NCBI RefSeq assembly: GCF_013394855.1
Contig: NZ_JABMLK010000001.1
Span: 930,001 to 994,000 of the forward strand
Source of the DNA: Limnobaculum xujianqingii
Lineage (GTDB): Bacteria; Pseudomonadota; Gammaproteobacteria; Enterobacterales; Enterobacteriaceae
DNA: 64,000 bases
Reading direction: 5' to 3'
The translations under genes and the position numbers were made by a program. The notes under the pieces were generated by a model. It was not told the origin of the DNA, did not search any database, and worked only from the letters and a program-made list of their open reading frames with translations. Positions within the stretch are counted from its first letter, which is position 1. Each line of letters opens with the position of its first letter. This document shows, one piece after another, positions 1 through 64,000 of the stretch.

Positions 1-403
1 TACCATCCCGTTCAGATCGCGCCACCACCTCAAACCCACAATTAAGATAGAAACCAACGGCCTGTGGGTTTTGTTCGTTTACATCTACCTGGGTGATATG
101 TTTCTGAGCAATAGCATAGTTTAATAGTCGTTTACCCAATCCCTTACCACGACAGTCCGGATCGATAAACAGCATTTCGATTTTATCTTCTGCTATACCA
201 ATAAATCCGCTGATCTGGCCCCCTGTAGTTTTGGTGCAAAACAGCGTTACCATTGGCAGAAATTCATTCAATATTAGCGGGCGAAAGAACAGGATATCTT
301 CTTCTGATAAAAAATCATGAGTGGCTCTGACAGAGCGTTCCCATAGTTCGGTAACTTCCGGATACTCTGCTGCAGTAACCGGAAATATCAGATTATTGTT
401 CAT
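1..403 (-). CDS. GNAT family N-acetyltransferase, C-terminus outside window
   Basis: Translated on the minus strand from ATG at 403, the protein opens MNNNLIFPVTAAEYPEV and continues through ATHDFLSEEDI, LFIDPDCRGKGLGKRLL and VNEQNPQAVGFYLNCGFEV. The RGKGLGKRL stretch is the acetyl-CoA pyrophosphate-binding loop of GNAT enzymes and NEQNPQAVGFY is typical of the YjaB group. About 134 residues are visible, and the end lies before base 1. The substrate is unknown. The gene lies downstream of cobB on the same strand but is separated from it by a stem-loop. Confidence 0.85.
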   Translation of the reverse strand, partial: MNNNLIFPVTAAEYPEVTELWERSVRATHDFLSEEDILFFRPLILNEFLPMVTLFCTKTTGGQISGFIGIAEDKIEMLFIDPDCRGKGLGKRLLNYAIAQKHITQVDVNEQNPQAVGFYLNCGFEVVARSERDG

Positions 404-470
404 CTTATATGGCCTTTGTAATTGTTTTTTAGTTAAAGATGATCGGGTATATCAAATAATTAGGGTTTAA

Positions 471-502
471 TGGTTAATAAACAATCCCTCATTTATTAAC
501 CA
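471..502 (-). terminator. Stem-loop after cobB
   Basis: A perfect 11-bp inverted repeat (TGGTTAATAAA and its complement, 10-nt loop) begins just after the cobB stop codon. It is AT-rich and lacks a clear U-run, so it may be only a weak terminator or a 3' stabilising structure. Confidence 0.4.
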
Positions 503-512
503 CCTGCTGTCA

Positions 513-1361
513 TTACTTCTTTACACAATCAGTCGCGATAGTATTTAAAAAAGTATCCTGGATATATTTCGGTACCACTTCACTGGCTAATCCATAGTGT
601 TTTTCCGTAAAGCTACTGCCAACCTGGCTCTCTTCCAGATTCAATTCTACGGTATGGGCGCCATATAAACGGGCACTACGTACAAATCCAGCGGCAGGAT
701 ACACATGTCCTGAAGTGCCAATGGCAATAAAATAATCTGCTTCAGCAATCGCCTGATTGATTTTATCCATTTCAAATGGCATTTCACCAAACCAGACAAT
801 ATGCGGACGCATCGGTTGCGGAGGCTGACAACAGTCACAGAGATCGTTAACCGACAAATCCCCTTTCCACTCGCTAACCTTGCCTGATTTAGTACAACGA
901 ACTTTCATTAGCTCACCATGCATATGAATAATTCGCATATTACCAGCGCGTTCATGTAAGTTATCGACGTTTTGCGTAATTAGCAGAAAATTATTGCCCA
1001 GAACGTCTTCCAGTTTCGCCAGCGCTTTGTGTGCTTCATTAGGTTGTATTTCAGGATTAAGTAATTGGCGGCGGCGGGCATTATAGAATTTTTGCACAAG
1101 TTCTGGATTGGCAATAAAACCTTCCGGAGTCGCAACATCCTCAATGCGATGCTCTTCCCATAATCCATCTGATGCACGGAAAGTACGTATGCCGGATTCA
1201 GCTGAAATACCGGCACCGGTTAATACCACTACCGATGGATTTTGGCTGGCTTTCACCTCTTCACAGGCGAAACATAGCACGCTGTGGTAATAACGCATAC
1301 GATGGCGCTGATGTCGTATATGTTTCACTCTTGAACGAAACAAACGGCGATGAACTCGCAT
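513..1361 (-). CDS. cobB: NAD-dependent protein deacylase (sirtuin) CobB
   Basis: A class III sirtuin that removes acetyl and succinyl groups from lysines using NAD+ in the cytoplasm. At 282 residues it is close to the usual enterobacterial length. A basic N-terminal extension ([17 protein letters not shown]) is followed by the NAD-binding [14 protein letters not shown] at about 49-62, then [12 protein letters not shown], the catalytic-His motif HMHGE and [13 protein letters not shown] CxCC cluster sits where the zinc ribbon is degenerate in this family. It lies directly downstream of nagK, as in E. coli, and is probably cotranscribed. The long start was chosen because E. coli CobB has the same kind of basic extension. 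Confidence 0.95.
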
Positions 1362-1389
1362 TGCTACAAACTCCTTTTATTACCCGGAT

Positions 1390-2301
1390 TTAATCCAATA
1401 AATTTAAAAATGCGGCACCACGAACACCGCCAGAATCGCCCCAGCGGGCTTTTTCGATACGAGGTACTTTTGCCACGCTTAATAAGTGTGGCTTAATTCG
1501 CTCTGGTAACAAAGGATACATCTCATCAAAGTTAGATAATCCACCGCCAATCACCACTAAGTGTGGATCGAGAACGGTAAATATATTGGCCAGACAAACC
1601 GCCAGTAAATCTAAGAAACGCTCAACATGTTCAACTGCTTTTGCTTCTCCCGCCCGGTAGTGCTGGATAATTTGTTGAGCCGGCAATTTTTCACCGAAGA
1701 AATGCTGATACACCCATTCAAATCCCCGACCTGAAATATAGTTTTCGATACAACCGGCATGACCACAACCGCAGGCTACCCGAGGTATATCTCTACCCAG
1801 CACTTCCAGCGCATCAACCGGCAATCTCAGATGCCCAAACTCACCAGCGATATAGTGACGACCGCTAAAAGTTTTTCCGTTAATAACAATACCGCCGCCA
1901 ACACCAGTTCCCAGAATAATACCTAATACGCTGGCGTATTGACGAAACTCACCATCCCAGGCTTCTGACAGGGCAAAACAGTTAGCATCGTTATCAATTC
2001 GTACCGGACGCTGAATTAAGGCAGCCAGATCCGCAGCTAATGGCTTACCCATCGCGGCTGGAACATTAGCGGTAAACAGTTTTCCGGTTTCTCCATCGGG
2101 CATGCCGGGAATACCGATCCCTACTTTACCCTGACATCCTAATTGGCTATCGGCTTCAAGAACCAGCTCTGATAATACTTTCAATAATGCCGGGTAGTCA
2201 TCACGAGGAGTAGGAACCCGTTTTTGAATCAGACGGTGATGTTGTTCATCAAAAGCACCGAACTCTATTTTGGTACCGCCCATATCAAAGCCGTAGTACA
2301 T
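1390..2301 (-). CDS. nagK: N-acetyl-D-glucosamine kinase NagK
   Basis: A ROK-family sugar kinase that phosphorylates GlcNAc recovered during murein recycling, giving GlcNAc-6-P. From ATG at 2301 ([17 protein letters not shown], preceded by GGGAAGAG) the product has 303 residues, the standard NagK length. A longer upstream reading frame has no ribosome-binding site. DMGGTK is the ATP phosphate-binding motif and [17 protein letters not shown] is the zinc-binding ROK signature. It sits 32 bp after lolE and just before cobB, the conserved lolCDE-nagK-cobB order. Confidence 0.95.
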
Positions 2302-2333
2302 ATCTCTTCCCTTCTCACTTATCAGGTGATCTA

Positions 2334-3587
2334 TTACTGTCCGCTCAGCACACGCGCAGGATCGATACGGCTTGCTCGTCTGGCTGGATACCAACTGGCA
2401 ATCAGGCTCAGGATAATCGACGTTACCAGTACACTAACCACATCAAGCAAATGCAGTTCAGACGGTAGAAAATCAATAAAATAGACGCCGCCGGATAAAA
2501 AATGATGCCCAATCATGTTTTCTATTATCTTAATAATATTAGTGAGCTGCATGGATACGATCACTCCCACTACCACACCACTGATACTACCAATCAGACC
2601 CGCCATTAAGCCGTACCAGATAAACACCGAACGAATCAGTCGGTCTTTCGCTCCCAGCGTTCTCAATACCGCAATATCTGAACTTTTATCTTTTACTGCC
2701 ATCACCAGCGTTGAAACAATGTTAAAACAGGCAACACCAATCACCAGAATCATCGCCAGATACATGATGCTGCGTACCAGTTGAATATCGCGGTACATAT
2801 AGCCATAGGTTGAAATCCAGCTACGATAATAGGCATATTTACCCGTCGCTTCTACCGCACGCTTAGAGACCACATTAGCGGTGAAAACATCATTCGCTTT
2901 AAATGCGATACCGGTGACACTATTTCCCATCTCCAGATATTGCTGAGCATCGCTCAGTGGCACCATACCAAAGCTATGGTCGAGCATTCCACTCAACTGT
3001 AAAATTCCCACAATATGCAAGCGAATGCGCTGCGGCTGACCGATCTTCATTTCACCGCTTGGGTCGCTGCTTGGGATCATAACCGTCACCCAATCACCTT
3101 GCTTTACATTGAGTTCGTCGGCAATGCCTTTGCCCAGAATCAGTTGCTGCTCACCAGATCTAAACTCTTTCCAGGCATTGTCTTGTACGAACTGCGGTAA
3201 GGCGCTCAGTTTCTCTTCCTGATCCGGTTGAACACCACGAACCTGGATAGCTCGCAGTTGAGTACCGCTTTCAACCAGACCGGTAAATGAAATAAAAGGC
3301 GCTGCCGCAGCCACACCATCCGTCTGTTCAACCTGTTTTAATGCAGCAGGCCAGTCATTAAATGGTTGATCGACGGCCTCAATTTCACCATGGGGAACGA
3401 CTGCCAGAATGCGGTTCTTCAGCTCACGTTCAAAACCGTTCATAGCGCTCAGGCCAATAATCAGTACCGCTACACCCAGCGCAATACCAATAGTCGAAAT
3501 AATGGATATCAGTGATACCATTCCACTACGGCGGCGGCCACGGCTAAAACGAAGTGCAATTTTTAACGACAGCGGTGCAGCAGACAT
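2334..3587 (-). CDS. lolE: Lipoprotein-releasing ABC transporter permease LolE
   Basis: Inner-membrane subunit of LolCDE, which extracts outer-membrane lipoproteins from the inner membrane and hands them to LolA. It has 417 residues. An N-terminal TM segment (near 25-48, [19 protein letters not shown]) is followed by a large periplasmic domain ([10 protein letters not shown] onward) and three C-terminal TM helices with the MacB/FtsX-like layout, ending [17 protein letters not shown]. The start overlaps the lolD stop by one base, so the two are translationally coupled. E. coli has the same lolC-lolD-lolE order. Confidence 0.95.
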
Positions 3588-4291
3588 TACTCAGCCTCCA
3601 GCATCATTGACTGCTGACTCAGGTGGCCATCACGCATTTCAAGCTGACGATCGAGGCGACGGGCCAGTTTTAAGTCATGAGTGACTACCAGAAATGCCGT
3701 ACCCTGTTGACGATTCAGGTTTCCTAACAGTTCGAAAATACTGTCTGCGGTGCGTTGGTCAAGGTTACCGGTAGGTTCATCCGCCAGTACCAGCGCAGGA
3801 TTATTGACCAGTGCACGAGCGATCGCTACCCGCTGACGCTCTCCACCAGAGAGTTCTGACGGGCGATGTGCCGCACGTTTTTCCAGCCCAACAGCAGCCA
3901 GCATTGCTCTGGCACGATCTTCTGCTTCGGAAGGTTTAACCTGACCAATCATTAGTGGCATTGCTGCATTTTCTAACGCGGTAAAATCTGGCAATAGATG
4001 GTGGAACTGATAGATGAATCCTAACTGTGTATTACGCAGTTCTGCTTTGGCGGTTGAACTCATAGAACTCAAAGAACGACCTTTAAAAATCACATCTCCT
4101 GAGGTTGGCGCATCTAATCCACCAAGCAGATGTAATAACGTACTTTTACCCGAGCCAGAACTACCGACAATAGCCATTAATTCACCGGGAGCCATTGAAA
4201 AAGTAACATCTTTCAACACTTCGGTTTTTAATTTGCCTTCCTGATAGGTTTTGCAAAGGTCTATACATTGCAGTAACAAAGATTTATTCAT
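3587..4291 (-). CDS. lolD: Lipoprotein-releasing system ATPase LolD
   Basis: Cytoplasmic ATPase of the LolCDE exporter; it powers lipoprotein release to LolA. Walker A is GSSGSGKST, the ABC signature is LSGGERQR and Walker B is [12 protein letters not shown], with the switch His in VVTHDL. ATG at 4291 ([19 protein letters not shown]) gives 234 residues, the family length. The upstream in-frame codons only translate lolC sequence out of frame. The start overlaps the lolC end by 8 bp and the end touches the lolE start. Confidence 0.95.
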
Positions 4292-5486
4292 AGCGTAATG
4301 CCTCTGCGGGTTGTACGGCGGCAGCCCGCCAGGAAGGATAAAGCGTGGAAAGCAGCGCCAGTCCCATAGAGAACAGCGCAATAATAATCACCTGAGAATA
4401 ATTGATAACCACCGGCAGACCCGCCCCGGACAGAGAACGCCCAATAAACGGCATGAGTACATTCAGGTTACCGGCGAGAAGAACGCCCAATAATGAGCCT
4501 GACAGTGCACCAATGATGCCTGCGGTAGCCCCCTGAACCATAAAGACACTCATAATATGTCGACGTTTAAGCCCCTGAGTTTTCAGGATAGCGACTTCCC
4601 CTTGTTTCTCCATCACCAACAGACTAAGAGAAGTAACAATATTAAAAGCAGCTACGGCGATAATCAGGCCAATCAACAGCCCCATCATGTTTTTTTCCAT
4701 CCGTACTGCCTGGAACAGTTCGCCTTTACGCTCCCGCCAGTCTTTCATCACCAGTCCTTCCGGCAATGGTTGTTGGCTAAGAGAAACTACATCCAGTGGT
4801 TTTTGCATATATAGACGCCAGCCGCTGATATTACCAGCCGCATAACGCATCAAACGAGAAGCATCCTGTTGATTCACCAACAACTCACTGGCATCAACTT
4901 CGCTACCGGCAGCAAAAGTACCAATAACCGTAAATAAGCGTTGGCTGGGAATTCGCCCCATTGGCGTAAACTGGCTGGCTCCGGTTACCATAACTCTGAT
5001 TTGATCGCCCAGCTTGATACCCAACTGTTCCGCCAGTTTCTCACCAAGAATTACCCGATAGCTGCCCGGTTCCAACTGAGAAACGTGAGCGCCGTATACC
5101 GCACCCGCCAGTGGGTCATTGTCTTCTTTATTTATCCCCAGCATGACGCCAACAGAGAGCCCTTTGGCGCTTTGTAAAATGACATCACCCGTAGTTAACG
5201 GAACAATGCGTGTGACACCCGGCAGCGATGATAGTTGGGTTATTGGATGTTCCTGAGGATTGATATTCCCCTGTTTGGTGGTGACTAACGCCTGTGGCAT
5301 CAGCCCTAAAATATTCTTTTCCAGTTCCTGTTCAAAGCCATTCATTACCGATAATACGGTAATCAACGCCATCACACCGAGAGTAATACCGATGGTGGAT
5401 AACCAGGATACAAACTGGCTAAACCGGTCTGTCGCTCTTCCACGCATGTAGCGCAGACCTATAAATAACGCAACGGGTTGATACAT
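4284..5486 (-). CDS. lolC: Lipoprotein-releasing ABC transporter permease LolC
   Basis: Second membrane subunit of LolCDE and the one that recruits LolA. It has 400 residues, four predicted TM segments (one near 25-48, three in the C-terminal 150) and a periplasmic domain between them. It is paralogous to LolE ([17 protein letters not shown] here against [17 protein letters not shown] there). It is the first gene of a lolC-lolD-lolE-nagK-cobB run on the minus strand, so the operon promoter should lie in 5487-5905. Confidence 0.95.
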
Positions 5487-5905
5487 TAAGATCTATTTAC
5501 TCTTTTTATGGACGCTCACCTGTAAGTGTTCCCGGTAAGTCAGTCAGCCAGTAATAAAAATCATCGTATTATGACGAAACGCTTTCATTGCATTATCGCT
5601 CAGGGATAATAAAGGCTGATGGCACTTTATGGAACCTTTAAGCGCTTATCTGCCGATATTTCTTCCGGGCGCATTTTATCATTGATATACCAATGGAAAA
5701 ATCCCCGTTACCCTAACCTTTACACAGATTTAAATCTGATTTCACCGGACAACACCCCATAGATTAGATTAAAATAGAATGCACCATGACCTGTGCCATG
5801 ATGCACAGCGTTACATTCACTCAGCCAGATTGGTATGGGATTGCGCATTCAATGCCCGTCCCTACAGGTTTAGTTACCGACCAGATAAAGAGATTTTATT
5901 ACAGA
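5487..5905. other. Divergent intergenic region between lolC and mfd
   Basis: About 420 bases without a supported gene. It must carry the divergent promoters for lolCDE-nagK-cobB (leftward) and mfd (rightward). An in-frame extension of mfd back to 5786 exists but has no similarity to Mfd and is not used here. ycfT, which lies here in E. coli, is absent. Confidence 0.6.
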
Positions 5906-8900
5906 ATGTCCCTTCAACATCGTTTTACGTTACCAGAGCGCCCGGGTGATCTGCGTCAGATCGGTCATTTATACGGTTCTTCCATTGCGGTTATCAGTGC
6001 TGAAATTATTAACCGGCATTCTGGTCCGGTTCTGTTAATTACTGCGGATATGCAGCAGGCTCTGCGAGTTAACGATGAACTGCGCCAGTTTACCCGTAAG
6101 CCTGTGACGGCACTGCCGGATTGGGAAACACTGCCTTATGACAGTTTCTCTCCCCATCAGGAAATAGTCTCTTCACGCCTTTCCAGCCTTTATCAACTAC
6201 CGCAGATGCAAGATGGCGTGATGATTCTGCCGGTTAACACCCTGATGCAAAAAGTTTGCCCTCATGCGTTTTTGATGGGGCACGCGCTGGTGGCGAAAAA
6301 AGGCGATCGTTTATCGCGGGATAATTTGCGTTCTCAACTGGAACAGGCGGGTTATCGCTCGGTCGATCAGGTACTGGAACACGGTGAATTTGCTACCCGT
6401 GGCGCCCTGCTGGACCTCTTCCCTATGGGAAGCGAAGAACCTTACCGTCTGGACTTTTTTGATGATGAAATCGACAGTATTCGCCTGTTTGATGTAGATA
6501 CTCAGCGCACCCTGAACGAAGTGGAGCATATTAATCTCCTGCCAGCCCACGAGTTCCCAACGGATAAGAATGCGATTGAGTTATTCCGTAGCCAGTGGCG
6601 TGAGCAATTTGAAGTACGACGTGACCCGGAGCATGTCTATCAACAGGTCTCTAAAGGTGTCTGGCCTGCCGGTATCGAGTACTGGCAACCGCTGTTCTTT
6701 AGCCAACCTCTTCCAGCTCTGTTTAGCTATTTACCTGACAACACTCTGTTAATCAGTCTGGGAAATATCGAACAGGCCGCTGAACGTTTCTGGGCTGATG
6801 CTTCTCAGCGTTTTGATAACCGCCGCGTCGATCCAATGCGCCCTCTTTTGCCACCAGAGAATCTGTGGCTACGCGTTGACCAGCTATTTGCTGAATTAAA
6901 ACAGTGGCCGCGTATTCAGCTTGACCATGAAAGCGTTAGTAAAAAAGCGGGCAGCCTGAATCTGGACTATCAGCCGTTGCCGGATATTGCCGTTCAGCAT
7001 CAGAATAAATCGCCATTAGATAATCTGCGTCGCTTTATTGAGTCTTTCCAAGGGCAAGTGGTGTTCTCAGTGGAAAGTGAAGGCCGTAGAGAAACACTAC
7101 AAGAGCTGTTAGCACGTATTAAGTTACGTCCGGTGTTAATTGATGAACTAACTCAGGCGCAACAGCCGGGACAGTATCTGATGATTGGAGGCTGTGAACA
7201 CGGTTTCCTTGATAATAACAATCAGCTTGCCGTCATATGTGAAAGCGACCTGTTAGGCGAACGCATTATGACTCGCCGTCAGGATAATCGCCGGACAATC
7301 AATACCGATACGCTGGTGCGTAATCTGGCGGAACTTCGTCCGGGTCAACCGGTAGTTCATCTTGAGCACGGTGTTGGCCGTTACGCTGGGCTGACTACAT
7401 TAGAAGCTGGCGGGATAAAAGCTGAATATTTGATTCTGACTTATGCCGGTGAAGACAAGCTGTATGTTCCGGTCTCTTCTTTACATCTGATCAGTCGTTA
7501 TTCTGGTGGTGCTGAAGAAAATGCACCGTTGCATAAGTTGGGTGGTGAAGCCTGGAGTAAAGCGCGACAAAAAGCGGCAGAAAAAGTACGTGATGTTGCG
7601 GCAGAACTTCTGGATATTTATGCCCGTCGGGAAGCTAAACCGGGATTTGCCTTCAAACAGGATCGCGAACAGTATCAGCAATTCTGCGAATCATTCCCTT
7701 ATGAGCCAACGCCAGATCAAATCAATGCTATTGGCGCAGTATTAGGGGATATGTGTCGAGCTAATGCCATGGACCGTCTGGTGTGTGGTGATGTTGGCTT
7801 TGGTAAAACCGAAGTCGCAATGCGGGCCGCATTCCTTGCGGTTATGAATAATAAGCAAGTTGCTATTCTGGTACCAACGACACTATTAGCTCAACAGCAT
7901 TACGATAACTTTCGCGATCGCTTTGCCAACTGGCCTGTTCGCATTGAAGTGATGTCGCGCTTCAGAACGGCTAAAGAGCAGCAGCAAATTTTAGAGGCTG
8001 CCGTCGAAGGTAAAATTGATATTCTGATTGGTACCCACAAATTACTTCAAAACGATCTGCGCTGGAAAGATTTAGGCTTATTAATTGTTGATGAAGAGCA
8101 CCGCTTTGGTGTACGCCAGAAAGAGCGTATTAAAGCTATGCGGGCCGACGTGGATATTCTGACATTGACCGCCACTCCGATTCCCCGCACCTTAAATATG
8201 GCCATGAGCGGTATGCGCGATCTGTCTATTATCGCCACCCCACCAGCTCGTCGTTTAGCGGTAAAAACCTTTGTCCGTGAATATGATGACCTGATTATTC
8301 GTGAAGCTATTTTGCGAGAAGTGTTACGTGGTGGACAGGTCTATTATCTCTACAATGACGTAGCCAGTATTAATAAAGCCGCGGAACATCTGACTCAGCT
8401 AGTGCCAGAAGCCCGTATCACCATTGGTCACGGCCAAATGCATGAACGAGACCTGGAACGAGTGATGTCCGACTTCCATCACCAACGTTTTAACGTTCTG
8501 GTATGTACCACCATTATTGAAACTGGTATTGATATTCCAAATGCCAATACCATCATTATTGAACGTGCCGACCGTTTTGGACTGGCGCAGCTTCATCAGT
8601 TACGTGGACGTGTGGGTCGTTCTCATCATCAGGCTTACGCCTATCTGTTAACACCACATCCAAAAGTGATGACTACTGATGCGGTTAAACGTCTTGAAGC
8701 CGTTGCATCACTGGAAGATCTGGGTGCCGGTTTTGCCTTAGCGACCCACGATCTGGAGATCCGTGGTGCCGGAGAGCTACTGGGAGAAGATCAAAGCGGC
8801 CAAATCACCACTATCGGTTTCTCTCTGTATATGGAATTACTGGAAAGTGCAGTAGATGCTCTGAAAGATGGCCGTGAGCCATCATTAGAAGATCTGACAC

Positions 8901-9355
8901 AAAGCCAGACCGATGTGGAATTACGCGTCCCTGCTCTGTTACCAGATGATTATATGCCGGACGTGAATACTCGCCTGTCATTCTACAAACGCATTGCCAG
9001 TGCAATGACCGAAGACGATCTGGACGAACTGAAAATCGAACTGATTGATCGTTTCGGTCTGTTGCCCGATGCAACCCGTAACTTGCTACAAACCGCCGCC
9101 ATACGCCAACGTGCTAAGAAACTCGGAATTAAGCGCATTGAAGGAAATGAAAAAGGTGGATTTATCGAATTCAGTGAACGCAACCATGTTGACCCAAGCT
9201 ATCTGATTGGTCTGTTGCAGAAACAACCACAGCGCTACCGTCTGGATGGTCCAACTAAACTGAAGTTTAATATCGATCTAACCGACAGAATAAAGCGGTT
9301 AACGTTTATCAGTGAATTACTGGGGAATTTTGAACAACATCGGTTGGCATCTTAA
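5906..9355 (+). CDS. mfd: Transcription-repair coupling factor Mfd
   Basis: SF2 DNA translocase that removes RNA polymerase stalled at lesions and recruits UvrA. From ATG at 5906 (MSLQHRFTLPERPGD) the product has 1149 residues; E. coli Mfd has 1148. A UvrB-like N-terminal module (DWETLPYDSFSPHQE) is followed by the RNAP-interacting domain (HLEHGVGRYAGL), then the RecG-like motor with Walker A GDVGFGKTE, the DEEH box, TATPIPRTLNMA and QLRGRVGRS, and the C-terminal TRCF domain (LLPDDYMPDVNTRLSFYKR). It is transcribed alone and ends at a strong terminator. Confidence 0.97.
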   Translation: MSLQHRFTLPERPGDLRQIGHLYGSSIAVISAEIINRHSGPVLLITADMQQALRVNDELRQFTRKPVTALPDWETLPYDSFSPHQEIVSSRLSSLYQLPQMQDGVMILPVNTLMQKVCPHAFLMGHALVAKKGDRLSRDNLRSQLEQAGYRSVDQVLEHGEFATRGALLDLFPMGSEEPYRLDFFDDEIDSIRLFDVDTQRTLNEVEHINLLPAHEFPTDKNAIELFRSQWREQFEVRRDPEHVYQQVSKGVWPAGIEYWQPLFFSQPLPALFSYLPDNTLLISLGNIEQAAERFWADASQRFDNRRVDPMRPLLPPENLWLRVDQLFAELKQWPRIQLDHESVSKKAGSLNLDYQPLPDIAVQHQNKSPLDNLRRFIESFQGQVVFSVESEGRRETLQELLARIKLRPVLIDELTQAQQPGQYLMIGGCEHGFLDNNNQLAVICESDLLGERIMTRRQDNRRTINTDTLVRNLAELRPGQPVVHLEHGVGRYAGLTTLEAGGIKAEYLILTYAGEDKLYVPVSSLHLISRYSGGAEENAPLHKLGGEAWSKARQKAAEKVRDVAAELLDIYARREAKPGFAFKQDREQYQQFCESFPYEPTPDQINAIGAVLGDMCRANAMDRLVCGDVGFGKTEVAMRAAFLAVMNNKQVAILVPTTLLAQQHYDNFRDRFANWPVRIEVMSRFRTAKEQQQILEAAVEGKIDILIGTHKLLQNDLRWKDLGLLIVDEEHRFGVRQKERIKAMRADVDILTLTATPIPRTLNMAMSGMRDLSIIATPPARRLAVKTFVREYDDLIIREAILREVLRGGQVYYLYNDVASINKAAEHLTQLVPEARITIGHGQMHERDLERVMSDFHHQRFNVLVCTTIIETGIDIPNANTIIIERADRFGLAQLHQLRGRVGRSHHQAYAYLLTPHPKVMTTDAVKRLEAVASLEDLGAGFALATHDLEIRGAGELLGEDQSGQITTIGFSLYMELLESAVDALKDGREPSLEDLTQSQTDVELRVPALLPDDYMPDVNTRLSFYKRIASAMTEDDLDELKIELIDRFGLLPDATRNLLQTAAIRQRAKKLGIKRIEGNEKGGFIEFSERNHVDPSYLIGLLQKQPQRYRLDGPTKLKFNIDLTDRIKRLTFISELLGNFEQHRLAS

Positions 9356-9385
9356 TTAATCAGCTCTGATAATGCGTTAATTTAA

Positions 9386-9418
9386 AGGGGAATTCAGCTA
9401 TCAACTGGATTCCCCTTC
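9386..9418. terminator. Terminator between mfd and ndh
   Basis: AAGGGGAAT pairs with ATTCCCCTT around a 14-nt loop. It lies between the convergent mfd and ndh genes and probably works in both directions. Confidence 0.75.
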
Positions 9419-9441
9419 TCATTTAGCATTAGACCAGGCTA

Positions 9442-10746
9442 TTAATGCAACTTCAGTCTTGGTCGAATAATCCGGTTAATACTTCCCACCAAAACAATCA
9501 GTCCGGTCTTCACACAACCAAACAGCGCTACCTGATGCATACGGTACAGAGAAATATAAGCCAGTCGAGCCAGGCGACCTTCGATCATCATTGAGCCTTT
9601 AGTCAGGTTCCCCATCAGGCTGCCAACGGTACTGTATTTCGACAATGAGACCAGCGATCCGCGATCGGTATAACGATAGTTTTTCAAGGTGCCGCCGTTC
9701 AGCAGAGCCATAATATTGTGGTAACACAGCGTTGCCATTTGATGCGCAGCCTGAGCGCGCGGAGGAACGGGTGTGCCATCATCTTGCAGACAGTTAGCAC
9801 AATCACCTAAAGCGAAAATAGAAGGATCACGCGTGGTTTGTAATGTCCGTTCAACCACTAACTGATTAATACGATTAGTTTCAAGACCTGCGATATCTTT
9901 TATAAAGTCAGGTGCTTTAATACCTGCTGCCCAAACCAGCAGATCGGCTTTAATAAACTCACCGTCTTTAGTATGCAGACCATTAGCATCAGCACTGGTT
10001 ACCATGGTTTTGGTTAATACATTAACGCCTAAATTGGTCAATTCCTGATGGGCAGAGGAAGATATACGTACTGGCAATGCAGGCAGAATACGTTCACCCG
10101 CCTCAACCAGAGTAACGTTTAGCGCTTTACTATCCAGCCCTTTATAACCATAGCTGTGCAACTGTTTTACCGCATTGTGCAACTCAGCTGACAGCTCAAC
10201 ACCCGTTGCCCCACCGCCAACAATTGCAATATTGACACGTTCTTCTTCATGAGGTTGGGAAGAGAACTTCAGGAACAGGTTCAGCATTTTATTATGGAAA
10301 AGTTGAGCCTGTTTTGGATTGTCCAGATAGATACAGTGATCTTTTACGCCTGGCGTACCAAAATCATTAGAAACGCTGCCCAATGCCATTACCAGAATGT
10401 CATAAGATAAATTGCGCTCAGGTACCAGTTCCTCCCCTTGCTCATTATCGATACGCGCCAGACGAATATGCTTCTCATCACGGTTAATATCGATCAACGT
10501 GCCCAGTTGAAAACGAAAAGCGTTGTTTCTGGCATGAGCCAGATAACTTAATGCGTCGACACCATCATCTAATGCACCGGTTGCCACTTCATGTAGTAAA
10601 GGCTTCCATAAATGACTGTGATTACGATCCACTAAAGTGATCTCAGCCTTACCTTTACGACCCAGCTTTTTACCCAGACTGGTCGCAAGCTCAAGGCCAC
10701 CCGCGCCACCGCCAACAATGACAATTTTTTTAGTTTCTGTTTCCAC
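9442..10746 (-). CDS. ndh: NADH dehydrogenase type II Ndh
   Basis: Single-subunit, non-proton-pumping NADH:quinone oxidoreductase on the cytoplasmic face of the inner membrane. It has 434 residues, the usual length. The FAD-binding motif [10 protein letters not shown] is near the N-terminus, a second Rossmann motif [14 protein letters not shown] is near 175, and FALGDCAN is the second FAD contact. The C-terminal basic, hydrophobic stretch ([19 protein letters not shown]) is the membrane-binding helix. A perfect FNR box upstream suggests repression without oxygen, as in E. coli. Confidence 0.96.
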
Positions 10747-10885
10747 GTTAATATCTCACTAAAAAATAAACCACAAATTCGGGTAATGGTTTTCTCTCAT
10801 CGCCTTTTAAAACAACAGCCCGACTTGATTCTCATTACTACATTGGAGACAGAATATCATAATTGGGCATTTGGTCATACCAAAT

Positions 10886-10899
10886 TTGATATAAATCAA
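10886..10899 (-). promoter_or_regulatory. FNR box upstream of ndh
   Basis: TTGATATAAATCAA matches the FNR consensus TTGATnnnnATCAA exactly. It lies about 140 bp before the ndh start, and FNR repression of ndh is established in E. coli, so the same control is likely here. Confidence 0.75.
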
Positions 10900-10952
10900 T
10901 TTATGTAAAAATCACACACTTTCGAACTATTCGTGCAAACAACAGGCATAAA

Positions 10953-10980
10953 AAAACCGGCAACAAAACTGGCTGCCGGT
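10953..10980 (-). terminator. Rho-independent terminator after ycfP
   Basis: AACCGGCA...TGCCGGTT hairpin, followed on the minus strand by a run of T. It lies just downstream of the ycfP stop codon. Confidence 0.75.
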
Positions 10981-10999
10981 TGATTATATGAAAGTAAAA

Positions 11000-11539
11000 T
11001 TAACGTTGTTTAAACGCTTTTATAGCCTGCAGATGGGTGGATATCTCTTTAAACTTATGCCCCTGCTTTTCATCCCAAATCAATGGGTAATATGGGCTAA
11101 GTATTTCTGCACTACGCTGGCTATCCAGCGCTTCATCATGGCGGGAAAGGATCACCAGACAGTTATCCTGATTTTTGGTACGGAACTCATCCACACACTT
11201 AGTTGCAATATCCAGATACTCTTCCGGACGATCAATCTTTCCGGGCATATTCTCATGAGGAAACAGATTAGGATTGAAAATGGTTTGGCGAATACCGCAC
11301 AAGAATCCTATTCTTTCAGCCCAAAAGCCTCCAAGCCCTACGCCACAAATCAACGGCGAACTATCATCTGATTGCTGAACTGCCTTATCTGTTTCTTTCA
11401 ATAAATACTGCATATCATGACGCGGATGGCGCGTGCTATAACTGATAAAGCGCACATCCGTATCAATAAACTGTAGCTGTAAGACCTTCTCATGATTCCC
11501 CGGACTGGTTGAATCAAAACCGTGTAAATAAATAATCAT
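11000..11539 (-). CDS. ycfP: YcfP/YqiA-type alpha/beta-hydrolase-like protein
   Basis: UPF0227 family, about 180 residues, with a predicted esterase fold. ATG at 11539 ([19 protein letters not shown]) was chosen over an in-frame start four codons upstream because HGFDS near the N-terminus fits the family start. The nucleophile-elbow region reads GVGLGG, without the usual serine of GxSxG, so catalysis is uncertain. It lies next to nagZ, as in E. coli, and ends at a terminator. No substrate is established for the family. Confidence 0.85.
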
Positions 11540-11623
11540 ATTTAGCCCCACTAACTACCGGTGTATGACATCATTACCTTATCTTGCCCAAAAAGCGTGT
11601 TTCTGTTCAACCTTTTTATCAAT

Positions 11624-12673
11624 TCAGCCTTGTCTTTCTTTCATCTGCTGTTTGTGCTGTTCCCAACGTTCGCTTAGCTCACTCAACTGCTTATTAGCCT
11701 GTTTCCAGCGAGGTAATGCCAGTAAGTCACGACGAGTCATCTTATTTTTATGATAAAGCGGGATAATTCTTTCAGCATGAATACGCATATCGGAAGGTAA
11801 GCCATCTAAAACACTGACAGCACCTTGCCGGTTATTACATACCAGAATCATATCGCATCCGGCATCTAAAGCCGCCTGTCCACGTTCGGAATAACTTCCC
11901 ATAATGGCGGCGCCTTCCATTGACATATCATCAGAAAACACCACGCCGCTAAAGCCCAATTGTTCACGCAAAATATTCTTTAACCAGTAAGGTGAACAGC
12001 TGGCCGGACGCGGATCTACTTCACGATAAATCACATGGGCTGGCATGACGGCATCCAGAAGTTCTGCCGAGAACAAATGACGGAATACCGACATATCTTT
12101 ATCAAATAGTTGCTGATAAGTACGGCTATCTATCGGTGTTTCTTTGTGAGAGTCAGCAGACACTGCCCCATGCCCGGGAAAATGTTTACCGGTTGCACGC
12201 ATTCCTGCGCTATTCATTCCCTGAATAAACTGACTGGCTAACAACATAACAACTTCCGGATCGTTGTGGAATGAACGATCGCCAATTGCCGCACTGGTAT
12301 GGCCGACATCAAGTACGGGCGCAAAGCTGATATCGATATCCATAGTGGTCAGTTCTGCCGCCATTAACCAACCAGCTTCCAACGCCATCTCTTCAGCCTG
12401 ACGATCTTCCAGCAGTGCAGCAAATGATTGTGGAGCCGGTAATTGAGTGAACCCTTCACGGAAACGCTGCACTCGACCACCTTCCTGATCCACTGCCACT
12501 AACAAACGATGGTGAGACGCTTCTCTGACCTGACGAACCAGTTCGGCTAATTGCTTAGGATCGTGAAAGTTACGGGCAAAAAATATTAAACCACCCACTA
12601 AAGGGTGCTTTAATATCTCACGCTCTTCGGCATCAAGCTCATAGCCGACAACATCTAACATCACTGGTCCCAC
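11624..12673 (-). CDS. nagZ: Beta-N-acetylhexosaminidase NagZ
   Basis: GH3 cytoplasmic enzyme of murein recycling; it removes GlcNAc from anhydromuropeptides. The products influence AmpC induction in species that have ampR. It has 349 residues (341 in E. coli). The motif [18 protein letters not shown] carries the catalytic His/Asp loop and [12 protein letters not shown] carries the nucleophile aspartate. It works in the same pathway as nagK at 1.4-2.3 kb. thiK, which usually follows upstream, is missing. Confidence 0.95.
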
Positions 12674-12829
12674 ATTAACCTCACTTTTAATACATTGAAT
12701 TAATATACATCCGGGCGAGTTATATAGTTGATTATGTTTAAAACAACCGCCCTGTTATAAAAACAGGCTAAACCTGCACCAAACAGATTTAGCCCTTAAT
12801 CAAATTAGTCTGATACGTAATTCACTTCA

Positions 12830-13411
12830 TCAACGCTGGGTATTTCCCTGACCAGACCAGATAATTTCACCCGTTGAAGTCTGCAGCAATTGGATCATGA
12901 TTTCCGGCAGACTTGGGTTACCGCTAGCCGATGCATAAACCACATATTTAGCACCTAAATATCGGGCTAAACTTACTGCTTTTGCCCGGGAAACCAAACT
13001 ATCATCCCCTTGCAACCCTAGCGCCTGACGAGCTTCATTTAGTTTACTCTCAGGTACCAACTCAAAATGGCTGTTGGATTGCATGGCTTCTTTTAATGCA
13101 TCCGTAGCATCTACCGTTGAAATACTGCCGGAAGTATTATTTTTTACCTGATTCAGTAGCAAAATACCGTTATTGGTTTCTGCTGCAGAAGCGCTAATCA
13201 TCTTATTAACCAGCGGTTGTACACTAGCCATCCAGTTAATAGGTGCTTCTGGTGGTGGCAATGTAGGCGGTGTTGGCGGTGGCTGATACGGCGGTTGAGC
13301 TGGCGGTGGAGGTGTTACCACTACCGGCGGCTTAGGCTGGGGCTTAGTACCCTGACAACCAGCAAGCGCTAAAACCGCTAAGCTTAATCCCAAAAACAAA
13401 ATCTTTTTCAT
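12830..13411 (-). CDS. lpoB: Penicillin-binding protein activator LpoB
   Basis: Outer-membrane lipoprotein that reaches through murein to activate PBP1b. ATG at 13411 gives MKKILFLGLSLAVLALAGC, a signal peptide with lipobox LAGC. A long proline-rich spacer (about residues 25-58) is followed by the globular domain (NWMASVQPLVNKMI to IIWSGQGNTQR). It is 193 residues long. It follows hinT with a 12-bp gap; ycfL, which sits between them in E. coli, is absent. Confidence 0.93.
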   Translation of the reverse strand: MKKILFLGLSLAVLALAGCQGTKPQPKPPVVVTPPPPAQPPYQPPPTPPTLPPPEAPINWMASVQPLVNKMISASAAETNNGILLLNQVKNNTSGSISTVDATDALKEAMQSNSHFELVPESKLNEARQALGLQGDDSLVSRAKAVSLARYLGAKYVVYASASGNPSLPEIMIQLLQTSTGEIIWSGQGNTQR

Positions 13412-13423
13412 TCTCAGCTCCAC

Positions 13424-13774
13424 TTAACGGGACAGCATTGGCCCCAGAACTTTACCACCCAGCAAATGCATATGGATGTGATAAACCTCCTGGCCCCCAT
13501 GACGATTACAGTTAACGATCAGTCGATAGCCATCTTCTGCAATACCTTCCTGTTCAGCAATTTTCGAAGCCACGACCATCATTCTTCCCAGTGCTTGCTC
13601 ATGTTCTGGTTTCACATCATTGACGGTTGGGATCAGAATATTAGGAATAATCAAAATATGGGTTGGTGCCTGTGGAGAAATATCACGAAATGCCGTTACC
13701 AGTTCATCCTGATAAACGATATCTGACGGGATTTCACGACGAATAATTTTACTAAAAATAGTCTCTTCAGCCAT
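13424..13774 (-). CDS. hinT: Purine nucleoside phosphoramidase HinT
   Basis: HIT-family hydrolase of AMP-lysine and related phosphoramidates, cytoplasmic. It has 116 residues. The histidine triad is [11 protein letters not shown] and the start [16 protein letters not shown] is typical. It is probably cotranscribed with lpoB. Confidence 0.95.
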
Positions 13775-13849
13775 AGGTGCCTCTTATATAGAAATAAGCA
13801 TGAGTCAGATGCTTTCAGTATGAGTGAGATAATCCTGCTGTTTCAAGTT

Positions 13850-14002
13850 TTACGATAAATGAAAAGCATCAATAATCAGCGTTAAGCCTGCAATAGCTGC
13901 GATTGCAATTAAAAAATAGCGTAGATGGAATCTTGCCCCTCTGGCTGCCAGTACCAGACAACCAACCAGAATAATTATGCGAAAAATTGACTCTGAATCC
14001 AT
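13850..14002 (-). CDS. Small two-helix membrane protein
   Basis: From ATG at 14002 (MDSESIFRIIILVGCLV, with GGGACAGGT upstream) the product has 50 residues: two hydrophobic helices separated by a basic turn (AARGARFHLRY). An in-frame start 13 codons upstream lacks a ribosome-binding site. It is not recognised. It stands between hinT and the autotransporter on the same strand. Confidence 0.55.
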   Translation of the reverse strand: MDSESIFRIIILVGCLVLAARGARFHLRYFLIAIAAIAGLTLIIDAFHLS

Positions 14003-14120
14003 GATACCTGTCCCTAAATTGCCAGAACGTACTAGCAGCAACTAATTAAATATTGGCGGATTATAGCCCGAATCAGCGGGGAGCACTATGGCACTACGAT
14101 AATGACAGAAAATATTATAA

Positions 14121-14143
14121 AAACGGCCTCCAAAGGAGGCCGT
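14121..14143 (-). terminator. Terminator after the autotransporter gene
   Basis: ACGGCCTCC and GGAGGCCGT flank a 3-nt loop, with a run of T on the minus strand. It is placed 35 bp past the autotransporter stop codon. Confidence 0.85.
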
Positions 14144-14177
14144 AAGTAAACAGGATATTTAACTATAACGTAGACAA

Positions 14178-16589
14178 TTAGAAACGACCTTGCACACCTA
14201 CGTGTACAACATAACCATCAAAATCGCCTTCAAAGCTTTGCAGATATTTCGCATCCATATAGAACGAGGTGTTCTTAGTTGCATTAGCTGTCATACCTGC
14301 ACCTGCTTGCCACCAGGTAGAATCAAAGTCAGCTTTAACATCAGTACCACCAACATTAACGCTAGGATCTTTACCAATGGTAGAAACAGCATCTAATGTC
14401 AGATAAGGTTTAAAGAATTCACTGTCTTTATCCATTGCCTGATCGCGGAAGAAACGGATACCTGCACGTGCTAAACCACCATTGTAATCATCACCTTTAA
14501 TATCAGAAATCTCATCGCTGAAATTCTCTGAGGTCAGATATTGATAAGCAATTTGGCCCTGCGGTTCAATTTTCCAGTTTTCAGTTACGCCGAACGGTTT
14601 ACCAGCTTCCAGAGAAACAATAGCACCGTAACTCTTCTGATCTGCGTCATAACGACTGTTATAGCTGTTATCGTAATAGGTGAATTGAGTGACTGCATCG
14701 ATATAGCCACCATCTTGAGCATAACGGGTATAATAACCACCGATGCTGTAAGCGTTTGTGGTGATATCGCCAGTATTAATACTTTCACCAGCAGCAGTAC
14801 GGCCTTTATCTTTCGCTTTAGTATGTTCCTGACCTAAAGTTACAGTCAGACCACCAGTAACAGATGTACCAGCTTCAGTGGTGCTTTGATAAATATCACG
14901 ACCAAACTGAGCAAACATGGTATCAACATCATAGTTAAAGCGGCCAGATTTAGACTCTAAATGACTGCCACCAAAACGACCCCAGGTTTTATTATCAGAA
15001 CCTCTGGCGAACTGTTGAGTATCGCCCATACGCTCATGCAGAGTGCCAATAGTTTGGTAGCCGTAAAGCATGTTGACATAAGGTGCAGCGATATATCCAG
15101 GCACTTCCTGACGATAAGACTTAGCCGTATCTTGTGGTGTTGGAGTCGGCGTTACTGGATTAGTTGGGTCTACTGGAACAGTTGGATCCACAGGAGTTGG
15201 AGCTACATTTCGTAAATACCAGTCATTGGCATCCACCCCTGCTACATCACCTTCATACAGGTAATAGTCAAAAGCACCCATGCTGACATAGCTACCATTA
15301 CCTAAAGTAAATTGAGATGTACTGTTACCATCAATTTGAACAACTTTAATACCATCATCAACGGTATAAGCACCATTTCCATATCCAGTAACAAACAGAC
15401 GGTGGTTACCTTCTGCATCTCCCGTTACGTGAATTTGGTCAGAGTTAGTGCTGGCACCACCTTCATTCAATTCGGTATGAATGTAGAAATCACCACTACC
15501 TGACAGGCTTCCGGTGGTTAATACGCGGTTATAAGTAGTACCAGTTGGTACCGCGAATTTCACAGAACTGTTCGCCATATTTAAAGAGGCAATAGTCGAA
15601 GAGTCAGTCATTTTCCAGGTACTATCGGTCGCCTGTAAATTAATACCACCATTCGCTTTACCGGTAAATTCTGAACCAGTCATAGTGGTATCCAATTTAG
15701 CACCACTATCTACATTCATATCACCGGTAATTTTAGAATCGGTAAATGTGGAGGTCCACTCACCGCCAGTTGCTTTAACTGCGTTACCATTAGCAATACT
15801 CAGATCTGAGTTGATAAAACTTAATTTACCGGTGGTGCCAGTACCTTCCAGAGCAATCAGATCTGAAGCGGAAGTTGTTGTTAATGTACTTAATTGGCTG
15901 CTATTTCCAATGGAAATTTCTGAACCATCTTTAGCATAAATAGCTGATTGAGTAGATGAAATCTCTGCACCACCTGCTAAATTTACTTTACTAAGTGCAC
16001 TAGGATCAGAAGTAGCAGAGATGCCAGTTCCTGCTGAAGTGATTTTAGTTAATCCTTTGATATCAACAAGACCACCTGCGTCAACGCTGATACCTGAGCT
16101 CTGAGTACCATTTGTAACAATAGTAACATTTCTGTTTAACGTTACAGAACTACCTGTACCTTTAGATATGACACCAATACCATTACCTGTAGATGGTGTC
16201 TCACCAGTGATTGATGTACCATCCGTTGCTGTTATAACCCCTGTGGTTATTAATAGGTTGGTAACATTATTATTATCAAAACGAACCGTACTACCAGCCT
16301 CAGCGCTGATACCATGTCTTTCATCAGAATAAACTGCCTGTAAGACACTTAGAGTATCTGTTAGCGTCCCGCCATTGGTTGCACGTAAAACATAATCGCC
16401 AAAACTATCAATTGGAGCGTTTACCGCATAAATATTGGTTCTTGGGTTATTGCTTAGATCATTAGGTGCACCATTAGCTTGTGTTTCATTTGTATTTACA
16501 CCAGCCATAGATACACTGCTATACAATACTGTTCCAGCTAAAGCCACAAAAACAGATAACGGTTTCAATTTTGAATTGACTATCGACAT
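14178..16589 (-). CDS. Type V autotransporter adhesin-like protein
   Basis: An 803-residue secreted protein. It has a signal peptide (LSVFVALAGTVLYSSVSMAG, cut near residue 30), a beta-helical passenger of repeated short T/S/G-rich strands (about 50-450), a Pro/Thr hinge (APTPVDPTVPVDP, near 490) and a C-terminal beta-barrel ending in aromatic F (VHVGVQGRF) for BAM recognition. The hinge-to-barrel region (MLYGYQTIGTLHERMGD, TWGRFGGSH) is typical of AIDA/pertactin-type barrels. The passenger has no visible protease motif, so adhesion is an inference. The gene is transcribed alone, behind an 860-base AT-rich region, and ends at a strong terminator. Confidence 0.88.
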   Translation of the reverse strand: MSIVNSKLKPLSVFVALAGTVLYSSVSMAGVNTNETQANGAPNDLSNNPRTNIYAVNAPIDSFGDYVLRATNGGTLTDTLSVLQAVYSDERHGISAEAGSTVRFDNNNVTNLLITTGVITATDGTSITGETPSTGNGIGVISKGTGSSVTLNRNVTIVTNGTQSSGISVDAGGLVDIKGLTKITSAGTGISATSDPSALSKVNLAGGAEISSTQSAIYAKDGSEISIGNSSQLSTLTTTSASDLIALEGTGTTGKLSFINSDLSIANGNAVKATGGEWTSTFTDSKITGDMNVDSGAKLDTTMTGSEFTGKANGGINLQATDSTWKMTDSSTIASLNMANSSVKFAVPTGTTYNRVLTTGSLSGSGDFYIHTELNEGGASTNSDQIHVTGDAEGNHRLFVTGYGNGAYTVDDGIKVVQIDGNSTSQFTLGNGSYVSMGAFDYYLYEGDVAGVDANDWYLRNVAPTPVDPTVPVDPTNPVTPTPTPQDTAKSYRQEVPGYIAAPYVNMLYGYQTIGTLHERMGDTQQFARGSDNKTWGRFGGSHLESKSGRFNYDVDTMFAQFGRDIYQSTTEAGTSVTGGLTVTLGQEHTKAKDKGRTAAGESINTGDITTNAYSIGGYYTRYAQDGGYIDAVTQFTYYDNSYNSRYDADQKSYGAIVSLEAGKPFGVTENWKIEPQGQIAYQYLTSENFSDEISDIKGDDYNGGLARAGIRFFRDQAMDKDSEFFKPYLTLDAVSTIGKDPSVNVGGTDVKADFDSTWWQAGAGMTANATKNTSFYMDAKYLQSFEGDFDGYVVHVGVQGRF

Positions 16590-17449
16590 ATCTAAATATC
16601 CCTATTGATGAATATCATCTGCACCAGCTTATCCTGTTCAAATAAATCACAGCGCAACAATATTGTTTTCATTTAACATTAATTTCTTATAACAGGAGGC
16701 AAGAACACCCCAAATATATAAGAAAAGCCTTACCTAATGAATATAAAAAATTTTAGCTAATCTAATATAGCTAAAAGTATAAAGAGTACACAGGCATTTA
16801 ACTATAAACATCCATCACTCAATTAGAATCCGAAAGGACTATAATCAATATTAAAAAAAAATAAAGATAAAATTATCTCTGTATATATTTTAGACAAACC
16901 ATAAAAATACACTATCATCTCACTAAAGAAACCTGCTATTTATTTAAATGCTCATCTCCCCATTAAATGGAAACATAAAAATACAATAAAATCAATAGAA
17001 AACAAATTATAGATCAAATGAATCTATTTTTTATAAAAATATATAAAAATATTTTTTTATTTTACATAAATGAAAACAGTCTTATTAGCTCAAAAATGAC
17101 GCAATAACCCCCTGCACATCAGAGTTAAGCGGAAATTAATTAGCACACAATAGAAAAAAATATTAAAAATTAATGAAAAAGTGGCATGAAAATGATTAAT
17201 CAAACGAAGTCCTTTTTCGTTTCGTTTAAAATATATTAAATGAAAGAAACTATTACCTCAGGTAAGTATAATAATTAACTAATATCGATAATATTTCTAA
17301 TGGCTAAAAGCACTAAAATTTTTAAAAGAGTGTTTTTTTAGTAATCCCAAAATAGATACCTGAATACTTCAGAATAATATCAAAACTAACACAATGAAAT
17401 CACCCAGAAGTCAGGGTATAATCATCGCCAGATACAGAGGAGTTTAGAT
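16590..17449. other. AT-rich intergenic region between the autotransporter and holE
   Basis: About 860 bases, strongly AT-rich with many A and T tracts, and no supported ORF. It must hold the promoter of the leftward autotransporter and of rightward holE (GAGGAGTT ribosome-binding site at 17437). Such a composition is typical of H-NS-silenced DNA; that is inference. Confidence 0.5.
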
Positions 17450-17680
17450 ATGAGTCATAATCTGGCAGATCTTCCAAAAGAAGAACGTGAAAAGGTCGAC
17501 GTAGATTTGCACGCATCAGGCATTGCGTACAAAGAACGTTATGGTATGCCGTTTAACTTTCGTGAAATCGAAGCGTTGATTCCCGCCAATCTTCGGGAAT
17601 ACTTTAAAGAACGTGTCGATTTCTATCGAAGTAACCCTTACCATTTAGGTAAGTTACCTTACATTGCTAATGAAAAGTAA
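17450..17680 (+). CDS. holE: DNA polymerase III subunit theta
   Basis: A 76-residue protein that binds the epsilon proofreading subunit of the replicase core. The blocks MSHNLADLPKEEREKVDVDL, ASGIAYKERYGMP and the end NPYHLGKLPYI line up with E. coli HolE ([28 protein letters not shown]). A good ribosome-binding site (GAGGAG) precedes ATG 17450. The gene is confined to enterobacteria, which supports the host assignment. Confidence 0.88.
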   Translation: MSHNLADLPKEEREKVDVDLHASGIAYKERYGMPFNFREIEALIPANLREYFKERVDFYRSNPYHLGKLPYIANEK

Positions 17681-17811
17681 CTGCCATCAGCAGAAGTATA
17701 TCTTATTGATACTATTAAATTATATTAATCCGAATGTAACCTGTAATCTTATCTGTCCAGTTCGTTAGTATATGTGTACAGAACAAAAAATCGAAGTTCA
17801 TCCTATCTCTT

Positions 17812-17872
17812 GATGTTTATCATTATGTGACTAAAATCACAGTCACAATGAAGTTTCGTGATGATTGTCACA
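17812..17872 (+). promoter_or_regulatory. FNR-like site and two CRP-like sites before a micro-gene
   Basis: TTGATGTTTATCAT (17812-17825) is one base off the FNR consensus. TGTGACTAAAATCACA (17826-17841) is a perfect CRP core. CGTGATGATTGTCACA (17857-17872) has one deviation. All lie within 90 bp upstream of the 24-codon gene at 17898. This suggests joint control by carbon source and oxygen. Confidence 0.65.
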
Positions 17873-17897
17873 TTAATATTCAGAAGGAGGATATGGT

Positions 17898-17972
17898 ATG
17901 AAAACGATGAAATCGATGTTTTCTCGTCTTAATCAGTTGGTTAATGAGTTATCAAAGCCAACTTTTTACTAA
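17898..17972 (+). CDS. 24-residue basic micro-protein
   Basis: The ORF starts MKTMKSMFSRLNQLVNEL and is preceded by an ideal ribosome-binding site (AAGGAGG, 8 nt before ATG). The peptide is short, basic and amphipathic. Upstream lie FNR- and CRP-like sites, and 40 bp downstream a Rho-independent terminator, so the transcription unit is about 150-190 nt. This architecture resembles dual-function small RNAs such as AzuCR, but I do not recognise the peptide. Coding status rests on the ribosome-binding site and compact unit. Confidence 0.55.
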   Translation: MKTMKSMFSRLNQLVNELSKPTFY

Positions 17973-18012
17973 GGCAATTCGGGGCAGCTTTTGCTGATAT
18001 TCCCCTGCAATA

Positions 18013-18034
18013 AAGCCACCGTTCGGTGGCTTTG
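18013..18034 (+). terminator. Terminator of the micro-gene unit
   Basis: AAAGCCACCG and CGGTGGCTTT form a 10-bp stem with a 2-nt centre. T-rich sequence follows. It sits between the converging micro-gene and the usp gene and may serve both. Confidence 0.7.
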
Positions 18035-18049
18035 TCATTTTAGTAATCG

Positions 18050-18478
18050 TTATCTTACGACCAGGACCGAGGTATTAGCATATCTCACAATACCCGATGC
18101 ATTTGATCCTAAGAGATGGGTAGTTATATTTGGTCGTCTTGAGCCAATAACAATTAAATCTGCGGCCACTTCGCTCGCCACGACTGCAATTTCATCTCTG
18201 GGTGAACCGAATGCGATTGAGTAAGAAACTTGCCCCACCGGAAGATCGAGCGAGTCTGCCAATTTCTTAAGATCTTCTTCCGCTTTGACTGATGCTTTAT
18301 CTTTAAGCTCCGGGTAACCTAAAGCATAAGAGTTAATAATAGCTGATGAGATTGGTAATACGTGAAGTAATCTCATCTTTGCCTGTGACAACTTAGCCAG
18401 ATATACCGCATGCTTAACCGCATTCCCTGTCAGTTCTTCTTCCAGAATATCCACCGGGACTAAAATAGATTTGTACAT
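18050..18478 (-). CDS. Universal stress protein, UspF/UspG type
   Basis: A 142-residue UspA-fold protein. MYKSILVPVDI begins the nucleotide-binding domain, and IVIGSRRPNITTHLLGSNASGIVRYANTSVLVVR carries the G-2x-G-9x-G-(S/T) ATP-binding signature, which places it in the UspF/UspG branch. It is cytoplasmic and probably stress-induced; the exact paralogue cannot be fixed here. An AGGAGAG ribosome-binding site precedes the ATG. Confidence 0.85.
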   Translation of the reverse strand: MYKSILVPVDILEEELTGNAVKHAVYLAKLSQAKMRLLHVLPISSAIINSYALGYPELKDKASVKAEEDLKKLADSLDLPVGQVSYSIAFGSPRDEIAVVASEVAADLIVIGSRRPNITTHLLGSNASGIVRYANTSVLVVR

Positions 18479-19368
18479 AATGCTCTCTCCTCTAATTTAG
18501 AAACTGAAAAGATAGGCTGGAAACATTATATTTGATTACTTATTATTTTTTGTGAGTTGGTTAACTTAACAGCAATAACCTGTTATTGCTGTAGAGAAAA
18601 CATCTCCGCATGATTAGCATAAAGTATGAATTTTACACAAAATAGTATGAACGAATAGTATGAACGATTAGCATCTCCATCGGCCTTACCTATCATAAAA
18701 GACGCAATAATATCATTCAATATATAGAGATAATATGCATAAAGTAATTATAAGTAGATATTTCATCCACATTAAATAATAAATTATTTATAAATAAGAC
18801 CTTTATGAATATATCTTTTGAAGATACATAGAACGTTACCAAATTCAGAACAACCAAAGTCGATATGTAATGTTATCGCTTAAATCATCCTAGACAGACT
18901 CTCTATACAGTGAAAAGAATCTTTAGTTCTTTCATATACCACTCGAGAACTCTTATCTGCAGGATATACCCCCAAATAAATAGAAAAATTAGCCAATAAC
19001 AACCATCAATCTCCTAAAGCAGTAAGCATTCATAATAAATGTTAGATGTATAGAGAAAAATATTATTTCAATCTATTTTTTAATATCAATACAGAGTCAA
19101 AGAATAAATAAAGTTATTATTTATATTTATTAGTAAAAATGGGAGTTTATACTCCCACTTACTGTATTGGACTTATCACTTTTTTCTCGAGGTACCGATC
19201 AAACCAACTATACTATCAGGCATTTCTATTGCCCAAATGCAATTAGTTTAATAGTAATATACACAAATAGATTCTTAGTGATTTTAATTTGGTAGTTAGC
19301 TTCAACTTACTATAATCATTCATATTAATTTCTCTATAAAATCATTAGAAATCACATCCTATTGATAT
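18479..19368. other. AT-rich region without genes
   Basis: About 890 bases. A 14-bp direct repeat (AATAGTATGAACGA, twice at about 18643-18670) and a hairpin TGGGAG/CTCCCA at 19140-19160 with a T-run on the minus strand are the only structures seen. The hairpin could end transcription from 19369-19662. No supported ORF. Confidence 0.5.
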
Positions 19369-19662
19369 TTAATCAGTATCAGCACCCAATATGGCATTCA
19401 CCCCCCCATCATTAAGGAGGAAATCAAGACCTCTATTGGTAATACGTAATTGCCCTAAATTAATCATATAGTCATTCACACAACGAGTGATCCCGCTGGT
19501 CAAAAGCTTATGTTCTTCAAGATAGAGTAAATTAGCAACAAGAGTATCTTTATCTCCAGCCACAGAAAGTAATGGTAGCCACTCCTCTCTATGGAAATTA
19601 TTCGGGTATACATTAGATAGTATTTTCAATATGCTACTTTGCAGATCTCTGTTGATTTTCAA
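19369..19662 (-). CDS. Hypothetical protein, possible winged-helix fold
   Basis: About 97 residues, not recognised. The text LQSSILKILSNVYPNNFHR...LVANLLYLEEHKLLTSGI...LRITNRGLDFLLNDGG has the rhythm of a small winged helix: helix, helix, a wing LRITNRG, then a closing helix. TTG at 19662 was chosen because AAGGGAGAGG lies just before it. A GTG 13 codons upstream (19701) is the alternative. It is surrounded by AT-rich DNA on both sides, which suggests acquired sequence. Confidence 0.55.
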   Translation of the reverse strand: MKINRDLQSSILKILSNVYPNNFHREEWLPLLSVAGDKDTLVANLLYLEEHKLLTSGITRCVNDYMINLGQLRITNRGLDFLLNDGGVNAILGADTD

Positions 19663-19701
19663 GACACCCTCTCCCTTAGTTTTCCCCAACAAGAATAACA
19701 C

Positions 19702-20109
19702 TTAGACTAATTCAATTATATAATTTATTATTATAAATAATCTAAATATACTACCGATAAAGCTTTAGAATAATCAATAGTTAAATCAGCTTTTATCTAT
19801 ATCTATTTTACGAAATTATTAATAATTTCGTTGTTAAAAACAAATCTATTGAATGGTTAAAAAAGAATATTTATATAATTATTTGCTGTATAAGAAACAG
19901 ACTATACGACTCGTGCTATTTATAAAAAATCAGAACTAACAATAATATATTCTATTACTTTGACGAAATCTCCTCTTAAACAACATCCTTAAGTTCAAAA
20001 TTTACACCAGAAAAAATCCTGGAGCCTCAAAAATAGACATTTGTGTTGAAATCAGGCAACAGTATTAGGTAGTCTGCGGTTATCACTCGCCACTAATGAA
20101 AGGTAAATA
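19702..20109. other. Intergenic region before the molbindin gene
   Basis: About 400 AT-rich bases between two divergent genes. It must contain the promoters of both. No operator or ORF could be supported. Confidence 0.45.
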
Positions 20110-20538
20110 ATGAAAGTATCCGCAAGAAACCAGTTAAAAGGTATTGTTGAATCTATCAACTCAGGTGCAATCAATGATGAAGTCACCTTACGTTTAGATG
20201 GAGGAGAAAACATCACCGCAGTTGTCACTAAAAATAGTGTAACTACATTAGGCTTAGTGAAAGGTAAAGCAGCTATAGCTATCTTCAAAGCCCCTTGGGT
20301 AATTCTGGCATCCACTGAAAATGGTTTGAACTTCTCAGCACGCAATCAGTTTAAGGGGCGTGTTGAGTCATTAGAGAAAGGTAGCGTGAACTCTATTGTC
20401 AATATGGTTACTGAGAGTGGTCTCAAACTATCTGCAGTAGTGACCAACAACAGCGTTGAAGATATGCAGCTCCATACAGGCTCATCAGTTATGGCCCTCA
20501 TTAAGGCATCAAATGTTATTCTGGCTACTGAGAAATAA
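20110..20538 (+). CDS. Molbindin: tandem TOBE (Mop) domain protein
   Basis: A 142-residue cytoplasmic molybdate/oxyanion-binding protein. Two Mop repeats are visible. Repeat 1 starts SARNQLKGIVESINSGAINDEV and repeat 2 starts SARNQFKGRVESLEKGSVNS; each is followed by a VVTNNSV-type strand and a VMALIKASNVILA-type strand. Tandem TOBE pairs oligomerise and store molybdate in known ModG/Mop proteins. It is the last host gene before the prophage, stands alone and has its own terminator. GAAAGGTAAATA precedes ATG. Confidence 0.88.
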   Translation: MKVSARNQLKGIVESINSGAINDEVTLRLDGGENITAVVTKNSVTTLGLVKGKAAIAIFKAPWVILASTENGLNFSARNQFKGRVESLEKGSVNSIVNMVTESGLKLSAVVTNNSVEDMQLHTGSSVMALIKASNVILATEK

Positions 20539-20566
20539 GTTGAACAAAAGTCATACTCAATAAAAA

Positions 20567-20588
20567 ACGGGAACCATCAGGCTCCCGT
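20567..20588 (+). terminator. Terminator after the molbindin gene
   Basis: ACGGGA(A)CC and GG(C)TCCCGT form a hairpin after the gene. T-rich sequence follows. Confidence 0.7.
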
Positions 20589-20612
20589 TAATATTTGTGA
20601 CACTTTTAGCAA

Positions 20613-20786
20613 TTACATGCAGGCAATCACATCTTTACCAAACTCGCTACAGGAGCGCTCTTTAGCGTCATCCATCATACGGGCGAAGTCATAAGTGACA
20701 GTTTTATTCTTAATTGCCCCTTCCACACCTTTGATGATTAGGTCAGCTGCTTCGGTCCAGCCCATATGACGCAGCAGTAGATTGGC
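20613..20786 (-). pseudogene. icd: Displaced 3' end of isocitrate dehydrogenase gene (icd)
   Basis: The last 57 codons of Icd are readable on the minus strand: [20 protein letters not shown], then [11 protein letters not shown] and [12 protein letters not shown] before TAA. They match the C-terminus of enterobacterial Icd ([35 protein letters not shown]). Codons further upstream are lost; an in-frame TAA occurs four codons before. This is the icdC-like remnant made when a phage integrates into icd and supplies its own 3' end. The intact icd should lie right of base 64000. It marks the left prophage boundary. Confidence 0.9.
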
Positions 20787-21068
20787 GAATTTTAATTAAC
20801 CAATTGAATTTTAAATATAAAACGAAGGTTTTAGCAGTTAAAACAAGTACTTTAAGCGCATTTGTAACCCATTGACTTATAGAAGCTATTTTTTAGTTTT
20901 GATAATGGTTTTTTTCGGAAACTGGGAGTTTACAACTAAAGATTAAGAATCGCTGCCGGTGACCAAGTTTACCGGCGCAATGAATATCTAATGAATAAAT
21001 AAGTATAGGTAGGATTTGAAAAGAGCCACGGATCATCTGTGGCTCTTTCTTATTTAATAATCAATGAT
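20787..21068. other. Left prophage end, non-coding
   Basis: About 280 AT-rich bases between the icd remnant and the tail fibre gene. A terminator at 21024-21048 is the only clear element. The attL core should lie at its left border near 20784-20800. Confidence 0.5.
21024..21048 (-). terminator. Terminator after the tail fibre gene
   Basis: AGAGCCAC and GTGGCTCT flank a 9-nt loop, with T-rich flanks on the minus strand. It ends the late operon. Confidence 0.85.
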
Positions 21069-22262
21069 TCAAGATTTAATTTTAGTTTGAAGTTCCTTAA
21101 TTTGCGCTTGTTGGCGCTTAACAATCATATGAAGTTCTTTAATTGCTTCTATTGTTAGTGCTGATACACCAGAATAGTCAACTGTGCAGCTTGTAACCTC
21201 TTCTGTTTCCCTTGTTGAATTACCGTCCTCATCAAAAGTTTGAATGGTTCGTGTAATCTCGCCAACGACCTCTGGAAGTACATCTTTCAGTTCCTGAGCA
21301 ATAACACCAGCAGAGACCTCGCCAGTATCTTTGAGAGTGTAGGTATATCCACTTATTTTTTCAATTTTATCCAGCGCTCCATTAATAACCTCTATGTTAG
21401 ATTTATGGTTCCTATCTGAAGTCTGGGTAAGACTGACGCAAGTAATATTACCCGGGGCAACAAACTGCCCTGTTTGGATGAATTGAAAGTACTTTGCACC
21501 ATATTGCATATTAGTAACTATATTAATATTGCCATACTGTTCCTGGTAAATACGGGCTAGCACTACATTTTGCCCGGCTCCTGCCATAAAATTGATAATG
21601 GCTGGCCATCCTGCGGTAATTACTGACCTTAAATTAAGGTTACCAGCTTCAATTGAGATATCTCCAGCAACCACTCCACCTGACTTACCATTAATGGAGC
21701 TAAATCTCGAATCATCTCCTGCTGCTACCGTTCCTGATGATATACCTATATTTCTTGTTGCTGAATTGCCCAATCCTAATTTAGAACGGGCTACCGGGGC
21801 ATCTTCTGAGGCAATAATTGTTCGCCCAAATGGGGTAAATTCAGCTGTAACAGACTCTATCATACCAACAATATTGTTCCATGATGGGCCCATGAACGTC
21901 GAACCGTCTGGAAGGGTTACTGTAATATCACCGGGAGCACTATAAACGCTTTGCCAGTTTTGCTTATCAAAGTTTAAGCCTCTCAACGCTCTGGCAGCCT
22001 CTGCACCCAATTGAGCTGTAATGCTATTTAATGTATCACGAGGAACATTTGTCCATGCACTTCCGCTTTGCGTTGGGCCGTCATACTTAAGTGTTGTCGT
22101 AAGTGTTGTATTACTCTCTACACTTTTTATTGGCAGTGTATAAGTAACGCCACCAACTACGGCAACGACCATATCACCAGCAGCACTATCAGTTAGAAAG
22201 CCCGTCCCACTTCCAGATATTTGATCTGAGCCATTAGTCAGTGTAATAGTTCCTGCGCTCAT
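21069..22262 (-). CDS. Tail fibre protein with C-terminal S74 intramolecular chaperone
   Basis: A 397-residue virion protein for host attachment. The C-terminal third has the peptidase S74 (endosialidase-type) chaperone: TSDRNHKSNIEVI with the Ser-Lys dyad, YTYTLKDTGEVSAGVIAQELKDVLPEVV, then a coiled coil (IKELHMIVKRQQAQIKELQ). The domain trimerises the fibre and then cuts itself off. The N-terminal part is beta-rich and TFGRTII...DAPVARSKLGLGNSA is fibre-shaft-like. Last gene of the late operon, so the most variable host-range gene. Confidence 0.88.
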   Translation of the reverse strand: MSAGTITLTNGSDQISGSGTGFLTDSAAGDMVVAVVGGVTYTLPIKSVESNTTLTTTLKYDGPTQSGSAWTNVPRDTLNSITAQLGAEAARALRGLNFDKQNWQSVYSAPGDITVTLPDGSTFMGPSWNNIVGMIESVTAEFTPFGRTIIASEDAPVARSKLGLGNSATRNIGISSGTVAAGDDSRFSSINGKSGGVVAGDISIEAGNLNLRSVITAGWPAIINFMAGAGQNVVLARIYQEQYGNINIVTNMQYGAKYFQFIQTGQFVAPGNITCVSLTQTSDRNHKSNIEVINGALDKIEKISGYTYTLKDTGEVSAGVIAQELKDVLPEVVGEITRTIQTFDEDGNSTRETEEVTSCTVDYSGVSALTIEAIKELHMIVKRQQAQIKELQTKIKS

Positions 22263-22290
22263 ATTTTAGCCTTATTCAGATAAAGAAAAA

Positions 22291-22312
22291 CCCGCTGTAT
22301 TTTAGCGGGTTA
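22291..22312 (-). terminator. Terminator between two tail genes
   Basis: AACCCGCT and AGCGGGTT with a 6-nt loop, and a T-run on the minus strand. It follows the stop of the 22335-23333 gene and would lower expression of the fibre gene. Confidence 0.75.
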
Positions 22313-22334
22313 TATATTGACGATAGATGAACTA

Positions 22335-23333
22335 TTAAAAATAGTTGGTAGCATCAAGAACGGGGAAGCTAACAGGTGAAACCAAGGAACGATTCATATT
22401 CGAATCAGTAACACTGTTCATATATCGCCCCGCAGCTCCGGTTATGGCATTACCTGACATTTTGACACCACATTCACTCCAACCGGCACGGCCTCCCGAC
22501 GACCAGACTTTCATTGCACCAACACCACCAACCGGGATCATTGGTTTAGTTACCGGGCAATAAGCCCACGTTCCGGGATTGGTGTTTAATGATATTGTTC
22601 CAGCCAAAAGCATCGGCGCATATTTAGATGAGAAAGTACAAACACCATTGGCATTCCAGATAGCTAATCCGTATTCAGGAAGTTCAAGATTAAAATCAGA
22701 AGAGAAAATGGCAATATTGGCATTTACTGTTGCCGGTTGAATGTTTCCATCACCCACGACCTGATAACAGCTTATTGTTTTAGTTGAATCATCAAACATT
22801 AAAGCCGCATCCGGTGAACTCCAGTTAGCAAAAACAACGGCATTCTGCCTGCCGGGTATTGTTGTTGGAATGCTCCAGGAGCCGTTAATAGTAACATTTC
22901 CGCTCCAGACACAGCACCCAGCTTTAGACACATCACTAATCTCAAGGTAATTAGTTGCATCAGATAAGGCTATGCCATAACTTTCTGCTGTATCACCAGC
23001 GCCGAGTATTTCAAACACTGCGAAGCTGGGATAAATGTATCGATAATATTCGTTGATATGTAGAGTGATAACATTATTATTTATAGAGATATTATCGACA
23101 ATAATGGCGCTGGTTACATTACCAGTCCCACCCAGCACCATCGCCCCCATTCTCACAGGAACAATATACAACGTTGAACCCGGTGTCTTATTTGGAACGG
23201 TTACGGTTATATAATTATTGCCGCCAACCTCTGTTTGATAATATCCAAGATAACTCATTGCGCGTGAGCCGGAAGTGATTTCAACTTCCTTACCCGTTAC
23301 GTCAGGCAATATCGATAAACCGTATTCATTCAT
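22335..23333 (-). CDS. Probable tail tip or fibre-associated virion protein
   Basis: A 332-residue protein, beta-rich with many Gly/Ser/Asn and Trp, no TM segment and no known catalytic motif. Its ATG overlaps the stop of the tail tip gene J (ATGA), which ties its expression to tail assembly. Proteins at this place between J and the S74 fibre in lambdoid phages are usually accessory fibres or receptor-binding parts. The exact role is unknown. Confidence 0.6.
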   Translation of the reverse strand: MNEYGLSILPDVTGKEVEITSGSRAMSYLGYYQTEVGGNNYITVTVPNKTPGSTLYIVPVRMGAMVLGGTGNVTSAIIVDNISINNNVITLHINEYYRYIYPSFAVFEILGAGDTAESYGIALSDATNYLEISDVSKAGCCVWSGNVTINGSWSIPTTIPGRQNAVVFANWSSPDAALMFDDSTKTISCYQVVGDGNIQPATVNANIAIFSSDFNLELPEYGLAIWNANGVCTFSSKYAPMLLAGTISLNTNPGTWAYCPVTKPMIPVGGVGAMKVWSSGGRAGWSECGVKMSGNAITGAAGRYMNSVTDSNMNRSLVSPVSFPVLDATNYF

Positions 23334-26044
23334 CGTATTTTACCTACCTTAACTCTACGTAGGCCACTACTGTCATAAGCAGCAATGCCTGTATTGTCAG
23401 ATACAGTTCTTCCTTGTCCAGGAGTTGAGCCGTTTATTTCAAAAGTGCCATCCCTGAATCCGAGTCGCATGCCCACTGAGCCAGAGACATAATTATCAGA
23501 TTGAAGGTAGTTAGAGATTTTACCACTGCCAATTGACGCATCTTTAATCTTGGCAGAGGTAATGGAAGCATCCTGAATAAAGGCAGTATTGATAAAGACT
23601 TGTCCATTATTGACAAAGAACGCCGCCTGATAATTTCCCGGATTATTCCCAGAATAAATACCAAACTGATCTGCAGCAAAAACGGTCGTTGATTTATAAC
23701 CTCCATTGCCATTAGGCTCTATACCCATAGCAAACCCCGTATTATGAAATTGTCCGTCGCGCCTGATACCAAGATTCAGTGTGTAGAAAGCAGATGCCGT
23801 ACCATCGCTTTTTACCTCTGCCGTCAACTTTTCACTAACAGCAGAAGTCAGATCGCCAATCTCTGCCTGAACCTGCGTTGACAACTCTGCCAGACCACGA
23901 TCAACATCGGCTACCGTGGTTTTAATAATAAGTATGTCCGCCCTGACTTCACCCTGTTGTTTCCATTGATGTTCAGCAGTGGCGTTATTAGCCAAAGCAT
24001 TATGTAGCTGCCCCTCCAGATTCATATCAACACCGTTCTGAAGATTATCAAAAGCGCCTGAGCCTCTTATTGCCTCATCGAGATAATCAATCAGCTGTCC
24101 GGTATCCATCTGGCATAATGCCGCCACTTCAATAAAGGCTGATGCACCAAATGCGTTAATCGAACGGACATACCAGTAATAGGTGTGGTCATTTTTAAGG
24201 CTGTGTGACGACCAGTTGCTGCCAACACCCATTCGACTGGCTTGCGTTTCCACGGTATAGGTTGATGTATCAGGTAATGGTATTTCCCATGATGTCCAAA
24301 AATCAAACTGGGTGGAAACATTAGTTAGCTGCGATAGCACCGGAAACAGGGTAATAGAAAAATATCCCAGCTCCACCCTGACTGACGATGGCGTGTCCGG
24401 CGCATCAATAACGAACTCCAGCCAGGCTTCCGGCGAACGTGCCCCCATAAAGTTGACGGCGGTAACATGAGCCGTGTAGGCACCACGTATCAGACCGGTA
24501 AGCCGGGTTAATGAGCCTGGCACCTGAATTGATAGTACAACCACACCATTCTGGCGCAAAACCACCTGGTTATAGGCTACGGTACCAATATTGTTCCAGG
24601 ACAGAATTCCTTGCACCACCTCGCCTATCTCTTCGACCTGATACACCAGTGACTGTGGTTGTGCCACTCCACCAGAAGGTAGCTCGGTCAGAGGAGGTCG
24701 TTCCAGCGGTTGCCCTATCGCATCATTCCAGACCTCTGCACTTTCTTGTTTGAGCGTTAGCGTCACACCATTCTGTATCCCGAACTTCCAGTCAGTCACG
24801 CGCATTTCTACCATATTAATCCCCAGCGTCGGCAGATTAACCATGACGTACATACCGGGGCGGTAACGAAAACCGCTAAGATTCAAGGAAAGATTCATCG
24901 TACGGGCAGATCGGGTGCGCTTTAGCTTAATATCAGCCAGACGCTGCGCCTGATATTCTGAGGTAACAAACCGCAGTTTCATGTCCTGCGAGATTTCTAT
25001 ACCATCTTCCTCAATCCATGGAGTAACGCGTACAGGAGGAAAATCCGCCTCACTGAATCGCTGAAGCGGATCGATAAACGTCCCTTTAATCGTGTTGACG
25101 CGTTCTCGCTGGGCTACTTCCGGCATGATCTCTATATCACCGGCAAGCTGTCCTTCATCAATAATCTCTGTTGCCGGGCCATAATAAGCCCCCACCAACA
25201 AACCATGACGCCCACCAATGAACGTTGGATCTCCTGAGCAGGAGGCCAGTAATTCATCCAGCACCGCTGACTTATTCTCGCTTAAATCCCACTCTCCGTT
25301 TATCGTATAACGCGGCTCTCTCAACCCGTCACTACGGACAACCAACTCATCACAGATATTGGCGGCCATCTGGAACTGATCCCAGAGAATTTCACTGTCC
25401 GGTACTTTCAGGTAATGACGATAAAAGTGCAGAATAATCAGCGCCGCGTTATTGCTGTACTTCGTTTCGCCGGTACGGGGGTCATACACCGCCCAGCCAC
25501 GCTTTAATACCTTAACGTTAGGAATGCCTGATGGAAACTTTTCCGCATCAAATTTGAGGGTAATACGAAGCCACGCCACACCCCTGCCTATCATGTCATC
25601 TTTCCAGCTCGGTGCATTGGTCAGCAGATAGGGATCTGCAGAGGAACGATCATTATGAAACTCATATTCGGCGTGCTCACCGTAGGTACCGATCACATCG
25701 TCAGCCAGATAAACATTCCCGATGGAACTCAGTTTATGGCCAGCCAGGGTGATACCCATAAACAACCTTTCACCATTCTCCTGATTACCTGGACCTTCCT
25801 CAGCAAAAAAGAGCGTGCCTGCCGTTTCAGTCTCCCCATACACCACGGTCTTTGGACTGGCGGCAGCCCGCATGACCTGTTTACGCTCTGACTGATCGCG
25901 ATAACTATTTACGCCAGCCTTCTTGGTTAATGCCATGGAGGCAACCGCGCTGGCTATCGTGATAACCGCAGCTACCGCGTACATTTCTGCCGCAGCCGCT
26001 GCACCAGCAGCAACCGCAGCAACAATTGGAATAGCAGCCGGCAT
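23330..26044 (-). CDS. Tail tip / host specificity protein J
   Basis: A 904-residue central tail tip protein (TipJ family). ATG 26044 (MPAAIPIVAAVAAGAAAAAE, behind GGAGGG) overlaps the stop of the upstream gene; a longer frame lacks a ribosome-binding site. The order is an Ala-rich hydrophobic N-terminus, hub domains with PKTVVYGETETAGTLFF, a RAYTAHVTAVNFMGARS-type fibronectin-III repeat region (about 530-690), then a C-terminal DUF1983-like segment (LGIRRDGQFHNTGFAMGIE...QFGIYSG). In lambda this protein binds the receptor. Confidence 0.9.
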   Translation of the reverse strand: MPAAIPIVAAVAAGAAAAAEMYAVAAVITIASAVASMALTKKAGVNSYRDQSERKQVMRAAASPKTVVYGETETAGTLFFAEEGPGNQENGERLFMGITLAGHKLSSIGNVYLADDVIGTYGEHAEYEFHNDRSSADPYLLTNAPSWKDDMIGRGVAWLRITLKFDAEKFPSGIPNVKVLKRGWAVYDPRTGETKYSNNAALIILHFYRHYLKVPDSEILWDQFQMAANICDELVVRSDGLREPRYTINGEWDLSENKSAVLDELLASCSGDPTFIGGRHGLLVGAYYGPATEIIDEGQLAGDIEIMPEVAQRERVNTIKGTFIDPLQRFSEADFPPVRVTPWIEEDGIEISQDMKLRFVTSEYQAQRLADIKLKRTRSARTMNLSLNLSGFRYRPGMYVMVNLPTLGINMVEMRVTDWKFGIQNGVTLTLKQESAEVWNDAIGQPLERPPLTELPSGGVAQPQSLVYQVEEIGEVVQGILSWNNIGTVAYNQVVLRQNGVVVLSIQVPGSLTRLTGLIRGAYTAHVTAVNFMGARSPEAWLEFVIDAPDTPSSVRVELGYFSITLFPVLSQLTNVSTQFDFWTSWEIPLPDTSTYTVETQASRMGVGSNWSSHSLKNDHTYYWYVRSINAFGASAFIEVAALCQMDTGQLIDYLDEAIRGSGAFDNLQNGVDMNLEGQLHNALANNATAEHQWKQQGEVRADILIIKTTVADVDRGLAELSTQVQAEIGDLTSAVSEKLTAEVKSDGTASAFYTLNLGIRRDGQFHNTGFAMGIEPNGNGGYKSTTVFAADQFGIYSGNNPGNYQAAFFVNNGQVFINTAFIQDASITSAKIKDASIGSGKISNYLQSDNYVSGSVGMRLGFRDGTFEINGSTPGQGRTVSDNTGIAAYDSSGLRRVKVGKIR

Positions 26045-26442
26045 TAGCGAACCCTCCAGACACTCAGCGGACGATCGCGCAACAGCACCAGCCCCGTATC
26101 TCCTGCGCAATACACACCGTTACTCCAGACTATACCGGCGCAACGATTTCCGCCGTTATTCATTACCGCTACATCGCCACGTTGTAGTAACTTAATCGGG
26201 ACTTGATCCATACATGCACACAGGGCGTTTTCCAGTGTTCCATGATGTTTTAACAGCGCCTTTTTAGCACCGATCCTGCTATCATAAGTTCCTCTATAAA
26301 CAGCGGCGAAATCCTCACCGCACATAGCTTGTACACAATCAGCAGCAAACAGTGCACAGTCATGTTCACCCCATGAAAAAGGCCGCATTTTCGCGGCCTG
26401 TAGTGTTCTTACCAATCGTTCCTGCCAGTCTGGATATTTCAC
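26044..26442 (-). CDS. Tail-tip assembly protein, NlpC/P60-like (DUF6950 type)
   Basis: A 132-residue protein. FSWGEHDCALFAADCVQAM places the nucleophile-type Cys in a papain-like fold (W-G-x-x-D-C), and RCAGIVWSNGVYCAGDTG the downstream strand. It replaces the NlpC half of lambda gpK in phages with this tail type. Whether it cuts peptidoglycan during entry or is structural is not known. The stop overlaps the J start. Confidence 0.72.
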   Translation of the reverse strand: MKYPDWQERLVRTLQAAKMRPFSWGEHDCALFAADCVQAMCGEDFAAVYRGTYDSRIGAKKALLKHHGTLENALCACMDQVPIKLLQRGDVAVMNNGGNRCAGIVWSNGVYCAGDTGLVLLRDRPLSVWRVR

Positions 26443-26454
26443 CTGATGAACTCC

Positions 26455-27039
26455 TTACGAGTATGTGAATCCTGGTGCATCCTTCTTACTACCCCAGTAA
26501 ATTGAACGCTCCGCCATCTGTGCCACATAACGAAAAATACGATCGTCCGGAAAATTCGCTTTGTGGGACTCATCTGTAAAGCGATCTGACCAAGGGCGCT
26601 GCCAGTCTTCAAATACGTTCGATAGCGTGTACTGGAGTGCATTTGTATCGCCAGCAGTAGCGCCCGTTGCTGAAACCTTCCCTTTAAAAAGAAGGTTATT
26701 TGCCACCACCTGATCGTTTTCATTAAAGACCAGTAGATAAATGGCAGCTTCCCGCCCCACGCAGTTTTCATTGAGCGTGGAAGCCAGGAGTGATACATCC
26801 AGCCCAGACAAGGTCAGTTTCAGCTGTGATGCGCTGGTTGTGTGTGACTCCCCTGCATCGTCTACTGAGCCAAGTCGCCCCATCCCGTAATAGACGTAAC
26901 CATCTAACACAATTGGTCCCGTTCCAGAATGGACGTATACAGTACCGCTATCGAAATGGATCTGTGCCGCCAGTCCTACACTGACACGCCCTTGCATAAG
27001 CAGTTCAGAAACTGATTCAGAAAAAGGTGAATAAAACAT
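26455..27039 (-). CDS. Tail tip protein (DUF2163/hub-like)
   Basis: A 194-residue protein. AAQIHFDSGTVYVHSGTGPIVLDGYVYYGMGRLG, later LTLSGLDVSLLASTLNE and VFEDWQRPWSDRFTDESHKANFPDDRIFRYVAQMAERSIYWG, is the pattern of phage tail-tip proteins upstream of NlpC/J genes (lambda gpL region). It is partly beta-structured. Overlaps the next upstream gene at the TAATG junction. Confidence 0.72.
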   Translation of the reverse strand: MFYSPFSESVSELLMQGRVSVGLAAQIHFDSGTVYVHSGTGPIVLDGYVYYGMGRLGSVDDAGESHTTSASQLKLTLSGLDVSLLASTLNENCVGREAAIYLLVFNENDQVVANNLLFKGKVSATGATAGDTNALQYTLSNVFEDWQRPWSDRFTDESHKANFPDDRIFRYVAQMAERSIYWGSKKDAPGFTYS

Positions 27040-27629
27040 TAGAATGCTTCCTCAAACTCAATGACATAACTGCTAAAAACCCCAGGAACCCGGTTACTTA
27101 CGCCTTGATTGTTATCCCGTAGTTTGAAAATACCGGACGGATTCTGTGTTTCTATCTTGAAACCCATTGGCGGAGAGGTCCTTAGAACAGGCGAAAACAC
27201 CAATTCAGCATTGCCGGTTACGCTGCTGCTGATGTCTTCGGTTATGATTTTCAGTTCATCATTTACCGTAATATAATCCCCAATTTTCAATACCAGCATA
27301 CTCGGCACCCAGCCAGAAGTTATAAGATGTCCTCCGGTTTGCCCATTCACCGCGACGACAGGAGAGCCGTTCGCTACTCTGCCACCCCGGCCATAATCCC
27401 GTAAACGCACGCGCCCATATTCGCCATCCAGCGCAGCGATCAAGGCGTCAATCTTTCTGGCATCATCGTCACGCAGATTATTTACGGTTAACGAACAGCG
27501 CCAGCGAGAGCCAGGATACCGAACTGTCTGTGTTGTACCATTAAAGGGGGAGCGGAAGGATTTGCTATTGCTTTCAAGTTGCCATGTCAATGATGACGGG
27601 CATATATCAGGCCAATCAATAATATTCAT
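27039..27629 (-). CDS. Distal tail / tail tip protein (gpM-position)
   Basis: A 196-residue protein starting MNIIDWPDICPSSLTWQLESN, with TQTVRYPGSRWRCSLTVNNL and RVRLRDYGRGGR. It occupies the place of the distal tail protein directly after the tape measure. No catalytic motif is visible. Its role as the ring joining tube and tip is inferred from position. Confidence 0.65.
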   Translation of the reverse strand: MNIIDWPDICPSSLTWQLESNSKSFRSPFNGTTQTVRYPGSRWRCSLTVNNLRDDDARKIDALIAALDGEYGRVRLRDYGRGGRVANGSPVVAVNGQTGGHLITSGWVPSMLVLKIGDYITVNDELKIITEDISSSVTGNAELVFSPVLRTSPPMGFKIETQNPSGIFKLRDNNQGVSNRVPGVFSSYVIEFEEAF

Positions 27630-27632
27630 TCA

Positions 27633-30600
27633 TCATACTCCAAGCAGTTTTCTCCCCTGTCCTCTGGTCTGGAAATCGTTTAACATTTCCTGCCGTGCCA
27701 GTGCCGCGCCATTTTTGGCACCTTCCGATGCCGCTTCACGCATCGCCGCCATCAGGGCTGCATCACCGTTTCCCTGAACAGTAATATGTTGATGAATGAC
27801 GACCGGAGACGAATTACCCGCCAAAGGATCGGTAGAGTTACCTGAGGCCAGAAAATCTTTCAGATCAGCATTCGTTCTGGCATCAACAACCCGTTCCCCC
27901 CGATCAAGTAACCACGTACCTTCTCTGGGGACATTATCAATACCATCATGTGCCATACCAGCCAGTGTGGTCGATGCCATTAATGCCACCGAGGTGTAGC
28001 CAACTCCGCGAATAACAGACGCCATGGGGACACCCATAAACATTCCGCCTTGTGCCATGGCTTTTGTTGCTGCTTCTTCTGTGTTGATGATAGCCTGTGC
28101 AATGGAAGCCGCCTTACTGGCCAAAAACATAGCTTTATAAACAGCACTTCCTTTCTGTCCCATCGCTTCCATTAATGCCGCAGCATCTCCAGTCAGCGAA
28201 GAAAACATACTTAACGTTGCCGTTCTGTATGAAGACTGTATCTTCTCAAGACGCTCTGAATTTTGTTGATTAATCTCCGCTACCCGGTCAGCATAAGTTC
28301 GCTCATTGATTTCTTTCTCATCGAGCAGTTGCTTTTGCATCTCAAGCTGTTTCTCATTCCATTTCTGAAGCTCTTCTTCTGCATCAGCAACACGTATCAG
28401 TTCACCTGAGGCCCCTCCGATAGATGCATCCACACCACCAAATTTCGGTGCCTCGGTTATACTGGCTTTTGATGCTTTTTCAATAGCAACCGCTAATTCA
28501 TCTGCCGACAATTTAGCATCACGGATCGTCTTAAGGCGCTCCTTTACTGTTGATAATGCTTTTTCTTCTGCGGTTTGCAGATCGGACATTGTGTCCTGAT
28601 AAGCCTTTTTAGCATTAAGCCGATCTATCTCGATCGCTCTTTGCTCTATTGCCGCTTTTTTTGCCGCATCCAGGCTTTTCAGTTCACCATGGGCAAGCTG
28701 ATAACGTTGTTTGGCCACTTCAGTTGTCTGCCCAAATAATGCAATTTGTTGGTCAAGGCTTTCCAGTTGCCGCTGATAAGACTGAGCTATTCCATTAGCG
28801 GCTTTATGAGATGCAGTTAACGCTTTTGTCTGCTTACCATCATCAAAAACCTGCCCTAGTTTGGCGGCGTAATCAGTGAGCCTAAGGGCAAGCTCCTCAC
28901 TAATCGCCCCTGACATAACCTGACCTTTAGCCAAGGCAAGCAAATCATCTTTATGTTTTAATGCAGCATCACCGGCAACCTTTTGCAGTCCGGCAAGAAT
29001 ATAGGCTTCTCTTGCGGCTCCGGCGGCATTTAATCGAGAAACATCCAACTGTAGCGCCAGTGAATCAGCAGCCTTTCCAAATCCTTCAAAATCTTTGGTT
29101 ATCTCAGCTGTAGCGGGTGAAGCACTTTCAATTGCTCCTGTTAATGCTTCAACTGTTTTAGCCATCCAAGAGAATTTATCAGTCAGTATACCGCTAACAT
29201 TAGCGCTGGTTTCCTGAGTCTGATTTAACCGTTTCTGATCAAGTTCAAGCTCACCAAGAAGAACTGATTTACGACGCAATAACTCCTCTTCAGACCCCAA
29301 CCATCGAATATAAAGAGAGGAAACATCGCCATATCCAACCTGTCCTGCTTTATATTTCTCAAGTGCTGCCCTGATTCTCTCTAATTCAGCTCGCTTCCTA
29401 TCCATAGAATCATATTGCGCATCCTCTGAATCAAGTAGCTTTGCCTTATTAGCCCGTAACTGGGCCTCACTCATGCTATTAAGTGATTTTTCTAAATCTC
29501 CCAGAGAATCGGCAAATGCAATAGCAGATTCTCTGGCTTGCTCTGATTTTTGATGAAAATAGAATATTGCACCGGCGGCAAGCATAGCGGCCCCAACCGG
29601 ACCGCCAAGTAATCCTAACGCCTTACTGGCTAAACCAGATGTAACAGCAAGCCGGCTTTGAACTGCTGACAATTGTGCCGTTGCCGCCGCTTCAGCACGG
29701 GTTAACCTTATAACTTCAGCGGAATTAGCGGCTAATTGTCGACGAATGACAGCTCTCGCCTGCTCTGTTTGTGCCAAACTCAATTGAGCAACTAATGATT
29801 TCTGTGCGGCAACAGCTCCGGCACGTTCCGCATTAATCAAAGAAAGTGAAGTTGTTAACCCCTCTCTTTGTGCTGCTGCAAGCGCAAGTTGACTCTGAGT
29901 GGATGAAATTAACTGCCTGGTTGATCCAGCCAGACTGGAAGCCCAACCACCAACAGCACGAGCCAAACCAACACTGACCAATACGCCGCCTGCCAACGCT
30001 ACACTATCAATATTTTTAGCAACACCATCCAGAACACCAGAGATGCCCGCAGTAGCTCCACTGGCCTGATTAGCACCCCCAACCCATTCAAGGAACGCAT
30101 TGGCTATTCGAGTTGAAGCGGCACTAACACTATTTGGCATAGACTCAAATTCAGACCGAAGTTTTCCGACCTGACCGATCAATGCAGGTACAATTTTATC
30201 AGTGGTTAACGCCCCAGCATCAGCCAGACCTTTCAGATCTTTCTGAGCAACTCCCATCCCATCAGCTAATGCTTTCATCAATCTTGGGCTGGACTGAGCT
30301 ACAGAGTTAAAATCCTGCCCCCGAAGAACACCACGACCAAGAGCCTGGGATAATTGAGTAATTGCAGAAGATGTTTCCTGCGCTGTTGCTCCTGATACCT
30401 GCAACCCTGTCGATAACGCATCAGTGAGTTTCAGTATATCCTGGGTACCATAGCCCCATTCACGAAGAGAGGCTGATGTTCTTGAAAATAATGCCGCATT
30501 ATCTGCAAGCGCCGATCCGGTTCGCTGACTGATTTCCATTAGTCCGGATTGTGCATTGGAAAAGTCTCCGGCATCCGTTGTGGCAAGTTTAATTCTGGCA

Positions 30601-30888
30601 GAAAGAGAATTATATGAATCAGCAAGTTGAATCAGATTCCGTGTTGCAAATGCACCTGCAAACGCCCCTGCCATTCCCAGCGCCATGTTTTTAGCTTCTG
30701 ATAATTGGGCTGTAACAGAGGATAACGCCAGTTGTGAATCTCTTGAAGCCGCAGCAGCCTGGCTGCCCACCACGTTGCATGGTGCGATAATAATCGCTCC
30801 CCATACGTGAGGCACGGGCAATCTCAGACTGAAAAGATTGAGAGTTTGCTGAAATTTTAATAATGAGTTCACGTAAAGTGGCCATCAT
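27633..30888 (-). pseudogene. Tape measure protein, interrupted by a +1 frameshift
   Basis: The long frame (about 1070 residues) has helical tape measure features: SVTAQLSEAKNMALGMAGAFAGAFATRNLIQLADSYNSLSARIKLATT near the start, long coiled coils, and hydrophobic segments near 410-430 and 930-970. The true N-terminus, MATLRELIIKISANSQSFQ to DYYRTMQRGG, is in another frame from 30888. The two join if one G is removed from the GGG at 30766-30768, giving RGGSQAAAA. So the gene carries one extra base at about codon 41. Without restoration the protein is cut at about 65 residues, and downstream starts would make an N-terminally altered product. Confidence 0.85.
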
Positions 30889-30897
30889 TCACCCTGT

Positions 30898-31188
30898 TTA
30901 TTTTGCTGCCTGCTTAAATGCTGCTTCAAGACCGGCTAACGGATCTGTTTGATTACCATCAATCTCTGATTGCCAACGTAAGATTGCATCCTGAATTGAG
31001 ACATCTTTCCCCTGAGAGCGGTACAGCGCAGAGACTATCTGTGCAGCCTGATAATCCCCACGAACATCACCTATCGGAGATATTCGGTCGTACTCAGCCC
31101 ACATCATGAGTTCATTTGCACTCATGTGCTGGCGCAGCTCTGATAATGTTCGCCCCATTCGAAGAGCTAACATCATCAGAAACTGCAT
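30898..31188 (-). CDS. Tail assembly chaperone GT, T portion
   Basis: A 96-codon frame (DUF4035-like; MMLALRMGRTLSELRQHMSANELMMWAEYDR). In lambda, T is made only as a G-T fusion by -1 frameshifting, and the fusion recruits tube protein to the tape measure. Here the T frame is open back across the G stop, so a fusion from the slippery site reads KKKVASPGMQFLMM. It ends just before the tape measure gene. Confidence 0.85.
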   Translation of the reverse strand: MQFLMMLALRMGRTLSELRQHMSANELMMWAEYDRISPIGDVRGDYQAAQIVSALYRSQGKDVSIQDAILRWQSEIDGNQTDPLAGLEAAFKQAAK

Positions 31189-31199
31189 CCCAGGACTGG

Positions 31200-31571
31200 C
31201 TACTTTTTTTTAATGGCATCAGCACTGGTAATCAACTCAAGTGCCTGTTTTAACAAACGGGAATGTACTGGTCCGTAATGGGCCACCACTTCTTCGGTAT
31301 CTTCAACAGTGAAGACTCGTTGATAACGTTCATCACACAGAACATCAACAAACAATGTCACGTCAGCGCGAACATCACGAAGCGCCTTTTCAGGCAGGGA
31401 TAACTTATCCTCGCCTTCCTCTTTGACAATTTCACGCCAACGCAACCAGGCTTCACCTGACGGCTCTCGTAAAATGACTTTCGCGCCTTCCCATTCAGGA
31501 ACGTCCGTTTCCATATGACGAAAACCCGACAACGGAGATAACGCCAATGATTTAAGTGATTTCTTTGCCAT
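31200..31571 (-). CDS. Tail assembly chaperone G
   Basis: A 123-residue protein (MAKKSLKSLALSPLSGFRHMETDVPEWEGAKVILREPSGEAWLRW) of the phage tail assembly chaperone group. It lies between the tail tube gene and the tape measure gene, the universal position of lambda G. It ends KKK-stop inside a slippery A-run. Confidence 0.82.
   Translation of the reverse strand: MAKKSLKSLALSPLSGFRHMETDVPEWEGAKVILREPSGEAWLRWREIVKEEGEDKLSLPEKALRDVRADVTLFVDVLCDERYQRVFTVEDTEEVVAHYGPVHSRLLKQALELITSADAIKKK
31202..31211 (-). promoter_or_regulatory. Programmed -1 frameshift site for the G-T fusion
   Basis: On the minus strand the end of G reads ATT AAA AAA AAG TAG. It contains the canonical heptamer A AAA AAG in the correct phase. 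A -1 slip leads straight into the T frame (V-A-S-P-G-M-Q-F). The geometry matches that of lambda G/T, which uses a different heptamer. Confidence 0.8.
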
Positions 31572-31578
31572 AGGTTAA

Positions 31579-32040
31579 TTATTCCCCTCCGCCAGTATCT
31601 TCCGGGGCATTAATTTCAACCGGCTTCCCTTTCAGACGAAGAGAGAATGTTGCCGCGACAACACCATTTGATTGAGTATCCCAGGTATGCTGACGAACTT
31701 CAGCGAGAAAGTTATAGCCATTACCAGATGGAAAAACGATTTTGAAAGCATAAACGCCATCAGTGTCATATGCGGTGCGTAAAACATCCTGTGCGGCATT
31801 ACGGAAAAAGTTACCGGACAGGCTAACTTCAGAAGCCGCAGCCAGACCGTTAATGTTTTCCTGTTCTTCAGAACACAACGTTGTAACATCAATATCCTGT
31901 TTCTGCCCGGCGGTGAAACTGGCTTGTTTTAACGCACACTGTAAGGGTAGATAGGTAGCTGTTTCCATTGTGTCTTTGGTTGCCGGAGCAGAAGAAACAA
32001 GAATTTGTGTACCCTGGGATTTTTCAAAAAGTGCGGCCAT
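31579..32040 (-). CDS. Major tail tube protein
   Basis: A 153-residue protein (TYLPLQCALKQASFTAGQKQDIDVTTLCSEEQENINGLAAASEVSLSGNFFRNAAQDVLRTAY). Stacked hexamers would form the tail tube. The beta pattern FPSGNGYNFLAEVRQHTWDTQSNGVVAATFSLRLKGKP is typical. It lies between the completion protein genes and the G/T chaperones. Confidence 0.8.
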   Translation of the reverse strand: MAALFEKSQGTQILVSSAPATKDTMETATYLPLQCALKQASFTAGQKQDIDVTTLCSEEQENINGLAAASEVSLSGNFFRNAAQDVLRTAYDTDGVYAFKIVFPSGNGYNFLAEVRQHTWDTQSNGVVAATFSLRLKGKPVEINAPEDTGGGE

Positions 32041-32056
32041 ATAGCCTCCATAATAA

Positions 32057-32079
32057 AAAAACCCGCTCAGGTGGCGGGC
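32057..32079 (-). terminator. Terminator upstream of the tail tube gene
   Basis: ACCCGC(tcaggtg)GCGGGC hairpin with an A-run on the plus strand (T-run on minus). It sits between the 32100-32447 gene and the tube gene, so the tube gene probably has its own late control or partial read-through. Confidence 0.65.
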
Positions 32080-32099
32080 ATAGTTGAAAATAGGGATGG

Positions 32100-32447
32100 T
32101 TAATCGATTATTCGAGTATCGAGTGTTGCCCGATAGAGTCCAGTTTCAGAATCGTACCCTTGAAGAAGCTGCTGATCTGTAAGTGACAGAGAGGATAGCG
32201 CCTTAATAACCTTTGCCCTTATCGCCCTTGATTCTGCTAACTTATTTGAATAAACATCTATTTGAAGTGAATTCCATTCCTCAGCCGTTCCACATAGAAC
32301 ATCAGCAGGATTCTGCGAAATAATAGAGAAAATGACCCAGGGTGGTGATACCGCTGGCTCACCGGCTGCATTAAGTTTCACCACATATGGATAAACTTTT
32401 TGATCGGCTAAGTCGGCAATTCGTGAATACACATCAGCTTCTGTCAT
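32100..32447 (-). CDS. Tail terminator / completion protein (DUF3168)
   Basis: A 115-residue protein (MTEADVYSRIADLADQKVYPYVV...PPWVIFSIISQNPADVLCG...LQIDVYSNKLAESRAIRAKVIKAL) of the DUF3168 type, a relative of HK97 gp10-neighbour tail completion proteins. It caps the tube after length is reached. The start overlaps the upstream HK97-gp10 gene by 4 bp. Confidence 0.78.
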   Translation of the reverse strand: MTEADVYSRIADLADQKVYPYVVKLNAAGEPAVSPPWVIFSIISQNPADVLCGTAEEWNSLQIDVYSNKLAESRAIRAKVIKALSSLSLTDQQLLQGYDSETGLYRATLDTRIID

Positions 32448-32914
32448 TTGCTCAGAACCTCATCAATCGCCTGATTCATTCGGCGCATAGTCGCGTCTGT
32501 GGCTTCCTGTTCCTTGGCGTCAAACGATGGGCGAATAAACGGAATAGGTGCCATTTTCACAGTACCCAATTCAACAAATCGCCAGTAGTAGGCATTGCTT
32601 GGGCTATTAGCCTTCACCTTGCTATTACTGTTATTCCCCTTCGAATTGGTTCCCCGAATATGGATACCGGATGATATTTCTCCGCGCTGCTTGCCTTTCT
32701 GTGTCACAACAACAACATTTCGTTTCAGCCTACCTGTCTTCTCCGGGGCTCTTCGCTGAACCTCATTTTTAAAGACTTCCGCACCAGCTCGAGTGGCATC
32801 ACGCAACACTTTGTTATTTTCAGCCCGGCTTAATAACTCCAGATCTTTTGCTATATCATTCAGAGCAGAGAAATCAAGATTAATATCAATCACCGTTTTA
32901 CCCCCTGTTTGCAA
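32444..32914 (-). CDS. HK97 gp10-family head-tail protein
   Basis: A 156-residue protein. LSRAENNKVLRDATRAGAEVFKNEVQRRAPEKTGRLKRNVVV and YYWRFVELGTVKMAPIPFIRPSFDAKEQEATD is the HK97-gp10 (tail completion) family pattern. It overlaps the head closure gene by 25 bp, typical of this packed head-tail joining cluster. Confidence 0.85.
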   Translation of the reverse strand: MQTGGKTVIDINLDFSALNDIAKDLELLSRAENNKVLRDATRAGAEVFKNEVQRRAPEKTGRLKRNVVVVTQKGKQRGEISSGIHIRGTNSKGNNSNSKVKANSPSNAYYWRFVELGTVKMAPIPFIRPSFDAKEQEATDATMRRMNQAIDEVLSK

Positions 32915-33228
32915 AGAATTTCGAGATGCGATCCTTTCTTATTAGGAATAGGTTGCCCAACGATATCCAACACTGAACCGCGAAAAGGACCTGTGAGACA
33001 CAATAGCCTGGATGATGCTTTCACATCATGACGATAACGCATCCAGACTCGTATTGTTGCCTCAGCCATTTCCGCACCAGATGCAATAAGGTCCCTACTA
33101 CTAATTCCCCTTACTTCGGCCCATGCAGGAGGGCTGTCTTTCCAATCCTCAATTTCTTGTCCATCATCTTCGCGACTGGTCGTGAAGTTCTGGATAGAAA
33201 TGCGATCTCGTAAACGACCGGATTGCAT
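32890..33228 (-). CDS. Head closure / head-tail adaptor protein
   Basis: A 112-residue protein (MQSGRLRDRISIQNFTTSREDDGQEIEDWKD...WAEVRGISSRDLIASGAEMAEATIRVWMRYRHDVKASSRLL), the phage head-tail joining family (SPP1 gp16 / HK97 gp7-like). It plugs the portal-connector after packaging. Confidence 0.85.
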   Translation of the reverse strand: MQSGRLRDRISIQNFTTSREDDGQEIEDWKDSPPAWAEVRGISSRDLIASGAEMAEATIRVWMRYRHDVKASSRLLCLTGPFRGSVLDIVGQPIPNKKGSHLEILCKQGVKR

Positions 33229-33236
33229 GATTACTC

Positions 33237-33563
33237 CTATAATCCATAAATTCGATATGGCTGAAGCAATGCGTCTACAGCTAACGGCAGTTTTACAGGG
33301 GTACTGCCAACAATAACAGCCTCTCTGTTTTCGTATAGGTGACCTATATATAGAAGCATGGCCGCCTTCACATCATCCGTTAGTACCAGTCCATCAGGAT
33401 CTTCAGCTTCCTCCAAATCTTCTGGTGTGGAATATAACTTACGGCGAGTCCATTGCTGAACATGCTGATACGCGGCACCTATATAGGTACTAATTAGCTG
33501 ATCATCTTCTAAAAAATCGAGTTCAATGCGGCAATGTTGCTTAACAATATCAAGCTGTAACAT
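33237..33563 (-). CDS. Head-tail connector protein (gp6-like)
   Basis: A 108-residue protein (MLQLDIVKQHCRIELDFLEDDQLISTYIGAAYQHVQQWTRRKLY). Short N-terminal helices plus AMLLYIGHLYENREAVIVG define the HK97 gp6 / Gp6-like connector that forms a ring under the portal. It overlaps the start of the next gene upstream by one base. Confidence 0.85.
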   Translation of the reverse strand: MLQLDIVKQHCRIELDFLEDDQLISTYIGAAYQHVQQWTRRKLYSTPEDLEEAEDPDGLVLTDDVKAAMLLYIGHLYENREAVIVGSTPVKLPLAVDALLQPYRIYGL

Positions 33564-33985
33564 TACTTTTTACCCTTTTTAGATGGCTGCTCTTGCTGCT
33601 CTTGCTGCTCTTGCTGCTCTTGCTGCTCTTGCTGCTCTTGCTGCTCTTGCTGCTCTTGCTGCTCTTGCTGCTCTTGCTGCTCTTGCTGCTCTTGCTGCTC
33701 TTGCTGCTCTTGCTGCTCTTGCTGCTCTTGCTGCTCTTGCTGCTCTTGCTGCTCTTGCTGCTCTTGCTGCTCTTGCTGCTCTTGCTGCTCTTGCTGCTCT
33801 TGCTGCTCTTGCTGCTCTTGCTGCTCTTGCTGCTCTTGCTGCTCTGCAGGATTATCGCCATCGATACCTTTGGCATAACCTTTTTTAATCAGTTCTCGAC
33901 CATGTTGTTCCAACGTTTCAAACTCACTACCTTCAACTACAACAGCACTACCAACATAAATTGGCTTAATTGCAATTAATTTCAT
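33563..33985 (-). CDS. Small capsid-region protein with a giant Gln/Glu repeat
   Basis: A 140-residue protein. The N-terminal 45 residues (MKLIAIKPIYVGSAVVVEG, LEQHGRELIKKGYAKGI) look like the small beta proteins encoded between capsid and connector genes in HK97-like phages. The next 88 residues are a near-perfect E-Q-Q tripeptide array coded by a 9-bp tandem repeat, and the tail is PSKKGKK. The array is almost surely unstable in length. The function is unknown. Confidence 0.7.
   Translation of the reverse strand: MKLIAIKPIYVGSAVVVEGSEFETLEQHGRELIKKGYAKGIDGDNPAEQQEQQEQQEQQEQQEQQEQQEQQEQQEQQEQQEQQEQQEQQEQQEQQEQQEQQEQQEQQEQQEQQEQQEQQEQQEQQEQQEQQEQPSKKGKK
33587..33845. repeat. 9-bp tandem repeat, about 29 copies
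   Basis: The unit CTCTTGCTG runs almost without change for about 259 bp. Read on the minus strand in the gene frame it gives E-Q-Q. The unit is a multiple of three, so any change in copy number keeps the frame. All other frames are also open (poly-Leu, poly-Ala, Ser-Ser-Lys) and these are shadows. Confidence 0.95.
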
Positions 33986-34006
33986 TGGTTTATTTCCAAA
34001 AAAAAA

Positions 34007-34025
34007 GCGGTCATATAGACCGCTA
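34007..34025 (-). terminator. Terminator after the capsid gene
   Basis: AGCGGTC(atata)GACCGCT with eight or more A on the plus strand, giving a T-run on the minus strand. Partial termination here would favour capsid over downstream gene products. Confidence 0.8.
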
Positions 34026-34044
34026 ATTAATATCAGGCTTATAC

Positions 34045-35256
34045 TCAGCCACCAGAAGGAGCAGTAAACGAACCATAAATGAATGCTTCTGGACGCTTAA
34101 CCGCTAAAGCCAAACGTTCTTCACAACGAATTGAAATCATATTTTTCTCAAAATCGTCGGCGTTTTCTGTTGAAATAACCACGTTGGCCTCTTCGCGATC
34201 GAAGATTTGAGCCGCTGCATTGAAGGCACCAGTAAGGAATTTACCCTGAAAAGCGGGAGCCTCTGTTGCTACTACAGATAATCCCCATAATGTTGGCCCT
34301 GCTAAAGAAGATGGATTTGCAAGGATATAACGCCCCAACGAATCCTTGGTTAACTCAATTTTGGCCCAATCAATAAAATGCAGAACATGCCCAGAAGATG
34401 GGAATCTAGCCAGTTGAGCCTGTAACATAGCCAGCCGTAGATCATCAATACCGTTTTGTTTCTCTACCGCAAAAGAGGGACTGTAAGTTGATGCTTGGGG
34501 AATGATTCCATGCAAATGAACACCAGTACCATCACCAAACAGAATTTCCTGTTCTTCAACATATTTCAGGCCGTAGCGCATTTCTGCATCTACTGTAGAT
34601 TGCAACTGAGCAAAATCATCCAATATTTGCTTTGATGCTTTGAACATATGAGCAACAGTGGTGACTGGTGTAATTTTGGTTGTAAATTGAATATCACTGT
34701 ATGGTTTAGTTGTTCCTTCTGGCACGACTGCTGCATTGTTAGTAAAACCGGTCTGTTGCACCCAAAAAATTGCAGGAGAACCGGTGCGCCCAGGTGCGAT
34801 CAGATCACGAATGAAAAGACGTTGTTTAGGGGCTGAGTCAATACCCGGCAACCGTTGATGCTCAACAACTCCATCAGCAACATCGGTGGATAATAAAGCC
34901 GCTTTTACTGGAATACTGACCCGCTTTCCACCCTCCACACTACCTGCAAAAACTTTCAGCGCTTCTGCTGAAATAACCTGATGACCAACGGTTTCAATAA
35001 CCGTCTTCGCATTTGCCAGCGGCATCTGTGCGACGTGCTGTTCAAGTTCGCCCAAGCTGGCTTTTAGAGTTTTTTCAGCATCTTTCAGAGCATTCAACTC
35101 TACTGCCATCTTATCCACGGTATCTTTTGTTTCTGCAGAAAGTTGGCCGTGTTTCTTCGCTTCGGTCAAAGCTTCTTCTGCTTTTGCATTGAATTTACTG
35201 GTAGCCTCTTCAATTGAGGCCGTAACTTTTTTCAGAACATCATTTACTTCAGACAT
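34045..35256 (-). CDS. HK97-family major capsid protein
   Basis: A 403-residue protein. An N-terminal coiled-coil delta domain (about 1-105, VNDVLKKVTASIEEATSKF...NALKDAEKTLKASL) serves as an internal scaffold that the protease removes. The mature HK97 fold begins near 115 with VKAALLSTDVADGVV and later has WVQQTGFTNNAAVVPEGTTKPYSDIQFT and VTTVAHMFKASKQILDDFAQL. It has no known crosslinking Lys-Asn signature that I can assign. Confidence 0.93.
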   Translation of the reverse strand: MSEVNDVLKKVTASIEEATSKFNAKAEEALTEAKKHGQLSAETKDTVDKMAVELNALKDAEKTLKASLGELEQHVAQMPLANAKTVIETVGHQVISAEALKVFAGSVEGGKRVSIPVKAALLSTDVADGVVEHQRLPGIDSAPKQRLFIRDLIAPGRTGSPAIFWVQQTGFTNNAAVVPEGTTKPYSDIQFTTKITPVTTVAHMFKASKQILDDFAQLQSTVDAEMRYGLKYVEEQEILFGDGTGVHLHGIIPQASTYSPSFAVEKQNGIDDLRLAMLQAQLARFPSSGHVLHFIDWAKIELTKDSLGRYILANPSSLAGPTLWGLSVVATEAPAFQGKFLTGAFNAAAQIFDREEANVVISTENADDFEKNMISIRCEERLALAVKRPEAFIYGSFTAPSGG

Positions 35257-35268
35257 AATGTCTCCAGA

Positions 35269-36123
35269 TTATTGAGCAGCCGCTACCATGCCACTTAATG
35301 CAGCACCGAGATCAGCTAAAGTTTTGGGGGTTATATTGGTAGCGCACGGCATACCGGTAGAATTAGCAGTAGCGCCAGACATACTGCCGGTTACGGCTTT
35401 AATTAATTTTCGACGCTCAGAGCGTGGTGTATTTGTCTTAGCAAGCAACGCATCAAGTTTTCGCAATGCTGCCGATGGAGAATCATCATCTTGAGATACA
35501 GCATCAGCTGATAACAAACTGTCAGCCAGACCTTTTTCTACTGCATCACTGCCGCCGATATAACTTTCCGCATCCATCAAGTCATGAATCGTTTTGATAT
35601 CCAGACCTGAACGAGCTGCATAAATATCAGCCATCGCATTATCGAATGGCTCAAGTGACTCAGCCACACCGGCAAAATCATGGCGATTTCCCATGGCAAC
35701 AACCCAACAGTTATGGATCATCAAAAAAGCGCCACGCCCGATCTGAACTTCATCACCTGCCATCGCAATTACTGATGCTGCACTGGCTGCAATACCCAGC
35801 ACTTTCACGGTAACCTTTCCCTGATACTCACGAAGAAGGTTATAAATGGCTAACCCTTCGAACATATCGCCACCAGGTGAATTAATATTGACAGTGACAT
35901 CAGCACCATTCATTGAACGTAATGCCCCGGCAATTCGTTTTGCAGTAACGCCATCCCCCCAATAATCGTGTCCAATAACATCAAAGACCGAGATAGTATT
36001 ATCATTACTGTCTGCAGCGCGGATACCGCCGTTCCAACGCTCCAATGCTGATGGGGGTGGTTCACAGGAAATCCCCGCGCAGGGGTGACCCGCCGGAGCC
36101 GCCGGTAGTTGTTTTCTTGTCAT
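35269..36123 (-). CDS. ClpP-type (S14) head maturation protease
   Basis: A 284-residue protein. INSPGGDMFEGLAIYNLLREY, VKVLGIAASAASVIAMAGDEVQIG with the nucleophile Ser, and FLMIHNCWV with the catalytic His define an S14 prohead protease. It cleaves the capsid delta domain. The order portal-protease-capsid is standard. The C-terminal 60 residues are lower in complexity. Confidence 0.93.
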   Translation of the reverse strand: MTRKQLPAAPAGHPCAGISCEPPPSALERWNGGIRAADSNDNTISVFDVIGHDYWGDGVTAKRIAGALRSMNGADVTVNINSPGGDMFEGLAIYNLLREYQGKVTVKVLGIAASAASVIAMAGDEVQIGRGAFLMIHNCWVVAMGNRHDFAGVAESLEPFDNAMADIYAARSGLDIKTIHDLMDAESYIGGSDAVEKGLADSLLSADAVSQDDDSPSAALRKLDALLAKTNTPRSERRKLIKAVTGSMSGATANSTGMPCATNITPKTLADLGAALSGMVAAAQ

Positions 36124-36135
36124 GGGGTAAAGCTC

Positions 36136-37440
36136 CTACGCTGCTTGTTTTAGCGGAGATTGTTCAAGTGGAATGTCAGGGAACAAATAATTATGCAGTT
36201 TGGTAATGTTACTGACCTGAGCATCAAGATTATTCTGTTTCAGGTCTTCCAGTGGAGTCAGGTTAAGCTGGACTGTATAAATATCACCACCTGGTATTGG
36301 TGGCATATTCTCCAAACGGCGAACATCATTACGAGACATCCAACCATTTTGTAACGCGCTGGTATAATATGCAGAACGCCCTGCACTATCGGTTCGGAGT
36401 AATCCTTCAACAGAAAATTCAGCGAACAAATCATCATCATTACCCAGAAGACAATGTGCGATTTCTTGCTCTATATTTACCAAAAGCGGCCGCAATGTAT
36501 GCGTAAGAAATTGCAGGTTCATACCTTCCAGACTTGATGCCCAGCTACTCTGTTTATTCGTATGCCCAACCATAAACGGGGGAACTCTAAACCAACGACA
36601 AATCTCTTCAATGCTAAACGATCGGCTTTCGAGTAATTGCGCGGCTTCAGGATTCATTGTCACATTTTGATAAGTAAGCTCATTCTCCAGCACCATCAAT
36701 TTCCCAGCATTTTTGGAACCAATAAATGACTGAAGATTCTTACGTAATCGTTCGCGCTGTTCTTTATTTAAAGCCGTTTTAGAGGATAAAAAACCAGTAC
36801 TTTGTAAACCGTTTTCGAAAATTTTTGCTGCAGCTTCATCAACAGACATAGCTGCACCAATCACATCAATACCTGCCATGGTTGGAATCATTCCGCAAAC
36901 TCCATCCATACCAAACCCACGAATATGCATAATGCGATCTAATGGAACAATTCGTTCTTGACCATTCTCAGTATATGTATATTGCAGCCTCCCATTATCG
37001 AGGCGCTTCACCACCATATTCTGTGGGAGTAATGGAACCAGCGAAACCAGTTTTTTGCCGATATAGAACCGCTCGACATAAGCATTACCACGTAAACATA
37101 TACTGGCCACCAACATCAGCATGAAGCGTGATGGAGTCATTTCAGGGTTTGGCCTTCGGCATAAAACTTGATATACAGAATTACCATGAGCCAGCTTTCT
37201 TGAACCGTCAGACTGACGTTCATATATCTTCAGCGGTAGAGTAGAAACGGATTCGCTAAGTAATCGAACACAAGCCCATACTGCTGACAATTTCATTGCT
37301 TTGTCAGCGGTTACCACCTTTCCGCTACTGCTGGTACCAAACCATTCTTGCCAAAACTCACCAGTAGCCAGGCTGATTGGCACCCCTAACCAATTTAAAA
37401 GGGCGCTTTTTACTCGCCCAGGTTGTTTATTCTTAGCCAT
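36136..37440 (-). CDS. HK97-family portal protein
   Basis: A 434-residue protein forming the 12-mer DNA channel at the head vertex. Start ATG 37440 overlaps the terminase stop (TGATG). Motifs AVWACVRLLSESVSTLPLKIYER, VEEICRWF-type SFSIEEICRWFRVPPFMVG and LEGMNLQFLTHTLRPLLVNIEQE are diagnostic. Confidence 0.94.
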   Translation of the reverse strand: MAKNKQPGRVKSALLNWLGVPISLATGEFWQEWFGTSSSGKVVTADKAMKLSAVWACVRLLSESVSTLPLKIYERQSDGSRKLAHGNSVYQVLCRRPNPEMTPSRFMLMLVASICLRGNAYVERFYIGKKLVSLVPLLPQNMVVKRLDNGRLQYTYTENGQERIVPLDRIMHIRGFGMDGVCGMIPTMAGIDVIGAAMSVDEAAAKIFENGLQSTGFLSSKTALNKEQRERLRKNLQSFIGSKNAGKLMVLENELTYQNVTMNPEAAQLLESRSFSIEEICRWFRVPPFMVGHTNKQSSWASSLEGMNLQFLTHTLRPLLVNIEQEIAHCLLGNDDDLFAEFSVEGLLRTDSAGRSAYYTSALQNGWMSRNDVRRLENMPPIPGGDIYTVQLNLTPLEDLKQNNLDAQVSNITKLHNYLFPDIPLEQSPLKQAA

Positions 37441-39182
37441 CAAACACCCACTATAATTGGATCGTCAAAGAAACCATCAAGGTCACCATCATCAGGTTCA
37501 TATCCTTCAGCGGCACCAATTGCCATGGCTGATGCCACAATGCCATCAATACGCCCGGTACTTTTCTTCTTGGCAAATATCCTGTTTTCTTTTTGGTCTG
37601 CCTCAGTTACTGCTGAAGCGGCATTCCAGCGCAGGCAGGGGTTGGTCTTAATAATGATTTCTTCATCATCCAATAACCCCTCAAACAGTTCGATAGAATG
37701 AGGCATCCATAAGCCAGATTCCTGAGCCTTATAGAATCCCTGACCATGCTGAATTAATGGTACAGATACCGCAGCCTCCTCCAATTCAGGTTCAAGATAC
37801 TTAATGCGATACTGGTCAAAAGCAACGGCCACAATAAAGTAGAATAGAGATAATTCAGCCAGGCGTTCAGCAACAAAGCCATATTTCACAGCTTTGCCTG
37901 GGGTGGTGTGGATATATCCAGAGCGCTCCCATACATCATAAGGAACCCGATCCGTTTTTGCCCTTTCTAACAACGTATCTTTTGGAGTCCAGAACTCCAC
38001 CAATAGCTTTTTATGCTTTGGAAAATACAGAGCTAATGCAGTGAGATCCCGAGTGCCTGATAAATCCAGCCCGGCAAAACACTCTTCACCTCTAAGTTCT
38101 TCAAGATCAAAGTCATCCTCACGATCCATCCATACATCACTACCGATCCAAGGGTTATCAGCATCTACCCACTGACAGAAATTTAGCCGCCTGACAATGC
38201 TCTCTTTTGATGGCATTCCTCTGGCCTGCGTTACCTGTTCACGTAAATACTTATCCGTAAACGTGGCGCCCATAGAAGGGTTAGCTTTTCCCCAACATGA
38301 TTCATCTTTAAAAGGATCGTCTCCTTCATCCAAAGAACAGATAAAAGCGAAGAAACTATCATCCTCTGCAGTTCCTTCAGCTATCTTGCGACCATATTCA
38401 TGGTAGTCATAACAAACCGATGTTTTGTCATGACCGCTATTTGTGATCATGAAAATTAATGCCTGACGCCGACCTTTAGTACCGGCGCGCATCATTTCAA
38501 CAACCTGGTTAGTTTTATGCTCATGCACTTCATCAATAAGTGCACAATGTGGGCGAGGTCCTGATTGCCCATCATCAGAACTGATAGGTTTAAAAAATGA
38601 ACCGGTTTGCAAAAAGGCCAGATTCCAGACATTCAGACCAGTGCCGGATTTATTCAGTCTTTGTGACAACGCCGGAGATTGATCAACCATTGCCACGGCA
38701 TCACGAAACAGAATCATTGCCTGATCTTTTTTTGTCGCCGCCGCATAAATTTCAGCCCTGGGCTCTTTATCCGCTACCAGGCAATACAGTCCAATACCAC
38801 CAGCTAATGGAGATTTTCCCGAGCCTTTGCCTGATTCGATGTAGACCATTCTAAACCGGCGGGTACCATCAGGCGCTTTCCAACCAAAGATCGAGCCAAC
38901 AATAAAACATTGCCATGGCAGTAAATTGAAAGGTTTTCCTTCATGTTCACCACCATTCAATTTCAGCACTTTCGAAAAGAAATCAATAGCTCGCTGTGCT
39001 GCACCCACATCCCAGCAAAGTCCACGTTTCGGCCCATTATCCAGATCATTTAAATGGCGGCGGCAAGCATTACGGATATCAGGACCGGCCAATGTTTTCC
39101 CGCTGGTCACATCCATAGCATATTGAGTTGCAGGATCAACCGAAGAACGCGTTGAGCGGGTCTTCCTCTTCTTCTCCACCAT
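37440..39182 (-). CDS. Terminase large subunit
   Basis: A 580-residue packaging motor. Walker A is ESGKGSGKSPLAGG and Walker B is CALIDEVHEH. The nuclease domain includes CFAGLDLSGTRDLTALAL with the metal-binding Asp. It is the HK97-type (Terminase_1) family that acts with a P27-type small subunit. It overlaps the small subunit gene by 47 bp. Confidence 0.95.
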   Translation of the reverse strand: MVEKKRKTRSTRSSVDPATQYAMDVTSGKTLAGPDIRNACRRHLNDLDNGPKRGLCWDVGAAQRAIDFFSKVLKLNGGEHEGKPFNLLPWQCFIVGSIFGWKAPDGTRRFRMVYIESGKGSGKSPLAGGIGLYCLVADKEPRAEIYAAATKKDQAMILFRDAVAMVDQSPALSQRLNKSGTGLNVWNLAFLQTGSFFKPISSDDGQSGPRPHCALIDEVHEHKTNQVVEMMRAGTKGRRQALIFMITNSGHDKTSVCYDYHEYGRKIAEGTAEDDSFFAFICSLDEGDDPFKDESCWGKANPSMGATFTDKYLREQVTQARGMPSKESIVRRLNFCQWVDADNPWIGSDVWMDREDDFDLEELRGEECFAGLDLSGTRDLTALALYFPKHKKLLVEFWTPKDTLLERAKTDRVPYDVWERSGYIHTTPGKAVKYGFVAERLAELSLFYFIVAVAFDQYRIKYLEPELEEAAVSVPLIQHGQGFYKAQESGLWMPHSIELFEGLLDDEEIIIKTNPCLRWNAASAVTEADQKENRIFAKKKSTGRIDGIVASAMAIGAAEGYEPDDGDLDGFFDDPIIVGV

Positions 39183-39603
39183 TTACATTTACCTTAGATC
39201 TAGCGGCCGGTGTTAAACCAAACTCAACTAAATAACTTTTAAACCGCCGATCTGCATCTGCCAACATAGCTACTGCCGGATTCGCTTTAATTAGAAAATC
39301 CCCTAGTTGAGTTTTGGTTGTATAAGTCCGACCTTCTACCGCTATCGTATCCCGTAGCTGAAGGATATCAGCGTAAATATCACAAAGGCGTTCCAGAGCA
39401 AAAATATCAGCAACAGTAAGAACACCCATCCCATCTAACAAAACTGTTAAACGACCCCAGGCTGTTTTCCCCCAGTCGGTAAGATGTGCCGGAGGACTTG
39501 GTATTTCTCTTGCTGGTTTCGGCTCTTTGTCGTTAAGTTTCCGCTTACCCGGGTTGCCCGTGACCAGTTTCAAGTGGGTCGGTTTGGGCCTCCGTCCTGC
39601 CAT
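39136..39603 (-). CDS. Terminase small subunit (P27 family)
   Basis: A 155-residue protein. MAGRRPKPTHLKLVTGNPGKRKLNDKEPKP is the classic P27 start, followed by the helical DNA-binding body (LERLCDIYADILQLRDTI...KANPAVAMLADADRRFKSYLVEFGLTPAARSKV). It recognises the packaging site, probably cos in the flanking 120 bp. Confidence 0.93.
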   Translation of the reverse strand: MAGRRPKPTHLKLVTGNPGKRKLNDKEPKPAREIPSPPAHLTDWGKTAWGRLTVLLDGMGVLTVADIFALERLCDIYADILQLRDTIAVEGRTYTTKTQLGDFLIKANPAVAMLADADRRFKSYLVEFGLTPAARSKVNVNGGEEEEDPLNAFFG

Positions 39604-39604
39604 A

Positions 39605-39720
39605 AAACCTCCCTAAAAAATCTTTTCATTTCGCGGTTGTGCACAAAAAGGAGGGTGGGCGGTCTAGGAAAGCTAAGTTCCTGAACTTTTTCCCCTCCCC
39701 CTCCTTATTTGAGAATCATT
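39605..39720. other. Candidate packaging (cos) region
   Basis: Non-coding gap between HNH and terminase genes with TTCGCGGTTGTGCAC, G-rich GGAGGGTGGGCGG and C-rich CCCCTCCCCC tracts. In HK97-like phages with an HNH gene beside terminase, cos lies here. No cut position can be read from sequence alone. Confidence 0.4.
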
Positions 39721-39721
39721 C

Positions 39722-40051
39722 TCATTTATGCCAATGTGAATTTAGATCAAGCGGTAAACCGTCAACAGAGCACCCTATTGCCTTACCACTCTTCTCCATC
39801 CTCTGTTTTGTTGAGTCATGATGTTGCTTACATAAGCCTTGCCAGTTCTTTCTGCTCCAAAATAGACGCTGTGCAACCTTCATTTCGTCTTCTGTGGTAG
39901 CTTCTTTCATTCTGTGTGGAATGATATGGTCAACAACGGTTGCTGGTTCATATCTACCCATATCCAAACACATCACACATAGAGGATTATCACGCAGATA
40001 TACCAATCTGGCCTGCTGCCACTTGCTACCATACGGCTTTGCTGTTTTCAT
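39722..40051 (-). CDS. HNH endonuclease of the packaging module
   Basis: A 109-residue nuclease. LCVMCLDMGRYEPATVVDHIIPHRM gives the CxxC and D-H of the HNH core, and WQGLCKQHHDSTKQ the second zinc ligand pair and final His. HNH genes next to terminase help cos cleavage in HK97-like phages. ATG 40051 is used; the codon before is GTG. Confidence 0.92.
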   Translation of the reverse strand: MKTAKPYGSKWQQARLVYLRDNPLCVMCLDMGRYEPATVVDHIIPHRMKEATTEDEMKVAQRLFWSRKNWQGLCKQHHDSTKQRMEKSGKAIGCSVDGLPLDLNSHWHK

Positions 40052-40056
40052 CACTA

Positions 40057-40293
40057 TTAGCTGGCTATTCCCACAATATATGCCGACTGACTATAGGTTC
40101 TTGCCCAGATAGAGAGCGGCGGAGTGATTGTAAAATCAGAACGCAATTGACACGGAGCATTGTCAGCTGGCATTGATGAGGATTCGGTTATTTCTACTGC
40201 CCCATATTTAACCTGAATATTTATAGTTTCTGTACCAGTAGATAGCCGCATCCAGCCATCAGAAGGCGTTAACGTCCAATCTTTCATTGCCAT
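40057..40293 (-). CDS. Hypothetical prophage protein
   Basis: 78 residues, MAMKDWTLTPSDGWMRLSTG, rich in Ser/Thr and beta-prone. Preceded by AGGTAAGT. It lies between the HNH gene and two other small genes at the start of the packaging module. It looks like a small virion accessory, but no family is recognised. Confidence 0.6.
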   Translation of the reverse strand: MAMKDWTLTPSDGWMRLSTGTETINIQVKYGAVEITESSSMPADNAPCQLRSDFTITPPLSIWARTYSQSAYIVGIAS

Positions 40294-40299
40294 ACTTAC

Positions 40300-40578
40300 C
40301 TACGCTAATATGTAATCTGGAGTGGTTGGGCTAACGATGTACTCTTTTGCTGCTTCAGGTACATCACCGCGAATAACATCAATGAAAAAACCGACCTTTT
40401 TGGTCGGCTCTTTGATAGTGTTTCCTTTTTCGTCATACTCTCCATCGTCATTATAAAGAGTCCCACGAACCGCTATTTCTATTCGTAGCGTTGGTTGAGT
40501 CCAGTTACCGGCGGTAAACCATTCCGGACAACATTTGATTGCAGTACGCTCATCTGGAAATCGTAAATATCTCATCAT
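40300..40578 (-). CDS. Hypothetical prophage protein
   Basis: 92 residues (MMRYLRFPDERTAIKCCPEWF), no TM segment, mixed alpha/beta. Its first codons overlap the stop of the 40575-41486 gene, so the two are coupled. EVPEAAKEYIV-like ending. Unknown role. Confidence 0.6.
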   Translation of the reverse strand: MMRYLRFPDERTAIKCCPEWFTAGNWTQPTLRIEIAVRGTLYNDDGEYDEKGNTIKEPTKKVGFFIDVIRGDVPEAAKEYIVSPTTPDYILA

Positions 40579-41486
40579 GTGATGTACTCAATTGTTGGGA
40601 TATAACGAACTCCCCAATCTTTCTTGGCCCACGGAAGCGGAAACCATGCATCTCTATTTGCTGGGTATTCATCATACTCGCCACTGGTATACCAAACCCG
40701 TATACCCCTTGCCCCTTGCATTTCAACAAGCAGAAATGAAGCACCGCGAGTTGCTTCAGTTCCGGTAGTTAGAATCGTTGATGTTGCTGTATCACCGTAT
40801 TCGTATTGCCAGCCCCAGGGCCATGTCATTGTGTTCGCGATTGATGGTCCGTCACTGTAAACTGACATTGTTCCCGAAAATGAAGTTGTTTTCGGAGTTG
40901 TCTTTTTAGTAACCCAGCGTTCCCATACGTTTAGGTTATTAATGTAATCATAGTCCGGCGTTGTAATACGCTCGATAAACGCACGGGAAATAACAGGAAC
41001 GATAGAAAAACCACTTGCCACGGCGTTTACATCTAATGGGTCATATGTTCGGCAATATAAGCCACTACCGACATTGGTGTTGTAATATTTAGCACCCAGA
41101 GGCATGACCGTGCCTGCTGGTGTAGTAACAGGCGAATCAACACTAGTGCAGTAGTTTCCGACCATCGGAGTCACAATTGTCGTATTGTTTTTAACCAAAT
41201 TGGTGCGTTGCGGTTCTGGTTCATGCCGTCCGACCGCAACACCGTTGACATACTCAACGGGGCATTCGTCAGGGCCAGCGAAATAAATAAGACCATCTTG
41301 TCCGTATACCGCATGAGAGCTCGCGCATTGATAACGTATCCGTGGATCGGGTGCTTCAGTCGTCATGTCGATGGGTGAGTAATCTGGCTTCACCTTCCCA
41401 CCGCCCAAAATCACCGCGCCGGGAACTATTAAACCGCTTCCAATCTGCCCATTACCCAGCACAATAGTATTTGGCGGAATCAACAT
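40575..41486 (-). CDS. Possible phage head-fibre or spike-like protein
   Basis: A 303-residue protein. ATG 41486 has GGAGAA ten bases upstream and gives MLIPPNTIVLGNGQIGSGLI; an earlier frame has no such site. The N-terminus (VLGNGQIGSGLIVPGAVILGGG) is glycine-rich and repeat-like, and the rest is Trp- and Thr-rich, like carbohydrate-binding modules in phage fibres (QRTNLVKNNTT). No catalytic motif. The first gene of the late packaging cluster; function inferred only. Confidence 0.55.
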   Translation of the reverse strand: MLIPPNTIVLGNGQIGSGLIVPGAVILGGGKVKPDYSPIDMTTEAPDPRIRYQCASSHAVYGQDGLIYFAGPDECPVEYVNGVAVGRHEPEPQRTNLVKNNTTIVTPMVGNYCTSVDSPVTTPAGTVMPLGAKYYNTNVGSGLYCRTYDPLDVNAVASGFSIVPVISRAFIERITTPDYDYINNLNVWERWVTKKTTPKTTSFSGTMSVYSDGPSIANTMTWPWGWQYEYGDTATSTILTTGTEATRGASFLLVEMQGARGIRVWYTSGEYDEYPANRDAWFPLPWAKKDWGVRYIPTIEYIT

Positions 41487-41607
41487 ACCAATATTCTCCG
41501 GACACAAAAAAACCAGCACTTGGCTGGTTAAATTTAATATTTGCGCGATGTATCGAAGTATTTAATCCATCATTTGTCTGAAAGACTATTTCAATGAACA
41601 TCATTAA

Positions 41608-41760
41608 TAAAAAAGAGCCCCAATTAAGGGGCTACCAAAATGGTATAGGCAAGGTATTCATAAGCATTAGACTTAATGCACTATGCACCTTAAGCGTAGT
41701 TGGCATTCAGTGAAGAACAAGGTGAGCTTACATTTGCTAATAAGTTTAATTCTAAAGTCG
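41608..41760 (-). ncRNA. Putative small RNA A (leftward)
   Basis: Homologous to the rightward unit at 41992-42121. Both share a 28-bp perfectly matching 5' part (41711-41738 here), a conserved mini-hairpin ACCA-TTT-TGGT and an end terminator AGCCCC-TTAATT-GGGGCT followed by U. The start is unknown and the left limit is the T-run at 41608. Neither copy keeps a full ORF: this copy has ATT where the other has ATG. It could be a regulatory RNA; a 20-residue reading frame is less likely. Confidence 0.55.
41616..41633 (-). terminator. Terminator of putative small RNA A
   Basis: AGCCCC(aattaa)GGGGCT hairpin, with a U-run on the minus strand. No ORF ends here. Confidence 0.85.
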
Positions 41761-41964
41761 TAGTGCCGTTCCGACATCTGGAACTATAGTAAATAAAGCT
41801 GGGTGGAGAGGCTTAATACAATACCCGCAAGGGAAATATGCCCGGAGTTTTCATATAGGACTCTAGTTGACACCCGGCAACCTATCAGCAATAGATGATT
41901 ATTTAATCACTCTATGACATAATCAAAGCATAACGTAAAATCATATATGTTTAATTCCTTTTTT

Positions 41965-41988
41965 CCCCTCTTCGTGAGGGGATTTTTT
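41965..41988 (+). terminator. Orphan terminator between the two putative small RNAs
   Basis: CCCCTC(ttcgt)GAGGGG followed by ATTTTTTAT. It has no ORF before it. A consensus -35 box TTGACA at 41867-41872 lies about 100 bp upstream, so a short untranslated transcript could end here. Confidence 0.7.
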
Positions 41989-41991
41989 ATG

Positions 41992-42121
41992 AGCAAATGT
42001 AAGCTCACCTTGTTCTTCATTGAATACCAACTACCCTTAGATAGCATGTTACCTACCTGTACATGCCTTTAGAACCGCCTTGCTTTAAACCATCTTGGTA
42101 GCCCCTTCTCGGGGCTTTTTT
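41992..42121 (+). ncRNA. Putative small RNA B (rightward)
   Basis: Divergent homologue of the 41608-41760 unit. It starts with the same 28-bp segment (41992-42019), keeps the ACCA-TCT-TGGT hairpin and ends in terminator AGCCCC(ttct)CGGGGCT with a T-run. A 27-codon frame from ATG 41989 (MSKCKLTLFFIEYQ) is possible but has no ribosome-binding site, and its start is not conserved in copy A. Confidence 0.55.
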
Positions 42122-42157
42122 AACAGTACAATCCTTCTCTATTACTTCAGGGGTGTT

Positions 42158-42451
42158 ATGAAACTGACTATTAGCCAGATATCAAAAAGTAATAAGCCAT
42201 TAAATAACCCTAAAGTCATCTTTGTTCGAGCTAATTCCCCTGATTCGCCTAACCTGATTTATCTTATTGCAATGACCAACTGCAATCCCTCAGTAGAAGA
42301 TACTCTTGAGTTGCCTGATGAGTTTGAACTAGAAAGACCGACAAAAAAGAAAGCTAAACTTAATGGTATTCCAGTTCGACTAACTACAGTGGTTGAGACT
42401 GGTAATGAATCAAAGATTATTGGCGCTGAAATACTTCATTTAGAACTATGA
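42158..42451 (+). CDS. Hypothetical prophage cargo protein
   Basis: 97 residues from ATG 42158 (MKLTISQISKSNKPLNNP), preceded by CAGGGGTG. A longer frame starts inside the terminator of putative small RNA B and is not used. No TM, acidic middle and LPDEFELERPTKKKAKL. Opposite in strand to the late operon, so probably expressed in the lysogen. Unknown function. Confidence 0.55.
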   Translation: MKLTISQISKSNKPLNNPKVIFVRANSPDSPNLIYLIAMTNCNPSVEDTLELPDEFELERPTKKKAKLNGIPVRLTTVVETGNESKIIGAEILHLEL

Positions 42452-42487
42452 ATAAAATCCATTGTGAAAGAGATTGAAATGAAAAAA

Positions 42488-42505
42488 CCCCAGCAGATGC
42501 TGGGG
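42488..42505 (-). terminator. Terminator of the zinc-ribbon gene
   Basis: CCCCAGC(agat)GCTGGGG with an A-run on the plus strand, i.e. T on the minus strand. It serves the leftward 42541-42702 gene. Confidence 0.8.
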
Positions 42506-42540
42506 CTAATAATTATTCGCATTTTAATATCAAGATATCC

Positions 42541-42702
42541 TTACCGATGAATGACGAATAACCCCCTACAATGCGGGCAACATAACACAAGCTCCTGAGA
42601 AATTTTCAGCGTCGATTGCTTTGAATTTTCCTTACATAAAGGGCACTCTACTGTAGAAGTACGTTCCTTCATCTTCTGCATCATTTCATGAAGATAAGAC
42701 AT
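42541..42702 (-). CDS. Small zinc-ribbon protein (YnfU-like)
   Basis: 53 residues (MSYLHEMMQKMKERTSTVEC). Two CPxC knuckles, VECPLCKE and LCCPHCRG, form a zinc ribbon. The N-terminal helix and spacing resemble prophage YnfU-type proteins. Leftward, with its own terminator, within the moron region. Perhaps a transcription or nucleic-acid binding modulator. Confidence 0.65.
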   Translation of the reverse strand: MSYLHEMMQKMKERTSTVECPLCKENSKQSTLKISQELVLCCPHCRGLFVIHR

Positions 42703-42823
42703 AATATTCTACCTCTTTGGCGAATGAGCCTTATTGTATCACACTCTCACTTTTGATAGTTTTTTATACAATGAATGAACTATCATATTGTGCTATATTT
42801 GGTGCCCTATTCAGGAGTATCAA

Positions 42824-43060
42824 ATGAAATCATCAGAAACTTTAGCCTGGTATCCATCTCAATTACCCTCAGTCAAACTAATACTCGGGACTGCTATCAT
42901 TGCAGTCGTAAAGCAAGGCCGTCCAATCAACACCAGAACTCTGATTGAATATTTATATGTTGTTCAGGCCGCAAAAAAAATGAAGCTCAACGACAGGATT
43001 GCTATGCAAACTGCAATCGCTGTTTTAAAGGATAATCAGAATGCACATGGGCACATATAA
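42824..43060 (+). CDS. AriR/YmgB-like small regulator
   Basis: 78 residues from ATG 42824 (CAGGAG before it). The pattern LILGTAIIAVVKQGRPINTRTLIEYLYVV resembles the AriR/YmgB family of small helical proteins that act in biofilm and acid stress control, some of them phage-borne. Similarity is moderate. It is likely to be lysogenic cargo. Confidence 0.5.
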   Translation: MKSSETLAWYPSQLPSVKLILGTAIIAVVKQGRPINTRTLIEYLYVVQAAKKMKLNDRIAMQTAIAVLKDNQNAHGHI

Positions 43061-43069
43061 ATAAAAAAA

Positions 43070-43088
43070 CCAAAACTCGTTATTTGGA
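43070..43088 (+). terminator. Weak terminator after the AriR-like gene
   Basis: CCAAA and TTTGG bracket a 9-nt loop, with A-run before and T-run after, so it may act in both directions. Confidence 0.45.
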
Positions 43089-43149
43089 TTTTTTTACTAA
43101 AAAACAAAACAAATAAAATAAAAAAGTTGCATAAATCGCAAATAGGTAG

Positions 43150-43240
43150 AGTATATAACTATTAATGCAATCCTAATTCTTGCATTAATGTATAACCCTT
43201 TAGAACTATTTCCCCCATAAACTATTGGGGGCTCTTTTTA
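43150..43240 (+). ncRNA. Putative small RNA C
   Basis: A hairpin ATTAATGCA...TGCATTAAT (9 bp, 43161-43189) is followed 22 nt later by a terminator CCCCC(ataaactatt)GGGGG with CTCTTTTT. No ORF is coded between. The layout stem-loop plus terminator is that of small regulatory RNAs. Confidence 0.45.
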
Positions 43241-43316
43241 ATCATCATTACACATTCCCACTCAATTTCCACGCATCTAACTAAATCAAAACACTTAAAA
43301 TTATCAGGAGATTATT

Positions 43317-43631
43317 ATGAAGATATTCAATAAATATATAGGGACCTCTTTAATGGCTCTTGTACTAGTTACAATGCTCGGTTGTGCACCAACAGCAAAA
43401 CATGAAGGTACTGGTGAATATTTCGATGACACAGTGATTACAACAAAAGTAAAGGCCGCTATCTTCAATGAACCATCGTTAAAATCATCTGAAATTAATG
43501 TTGAAACTTTTAAAGGAAATGTACAACTAAGCGGTTTCGTTAATTCCAAAAATGATATTTACAAGGCAATTGATATTACATCTAAAATTAGTGGTGTTAA
43601 GACGATTAAAGATGACATGCAAATGAAATAA
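43317..43631 (+). CDS. BON-domain lipoprotein
   Basis: A 104-residue lipoprotein. The signal sequence ends VTMLGC (lipobox LGC, Cys 23). One BON domain follows, VITTKVKAAIFNEPSLKSSEINVETFKGNVQLSGFV, of the OsmY/YraP type that binds phospholipid. Asp-free +2 position (Ala) suggests the outer membrane. Opposite to the late operon and at the place of lambda bor, thus a likely lysogenic conversion gene. Confidence 0.82.
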   Translation: MKIFNKYIGTSLMALVLVTMLGCAPTAKHEGTGEYFDDTVITTKVKAAIFNEPSLKSSEINVETFKGNVQLSGFVNSKNDIYKAIDITSKISGVKTIKDDMQMK

Positions 43632-43824
43632 TTGTCCTAATGGCAAAGAGGTGAGATTAGCTCCCTTACCTCTACGCCTGTGTTGGAAGCCGTCATACTA
43701 TCGTTATATGAAGCCCCTGTAATTGATAGGTAAAGCCTTAACCATTAATAGGTAGACATTAATGTATAGCTTGCTATGATTTTATATGAACACATATTAC
43801 AAATTCCACATTTCCTTTTCCTTT

Positions 43825-43848
43825 CCCCTCTTTGCGAGGGGATTTTTT
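43825..43848 (+). terminator. Orphan terminator in the moron region
   Basis: CCCCTC(tttgc)GAGGGG then ATTTTTTAT, nearly identical to the one at 41965-41988. It lies about 190 bp past the BON gene and could end that message or a separate short RNA. Confidence 0.7.
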
Positions 43849-43926
43849 ATTTTCCGCAGAGTAAAAGCTGTTGTAAAAGTGGCTGAAATGAAAAACCCAC
43901 CGAAGTGGGTTTATGGCATCTCACGG

Positions 43927-44163
43927 CTATGGCATCGGGCAAAAGCCCATTGCGCTAGTCGTTTTAGGCACCCACTGAGTAGTACAGAACTTTGTGTAAA
44001 ATGGTCTGCGCCATTTACACGTAACAAAAATTCCATTTGACGATGACGACAAGTATTGCCAGTTTCCCCATCTTTCAGAACATCCTGTCTGGTAAGCATT
44101 TACTGGTAACACCATAAATATAAATCCAGATGTGAATAATAATAATAATATTTTCCTAACCAT
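43927..44163 (-). CDS. Small secreted Cys-rich protein
   Basis: 78 residues from ATG 44163 (MVRKILLLLFTSGFIFMVLP, GGGAGCG upstream). Cleavage after VNA is expected. The mature part has four or more Cys and many Trp (CSERWGNWQYL...CKWRRPFYTKFC) and might be disulfide-bonded in the periplasm or surface. A perfect CRP site is 115 bp upstream. Unknown family. Confidence 0.6.
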   Translation of the reverse strand: MVRKILLLLFTSGFIFMVLPVNAYQTGCSERWGNWQYLSSSSNGIFVTCKWRRPFYTKFCTTQWVPKTTSAMGFCPMP

Positions 44164-44277
44164 AATACGCTCCCTTTTTCCCTGCCGATATTCAAAATAA
44201 ATATCTACAAGCAGTATTATAATAATGAACATGTTAGAGGATATTTTAACTGCTATTTATACTAGTATGGCATGCTT

Positions 44278-44293
44278 TGTGATATTGATCACA
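44278..44293 (-). promoter_or_regulatory. CRP-like site upstream of the secreted protein gene
   Basis: TGTGATATTGATCACA is a perfect CRP core (TGTGA-N6-TCACA) in the promoter region of the 43927-44163 gene. It suggests host catabolite control. Confidence 0.65.
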
Positions 44294-44384
44294 TTCTTGA
44301 TTTGTATTCAATAAGTTAAAAATATTAGGAATATATTAGGAGAAAACTTTCAAATTTAATGTACTTACAACACTTAGATTTTAT

Positions 44385-44726
44385 TTAATTAGCACTATTG
44401 TTTAGCGTGAAGCTAATTCTTTCTATCGTCTTCAGTGCTGATATCTGGCTATTGCACTGCTCAATGACTGCGAATAGTTCCGCGATGTAGCCAGGGTAAT
44501 CACCGTAATTCTGTATTGTGTAGTCGGGCACTTGGCACGGTTTAAATAGGCTACTTGGTACCGGTAGCGGCGGCGTTGACTTCGGCGGCACGTTCCCGCA
44601 GCCGTTTAGTAACAGCATCAGGCACAGGAACGCTAAAGCACTTGCTGTTGGCCTGCGCTGCGACAAGCTGTTTTTGCAGCTCTTTGGCCCGACTATCACT
44701 AGCCTGCTTTTGTTCTGCGACTCCAT
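44385..44726 (-). CDS. Rz1-like outer-membrane spanin lipoprotein
   Basis: The o-spanin, coded out of frame inside Rz. Signal and lipobox ALAFLCLMLLLNGC are followed by the Pro-rich linker VPPKSTPPLPVPSSLF. With Rz it fuses inner and outer membranes at lysis. The start is uncertain: ATG 44726 gives a long 42-residue leader; a TTG about 19 codons in, before SQRRPTA, would give a normal signal peptide. The C-terminal 50 residues extend beyond Rz. Confidence 0.82.
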   Translation of the reverse strand: MESQNKSRLVIVGPKSCKNSLSQRRPTASALAFLCLMLLLNGCGNVPPKSTPPLPVPSSLFKPCQVPDYTIQNYGDYPGYIAELFAVIEQCNSQISALKTIERISFTLNNSAN

Positions 44727-44925
44727 CCATGACCTCTTGAATCTGTAAATATTGAGTTCTGATTTTAGCTGAATATGCTCGCTCTTCTGCTAACACCGCG
44801 ATTGTCTGTTGCTTCTCATTCCTGAGCTGATTCAGTTGATGATTCAACCAACGGCAATAAAGCAACAACACCACAACGCATAGAGCACCTAATGCGGCAG
44901 TAATCCATTTATTAGAGAAAATCAT
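44551..44925 (-). CDS. Rz-like inner-membrane spanin
   Basis: The i-spanin, 124 residues. N-terminal TM anchor (WITAALGALCVVVLLLYC) then a periplasmic coiled coil (QLNQLRNEKQQTIAVLAEERAYSAKIRTQYLQIQ). It overlaps the endolysin stop by 4 bp. Confidence 0.85.
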   Translation of the reverse strand: MIFSNKWITAALGALCVVVLLLYCRWLNHQLNQLRNEKQQTIAVLAEERAYSAKIRTQYLQIQEVMDGVAEQKQASDSRAKELQKQLVAAQANSKCFSVPVPDAVTKRLRERAAEVNAAATGTK

Positions 44926-45356
44926 GATATGAATAAATCACGTTCTGCCCGGCGACGGTTGTATAAGCCCTTCATAAATTTATTATTGGCATATACCCAG
45001 CGAGTGAACTGGCCAGCCGCAGCGCGGAAGTTACCCTCATTAAGACGCTTCAGAAGTGTTGAGCCTTTTAGTGCGTTACTTCCTAAATTAAAAGCAAAGG
45101 AGACAAGAGCATCAAATTGGTTCTGATTAATCGAAACGTTAACCAGGCTTGATACTTCAGACTCGAACTGCTTGAGGTCGTCTTTCAAAAACTCCTCTGC
45201 TTCCTGTTCCGATATCTTATCGCCCGGCTTTACATCTTCGATATGTCCGTAACCGATAGTCCACGGCTCTCCCCCAGTTGCTGGGTCTGAGTATGCGGTT
45301 AATACCAGCCCTTCAAATCGTTTGATCAGATCAATTCCATTCTGACTAGTTACCAT
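44922..45356 (-). CDS. Endolysin, T4-type lysozyme (GH24)
   Basis: A 144-residue muramidase. IDLIKRFEGLVLTAYSD carries catalytic Glu and Asp nine residues apart, with WTIGYGH after it and the C-terminal VYANNKFMKGLYNRRRAERDLF. ATG 45356 has GGGAGGCG just before. There is no signal or anchor segment, so release should depend on the holin. It overlaps the holin gene by 11 bp. Confidence 0.93.
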   Translation of the reverse strand: MVTSQNGIDLIKRFEGLVLTAYSDPATGGEPWTIGYGHIEDVKPGDKISEQEAEEFLKDDLKQFESEVSSLVNVSINQNQFDALVSFAFNLGSNALKGSTLLKRLNEGNFRAAAGQFTRWVYANNKFMKGLYNRRRAERDLFIS

Positions 45357-45678
45357 TGCCGCCTCCCATCTTCCGACCAATAAATGTATCCAGAATCCCG
45401 GCTATTTTCTTGGTACCCATAAACCCGATAATGACACCGAATAATGTCGCCAAATTGGACGGTAAGCCGAAGTATTCAAATGCAGAAATAATGCCAAGAC
45501 TCAATATCCCGCAGAGTGTAGCTTCAAGAAGTGAGCTTTTAAGCCCCTCACCTTCTTTTCGTGCTCTGGCAACCGCAACAAGGAAAGCTAATAGTGCTCC
45601 AGAGATTACCGGTGTATTTGTGTTAATCCAGTTCCAGACCTCAGCCCAGAAGCTGATATTTTTTTCAGGCATACGCAT
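45346..45678 (-). CDS. Lambda-family holin
   Basis: A 110-residue membrane protein. GGAGGT lies 6 nt before ATG 45678 (MRMPEKN); a second ATG two codons later may make a shorter form, as in dual-start holins (MRMPEKN/MPEKN). Three TM segments: PVISGALLAFLVAVAR, ATLCGILSLGIISAFEYFG and LATLFGVIIGFMGT. It times lysis. Confidence 0.88.
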   Translation of the reverse strand: MRMPEKNISFWAEVWNWINTNTPVISGALLAFLVAVARARKEGEGLKSSLLEATLCGILSLGIISAFEYFGLPSNLATLFGVIIGFMGTKKIAGILDTFIGRKMGGGNGN

Positions 45679-45856
45679 TTGCACCTCCATTGGAAGTGTC
45701 CGTTTTAGTTAATAGGGGATTAGCCCTCAGTCGTTTTCTGATAGATGAGGGTGTGTTGGTTCTGACTGAGGCTGAATACGCCCTCATTTACGAGCCTTGA
45801 ATTATTTCAATTTAAAACTATAACATTAGGTAATCACTATAGAATGGCGAAAGAAC

Positions 45857-45955
45857 ATGAAAATAAGTAACTTTGAAAAAGCGTTTATTCTAATGACACT
45901 TGCCATCTTATGCCTATGTGTCATATCAGGCATTCTTGTTTTTAGCGTCTATTAA
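45857..45955 (+). CDS. 32-residue single-TM micro-protein
   Basis: MKISNFEKAFILMTLAILCL then a hydrophobic end. Only a weak ribosome-binding site (GAATGGCGAAAG). Plus strand, against the lysis operon. Supported mainly by the clear TM profile. Confidence 0.4.
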   Translation: MKISNFEKAFILMTLAILCLCVISGILVFSVY

Positions 45956-46114
45956 AACTAGGTAGCTATTAGATCTTGGTCTGAGAAACTTAAGGGTTTT
46001 AAGAGTTGCCGGTGACTCAACTTAATTAAAAATACACTTAATGTTAAAAAACAAGTGACATTGTTAAAATTATGTAATTAAATATAACCAGTATTTTTCG
46101 ATGAGGATATATTT

Positions 46115-46246
46115 ATGAACATGTCACTTTCTGCTATTACCTTAGTTATTGCCATGTGTGCAGTATCAGTTACAACAGGGTGGATGCTGAATGACTTAGG
46201 TAAAGAAAAAACATACTTCACGCTGAAGCAATGCCCAATCAGATAA
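46115..46246 (+). CDS. 43-residue membrane micro-protein
   Basis: MNMSLSAITLVIAMCAVSV then WMLNDLGKEKTYFT; a TM helix with a cytoplasmic tail. GAGGATAT lies 6-12 nt before ATG. Plus strand, ahead of a terminator at 46252. Function unknown. Confidence 0.5.
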   Translation: MNMSLSAITLVIAMCAVSVTTGWMLNDLGKEKTYFTLKQCPIR

Positions 46247-46251
46247 CAAAA

Positions 46252-46272
46252 AGCCCCGCACAAGGCGAGGCT
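46252..46272 (-). terminator. Terminator after the tRNA-like element
   Basis: AGCCCCGC(acaag)GCGAGGCT with an A-run on the plus strand. It ends minus-strand transcription past the tRNA-like sequence. Confidence 0.75.
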
Positions 46273-46285
46273 ATATTTGATTGAT

Positions 46286-46362
46286 CCGCCATCGAGGTAT
46301 CGAACCCCGACTCTCAACTTCCGCTACAAAATTGACTACTCTACCGGTTAAGCTAATGGCGT
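46286..46362 (-). tRNA. Degenerate tRNA-like element
   Basis: A 77-nt sequence with a cloverleaf outline: a 6-bp acceptor stem (CGCCAT/ATGGCG), a weak D arm with AACCGGTA loop, and a good T arm (CGGGG-TTCGATA-CCTCG). The anticodon stem TCAAT/GTTGA encloses a 12-nt loop instead of 7, and no CCA is coded. If the loop has a 5-nt insertion the anticodon may be TGT (Thr). Such tRNA-like genes occur after Q in lambdoid phages. It may be non-functional. Confidence 0.5.
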
Positions 46363-46634
46363 AATTGGTTTTTAAGATTTCAGCCTGATCACAATAACAT
46401 AGGCTAGAAATTTAGCTCCATAACTTTGACTACTTTACAATCATCAGTTACAACAGAAAAACCGCCATTCAAACAGATTCGCTCTTGCTTGATTCTTAAT
46501 GGATAGCAATGCTTTTACGCTCGTAAAGTGTTCCCTCTACAAATCCTCAATAAACTGTATGCCAGTTAGTATCTCAAATTTGACTGAGGTGAGGTTCTAT
46601 TCTTCTCGTTTCCCTAACCAGAATATATTTAATA

Positions 46635-46703
46635 TTAGCCCACAGCCGTTAGTCACTATGTGCAGTATGTGTGTGGAGTGGTTGACGTTTGGCTGTGGGC
46701 TAA
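46635..46703 (+). repeat. GTGCAG/TGTGGAG element inside a 13-bp inverted repeat
   Basis: TTAGCCCACAGCC (46635-46647) and its exact complement (46691-46703) enclose GTGCAG (46660-46665) and TGTGGAG (46672-46678). These two motifs recur in other prophage leaders. No gene follows on the plus strand, so this copy may be a relic or an RNA in its own right. Confidence 0.7.
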
Positions 46704-46712
46704 ATACAAAAA

Positions 46713-46734
46713 AGCCCCGACAAATGTCAGGGCT
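46713..46734 (-). terminator. Terminator after the ImmA/IrrE gene
   Basis: AGCCCCGAC(aaat)GTCAGGGCT with an A-run on the plus strand. It closes the two-gene cassette at 46757-48446. Confidence 0.82.
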
Positions 46735-46756
46735 AGAATGTGATACTTAAAATTTA

Positions 46757-47836
46757 TTAATTAACTAAGCGTAAATGGCTTTGACCATTCAGACCATAAA
46801 GCTGCCGAACTTCCGGTAGGTGCAGACTAAATACTGAAGCCAACTCATTTTGGTCATAACTTAACTCTTCTCGAACATATTCTATCATTTCATTCAATAG
46901 AGTCGGTTTTTCTCCATTTACCTCAAGCTTTACTGGTTCATCTATCTTATAACGCTTTATTGCCATTTGGCGCCAAATCCAATCACTCTGTCCTGCTGTA
47001 ATTGCATTTAGTGTTTTAGCTCTATAAAGAATGAAAGCCATAGAAGTCCGCCAAAATGGTTTTAAATAGGCAGCTTTCTCTATGTTAATGTTTCGCAGTT
47101 GATTCCCGATATCAATCGCAGGCATCAGGAACTCTGCAGCAAACGCATTTGCTTCATCTTCCATTGTATGACTTGGGGCTTTATGCATAACTAAATGCCC
47201 TAACTCATGAGCTAAAGTAAAACGATACCTGTCCATTGGCTGATTTTTATTGATAAAAATTAATGGCGGTAATGTAGGAAGATTATAACTTAACCCAGAA
47301 AGACCAGAGTCTTCCATATCGCAATCAATAATTATTATTCCTGCTCTTTCCAAGGCATCAACTATATTCTTTATCGGGCCTCTGGGAAGATGCCAAGCTC
47401 TACGAACATTCTGAGCTATTTCCTCAACTGGATAATCTTCTGGATCATAATACGGAAGCTCATACTCAGGCTCAAAATCAACAAACTGTAATAGCTTTCT
47501 AACATGAGCAATTCGTACGTTAACCTCAGCAAGTAACTTATCCAGAACTTTCATTCCAACTGATGCTTTCTTGCGATACATAGGATTAACACTAACAGGT
47601 CCGCCATATAAACGCTCAGGAAGCATAAAAAAATCAATAGGGCACGATAAAGCCTGAGACAAGCTATTTAACTGCTCATCAGTAACAGGTTTTAATCCTT
47701 GCTCTATTTTTGAAAGAGTACCTTGAGACACTGAAATTCTAGCAGCCAATTCCTTCTGGCTGCAGCCTAACATTCTTCGTCTCAATTCAATCATTTCAGG
47801 GCGTATGGTAGTTGCTGGCTTAATCTCCCCGACCAT
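46757..47836 (-). CDS. XRE-HTH plus ImmA/IrrE metallopeptidase (RmrT-like)
   Basis: A 359-residue protein. An N-terminal XRE helix-turn-helix (MIELRRRMLGCSQKELAARI, SQGTLSKIEQGLKP; about 15-65) is followed by an ImmA/IrrE zinc protease with FTLAHELGHLVMHK (HExxH, about 215) and a downstream Glu in DEANAFAAEFLMP. It overlaps the upstream gene by 17 bp, a two-gene unit that ends in a terminator. The HTH-protease protein beside an unknown partner is the layout of the RosmerTA toxin-antitoxin defence system, as far as I recall. Alternative: a phage repressor-cleaving ImmA-like regulator. Confidence 0.82.
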   Translation of the reverse strand: MVGEIKPATTIRPEMIELRRRMLGCSQKELAARISVSQGTLSKIEQGLKPVTDEQLNSLSQALSCPIDFFMLPERLYGGPVSVNPMYRKKASVGMKVLDKLLAEVNVRIAHVRKLLQFVDFEPEYELPYYDPEDYPVEEIAQNVRRAWHLPRGPIKNIVDALERAGIIIIDCDMEDSGLSGLSYNLPTLPPLIFINKNQPMDRYRFTLAHELGHLVMHKAPSHTMEDEANAFAAEFLMPAIDIGNQLRNINIEKAAYLKPFWRTSMAFILYRAKTLNAITAGQSDWIWRQMAIKRYKIDEPVKLEVNGEKPTLLNEMIEYVREELSYDQNELASVFSLHLPEVRQLYGLNGQSHLRLVN

Positions 47837-48446
47837 TTTCTATTTTCGCCTCTCTCGTCTTCGTCCGCTTTGCTTTAACAACGGACTTCGCTGGTTTAAC
47901 TTGTGTGGCTTTCTGATCTCCACCGTCACCCCAAAGATTATTATTTTCAGGCATTTCATGCACATTGTAGTTACTGAGATCAATAGCCCAAGCTACATAT
48001 TTCCCATTTCTTTGAGTGAGGACTATTTTATCAATTTGTACGCCATCGTCACTAAGTATATATAACAATTCTAAGCGAACTAAGCCGCCAAATAGATCAA
48101 CATTAGGATCGTGGAAATCCATAGCTGCTTGCGTTGGGTAGTTTGATGACCGAAAATTTTTATCCCCTTTCTTGATTCGGACAAAATATTTATCCTGAAT
48201 AAGAAATCCGGTCTGATGTCGAAGCTTTATATACTTGATATCACTCAGCCCACTGGTTTCAATTTCATCATTTAGAAAGAATAATGCATCGTTACGTAGA
48301 ATTGCGGCCCGAGCACGCTTATCCATCAAGCGATGAGCCACACTATTTAACAACCAACCATTCCATACCTGACTAAAAACAGAGGTAAAAACTGGGTAAT
48401 ACTGATTAAACTTCGAATCCGCTTCTTCTTTTGTAATTAATGCCAC
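47820..48446 (-). CDS. Unknown partner of the ImmA/IrrE protein (RmrA-like)
   Basis: A 208-residue soluble protein (MALITKEEADSKFNQYYPVF, then LMDKRARAAILRNDALFFLND, YIKLRHQTGFLIQDKYFVRIKKGDKN). The C-terminal 30 residues are very basic (KPAKSVVKAKRTKTREAK). No known domain is recognised. The shared operon and 17-bp overlap with the HTH-protease gene suggest a toxin-antitoxin or defence pair, with this as the first product. Strand agrees with the late operon, but terminators flank it. Confidence 0.65.
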   Translation of the reverse strand: MALITKEEADSKFNQYYPVFTSVFSQVWNGWLLNSVAHRLMDKRARAAILRNDALFFLNDEIETSGLSDIKYIKLRHQTGFLIQDKYFVRIKKGDKNFRSSNYPTQAAMDFHDPNVDLFGGLVRLELLYILSDDGVQIDKIVLTQRNGKYVAWAIDLSNYNVHEMPENNNLWGDGGDQKATQVKPAKSVVKAKRTKTREAKIENGRGD

Positions 48447-48572
48447 GCTAAATAACCTTTTAATATTTTGTTGTGAAATGCAGCATTAGTATAAAACCCA
48501 GCTACAAAAACAGCAACAAAATATTCCAAAAACTATTCCAAAAGCATTAATTGACTGATTTTAAAATTAAAA

Positions 48573-48595
48573 AACCCGCTCAAAGATGGCGGGTT
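48573..48595 (-). terminator. Second terminator downstream of Q
   Basis: AACCCGC(tcaaagatg)GCGGGTT with A-run on the plus side. With the one at 48739 it isolates Q from the cassette. Confidence 0.8.
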
Positions 48596-48738
48596 ATTAA
48601 TGAAGCTCTTCGGCGTAGCTATTCCAGCTTACAATGAAAATCTATACTGAATGACTGAATATGTCAATAAAATAATTCCATTTAATTAAGTTAATATAGA
48701 AATATTTCCTATAATTCATATCAAAAGGGAAATAAAAA

Positions 48739-48760
48739 AGCCCCAGCATCAACTGAGGCT
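48739..48760 (-). terminator. First terminator downstream of Q
   Basis: AGCCCCAG(catcaa)CTGAGGCT, A-run before on the plus strand. Q-modified polymerase would need to read through both this and the next one if the late promoter lies upstream of them. Confidence 0.75.
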
Positions 48761-48783
48761 TTATCTACAATCACTCAAAACAA

Positions 48784-49143
48784 TCAATCTGTAGCGTATG
48801 CATCACCACTATTTACATAAAGCTGACCAGCTATAAACGCCTCTGCTACCCGTAAGATGCCCGTTACATAACTTGTTGCCTTCCCGATCTGCTTCGCTAA
48901 CTTTGCCTGACTAATTCTATAAATATAATGAGCTATCACTAATTTGTAGGCTAATTCATCATAATGCCTTAATCCTGATACCGCGCTATCAACCTTCATT
49001 GCATCGGATTCGCTACACTCCGCACGAGTATAATCAGACGATGATTTCATATCCTGAAAGCCAGGAGCCACCTTTTTATACTCAGTGCCACAACTACACC
49101 TTGCCCAATTTCCCCACATTTCCAATACAGTTTTAATATGCAT
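48784..49143 (-). CDS. Antitermination protein Q-like
   Basis: A 119-residue protein. MHIKTVLEMWGNWARCSCGTEYKKVAPGF, CSESDAMKVDSAVSGLRHYDELAYKLVIAHYIYRISQAKLAKQIGKATSYVTGILRVAEAFIAGQL is the phage_antitermQ (PF06530) pattern, with an HTH in ISQAKLAKQIGKATSYVTGIL. It lets polymerase read through late terminators. TGTGTGGAG is the ribosome-binding site 8 nt before ATG. Confidence 0.85.
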   Translation of the reverse strand: MHIKTVLEMWGNWARCSCGTEYKKVAPGFQDMKSSSDYTRAECSESDAMKVDSAVSGLRHYDELAYKLVIAHYIYRISQAKLAKQIGKATSYVTGILRVAEAFIAGQLYVNSGDAYATD

Positions 49144-49161
49144 ATTTACTACTCCACACAG

Positions 49162-50193
49162 TTATTTTCTTAATGCACCAATACCCAGGGCTCTATTCAA
49201 AAATCTGAATAACAACGTTAACTGGTTATCGTGCCTCTCTTCCCATGCCTTCGTATCGGCATGAATTTCCCCGTGGCACCGTCTGCACAACGGAAGCACG
49301 AAAAGATCGTGTACTTTTGTTCCCATTCCTCCCAATCCATGGCCTATGACATGATGCGGATCATCAGCAGTAGCACCACATCCACAACATGGCTGTGTTT
49401 TTACCCATCGAGTGTATTGTTCACATTCCCAGCGAATCAGTTTTGGTTTAAGCATGTAAGATTGCGGCGGTTCTGCATCACCGACTAATTTAATAACCGG
49501 CTTATCCAGTTGTTCCCATCCCTCACGGGCCATTACTGCCATTTCTTCAATCACTGGTACCGCTCTATCATCAAACGGCGTTATATCTGCCTCTTTCATC
49601 TCTCCGCCTGGTAGAGAATTTTTAGGCAGATTCAATACCTGCCGGGCAATATCTTCTGGCAACCGGTCAGACACCGATTTAAGAACAGACCACCAACACA
49701 CCTCATGAATACTAAGTTGATGGTCTTCCGGTATCCTTAAATCACTGCTGATGCGCTCAAGAACCCATTCAATAATATTGCGCCGAGCCAGCTCATCCAG
49801 TACCGGCGTTGACCATTCACGCATTTTATTATCATGATGCCAGCATAACCTGATCGCGCTATTGCCATAGTTCAGGGTAGTTAATTGGTGGTGACAGTCT
49901 TCATCTGATACCTGGCAGCACTTCCGACCTGATATGGCGTTGATTAACTGGCTCTTACCACCAGCAGCCAAAATTACATCAGAATTTATCAGGAACGGGG
50001 TCAGGGCATGATTAAATGCTAGGTTCTGAACAATATCGGGCAACGGCCCAGAGTTGACCTGCTGTAAATATTCCGGCTCGTTACAAATAAGGATCCGTTG
50101 TGTGCGCCGAAAATTGGGGAGCAGTTCGCTCCCCGGTTTCAGTATCACAATTCCAAGATCCTGCTGAACATAAGGTGTTAGCAGCATTCTCAT
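49162..50193 (-). CDS. DUF968 family putative recombination nuclease
   Basis: A 343-residue protein. The C-terminal CCGCGATADDPHHVIGHGLGGMGTKVHDLFVLPLCRRCHGEIHAD is the DUF968 zinc/HNH-like domain of lambdoid nin-region genes. The N-terminal 200 residues are less conserved. Between the antirepressor-like gene and Q, as in nin regions of many phages. It is predicted to act on DNA, but the substrate is unknown. Confidence 0.82.
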   Translation of the reverse strand: MRMLLTPYVQQDLGIVILKPGSELLPNFRRTQRILICNEPEYLQQVNSGPLPDIVQNLAFNHALTPFLINSDVILAAGGKSQLINAISGRKCCQVSDEDCHHQLTTLNYGNSAIRLCWHHDNKMREWSTPVLDELARRNIIEWVLERISSDLRIPEDHQLSIHEVCWWSVLKSVSDRLPEDIARQVLNLPKNSLPGGEMKEADITPFDDRAVPVIEEMAVMAREGWEQLDKPVIKLVGDAEPPQSYMLKPKLIRWECEQYTRWVKTQPCCGCGATADDPHHVIGHGLGGMGTKVHDLFVLPLCRRCHGEIHADTKAWEERHDNQLTLLFRFLNRALGIGALRK

Positions 50194-50196
50194 GAT

Positions 50197-50988
50197 TTAC
50201 ACCACCTGTGCTAAACCCAAAGTACCTTTCATTTCGAATCGACCGATTTTAGGGTGATACCAGTATTTGCTACGTACAGGCCGAGTAGATTCATTAAGAA
50301 CAGTTTTAATTGCCCCAAGGAAATCATCCTCCCGGACAACTGTTACATTAGACAAGATACCTACAGGAGTCATAAAAGGTACTTTTTTACTTTCCAGGCT
50401 AAATGCTTTTATTAAATCACGCGTTTTCTGTACAGATAATCCACCTTCAGAGGAAAGATTTTTGATTGTCTGCCACCCCGGAGGGATGGCGCCTGAAGAA
50501 ATCTGCTCTATTTGACGCTCAACGCCATTAACCCGACACTCAAACTGCTTCATTCGACGCTGATTAGCTACAGCTTCAGATGCTATACGAGCAATCATCT
50601 CAAGTTCTGATTCAGGTTCATCCCTAAAATAGGCACTTTCCATTTTTTCAAAGAATGACCAGGCTTCATCAGTATCGACAATCTTTGACATTCGGGCGGC
50701 GCCTTTCTCGGTATATAGAGTTAAGCTGCGAGCCTTGTTCGAAATTTGTGCGTCAATATTATTAGCGCACAAAATTTGCACTTCATCGCCAGTTAAGGTG
50801 ATCACATGAACCCCTTCGATGAAGCGAGATCGGTGATTGGACAAATTGGCACGGAGATTGGATGCTGTCGTACCGTAACCAGCCGCCAGCGTTTCAGTGG
50901 TAACGACGCGGGCACCTTGCCATTCAATGACAGGAAGATTTTCGACAGCAATAGTAGAAACTACGCCAGTAGCGTTTAATTGATTCAT
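50197..50988 (-). CDS. ORF6N-domain antirepressor-like protein
   Basis: A 263-residue protein. The N-terminal ORF6N DNA-binding domain (LPVIEWQGARVVTTETLAAGYGTTASNLRANLSNHRSRFIEG) is followed by a linker coil and a C-terminal domain, GWQTIKNLSSEGG...ESKKVPFMTPVGIL...TRPVRSKYWYHPKIGRFEMK, shared with the KilA-N protein at 53414-54175. Such proteins modulate lytic gene expression. Its leader carries a GTGCAG hairpin (51017-51050) and TGTGTGGAGG. Confidence 0.85.
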   Translation of the reverse strand: MNQLNATGVVSTIAVENLPVIEWQGARVVTTETLAAGYGTTASNLRANLSNHRSRFIEGVHVITLTGDEVQILCANNIDAQISNKARSLTLYTEKGAARMSKIVDTDEAWSFFEKMESAYFRDEPESELEMIARIASEAVANQRRMKQFECRVNGVERQIEQISSGAIPPGWQTIKNLSSEGGLSVQKTRDLIKAFSLESKKVPFMTPVGILSNVTVVREDDFLGAIKTVLNESTRPVRSKYWYHPKIGRFEMKGTLGLAQVV

Positions 50989-50996
50989 GTGTTTTC

Positions 50997-51050
50997 CTCC
51001 ACACAGTTTTAGTGATGCTCCTCCCCAAACATCTGCACAATGAAAGGAGC
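50997..51050 (-). repeat. GTGCAG hairpin plus TGTGTGGAGG leader of the ORF6N gene
   Basis: On the minus strand, GCTCC...CAT-T-GTGCAG-ATG...GGAGC forms an interrupted hairpin (outer arms 51046-51050 and 51017-51021; loop 51033-51038). It is followed by TGTGGAG (51003-50997), 9 nt before the ATG. Same plan as the elements at 54353, 60094 and 62246. Confidence 0.65.
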
Positions 51051-51126
51051 GGTTAGATCGAAAATACAGCAGTGATAAACTTTTTTCTAGCCATTAATTC
51101 AATGAAAATTAAAGACTACCGTACCA

Positions 51127-51216
51127 TTACTGCCTTTTCTTTAGTTTCTCTGGTGCTAATAACAAAACAGCTACACCGGCACAGGCCACAACGGTCAAAA
51201 ATATTGCTAATCCCAT
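51127..51216 (-). CDS. 29-residue membrane micro-protein
   Basis: MGLAIFLTVVACAGVAVLLL then EKLKKRQ: one TM helix with a basic end. GGAGGCGCA precedes ATG and its first codons overlap the PerC-like gene stop (51207), so translation should be coupled. Unknown function. Confidence 0.55.
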   Translation of the reverse strand: MGLAIFLTVVACAGVAVLLLAPEKLKKRQ

Positions 51217-51563
51217 TGCGCCTCCAGTTCATCAAGATCGATTTCGACTATAACTCCGGTTGCACCTTCGCTTTCATCCGTCTTTCTTAATGCTGCCGCT
51301 TTCTTTAACGCTCGATAACACCGGTCTTTTCCATCCATGGCGTACTTCTGGGTATAGGCATTGTCGTTTAAATCAAATACCAATCCCCATATCTCTATTG
51401 CCCGGCGTAACCATCCCTTATTCTCGTAATGATGAGCAAGCCTACATACGTCATAGAATGCCGGACTCTCTCCGGAGAACTGAGGTGGTTTTTCTGGCCC
51501 TCTAAATGCACCAATACAAGTGGAGGCGATTTCATCATGTAGCACGGCGTTACTTTTCCTCAC
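51207..51563 (-). CDS. PerC-family regulator-like protein
   Basis: A 118-residue protein. CRLAHHYENKGWLRRAIEIWGLVFDLNDNAYTQKYAMDGKDRCY matches the PerC family core (ExKGLWRRAAxRW...). Phage-encoded PerC-like proteins are known to activate host virulence or adhesion genes. The N-terminal 35 residues and acidic C-terminus lie outside the domain. It overlaps the methylase gene by 4 bp. Confidence 0.7.
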   Translation of the reverse strand: MRKSNAVLHDEIASTCIGAFRGPEKPPQFSGESPAFYDVCRLAHHYENKGWLRRAIEIWGLVFDLNDNAYTQKYAMDGKDRCYRALKKAAALRKTDESEGATGVIVEIDLDELEAQWD

Positions 51564-52207
51564 GCTGCCACCCTCCCCAGCCGCCCCGCTTCCCTTCGGA
51601 TTTGTTCCAGAAATGCTTCGCCGGTGTCTACCAGTTGATCACGGGTCACATAGCTGAACCGCTCCCCTTTCCACGTCTTATCAAAAACTACTATCGCACC
51701 AGCAAAGAATGCGCCGGTTGGTTTTTGCTTGTCGTTGGCAGGGATAAACCACAAGGGAGCATCAAACCCGATGCGTCCACGGATGAAGACAATGTGATCG
51801 GCATCTTCTGGCCACCATGCCTCCGATGTTGCTGCTTTGATTAAAAACACATACCGGCCGCCCTTCTCACGCATCGCCATTGTGTGATTCATGATATGAG
51901 TCATGCCGGTTATATATTCCCCGTCATGCTGCTGTGGTCGGCTATAGGGTGGATTAGCAAACGCGGCGCCGCGCAACTCTTTCAGACGTTCAGACCAGTC
52001 CTGAGTTAGCGCGTTGTCCTCTGCTGTGTAATACGCTGGGCATTTGCTGTTTTCAGCATCAGTAAACAGATCTAGCGCCAGCGGACCAAACATACTGTTG
52101 ATACCCCAGAATATGGGATCTGGTGTACGCCACTGATCGCCTATGTCTTTTAGATAATGACTTTCAACTGACCGCTGTTCCATCAATTCTTGGCTGTAGG
52201 TATTCAT
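51560..52207 (-). CDS. Phage N6-adenine methyltransferase (Dam type)
   Basis: A 215-residue protein. QWRTPDPIFWGINSMFGPLALDLFTDAENSKCPAYYT and GAAFANPPYSRPQQ (NPPY catalytic motif) mark the phage DNA N-6-adenine-methyltransferase family PF05869. The SAM-binding part is LALDLFTDAEN. It may protect phage DNA or time replication. It overlaps the replication gene. Confidence 0.9.
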   Translation of the reverse strand: MNTYSQELMEQRSVESHYLKDIGDQWRTPDPIFWGINSMFGPLALDLFTDAENSKCPAYYTAEDNALTQDWSERLKELRGAAFANPPYSRPQQHDGEYITGMTHIMNHTMAMREKGGRYVFLIKAATSEAWWPEDADHIVFIRGRIGFDAPLWFIPANDKQKPTGAFFAGAIVVFDKTWKGERFSYVTRDQLVDTGEAFLEQIRREAGRLGRVAA

Positions 52208-53238
52208 GCTGCAGCCTCCCCTGATAGCCGTTCGCTATATTCTGTCCAGAGACTATTCCAGCGCTGCTGGGCAAACGATGCCTGCTGATTCCTGATACCG
52301 GCTTTTCCTGCGGCCTTCCGAACTTCAATTTCTAACTGGCTAGGATTGGTGATTTCACCAACACCGGAAGTGTAACGGCGATACGCTGCATCACGTTCTG
52401 AGTTATCAACACCTGAGCCCTTGATCGGCTTCCCGTCCTTCACCCACTTTCCGTTTACGTATTCAGGCCGCCCACTTTCATTCCATTTTTCTGCTGCCTG
52501 CAAGTATCCGGGGAATTTACTCGGGCTAAACAAGGGAATTGGACGTAGATACTCAGACATTTTGAGATCATCCCCCCATTTCTCGTTCGTGTAGTCCACG
52601 ACCAAAAGCAGTTCAGATAGCGTAAAGCCCTCAATCAGTCTGGCGCGAATGCCTTCCAGTGAAGTTTTACTTGGTTGATATTTTGATCCAGTCACTAAGT
52701 TCAGGTGGTTTAATACCTGCTTAGCCTGATCAGTAATCATTGTTGCGGGGTCTGGCTGCTCAGCAGCCGGACAAGAGGTTTTAACTGATGGATCTTGTTT
52801 TGAACTTACTGACGGATCGTGTCCAGATTCTGGACCCTGAGAAACCGATTTTTTGATATTTCCTGAACGTTCAGATTCTGAATGTCCAGTTTCTGAATGT
52901 TCGGATTCTGAACGTCCAGAATCTGAACCCTGAGAATAAATAGCATTGGCTGCTGTCCGTAACTTCTCCACGTTTAACCGGTATATGTTGGTGGCGCTGC
53001 GCTGTCCCTTTCTACGTTCCTGTTTTGTTAACCAGCCTTCTTTCATCAGCTCATTAATAGCCGTAATGACCGTGCTACGACCTGCGCCAATCTGACGGGC
53101 AATTGTATCGACTGATGGCCAGCAAACGCCTTCATCATTCGAAAAATCAGCCAGCCGTACCATGATGGCCACTTTCATTGTCTTCATGCCAGAAGAGGCG
53201 CAACCATCCCAAACATATGCAGATAATTTTACGCTCAT
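52204..53238 (-). CDS. Phage replication initiator, O-like, with internal origin
   Basis: A 344-residue protein. The N-terminal winged helix (MKVAIMVRLADFSNDEGVCWPSVDTIARQIGAGRSTVITAINELMKEGWLTK) is followed by a flexible Ser/Glu-rich segment coded by five iterons (about 103-130), then a C-terminal domain (LNHLNLVTGSKYQPSKTSLEGIRARLIEGFTLSELLLVVDYTNEKW) of the phage conserved-C type near DnaD proteins. No helicase loader gene P was recognised, so it probably recruits host helicase by itself or with the next genes. Confidence 0.85.
   Translation of the reverse strand: MSVKLSAYVWDGCASSGMKTMKVAIMVRLADFSNDEGVCWPSVDTIARQIGAGRSTVITAINELMKEGWLTKQERRKGQRSATNIYRLNVEKLRTAANAIYSQGSDSGRSESEHSETGHSESERSGNIKKSVSQGPESGHDPSVSSKQDPSVKTSCPAAEQPDPATMITDQAKQVLNHLNLVTGSKYQPSKTSLEGIRARLIEGFTLSELLLVVDYTNEKWGDDLKMSEYLRPIPLFSPSKFPGYLQAAEKWNESGRPEYVNGKWVKDGKPIKGSGVDNSERDAAYRRYTSGVGEITNPSQLEIEVRKAAGKAGIRNQQASFAQQRWNSLWTEYSERLSGEAAA
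52863..52937 (-). repeat. Five 15-bp iterons, probable replication origin
   Basis: Tandem units of exactly 15 bp inside the initiator gene: CTGAACGTTCAGATT, CTGAATGTCCAGTTT, CTGAATGTTCGGATT, CTGAACGTCCAGAAT and CTGAACCCTGAGAAT. A T/A-rich patch (52848-52861) borders them. Lambda O binds similar iterons inside its own gene. They code the repeated SE-rich linker. Confidence 0.8.
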
Positions 53239-53417
53239 GATTGCTGGCCCTCCGCTACATCCTGAACCAGCGTATATTGCTGGTAAAATGCATCGCGAGG
53301 CATAGTACAGTCGTATTTCAGATGCAACGGACGATACGTGACCATCACTTTTGAATGCTTTTTATATGAGCGGATATAACGAACTTTAACGCCGTCAGAA
53401 TTTCGACAGAGGATCAT
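53235..53417 (-). CDS. Small phage protein (DUF4222-like)
   Basis: 60 residues (MILCRNSDGVKVRYIRSYKK, then VTYRPLHLKYDCTMPRDAFYQQY). The beta pattern and late C-x-M/C-P-R-x-x-F resemble DUF4222 proteins of lambdoid early regions. It overlaps both neighbours by 4 bp. Confidence 0.6.
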   Translation of the reverse strand: MILCRNSDGVKVRYIRSYKKHSKVMVTYRPLHLKYDCTMPRDAFYQQYTLVQDVAEGQQS

Positions 53418-54175
53418 ACTGATACCTCCTTCATTTCAAATCGGCCCAATTTAGGGTGGTACCAATATTTACTACGGCAGGGACGGGTAGCCCCTCGCTT
53501 TACTTCCGTTAGGGCTGCTATAAATTCGGCTTCATTGGCTACAGTTGCATTAGCAAGAACACCATTCGGCGTATTGAAAGGTACTTTTTTGCTTTCTACG
53601 CGAAATGCTGCAATCAGAGCGCGAACTTTGTCATCAGACAGACCAGAAATTGCTACTAAGTTTTTTATAGTCTGCCATCCCGCTGGGATTGTTCCCGCAG
53701 AAATGCGGTTAACTTCGGCTGATACACCAGAAACACGCTGTTCTATAGCCAATAGTCGCCGTTGACTTTCAGCGGCAACAGTAGCCATTTTAGCGATCAT
53801 CTCCATCTCAGTTAATTGAGTAGGCATCTGAATGCCAGAATCAAATGTCCTGATGACTTTTAAGTTAAATGCAGGACTAATCCACATGGCATACGCATAA
53901 ACCAGTTCACGACACGCGTATGTACCCTGATTAATGCCTCCTCGGATTGATTCGAATGAAGCAATGCTCATATCTGAGCAACGGTCAATTTCTGCACATA
54001 AATCTCTAATCTGATCATGTCGCAAAAAATTAGCGGGTTTATGCCGTTCCTCACCACCTGCTGCAATATGTAAGTCATTGAGACTATAACGCCCCGCCGA
54101 ATCTTGACGGATAGTTGTTCCATCGATGGCTAAACCAGAGGTATCAGCCGTTGGCTGAGTGGCTAAATGATGCAT
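53414..54175 (-). CDS. KilA-N domain antirepressor-like protein
   Basis: A 253-residue protein from ATG 54175 (MHHLATQPTADTSGLAIDGT; upstream GGGGTGG). The KilA-N DNA-binding domain spans about 14-105 (YSLNDLHIAAGGEERHKPANFLRHDQ, YACRELVYAYAMWISPAFNLKVIRTFD). The C-terminal 110 residues (GWQTIKNLVAISGLSD...ESKKVPFNTPNGVL...TRPCRSKYWYHPKLGRFEMK) are paralogous to the ORF6N protein at 50.2 kb. Confidence 0.87.
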   Translation of the reverse strand: MHHLATQPTADTSGLAIDGTTIRQDSAGRYSLNDLHIAAGGEERHKPANFLRHDQIRDLCAEIDRCSDMSIASFESIRGGINQGTYACRELVYAYAMWISPAFNLKVIRTFDSGIQMPTQLTEMEMIAKMATVAAESQRRLLAIEQRVSGVSAEVNRISAGTIPAGWQTIKNLVAISGLSDDKVRALIAAFRVESKKVPFNTPNGVLANATVANEAEFIAALTEVKRGATRPCRSKYWYHPKLGRFEMKEVSV

Positions 54176-54342
54176 ACGCCACCCCGCCGATTCACTACAC
54201 CCACAATTCCAGCGGCGCGACTGTGGTTGCACGGTACCCAGCGACCTTTTATCATGCGCTCATACCGAAACAACGCGCCACGCCCTACCAATGGAACAGC
54301 GCGAAGTTGCGGAAAATGCAACTTTGTTGTTAAACTGATCAT
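54163..54342 (-). CDS. Hypothetical small early protein
   Basis: 59 residues (MISLTTKLHFPQLRAVPLVG, RGALFRYERMIKG). TGTGGAGTAATTAAC precedes ATG 54342, and the stop overlaps the KilA-N start (54175), so it is probably translated and coupled. GRGALFRYE and GVVNRRGG look like conserved phage micro-ORF pieces, but I cannot name the family. Confidence 0.55.
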   Translation of the reverse strand: MISLTTKLHFPQLRAVPLVGRGALFRYERMIKGRWVPCNHSRAAGIVGVVNRRGGVCII

Positions 54343-54349
54343 GCGTTAA

Positions 54350-54898
54350 TTACTCCACACAGTTGTTTTTGACGCCGACGCCAGTGACCTGCACAGTCCT
54401 GGCGTCAACCTTTTCTTCGGGCGGACAAAAATATCGATATAGCAGAGTGTTATATTCCATCCACTTGGCTATGACCTGATGACTGTCATCTTCAATAAGC
54501 TCTCGCTCTGCCAAATCGATCACCCCATCAGCAATAGCCAGCTTCACTTTCTCTGAGTGCTTACCCATCCAAGTGATGGCATCCAGTAGACGATTATTGA
54601 TATCGTCATTATCTACTTCACCGATATCCACCAGTGGTACATTTACGCTATTTGAGTACCGGGATACTGCATCTGCAATATGAGTAGTCCCACTCGCTCG
54701 TTGCAATACCAGCGCCCAGCCCATCGGGAAAATCTGATCACCATCTGCACGTAGCCGGTTAAATATTGCGTTCTCTGTTACGTCTAACCATTCAGCCGCG
54801 TCAGAATATCCACCGGGCAGACTTGCTATTGTCTTTTTGATAGCAATAATCAGCCATTCCGGCTGCTTTTCTGCTTTCCAATTTTGTTTAGGTCCCAC
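54350..54898 (-). CDS. ymfL: YmfL-like regulatory protein (CII position)
   Basis: A 182-residue protein. LIIAIKKTIASLPGGYSDAAEWLDVTENAIFNRLRADGDQIFPMGWALVLQRASGT has an HTH and matches the YmfL family known from e14. It occupies the cII position, first gene after the Cro-like gene on the rightward (here minus strand) early transcript. It may act in lysogeny control or replication. Confidence 0.8.
   Translation of the reverse strand: MGPKQNWKAEKQPEWLIIAIKKTIASLPGGYSDAAEWLDVTENAIFNRLRADGDQIFPMGWALVLQRASGTTHIADAVSRYSNSVNVPLVDIGEVDNDDINNRLLDAITWMGKHSEKVKLAIADGVIDLAERELIEDDSHQVIAKWMEYNTLLYRYFCPPEEKVDARTVQVTGVGVKNNCVE
54353..54406 (-). repeat. GTGCAG hairpin plus TGTGTGGAGTAATTAAC leader
   Basis: On the minus strand GACGCCAG-GAC-TGTGCAG-GTC-A-CTGGCGTC forms a strong two-step hairpin (54406-54377), followed by TGTGGAG (54359-54353) and ATG at 54342. 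It overlaps the 3' end of the ymfL-like gene, so the structure is constrained also by coding. Confidence 0.72.
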
Positions 54899-54967
54899 AG
54901 TTATCCCCTTTTAGTTGTGGTTTTAATAGGTATCTTGAGTAAGTAATAATTCTCCTTGTGTTAGGGA

Positions 54968-55177
54968 TTAAGCTGCTTTTGGTGGAAATACATCGTCCAG
55001 ACCGCAAGCAACACCTAGTTCATTAAGGGCACTCACAATAAGCCTGCAATTTTTTAAACTTGGCTTTCTGCGACCGAGTTCGTAATGACCGATCGCTCCT
55101 TGCGTTAACCCAACTTTCTCGGCGAGATATTCTTGTGAAACATTCGCCTTCTCTCTTAACTCTCTAATGCAACTCAT
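54968..55177 (-). CDS. Cro-like repressor
   Basis: 69 residues from ATG 55177 (MSCIRELREKANVSQEYLAE, GGAGAG upstream; a longer frame starts before the site). HTH_XRE in SQEYLAEKVGLTQGAIGHYELGRRKPS. It is read divergently from the CI-like gene across the operator pair. Its recognition helix (TQGAIGH) is identical to that of the CI-like protein, so both should bind the same operators. Confidence 0.87.
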   Translation of the reverse strand: MSCIRELREKANVSQEYLAEKVGLTQGAIGHYELGRRKPSLKNCRLIVSALNELGVACGLDDVFPPKAA

Positions 55178-55202
55178 GAGACTCTCCTTTTGTTTCATTT
55201 AT

Positions 55203-55251
55203 AATACATTTTGTATTTTATTATAGCAATATAGTCAATACATTTTGTTAG
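55203..55251. promoter_or_regulatory. Right operator region (two sites)
   Basis: AATACATTTTGTATT (55203-55217) is a perfect palindrome, and AATACATTTTGTTAG (55237-55251) is a half-matched second site, 34 bp apart. They lie between the Cro-like and CI-like genes. The same palindrome recurs at 56985 and 57010. Confidence 0.8.
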
Positions 55252-55286
55252 TTGATGGAGTTAATACAGAGCGTAATAATCTAAAA

Positions 55287-55988
55287 ATGAAACAGACATG
55301 GAATACTCTGGCTAAAGCCAGAATGTCCGAGCTTGAGATATCACAAGAAAAGCTTGGTGAGATGATTGGCAAAACTCAGGGCGCTATTGGGCATTGGCTT
55401 AATGGGCGTAGAGAGCCCTCTATTGATGATATAGCGTCTATACTTAACGCTCTTGACCTTCATGAAATTACAATAAAATCTGATGGGAGCGCGTCATTGA
55501 ATCCAAGTCTAGAGTTAGAGTCAATTGCCTCTAATCAACGATTAAAGACACAAGCTGGCTATTTTATTGAGGTGCTTGATGTAAAGGCTAGCGCTGGCCC
55601 TGGGGTAATCAATAACGATGTTATCGAAACGGTAAAGCTTGTTGAATACACAGGGGATCAGGCTAATTTAATGTTCGGTGGTCGCAACCCCAAAAACATA
55701 AAAATGATTACTGTTAGCGGCGATAGCATGGCTGGCACTATTGAGCTAGGTGATTCTATTTTTGTTGATGTAAGTAAGAATAGCTTTAGCGGTGACGGTA
55801 TATATGTTTTCGTATTCAAAAACACACTGCATGTTAAAAGAATACAGATGATGCCTGACTGCCTCCTCGTTCTCTCTGATAACCCAAAATACAAAGAGTG
55901 GAAGATAACAGAGGAAACCGAACAATATCTAAGGATATCCGGCAAAGTCCTCCTAAGCCAGTCCCAAGCCTACAAGCGTCACGGATAG
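55287..55988 (+). CDS. CI-like repressor, LexA/S24 type
   Basis: A 233-residue protein from ATG 55287 (MKQTWNTLAKARMSELEISQ). HTH_XRE at 15-55 (SQEKLGEMIGKTQGAIGHWLNGRREPS). Autocleavage region DVKASAGPG with an Ala-Gly bond, catalytic Ser in VSGDSMAG and Lys in LHVKRIQ. So RecA-induced self-cleavage and SOS induction are likely. It lies at the head of a plus-strand unit with the next two genes, ended by a terminator at 56791. Confidence 0.92.
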   Translation: MKQTWNTLAKARMSELEISQEKLGEMIGKTQGAIGHWLNGRREPSIDDIASILNALDLHEITIKSDGSASLNPSLELESIASNQRLKTQAGYFIEVLDVKASAGPGVINNDVIETVKLVEYTGDQANLMFGGRNPKNIKMITVSGDSMAGTIELGDSIFVDVSKNSFSGDGIYVFVFKNTLHVKRIQMMPDCLLVLSDNPKYKEWKITEETEQYLRISGKVLLSQSQAYKRHG

Positions 55989-56014
55989 AAATCCTAAACT
56001 ATTAGGGAGTAAAA

Positions 56015-56449
56015 GTGAAAAAGTACCAAATTCTTTCTGTATTTACATGTGATAAATCATCGGGTGTGATCGATTGTAATACTTTAGTTTATAGAAACAT
56101 TTTTTCAGTGAATTCTTTTCCAAAAGAGATTGATTTTTTAGTCGGTGCTACTATTGCAACACCAGCAGATTATCCATTTTTCAATATTAAATTTGATTTC
56201 TTTGATGAGAAGGATCAGGCGCTGACACAGGAGGTGCATGATCTTGAACCTATTGCAATTGAAGTACTAACAAATGAAAACAACATATCAGTAACAACTA
56301 TAATTTTTCATCCTGAACATCATATCATTAGTAAACCAGGCATTCTAAAAATCGAAGCAACCCTTGGTCAGGCTAAAAATATAAATGCCATTCTTGATAA
56401 AAAAAGTACCATGGTGATTGTATCCAAAACATGGAGAGGTAAACTATAA
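56015..56449 (+). CDS. Hypothetical protein in rexA position
   Basis: 144 residues from GTG 56015 (AGGGAGT before it). Beta-rich, no TM, no recognised domain (FPKEIDFLVGATIATPADYPFFNIKFDFFDEKD). It lies 26 bp after cI and is cotranscribed with it in the lysogen. This is the place of superinfection-exclusion genes in lambda (rexA). Confidence 0.6.
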   Translation: MKKYQILSVFTCDKSSGVIDCNTLVYRNIFSVNSFPKEIDFLVGATIATPADYPFFNIKFDFFDEKDQALTQEVHDLEPIAIEVLTNENNISVTTIIFHPEHHIISKPGILKIEATLGQAKNINAILDKKSTMVIVSKTWRGKL

Positions 56450-56451
56450 TT

Positions 56452-56778
56452 ATGGCTCAGACGTTTAAGTTTGATGAGGAAAAGCAGAAAAGACAATCCC
56501 TATCATCACCCTCCTTACAAAGAGAACATGAACACGGTGGTGGTAATGGTGGAGGTAATGATATGTTAGAAGCTAGGGTTAAAAAAATTGAAGAAGACCT
56601 GCATACAATAAAAACAGATATAGCGGTCATTAAATCAAATTATTCTTCAAAAGAAGATATTTCCTCTATTAGGATAGAGTTACATCAATCAATATCAGGA
56701 CAAACTAAGTGGGTGGCAGCAACAATCATTGCAGTCGCTGGCGCATCTCTTGCAGTTGCAAGGTTCATTTTTTTATAA
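56452..56778 (+). CDS. Hypothetical coiled-coil membrane protein in rexB position
   Basis: 108 residues. A polar, His/Gly-rich start (EHEHGGGNGGGND), a coiled coil (MLEARVKKIEEDLHTIKTDIAVIK) and a C-terminal TM helix (WVAATIIAVAGASLAVARFIFL). The layout resembles XhlA-type holin-like proteins. Two bases after the 56449 stop, hence one operon with cI. It could be the membrane effector of an exclusion pair. Confidence 0.6.
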   Translation: MAQTFKFDEEKQKRQSLSSPSLQREHEHGGGNGGGNDMLEARVKKIEEDLHTIKTDIAVIKSNYSSKEDISSIRIELHQSISGQTKWVAATIIAVAGASLAVARFIFL

Positions 56779-56790
56779 TCTTAACGATCC

Positions 56791-56808
56791 AGCCCCTTAA
56801 TTGGGGCT
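56791..56808 (+). terminator. Terminator of the cI operon
   Basis: AGCCCC(ttaatt)GGGGCT with TTTTTT. The hairpin is base-identical to that of putative small RNA A at 41616-41633 read on the minus strand. Confidence 0.88.
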
Positions 56809-56984
56809 TTTTTGTGCCTACAATCCAAGAAATTTATTCATCCTTAAAGCCCGCCTTTGTGACACTTATCACATTACTAGAATACTGGTGACGATTCCGT
56901 AACCGAGAATCAAATTACTTTCAAACTAAATTCTTTTTATTATCAATAATATAACCGAATTCGCATGCAATTGCCTCCACATAA

Positions 56985-57024
56985 AATACATTTTGTATTT
57001 ATTATTTTAAATACATCTTGTATT
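56985..57024. promoter_or_regulatory. Left operator region (two sites)
   Basis: AATACATTTTGTATT (56985-56999) and AATACATCTTGTATT (57010-57024), two palindromes 25 bp apart, matching the site at 55203. They should control the plus-strand left operon that starts with the 57145 gene. The pair O_R/O_L is 1.7 kb apart and may allow looping, as in lambda. Confidence 0.82.
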
Positions 57025-57086
57025 ATTAATCTATCGAAAGCAGCACATCAAGTGTTCCGTTAACAATATAAAACACAGAATATCCG

Positions 57087-57127
57087 TGTGGAGTGTAACC
57101 AGGTGGTTCAGAGTGCAGTCTGACCAC
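57087..57127 (+). repeat. TGTGGAG/GTGCAG hairpin in the left-operon leader
   Basis: TGTGGAG (57087-57093), then GTGGTTCAGA (57103-57112), loop GTGCAG (57113-57118) and TCTGACCAC (57119-57127). The stem has 9 bp with one bulged T. CGCTACAGGAGCG follows and encloses the real ribosome-binding site of the 57145 gene in a second mini-hairpin. The order motif-hairpin is reversed compared with other copies. Confidence 0.68.
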
Positions 57128-57144
57128 GCTACAGGAGCGTAATA

Positions 57145-57381
57145 ATGAAACCAACTGATCTGAAACCTGGTGCGCGAGTGATTATTGAATCACACGGTGG
57201 CCGTGATGTTGTTGTGGGTACATTCATCAGGCGCGTATCAAGACAACCGAACAGACCAGCCCATAGCATTATTCGTGTTGATGATTTTGCCGGGTTGCAT
57301 GGTTCCGATGACCTTGGTGATACCCCATATCCTGATTATGTGGTTTCTCGGCGGGTTTATCCGCAGCCGGAAAAAAAATAG
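57145..57381 (+). CDS. Hypothetical first gene of the left operon
   Basis: 78 residues (MKPTDLKPGARVIIESHGGR), SH3-like beta pattern with KPGARVIIE...VVVGTFIRR...SIIRVDDFAG. It sits at the N position but is not basic-arm-like. Preceded by AGGAGCG. Might modulate transcription or be a decoy protein. Confidence 0.6.
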   Translation: MKPTDLKPGARVIIESHGGRDVVVGTFIRRVSRQPNRPAHSIIRVDDFAGLHGSDDLGDTPYPDYVVSRRVYPQPEKK

Positions 57382-57399
57382 CTGCCACCACAAACAAAA

Positions 57400-57421
57400 A
57401 AGCGAACCACCAGGCTCGCTT
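57400..57421 (-). terminator. Terminator between converging genes
   Basis: AAGCGA(a) and TCGCTT arms with a T-run on the minus strand, for the leftward 57461-57967 gene. It would also hinder the plus-strand left operon unless antitermination acts. Confidence 0.65.
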
Positions 57422-57460
57422 ATTAATAGAAGTAAATGCTCTTTAACAACTAGGCCGACA

Positions 57461-57967
57461 CTATTCCTCACCAGGTTTCTTGACGTTATTGGCAAGATAA
57501 TCAGCTTGATTTGGTAACCCACCAGCAAGCCATGAAAGTATCTTTTGGCATCTGGTTAAAGTGATAGGCGTCTCGTCTTTAAGGCCTAAGACTATTGTAG
57601 CCCGTTGTTGAGCCGCAAATTCTAAGATATGCCACACCTTGGTATCAATGGACTCAATTCTTAAGAATTCAGCTTTCAGTTGCTCGTCGGTCAATGATGG
57701 CTCATTTCTTATCAACTGAAGATATCTAACAGCCTGAAGGTCTGCTGCTGCAGAAGCCTTGCCAAATTGGTAAATAAATGAAATTGCACTAAATAATGCA
57801 ATAAGAGCGCCGTAAGCCATTGTTCCCTTAAAAGAAGCAAAAACAGAGGCACCTAAGAAAAAAATCAGGGCAGAAAGAAAGCGATCGATTCTTCCCCAAA
57901 GGGTTGATTGCATCCTCTCTAAGTAATGCGAATGGTTGAGCTGATAAATCATCTCATAACGTGTCAT
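57461..57967 (-). CDS. Two-TM protein, possibly SLATT-like effector
   Basis: A 168-residue protein. Two adjacent TM helices (LSALIFFLGASVFASF and YGALIALFSAISFIYQFG, about 33-70) are followed by a long helical cytosolic part. TM pair then helices near AAADLQAVRYLQLI is the plan of SLATT membrane effectors in nucleotide-signal or abortive-infection systems. GAGGTAATAC precedes ATG. Opposite strand to the left operon, terminator behind: likely cargo. Family call is tentative. Confidence 0.55.
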   Translation of the reverse strand: MTRYEMIYQLNHSHYLERMQSTLWGRIDRFLSALIFFLGASVFASFKGTMAYGALIALFSAISFIYQFGKASAAADLQAVRYLQLIRNEPSLTDEQLKAEFLRIESIDTKVWHILEFAAQQRATIVLGLKDETPITLTRCQKILSWLAGGLPNQADYLANNVKKPGEE

Positions 57968-58105
57968 GTATTACCTCACCTTCTTTGATCGGTTGAGACC
58001 CATATAAAAAATTACAGGTATCTGGATGAATAACATATTCAAAGATTGGTTGGTAGCACTCCAATCTTACCACGATCGCTGTGAGTGGAAAAATAATCAG
58101 CGACT

Positions 58106-58549
58106 TTATTTATTAGGTTGAGGTGGAGGTGTTGGTCTTGGAGCAGGTTTAGGGGAACGATGTCCACCAACATCAGGCCTATTACACAATACCTTGGGTT
58201 TTGGTGCTGGCGGTGGCTTCGGGGTTTGGTGATTAGGAACGATAGGACCTTGAGATAAACAAATCTCAATTTTTGGTTTTGGAGATGGTGCTGGTTTAGG
58301 GCATTTATGATCTTCTCCATATCCACGACGCTCCTCAGTCATGAAAATCTTCGGTTTCGGTTTTGGAGCTGGCGTTGGTTTTGGACATTTATGGTCACCA
58401 GTTCGAATCATCCAGACTTTAGGTTTTGGAGTTGGTCTTGGGTTTTTATGAAAAGGCTCTACAGGGTCAGAATCCTGACTATAGATTTTAGACGGATTAG
58501 GTTGTGGTGGAGATACAGGACTTCTGTGCTTGCGCTCATAATCTGACAT
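58106..58549 (-). CDS. Proline-rich repeat protein
   Basis: A 147-residue protein, about a third Pro, with four or five repeats of the type HKCPKPTPAPKPKPKIFM / HKCPKPAPSPKPKIEICL / HQTPKPPPAPKPKVLC. Cys residues recur at each repeat. No TM or signal. AAGGATAT precedes ATG. It lies ahead of the two-TM gene, possibly one unit. Unknown; could be a binding scaffold or spacer protein. Confidence 0.6.
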   Translation of the reverse strand: MSDYERKHRSPVSPPQPNPSKIYSQDSDPVEPFHKNPRPTPKPKVWMIRTGDHKCPKPTPAPKPKPKIFMTEERRGYGEDHKCPKPAPSPKPKIEICLSQGPIVPNHQTPKPPPAPKPKVLCNRPDVGGHRSPKPAPRPTPPPQPNK

Positions 58550-58811
58550 AAAAATATCCTTATCTGTTGTGGTGACATAAGGATACCACTTCGCCGGAAG
58601 TGGTTAAACATCCGGCACTTACAAATATTCAAAAGCGCCCTGCGGCTCAAACTTAAACTGTGATGAGTAAATGTAACAAGCTGATGGGGCGCTTCTGAAT
58701 GCAGACCTTAACAGGTCGTGTGGAGTGGTAAACCGCTGTGAACGTGGGCGCTATGTGCAGTATGGCAACCATCAACACAGTACCTTTAAATATTTACGGA
58801 GTAGTTAACGT
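58550..58811. other. Structured leader before the yfdP-like gene
   Basis: A hairpin ACCACTTC(gccg)GAAGTGGT at 58586-58605; a long inverted repeat AAGCGCCC at 58630 with GGGGCGCTT near 58686-58694; GACC(ttaaca)GGTC then TGTGGAG (58719-58725); GCTAT-GTGCAGT-ATGGC (58750-58766). Then GGAGTAGTTAAC and ATG 58812. It should hold the divergent promoters for the minus cargo genes and plus genes. Confidence 0.6.
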
Positions 58812-59183
58812 ATGAGTAATGACCGTATGACTGTTATCCCTGATTTCTTCGGGGAACTGGATGCTGGTGTATTCCAGAATAAGTTTGCCGCCGCTCTGAA
58901 TAACGTGGCGCTGGGTGTCCTTAATAATGCTGGTAAGGGCAAGGTAACCATCACCCTAAACATTGAGCGACTGAATAACTCAATTGAGGAAAAGCGGGTT
59001 GGCATCAAGCACACCCTGTCTTTTACCACCCCTACCCCTCGCGGCAAATCTTCTGAAGAAGATACCACCGAAACGCCGATGTACGTCAATAAGGGCGGAA
59101 AACTGACCATTTTGCAGGAAGACCAAGGTCAACTGTTCACTATTGCTGGAAAGCCTGACGGCAAGCTATCAGCAACCAAATAG
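58812..59183 (+). CDS. YfdP-like phage protein
   Basis: A 123-residue protein (MSNDRMTVIPDFFGELDAGV, FQNKFAAALNNVALGVLNNAGKGKVTITLNIERL). It precedes the DUF2303 gene as yfdP precedes yfdQ in the E. coli CPS-53 prophage. Function unknown; the pair is common in lambdoid left operons. Confidence 0.72.
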   Translation: MSNDRMTVIPDFFGELDAGVFQNKFAAALNNVALGVLNNAGKGKVTITLNIERLNNSIEEKRVGIKHTLSFTTPTPRGKSSEEDTTETPMYVNKGGKLTILQEDQGQLFTIAGKPDGKLSATK

Positions 59184-59216
59184 TCCCATACTCATTATTA
59201 AGTTTAAGGAAAAATT

Positions 59217-60047
59217 ATGACTCAGTTAGACGCATCAGCAATCAATGAAATTAAAGATCTGACGCTGGCAGGACATCACACTAGAGGGCTTGACGCTGTA
59301 GCCTCTGATATTGCTGTATTACCAAGTGGCTATAACGTTGTAAACCTTGAAAAATTTAATTTATATCGTGACCGTTTTCGCGGCTGTATGAGCACAACCA
59401 GTATTGATGATTTCGTTCGCTATTCCATTCAAACCGCCGATTTTGAAGCCAGTCCTGCTGGTTGCTTCATTAATGCGGATGCGATGGAGGCGGTCAGTAT
59501 TTTTAATCTCGGTAATGTCGCCAACCCCGGCCATGCAGATAACACTGCATCAATTGCGCTGAAGAAAACAGCCCCTTTCCGTGCCCTGCTGGATATTAAC
59601 GGTCGTAAAAACCGCCAGAAGGATTTAGCTGAATGGCTTGAAGATTGGAAAGAGTACCTTCTTGCTTTTGATGCTGAAGGCGCTGAAAAGAGCATCCAAC
59701 AAGCCGTTTCAGCAATCCGCCGCATCACAATTGAGTCAATATCTTCCTCTGACCATGAAGATCAGGACTTCAGCGCAAAACGATCTGTAATGGAGAGTGT
59801 AGAAGCTAAGAGCAAAGAGGTTATGCCGGTTGCGTTTGAGTTTAAGTGCGTTCCTTACGAAGGCTTAACCGAGCGACGTTTCAGTCTGCGTCTTAGTATT
59901 CTGGCCAGCGATACCCCTCAGCTAGTTCTTCGTATTGTTCAACTGGAAACCGCAGAAGAAGCGATCGCAATGGAATTCCGCGACCTGCTGATCGAGAAGT
60001 TCACAGATAAACCAGTTAATACCTTTATCGGTTCGTTTAAAGCGTAA
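59217..60047 (+). CDS. yfdQ: DUF2303 family protein YfdQ
   Basis: A 276-residue protein. LPSGYNVVNLEKF, RFRGCMSTTSIDDFVRYSIQ, INADAMEAVSIFNLG and PGHADNTASIALKKTAPFRALL are DUF2303 hallmarks. In the left operon with yfdP- and yfdR-like genes. The family function is not established. Confidence 0.88.
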   Translation: MTQLDASAINEIKDLTLAGHHTRGLDAVASDIAVLPSGYNVVNLEKFNLYRDRFRGCMSTTSIDDFVRYSIQTADFEASPAGCFINADAMEAVSIFNLGNVANPGHADNTASIALKKTAPFRALLDINGRKNRQKDLAEWLEDWKEYLLAFDAEGAEKSIQQAVSAIRRITIESISSSDHEDQDFSAKRSVMESVEAKSKEVMPVAFEFKCVPYEGLTERRFSLRLSILASDTPQLVLRIVQLETAEEAIAMEFRDLLIEKFTDKPVNTFIGSFKA

Positions 60048-60093
60048 TGCTGCCCAAAGCTACCGGTTTGCCGGTGGCTTTACGAAGTGTTAC

Positions 60094-60130
60094 AGCGTTG
60101 TGCAGACGCTACCCATTAACTGTTGTGGAG
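60094..60130 (+). repeat. GTGCAG hairpin plus TGTGGAG leader of the yfdR-like gene
   Basis: AGCGT (60094-60098), loop TGTGCAG, ACGCT (60106-60110), then TGTGGAG (60124-60130) and TAATTAAC before ATG 60139. Clean example of the repeated element. Confidence 0.72.
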
Positions 60131-60138
60131 TAATTAAC

Positions 60139-60693
60139 ATGTCTTGGTTAACGACAATTTCAGGTAAGCATTTTAACTATCAAGACCCCGACCCAGGTTC
60201 TATTTGCATTCGTGATATTGCCCGTGCTCTATCCCATGAATGCCGGTTTGCTGGTCACGTTCCAGCGTTTTATTCAGTTGCCCAGCACTCTGTTTTCGTC
60301 AGCCATTTAGTGCCGCAAGAATTCGCAATGGAAGCACTGCTGCATGATGCTGTTGAAGCATATTGCAAGGATATTCCTGCCCCATTGAAACGCCTGTTAC
60401 CTGATTATCAGGCAATAGAACATCGTATCGACCTGTTAATTCGTGGTTTATTCAAGCTGCCGGCAGAGCACAGTAAAGAGGTTAAACACGCTGATTTGGT
60501 AGCACTGGCAACTGAACGGCGGGACTTTGGGCTTGATGATGGTACCGAGTGGCCCATCTTAAAGGGGATTACCCCAGACAAAGAGCTAATTCTTAGCTGG
60601 CCTGCATATGATGCATATAACGCATTTATTGACCGGTTCTATGAACTGAAAAATGCTGGCTACCAAGCCTCAGTAGAGGGCCAGAAACTATGA
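60139..60693 (+). CDS. yfdR: HD-domain 5'-nucleotidase, YfdR-like
   Basis: A 184-residue protein from ATG 60139 (MSWLTTISGKHFNYQDPDPG). HD metal site: RFAGHVPAFYSVAQHSVFV, LLHDAVEAYCKDIPAP and HADLVALATERRDFG. It would hydrolyse nucleoside monophosphates, tuning nucleotide pools. Same order yfdP-Q-R as in CPS-53. An earlier ATG frame in the leader lies inside the hairpin and is not used. Confidence 0.9.
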   Translation: MSWLTTISGKHFNYQDPDPGSICIRDIARALSHECRFAGHVPAFYSVAQHSVFVSHLVPQEFAMEALLHDAVEAYCKDIPAPLKRLLPDYQAIEHRIDLLIRGLFKLPAEHSKEVKHADLVALATERRDFGLDDGTEWPILKGITPDKELILSWPAYDAYNAFIDRFYELKNAGYQASVEGQKL

Positions 60694-60797
60694 GCCAAGT
60701 TAAGTTCTCTTTAGGCGCAAAGCTGTTTATAGCTGGCCTCATTTTAGTCTGGGTATTGTGTATAGCTGCATTGGGAGTGCTTATCCATGGATACTAA
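60690..60797 (+). CDS. 35-residue membrane micro-protein
   Basis: MSQVKFSLGAKLFIAGLILV then a continuous TM segment to LIHGY. ATG overlaps the yfdR-like stop (ATGA) and its stop overlaps the next ATG (60787), so it is well fixed by context. Role unknown. Confidence 0.65.
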   Translation: MSQVKFSLGAKLFIAGLILVWVLCIAALGVLIHGY

Positions 60798-61293
60798 CAC
60801 TGCATTTACACCCAGTAATGTGCAAATTGACCTAATGCAGCACGCTCTGGGTATTAGTGAGCACAACCGAAACGATATTTATCGAAATTATTTCTATGTC
60901 GATGGCAGACATTCTCACTGGGATGAATTAGTAACTCACGGATACGCGACCGTTCAGAAAGCACCAGCATTTACCAGTGGAGGGGTTACTTATCACTGTA
61001 CCGAGCGTGGGCGTATAGCAGCAATTTGCGCTATACCGGAGCCGGAGAAGTTAACCGGTGGAAAGCAGAAATATAATGAATACCTCCGCTCAGAGTGTTG
61101 TGAATCATTTGCAGAGTGGCTTGGTATTGAAGTTCCTGAACGTGATTACTGCTATTGGGGAGAGGATGACGGCAAAGTCCGACTGAGAAGCAGCCGTGCG
61201 ACTGGCGAATACTGCAAAACATTAAAGGACGCCAAGGCCAGTTATAAAGCTGCTCTGAAAGCTAAAAAGGAAGGTGCTTATGTCTACTACTAA
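60787..61293 (+). CDS. Hypothetical left-operon protein
   Basis: A 168-residue soluble protein. N-terminal winged-helix-like part (LMQHALGISEHNRNDIYRNYFYVDGRHSHWDELVTHGYATVQ, TYHCTERGRIAAI) then a C-terminal helical part with many Lys (KDAKASYKAALKAKK). The first half resembles small proteins of siphophages that precede xis. Function unknown. Confidence 0.65.
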   Translation: MDTNTAFTPSNVQIDLMQHALGISEHNRNDIYRNYFYVDGRHSHWDELVTHGYATVQKAPAFTSGGVTYHCTERGRIAAICAIPEPEKLTGGKQKYNEYLRSECCESFAEWLGIEVPERDYCYWGEDDGKVRLRSSRATGEYCKTLKDAKASYKAALKAKKEGAYVYY

Positions 61294-61528
61294 CACAGGT
61301 ATCAACATCAACGAAGTGTTGGGGCCTTTTAACATAGGAGCTTACTGCATTCATACCAGTAAATATGGAAAACGTGGATGCAGAGTTGTGGGTCACGATG
61401 GGCATGCTGTGATTATAAAGCGACTCGGTGGCGGGTATTACGGAGTGCCTGAAAGGTCTTTAACTCCATGCTCTGTTACTGAGGCGAGAAATGCAGAGGT
61501 GAGCATTAAAGGAAAAAGCCATGAGTAA
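61280..61528 (+). CDS. Hypothetical left-operon protein
   Basis: 82 residues from ATG 61280 (MSTTNTGININEVLGPFNIG; AAGGAAGG upstream). Overlaps the previous gene by 14 bp and the next by 8 bp. IKRLGGGYYGVPERSL; no known domain. Confidence 0.6.
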   Translation: MSTTNTGININEVLGPFNIGAYCIHTSKYGKRGCRVVGHDGHAVIIKRLGGGYYGVPERSLTPCSVTEARNAEVSIKGKSHE

Positions 61529-62237
61529 TGATATCAACACAATTGCACAACAGTTGAGAGCAGCGGCTATTATCAACACGTCAGCCTTTCTGACAGTAAC
61601 AAATAGCGAAGCTATTGCATTATGTGATGCTCTGGAAGCGGCACAGAAACATAACAACGAACTGGAAACCTCAGAGAATCAATTGATTACTGAGCGTGAT
61701 AATGCAGAGCAGGCTTTATCAGATATGTTCATGGCAGTAATTGGTGAGCCACCAGAATGGAGTAATGTGTACGGGTTTATTGATGCTGTTGACGATGTAT
61801 CTGAACGTATCACATATCTTGAATCCGATCCGGTCCAGATAGTGCCGGATGATTATTTCGCTTCGCTGGTCGAAACTGCCCGAGTATCCGCAAATAAGGC
61901 AATAGCTAAATTCCCACAGCCGAATTATGTGCTGCTAAAGGTTGCAGAAGAAGCTGGCGAAGTGGTTCAGGCTGGCGTCCATTACGCAGAGAACCGCAAA
62001 TCTTGGCAAGATGTGGAGGGCGAAATTGTCCAATTATTGGCAATGCTTATTCGACTTGTCACAGAGGGCGATCAAATTAATGGCGTCACTCCGCCTGACC
62101 ACTACCGCATAACCCAACAGCCTGCAACACATGAAGCTGATGTTATTTTAAATCAAAGTAAAGAAGAAATAAAAAAAGTTGTCCATGAGGTACTGATCGA
62201 ACAATCAAAGCTTGGTGGAATGTTAAGTAAATGGTAA
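61521..62237 (+). CDS. MazG-like nucleotide pyrophosphohydrolase with Ead/Ea22-like start
   Basis: A 238-residue protein. The N-terminal half (QQLRAAAIINTSAFLTVTNSEAIALCDALEAAQ) is an Ead/Ea22-like helical region. The C-terminal half has NYVLLKVAEEAGEVVQAGVHY and WQDVEGEIVQLLAMLIRLV, the EExxE...E metal site of MazG-type enzymes. A fusion of two common left-operon modules; likely hydrolyses non-canonical or signalling NTPs. Confidence 0.75.
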   Translation: MSNDINTIAQQLRAAAIINTSAFLTVTNSEAIALCDALEAAQKHNNELETSENQLITERDNAEQALSDMFMAVIGEPPEWSNVYGFIDAVDDVSERITYLESDPVQIVPDDYFASLVETARVSANKAIAKFPQPNYVLLKVAEEAGEVVQAGVHYAENRKSWQDVEGEIVQLLAMLIRLVTEGDQINGVTPPDHYRITQQPATHEADVILNQSKEEIKKVVHEVLIEQSKLGGMLSKW

Positions 62238-62245
62238 GGCAATAA

Positions 62246-62279
62246 GGCCCACGTGCAGGTGGGCCACTACTGTGTGGAG
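62246..62279 (+). repeat. GTGCAG hairpin plus TGTGGAG leader of xis
   Basis: GGCCCAC (62246-62252), loop GTGCAG (62253-62258), GTGGGCC (62259-62265): a perfect 7-bp stem, then TGTGGAG (62273-62279) and ATG 62288. The best-paired copy. Confidence 0.75.
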
Positions 62280-62287
62280 AAATAGCC

Positions 62288-62533
62288 ATGATCCAAATGT
62301 TAACACTTGAAGAATGGGCGTTGGATAAATACCGAAGCAATCCCCCCTCCAAAAGCACCCTAATGAAATATGCCAGAGCTGGGCATTTCCAACCACCAGC
62401 TAGGAAAGAAGGAAGGCTATGGAGAGTGCGGGAAGATGCGGAGTTAGTAGGCCAATTGGCAACGCCTGAAATCAAGAGAAATGATAACCCTAAGTTACAG
62501 AGGATCTTAAACGATGGCAGCCAGACCCCGTAA
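62288..62533 (+). CDS. xis: Excisionase Xis
   Basis: An 81-residue winged-helix protein. MLTLEEWALDKYRSNPPSKSTLMKYARAGHFQPPARKEGRLWRV is the lambda/P22-type excisionase pattern (W-A...P...L..Y...G.I.P.......W.V). It bends attR/attL DNA. Overlaps int by 20 bp. Confidence 0.87.
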   Translation: MIQMLTLEEWALDKYRSNPPSKSTLMKYARAGHFQPPARKEGRLWRVREDAELVGQLATPEIKRNDNPKLQRILNDGSQTP

Positions 62534-63641
62534 AAATAACGTTGATATACCTAATCTATACCCTCTTTATAGTCGGTCAGCAAATAAGGTTTATTGGCGT
62601 TATCGCCACCCTATCACGGGTAAATATCACGCTCTTGGTACCGATGAACAAGAAGCAAGAGAAATCGCTATTGAGGCTAATACCCGGCTGGCAGAGCAAC
62701 GTTCCCGGCAGATATTAGCGCTCAATGATCGAATCGCAATGATAAAGGGAAAAGAAATTACGGTTAACACCTGGCTTGATCGTTATTGGAAAATTCAGGA
62801 AGAGAGATTGAAGGAAGGCGATATTAAGCCGAATACATTTAAGCAGAAAAAGAAACCTGTTGATTTACTGCGCCACAACTTTGCAATGAAACCCCTTCCG
62901 GCAGTTGATGCAAGATACATTGTATCAATATTGGACGCATCCAAAGAGGCCGGACAACATAGAATGGCTCAAGTTATCCGTTCTGTTTTAATTGATGTAT
63001 TTGCGGAAGCACAGCAAGCTGGCGAAGTTCCCCCGGGCTATAATCCTGCGCTGGCCACCAAACAACCGCGAAGGAAAATAACCAGGCAGCGGCTGAATCT
63101 GGATGAATGGCAACAGATTTTTAATATTGCAGATAAGAACCATACGTATATGGGTAATGCAATGCTACTTGCTCTTGTGACCGGTCAGCGCCTGGGCGAC
63201 ATCTCTAAAATGAAATTTAGTGATATTTGGGATGACCATTTACATATTGTGCAGGAAAAGACTGGGGCAAAACTGGCGATCCCCCTTTCGATAAAATGTC
63301 ACGCCATTAACTGGACGTTAAAGGATGTGATCACGAAATGCCGCGATCGTGTAGTGAGCCATTATCTTGTTCACTACACCAAGCCAACATCAATGGCGAA
63401 ACGTGGCGGACAAGTTAGCCCTAATACACTCACAACCAACTTCAGTAAAGCTCGGGATCTAACGCGTATTGATTGGAGTAATGGCACACCAGCAACATTC
63501 CATGAACAACTGTCACTATCAGAAAGGTTATATGGTGAGCAGGGAATAAATACCCAATTATTACTTGGTCACAAATCTCAAAAACAGACAGAGCAGTATC
63601 ATGATGATAGGGGTAAAAACTGGATTATCGTTGCAGTGTAG
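62514..63641 (+). CDS. int: Tyrosine integrase (lambda type), catalytic Arg II missing
   Basis: A 375-residue protein. N-terminal arm-binding domain (YPLYSRSANKVYWRYRHPITGKYHALGTD), core-binding SAM-like part, catalytic domain with Arg I (VTGQRLGDISKM), Lys (EKTGAKLAIP), box II and Tyr (EQYHDDRGKNW). His of the HxxR motif is present (TFHEQLSLSERLY), but the position of the second Arg holds Leu: lambda Int has HELRSLSARLY. One base change (CGG to CTG) explains it. Predicted inactive or weak. Confidence 0.93.
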   Translation: MAARPRKNNVDIPNLYPLYSRSANKVYWRYRHPITGKYHALGTDEQEAREIAIEANTRLAEQRSRQILALNDRIAMIKGKEITVNTWLDRYWKIQEERLKEGDIKPNTFKQKKKPVDLLRHNFAMKPLPAVDARYIVSILDASKEAGQHRMAQVIRSVLIDVFAEAQQAGEVPPGYNPALATKQPRRKITRQRLNLDEWQQIFNIADKNHTYMGNAMLLALVTGQRLGDISKMKFSDIWDDHLHIVQEKTGAKLAIPLSIKCHAINWTLKDVITKCRDRVVSHYLVHYTKPTSMAKRGGQVSPNTLTTNFSKARDLTRIDWSNGTPATFHEQLSLSERLYGEQGINTQLLLGHKSQKQTEQYHDDRGKNWIIVAV

Positions 63642-63649
63642 TTATTCTT

Positions 63650-63680
63650 AATAACGCTATCACATAACGATAGCGTTATT
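63650..63680 (+). terminator. Terminator between int and the right-end gene
   Basis: AATAACGCTATC (63650-63661) pairs perfectly with GATAGCGTTATT (63669-63680). The genes converge, so it probably ends both. Confidence 0.75.
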
Positions 63681-63685
63681 AGCAA

Positions 63686-64000
63686 TTAATTTATTAAAAG
63701 TTCAAATAATTCTTTAATATGACATAAAACATAAATACTAGGTATTACTATAGAAATAGAAGCTAAAATAACCGCAACCATTACACAAATCCGATATTTT
63801 CTTTCTCCCTTTTTCACTCGCTCCCATTCAGATTTCAGTATTATTTCACTATGTCTATAATACCGTTTTCTGAACACTTGAGGTGATAATTCAGGTTTTG
63901 TAGCCAATATATTTTTAGAAATTAACTGTAACAACTCGTCTTCTGATGGCGTTGGATTATCACTCGTAAATCTTAACTTTATGCTTGCAGCAGCAAAATT
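63686..64000 (-). CDS. Partial membrane protein at the right-end cargo site
   Basis: The frame is open to the window edge on the minus strand, showing 104 residues of a C-terminus: FAAASIKLRFTSDNPTPSED, then RKRYYRHSEIILKSEWERVKKGERKYRICVMVAVILASISIVIPSIYVLCHIKEL. One TM helix near the end with a basic stretch before it. The segment between int and icd in e14 contains lit, an exclusion gene, so this gene is in a cargo position. Family unknown. Confidence 0.6.
   Translation of the reverse strand, partial: NFAAASIKLRFTSDNPTPSEDELLQLISKNILATKPELSPQVFRKRYYRHSEIILKSEWERVKKGERKYRICVMVAVILASISIVIPSIYVLCHIKELFELLIN

Follow-up and report, generated by a model that had tools for sequence, protein, structure and literature searches.

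The hairpin leaders that recur in the window, a 64,000-nt stretch of Limnobaculum xujianqingii DNA carrying a prophage, probably serve as targets for a single small antisense RNA, about 75 nt long and encoded by the phage, as judged by comparing sequences across related prophages. The predicted RNA lies on the + strand of the window and faces the leader between a CII-like and a ymfM-like gene; its start was placed from the promoter and its 3′ end from a hairpin with a U-rich tail. The features concerned are listed below in window coordinates.

54307..54312, +, predicted antisense RNA promoter −35 (TTGCGG), inside the ymfM-like gene; signature match, TTG being the complement of the Gln codon CAA
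54331..54336, +, predicted antisense RNA promoter −10 (TAAACT), 18 nt past the −35; TANNNT in 40/40 distinct N-termini; missed by a consensus scan
54343..54417, +, predicted antisense RNA, ~75 nt; MFE −27.4, z −5.1; conserved relatives; K-12 counterpart taken to be ECS003
54343..54375, +, antisense RNA hairpin 1, loop showing CUCCACACAG (anti-RBS); from the fold; 5′-terminal helix in 25/25 relatives
54377..54406, +, antisense RNA hairpin 2 (terminator-like), loop CUGCACA at 54389-54395 (anti-loop); from the fold, with covarying pairs
54353..54406, −, putative cis target, the ymfM-like gene leader; loop GTGCAG 54389-54394, RBS TGTGGAG 54353-54359
54163..54342, −, small ymfM-like gene (59 aa) following the CII-like gene; PHROG match weak (phrog_20047, E 0.0015)
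54350..54898, −, CII-like (Phage_CP76) gene, with the hairpin inside its 3′ end
50997..51045, −, proposed trans target, leader of an ORF6N antirepressor-type gene (50197-50988); covariance model; duplex −21.8
49152..49163, −, proposed trans target, RBS of antiterminator Q (48784-49143), without hairpin; complementary to RNA loop 1 over an extended stretch; duplex −26.9
57087..57127, +, leader of gene 57145-57381, TGTGGAG box with the GTGCAG hairpin after it; duplex −17.5
58719..58770, +, leader of yfdP-like gene (58812-59183), weaker TGTGCAG hairpin preceded on its 5′ side by the TGTGGAG box; duplex −20.6
60094..60130, +, proposed trans target, leader of yfdR-like gene (60139-60693); covariance model; duplex −21.4
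62246..62279, +, proposed trans target, leader of xis (Exc family, 62288-62533); covariance model 37.2 bits; duplex −20.9
46635..46705, +, intergenic inverted repeat around GTGCAG and TGTGTGGAG, no gene start seen; duplex −19.4; speculatively, a decoy

GTGCAG loops lie at 46660, 57113, 58755, 60100 and 62253 on the + strand and at 51033-51038 and 54389-54394 on the − strand, all seven as reported in the initial annotation of this DNA, and TGTGGAG occurs at 46672, 57087, 58719, 60124 and 62273 (+) and at 50997, 54353 and 49152 (−), the last being the box without a loop that had been noted before Q. GTGCAG and TGTGGAG occur on one strand no more than 60 nt apart at eight places, whereas each of 500 dinucleotide shuffles had 0-2 such places; the eighth, at 12415, has no stem. 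When at least three flanking pairs were required the window kept seven places, while 470 shuffles had none and 30 had one, which answers the proposed check against random sequence in the hairpins' favour. TGTGGAG is the RBS of five genes (54342, 50988, 60139, 62288 and Q at 49143) with the ATG 8-10 nt downstream, and not of four at 7-11 nt as first described; at 57113 and 58755 the box precedes the hairpin on its 5′ side and does not serve as the RBS. The stem at 58755 is indeed the weaker one, and the loop at 46660 is correctly placed, but there the stem is weak, sits within a 13-bp inverted repeat and has no gene start seen downstream. A covariance model of the leader family, whose construction had been suggested, recovered four of the seven window sites (62246, 60093, 50986 and 54340; E 2.9e-11 to 0.036) and Q weakly (E 0.23), but missed 46660, 57113 and 58755. 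Single-sequence folds of the target leaders were unremarkable (z −2.1, −0.8, −0.5 and −1.9), and a search of the hairpin sites of the window and seven loci against Rfam gave no match at gathering score and none at E ≤ 5.

The hairpins are not local to this prophage but belong to a large leader family of lambdoid prophages in enterobacterial hosts, present in both early operons, in keeping with the two early strands originally named. Behind the leaders stand ymfM-like, yfdR and antirepressor-type genes and several separate xis-type families, with at least five separate xis-type clusters having the leader. Conserved across the family are a loop NUGCRG of 6-8 nt and the RBS UGGAG, with varying stem sequences, so that the loop described as an invariant GTGCAG holds within the window but not once relatives are included. 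Among leaders with GGAG, those with a GTGCAG hairpin come in 59 distinct forms, whereas no unrelated hexamer among the 120 permutations of GTGCAG exceeds 4; separation was poorer when no stem was required (distinct contexts of upstream hexamers: GTGCAG 70, GGTGCA 46, GGCGTA 26, GTGACG 20).

At least four Watson-Crick pairs flank the loop in 73 of 96 leader GTGCAG contexts compared with 44 of 853 background contexts, and swapping partners among the leaders yielded a mean of 12.1 and a maximum of 20 (200 swaps). Paired cells made up 75.0% of leader stems versus 46.6% after shuffling, and the stem covariation score was 0.651, against 0.205 for shuffled and at most 0.233 for slid stems; two-sided changes in all six stem pairs did not discriminate, being reached by 495 of 500 shuffles. 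These comparisons support the earlier proposal that the leader hairpins are a selected RNA structure, with the compensatory stem changes anticipated in relatives. When the RNA model was run at order and class level, 8 matches lay outside the window's family, and a scan showed a convincing leader in none; one of them, L362, has loop, box and start with a stem of just 3 bp. Searches for TGTGCAG-gap-TGTGGAG in viral contigs and TRTGCRG-gap-TGTGGAG in 60 genomes returned mostly chance matches, judged by reading. Serratia OS31 has the CII-like gene and no such leader there.

The strand opposite the ymfM-like leader carries a putative promoter that lies within coding sequence and is conserved through the codons it requires. 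Among 40 distinct ymfM-like N-termini (omitting one spurious ST64B start, MADSQ), Gln12 is CAA in 40/40 at a fixed codon position (background 0.343), codon 4 is TTA or GTA in 40/40 (backgrounds 0.150 and 0.201) and codon 3 starts with A in 40/40 despite coding S, I, N or R, with fixed spacing. A reversed-sequence control for the promoter-plus-loops signature gave 0 matches in 3.67 Mb; where the RNA is predicted, a standard consensus scan of the window called no promoter and no terminator. The 5′ helix recurs in all the 25 relatives folded, the antisense strand has the lower MFE in 23/25, and hairpin 2 shows compensatory changes on both sides at 9 of 11 pairs. Hairpin 1 was assessed by single folds because RNAalifold did not draw it from the antisense alignment, in which the MAFFT gaps are located there. 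Some phages have a weak U-tail, and in Yersinia-type phages it is weak or missing. A U-tail test on a mixed protein cluster did not discriminate, an A-run of at least 4 occurring in 13/39 of its members and in 0/19 to 6/9 of other clusters. Comparison thus shows a conserved predicted antisense promoter and fold, and of the options first offered for what reads the loop, an antisense RNA is the one now favoured, in the form of a predicted conserved transcript with complementary loops that lies opposite one site.

The RNA signature accompanies the leaders, occurring in 47 of 49 yfdR-fetched loci that have a leader, with L195 added under a relaxed pattern, and in 12 of 18 covariance-model loci (one row, GCTGGAG, was removed before these counts were made by eye). 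Among covariance-model loci negative for the signature, L387 carries a CUCUA variant, a mismatch given its UGUGGAG target, L384 is cut off inside the CII-like gene, and in the other four the CII-like gene was not detected.

Within a given phage the loop and the RBS vary in concert, as comparison across relatives shows (the coupling, duplex-energy, non-TGCRG RBS and relatives' fold sets comprise starts preceded by CGC). The A/G base of the loop is the same in the cII-end leader and other leaders of the same phage in 131 of 137 cases (permuted mean 99.8, 2/5000 as high; 8 weak CTGCAG/CTGCGG leaders included), and base x of xTGGAG agrees within phage in 85 of 97 (permuted mean 46.6, 0/5000), values that are not clean probabilities because they draw on 21 distinct cII-end leaders and 15 RBS contexts from related phages. 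Predicted duplex energy was −15.3 with the same phage's RNA versus −12.1 with that of other phages, the same phage being better in 84/91. With the loop-1 sequence all 8 window sites gave −17.5 to −29.1, whereas 6 of 6320 windows elsewhere reached −17.4; values lay between −20.9 and −29.1 for the five early-gene RBSs and between −7.5 and −12.4 for twelve other starts. RBSs of these phages without TGCRG also agreed with the cII-end leader at position −2 (78/158; permuted 56.5, 2/3000) and +1 (78/158; permuted 48.1, 1/3000) and hardly at −1 (75/158; permuted 70.4, 169/3000), and those that agree may be RBS-only targets or lineage effects. Kissing between leaders through UGCA, also raised initially, fits poorly, as UGCG loop variants retain just wobble-flanked self-pairing and the coupled RBS variation is left unexplained.

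In the mechanism we propose, the opening 12 codons of the ymfM-like gene would conceal a sigma70-type promoter for an RNA that crosses the ymfM-like RBS antisense, continues into the CII-like gene at its 3′ end and halts at a hairpin. One of its two hairpin loops would present the anti-RBS CUCCA(C/U) and the other the anti-loop CYGCA. In cis, the predicted RNA is a full complement of the ymfM-like leader; in trans, the NUGCRG loop would meet the CYGCA loop while RNA loop 1 meets UGGAG, blocking ribosome binding on the xis, antirepressor, yfdR and Q messages, so that early lytic genes would be restrained or timed. Action in trans on the other leaders we infer from comparison, and repression as the sign of the effect and a role in lysogeny are likewise inferred. 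Hairpin-to-RBS linkers vary widely among leaders, so the loop and RBS contacts may not be possible simultaneously, and in yfdP-type leaders and at 57087 the box is located away from the RBS.

A phage or host RNA-binding protein might instead read NUGCRG hairpins near UGGAG and repress or activate translation, leaving the antisense RNA to ymfM in cis only. This option of the initial annotation is no longer needed and keeps a small chance: a constant loop on variable stems is also the usual sign of protein binding, and DUF968 and ymfM-like proteins occur in most compared phages having the element, but a protein would not predict the coupled RBS base change, leaves the antisense-strand promoter and fold and Q's extended RBS match without a hairpin unexplained, and finds no RNA-binding family among the scanned proteins, the ymfM-like and DUF968 proteins included. 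That hairpin plus good RBS form a passive, portable insulator or stabiliser for translationally uncoupled genes is improbable; in mEp460, ST64B and mEp390 the elements are mostly at starts not overlapping the upstream gene, but the cII-ymfM junction of mEp460 and ST64B breaks that pattern, and such a hairpin would need no conserved loop, against the excess of GTGCAG-hairpin leaders over unrelated hexamers. Still harder to credit are DNA-level boundary sequences promoting gene-module exchange, as one leader type before so many xis-type clusters might suggest: homologous exchange requires identity, whereas the stems differ and covary, and the arrangement is strand-specific and placed before gene starts. 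Least credible is an intramolecular loop-RBS box pseudoknot (GUGCAG can pair with CUGUGU in the window, but many E. coli-type leaders are AGTGGAG or TATGGAG, with no CUG) or an NUG in the loop opening a short upstream frame (it looks like a start codon, but GUG outnumbers AUG and the frames' ends differ, by uncounted reading). A resemblance to tRNA anticodon loops was weighed and dropped.

For the antisense RNA in its widest form we see an even chance: that a single RNA, made from the region controlling lysogeny, acts post-transcriptionally as a master switch over the early lytic programme (ymfM-like gene, antirepressor, excisionase, yfdR and Q) in a large group of enterobacterial prophages, reading a two-part address of hairpin loop and RBS on unrelated genes, and may cross-regulate prophages in the same cell, for example e14 acting on CPS-53 yfdR. 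If true, many early genes would be co-ordinated by one RNA through a portable address taken up by unrelated genes, and the RNA's promoter would shape the codons of its host gene. Of 5426 complete E. coli genomes, 2677 contain a match to a 91-nt version of the site, so a regulator of wide distribution may have escaped notice.

In lambda, nut sites occur once per early operon and combine a boxB loop with boxA, whereas the window leaders come in several copies per operon, at gene starts and with a NUGCRG loop. Consistent with the earlier remark that the hairpins are not lambda boxB, a scan of lambda gave a single NUGCRG-type hairpin before a TGGAG start, terminator-like and upstream of J; lambda (L310) was excluded from later leader sets and retained in the antisense-signature search, in which the promoter-plus-loops signature was absent from it. 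SAS/ESAS motifs of cluster K mycobacteriophages are likewise repeated at the starts of many gene families, about half with an inverted repeat, and their role and binder are given as unknown (PMC3203893). In those motifs it is the arms that are conserved and the spacer that varies, whereas in the leaders the arms vary around a conserved loop, and sequence and hosts differ; comparison by reading found neither the 13-nt SAS core nor conserved arms, the core here being UGGAG with a NUGCRG loop.

Closer is lambda OOP, whose promoter pO is located within the 5′ end of the gene that follows cII and whose 77-nt transcript runs antisense into the cII 3′ end and stops at a hairpin (PMC5869508, PMC12197685). 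The predicted window RNA shares a promoter in the first codons of the post-cII gene aimed back into cII (54307-54336, CII-like gene 54350-54898; placed by conservation and missed by the consensus scan), as well as size and a hairpin end within cII (75 nt predicted here, a ~70-nt band in K-12). OOP differs in lacking the signature and as a cis regulator of cII for which the available text mentions no family of matching leaders (PMC12197685, PMC5869508). P1/P7 c4 and P22 sar are small phage RNAs that pair with the antirepressor message and stop its translation (PMC12197685); the window RNA likewise has complementarity to an antirepressor-message RBS (50988 leader, duplex −21.8), but c4 and sar are described there with one target each, ant, whereas it matches the ymfM-like, yfdR, xis, antirepressor-type and Q leaders. 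Those accounts give OOP, c4 and sar a single main target apiece; the window RNA would be expected to work as P1 c4 does, but against many targets. Its e14 counterpart in E. coli K-12 we take to be ECS003, reported in 2011 as antisense to the ymfM RBS, with a 78-nt read region, a ~70-nt Northern band and a predicted sigma70 promoter, and proposed as a possible cis regulator of ymfM only (PMC3175480). It appears in the text available as one candidate cis-antisense RNA, with no conserved family, fold or further targets described (PMC3175480), and we found no tested function for it in the literature; by this comparison ECS003 gains a testable role.

The region under study represents the early portion of a lambdoid prophage, whose YfdR protein shares 97% identity with its L. 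allomyrinae counterpart and whose genes are arranged as follows.

Right end of the prophage region: int and xis, int assigned by position and similarity
Plus strand: left operon
Minus strand: cro, the CII-like gene, antirepressor-type genes, the replication gene, DUF968 and Q, with cro and the replication gene assigned by position and similarity

The initial annotation described seven hairpins here with a GTGCAG apical loop, coupled to TGTGGAG ribosome-binding boxes, and we confirmed their positions in the window sequence. The pairing of the two motifs also exceeds random expectation: GTGCAG and TGTGGAG occur on one strand no more than 60 nt apart at eight sites (at most two in 500 dinucleotide shuffles), seven of which have at least three flanking pairs (at most one in the shuffles). 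GTGCAG is the commonest hexamer within that distance of TGTGGAG in the window, its eight occurrences comparing with five for the runners-up. Separately, an Rfam sRNA-Xcc1 match (41797-41887, plus strand; 56.7 bits) scores just over the gathering score, and a weak tRNA-Ala-like gene (46283-46363, minus strand; anticodon AGC, 34.1 bits) lies at the prophage edge.

To follow these elements beyond the window, we sampled 68 viral contigs via YfdR, 77 via a CII-like protein and 10 named genomes via YfdR, plus named phages. Across 2.07 Mb (the window and the first 155 loci), GTGCAG topped 2,800 distinct strong hexaloop hairpins with 42, followed by its reverse complement (39) and TTGCAG of the same family (14), the next unrelated loop having 9. 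When the 120 permutations of GTGCAG were compared in hairpins before a GGAG start, GTGCAG itself gave 59; GGTGCA came next with 17, these being the same hairpins read in a shifted register, then the family variant ATGCGG with 12, and no other permutation exceeded 4. The leader core is NUGCRG (n = 150: GTGCAG 96, ATGCGG 17, GTGCGG 15, TTGCAG 10, ATGCAG 5, others 7), and 125 of these 150 leaders, all required to have GGAG, carry a [TA][GA]TGGAG box. A covariance-model search of relatives, proposed in the initial annotation, matched 53 of 149 genomes of the window's family at E ≤ 0.01; 16 of the 53 reached 1e-6, and several matches were divergent pairs a few kilobases apart. Searches of the order (247 genomes) and class (274) gave eight matches outside the family, none convincing. 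The window's own genome has 12 matches at E ≤ 1, of which only 992246 and 990093, both in the window prophage, pass the leader scan. No Rfam family matches at the leader sites, lambda has one NUGCRG-type hairpin before a TGGAG start (terminator-like, before J), and the stretches scanned of Morganella IME1369_02, Pseudomonas VW-6B and Serratia OS31 contain no leaders.

We next considered the stems, using leaders picked by loop and RBS only. At least four Watson-Crick pairs flank 73 of 96 leader GTGCAG contexts compared with 44 of 853 GTGCAG occurrences elsewhere in the same loci, and swapping stem partners 200 times gave a mean of 12.1 and a maximum of 20. Stems were also found in 9 of 14 GTGCGG leaders (swap maximum 6) and 9 of 14 ATGCGG leaders (swap maximum 8), with ATGCAG (3 of 7), TTGCAG (6 of 17) and TTGCGG (2 of 7) equalling their swap maxima of 3, 6 and 2. 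Among 76 distinct 20-mers selected with no stem requirement, 75.0% of cells were paired (46.6% when shuffled) and 131 had two-sided changes (53.7 when shuffled). Compensatory changes in relatives, expected of the selected structure claimed initially, are present, with a covariation score of 0.651 compared with 0.205 for shuffled and at most 0.233 for slid alignments; all six pairs have two-sided changes, a count that is non-discriminating because shuffles reach six as well. Single-sequence folding found the four window target leaders unremarkable (z -2.1 to -0.5). Judged from sequence comparison, the leader hairpins are a selected RNA structure.

The 408 leader instances precede genes in 37 protein clusters, the main ones being a mixed ymfM-like and antirepressor cluster (133), YfdR (47) and a YfdP-like protein (25), with further clusters of ORF6N/KilA-N-type antirepressors and, by reading, a Q-like protein (3). 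Read from size, sequence and position, no fewer than five distinct small clusters bearing the leader are of xis type, although remote homology may still join them. The window member matches Pfam Exc, and its same-place relatives in ST64B, mEp460 and mEp390 are annotated as excisionase. The putative leader address persists while the xis-type gene gets swapped. YmfM is annotated in MG1655 as a cell division inhibitor. In E. coli phages an overlapping frame looks more protein-like than the latter half of the YmfM-type ORF (1270-1480 of L038, one of the fetched loci), a hint of frameshifting or gene overlap beyond the first ~60 residues.

Opposite the ymfM-like leader we predict an RNA of ~75 nt (54343-54417, plus strand; both ends predicted) that folds into two hairpins (-27.4 kcal/mol, z -5.1), with CUCCA in loop 1 and CYGCA in loop 2. 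A standard consensus scan of the window yielded no promoter or terminator call at this RNA. By reading, each of the 35 diverged sequences that were folded, including that of the window, has a helix at its 5' end and a hairpin of terminator type; in a 25-sequence subset the 5' helix formed in 25, folding favoured the antisense over the sense strand in 23, and every antisense fold had CYGCR at the start of its last loop. RNAalifold gave 11 pairs in hairpin 2, with compensatory changes in 9, and from the same alignment no pairs in hairpin 1. The U-tails vary among phages. Across 40 distinct ymfM-like N-termini, Gln12 is always CAA (background 34.3%), codon 4 is always TTA or GTA (15.0% and 20.1%), and codon 3 always begins with A despite encoding Ser, Ile, Asn or Arg; in antisense reading, these kept codons supply TTGC, a fixed spacer and TANNNT as putative promoter elements. 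The signature of promoter, CUCCA and CYGCA occurs in 157 of 370 loci, many fetched for carrying the region, and in no reversed sequences. In E. coli K-12, window site 54389 corresponds to the ymfL-ymfM junction of prophage e14, and there, according to PMC3175480, the counterpart RNA ECS003 is a 78-nt many-read region with Northern bands at ~70 nt and, more faintly, ~120 nt, listed among candidates with predicted sigma70 promoters.

The conserved nucleotides of the putative targets, loop and RBS, are the complements of the predicted RNA's two loops, and the target stems, which would face paired antisense RNA, vary freely. The loop-1 sequence pairs with all eight window sites at -17.5 to -29.1 kcal/mol; elsewhere, 6 of 6,320 windows reach -17.4, at two places. 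The 17 starts that have a [TC]GGAG box fall into two clear groups: five at -20.9 to -29.1 (ymfM-like, Q, antirepressor-type, yfdR, xis) and the other twelve at -7.5 to -12.4. The second strongest match is that of the Q leader, where the loop is missing. Two leader classes carry the box apart from the RBS. In leaders of the yfdP type, a TGTGGAGAAAC(C/T)AA-like box lies on the 5' side of a small hairpin rather than at the RBS, at these places:

Window 58719-58770: yfdP-type leader with displaced box
Fetched locus L308, 30782, minus strand: the same
Fetched locus L316, 7916, minus strand: the same
Fetched locus L307, 27237, minus strand: the same
Fetched locus L368, xisE region: the same

At these leaders the RNA may also act other than by ribosome blocking. 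At 46635-46705 (plus strand), GTGCAG and TGTGTGGAG lie inside a 13-bp inverted repeat without a visible gene start, which could be a decoy for the RNA.

Among 101 loci with two or more leaders, 72 of them fetched via the adjoining CII gene, 96 carry the signature; in four of the other five (L122, L127-L129) no CII-like gene was detected, and the fifth (L299) ends right after that gene. The signature is present in 47 of 49 YfdR-fetched loci with a leader, and on a relaxed pattern also in L195, and in 12 of 18 loci picked by covariance model. L387 has the same arrangement with CUCUA replacing CUCCA, L384 is cut off within the CII-like gene, and L376, L378, L379 and L380 have leaders and, within 19 kb, neither of the two types of CII-like gene that were sought. 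A CUGCAAAA loop accompanies the signature in Gilliamella locus L130 and in four viral contigs like it (L218, L223-L225). In Gilliamella and similar prophages (L127-L130, L218, L223-L225) the leader version has a AGTGCAGA loop, and the RNA at the cII end, where seen, the CUGCAAAA loop. In L387 (~600-800, minus strand), the leader at the cII end has TGTAGAG replacing TGTGGAG, and the one other leader examined is a TGTGGAG target.

Because one RNA reading all leaders would need its variants matched in each phage, we compared the cII-end leader, between the CII-like and ymfM-like genes, with other leaders found at its locus, in 137 distinct pairs built on 21 distinct cII-end leaders. Agreement was 131 of 137 at the loop A/G base (permuted mean 99.8; 2 of 5,000 as high), 101 of 137 at the first core base (70.3; 0 of 5,000) and 85 of 97 at the base preceding TGGAG (46.6; 0 of 5,000), with relatedness inflating all three permutation tests. 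Duplex energies between the 5' part of the RNA and RBS regions were -15.3 within the same phage versus -12.1 with other phages' RNAs, the former being better in 84 of 91. In a further set of 11 loci, picked by covariance model rather than CII gene and counted by eye with one row dropped, 5 of 6 other leaders had A where the RNA-side leader had A (two phages), and 4 of 15 had A where it had G (nine phages; Fisher p 0.046). Control RBSs without TGCRG agreed little at the base before the box (75 of 158; permuted 70.4) and did agree at -2 (78 of 158; 56.5) and +1 (78 of 158; 48.1), which may reflect RBS-only targets or lineage effects. This coupled variation suggests that the leaders of other genes follow the RNA's variants.

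Being antisense to the ymfM-like leader, the RNA keeps its match there automatically; the other leader genes would have to follow its changes. We infer the sign of its effect: it would likely repress leaky or early lytic functions, and the antirepressor and Xis are likely its most telling putative targets. Searches of the open full-text literature brought up no account of the leader family, nor of any trans targets for ECS003; both are apparently undescribed, phage antisense RNA as such being already known. In published accounts (PMC5869508, PMC12197685), lambda OOP has the place that the predicted RNA occupies here, and P1 c4 and P22 sar pair at the RBS, the mode expected for this RNA too. 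Unlike OOP, c4 and sar as described there, it has many putative targets with a common address.
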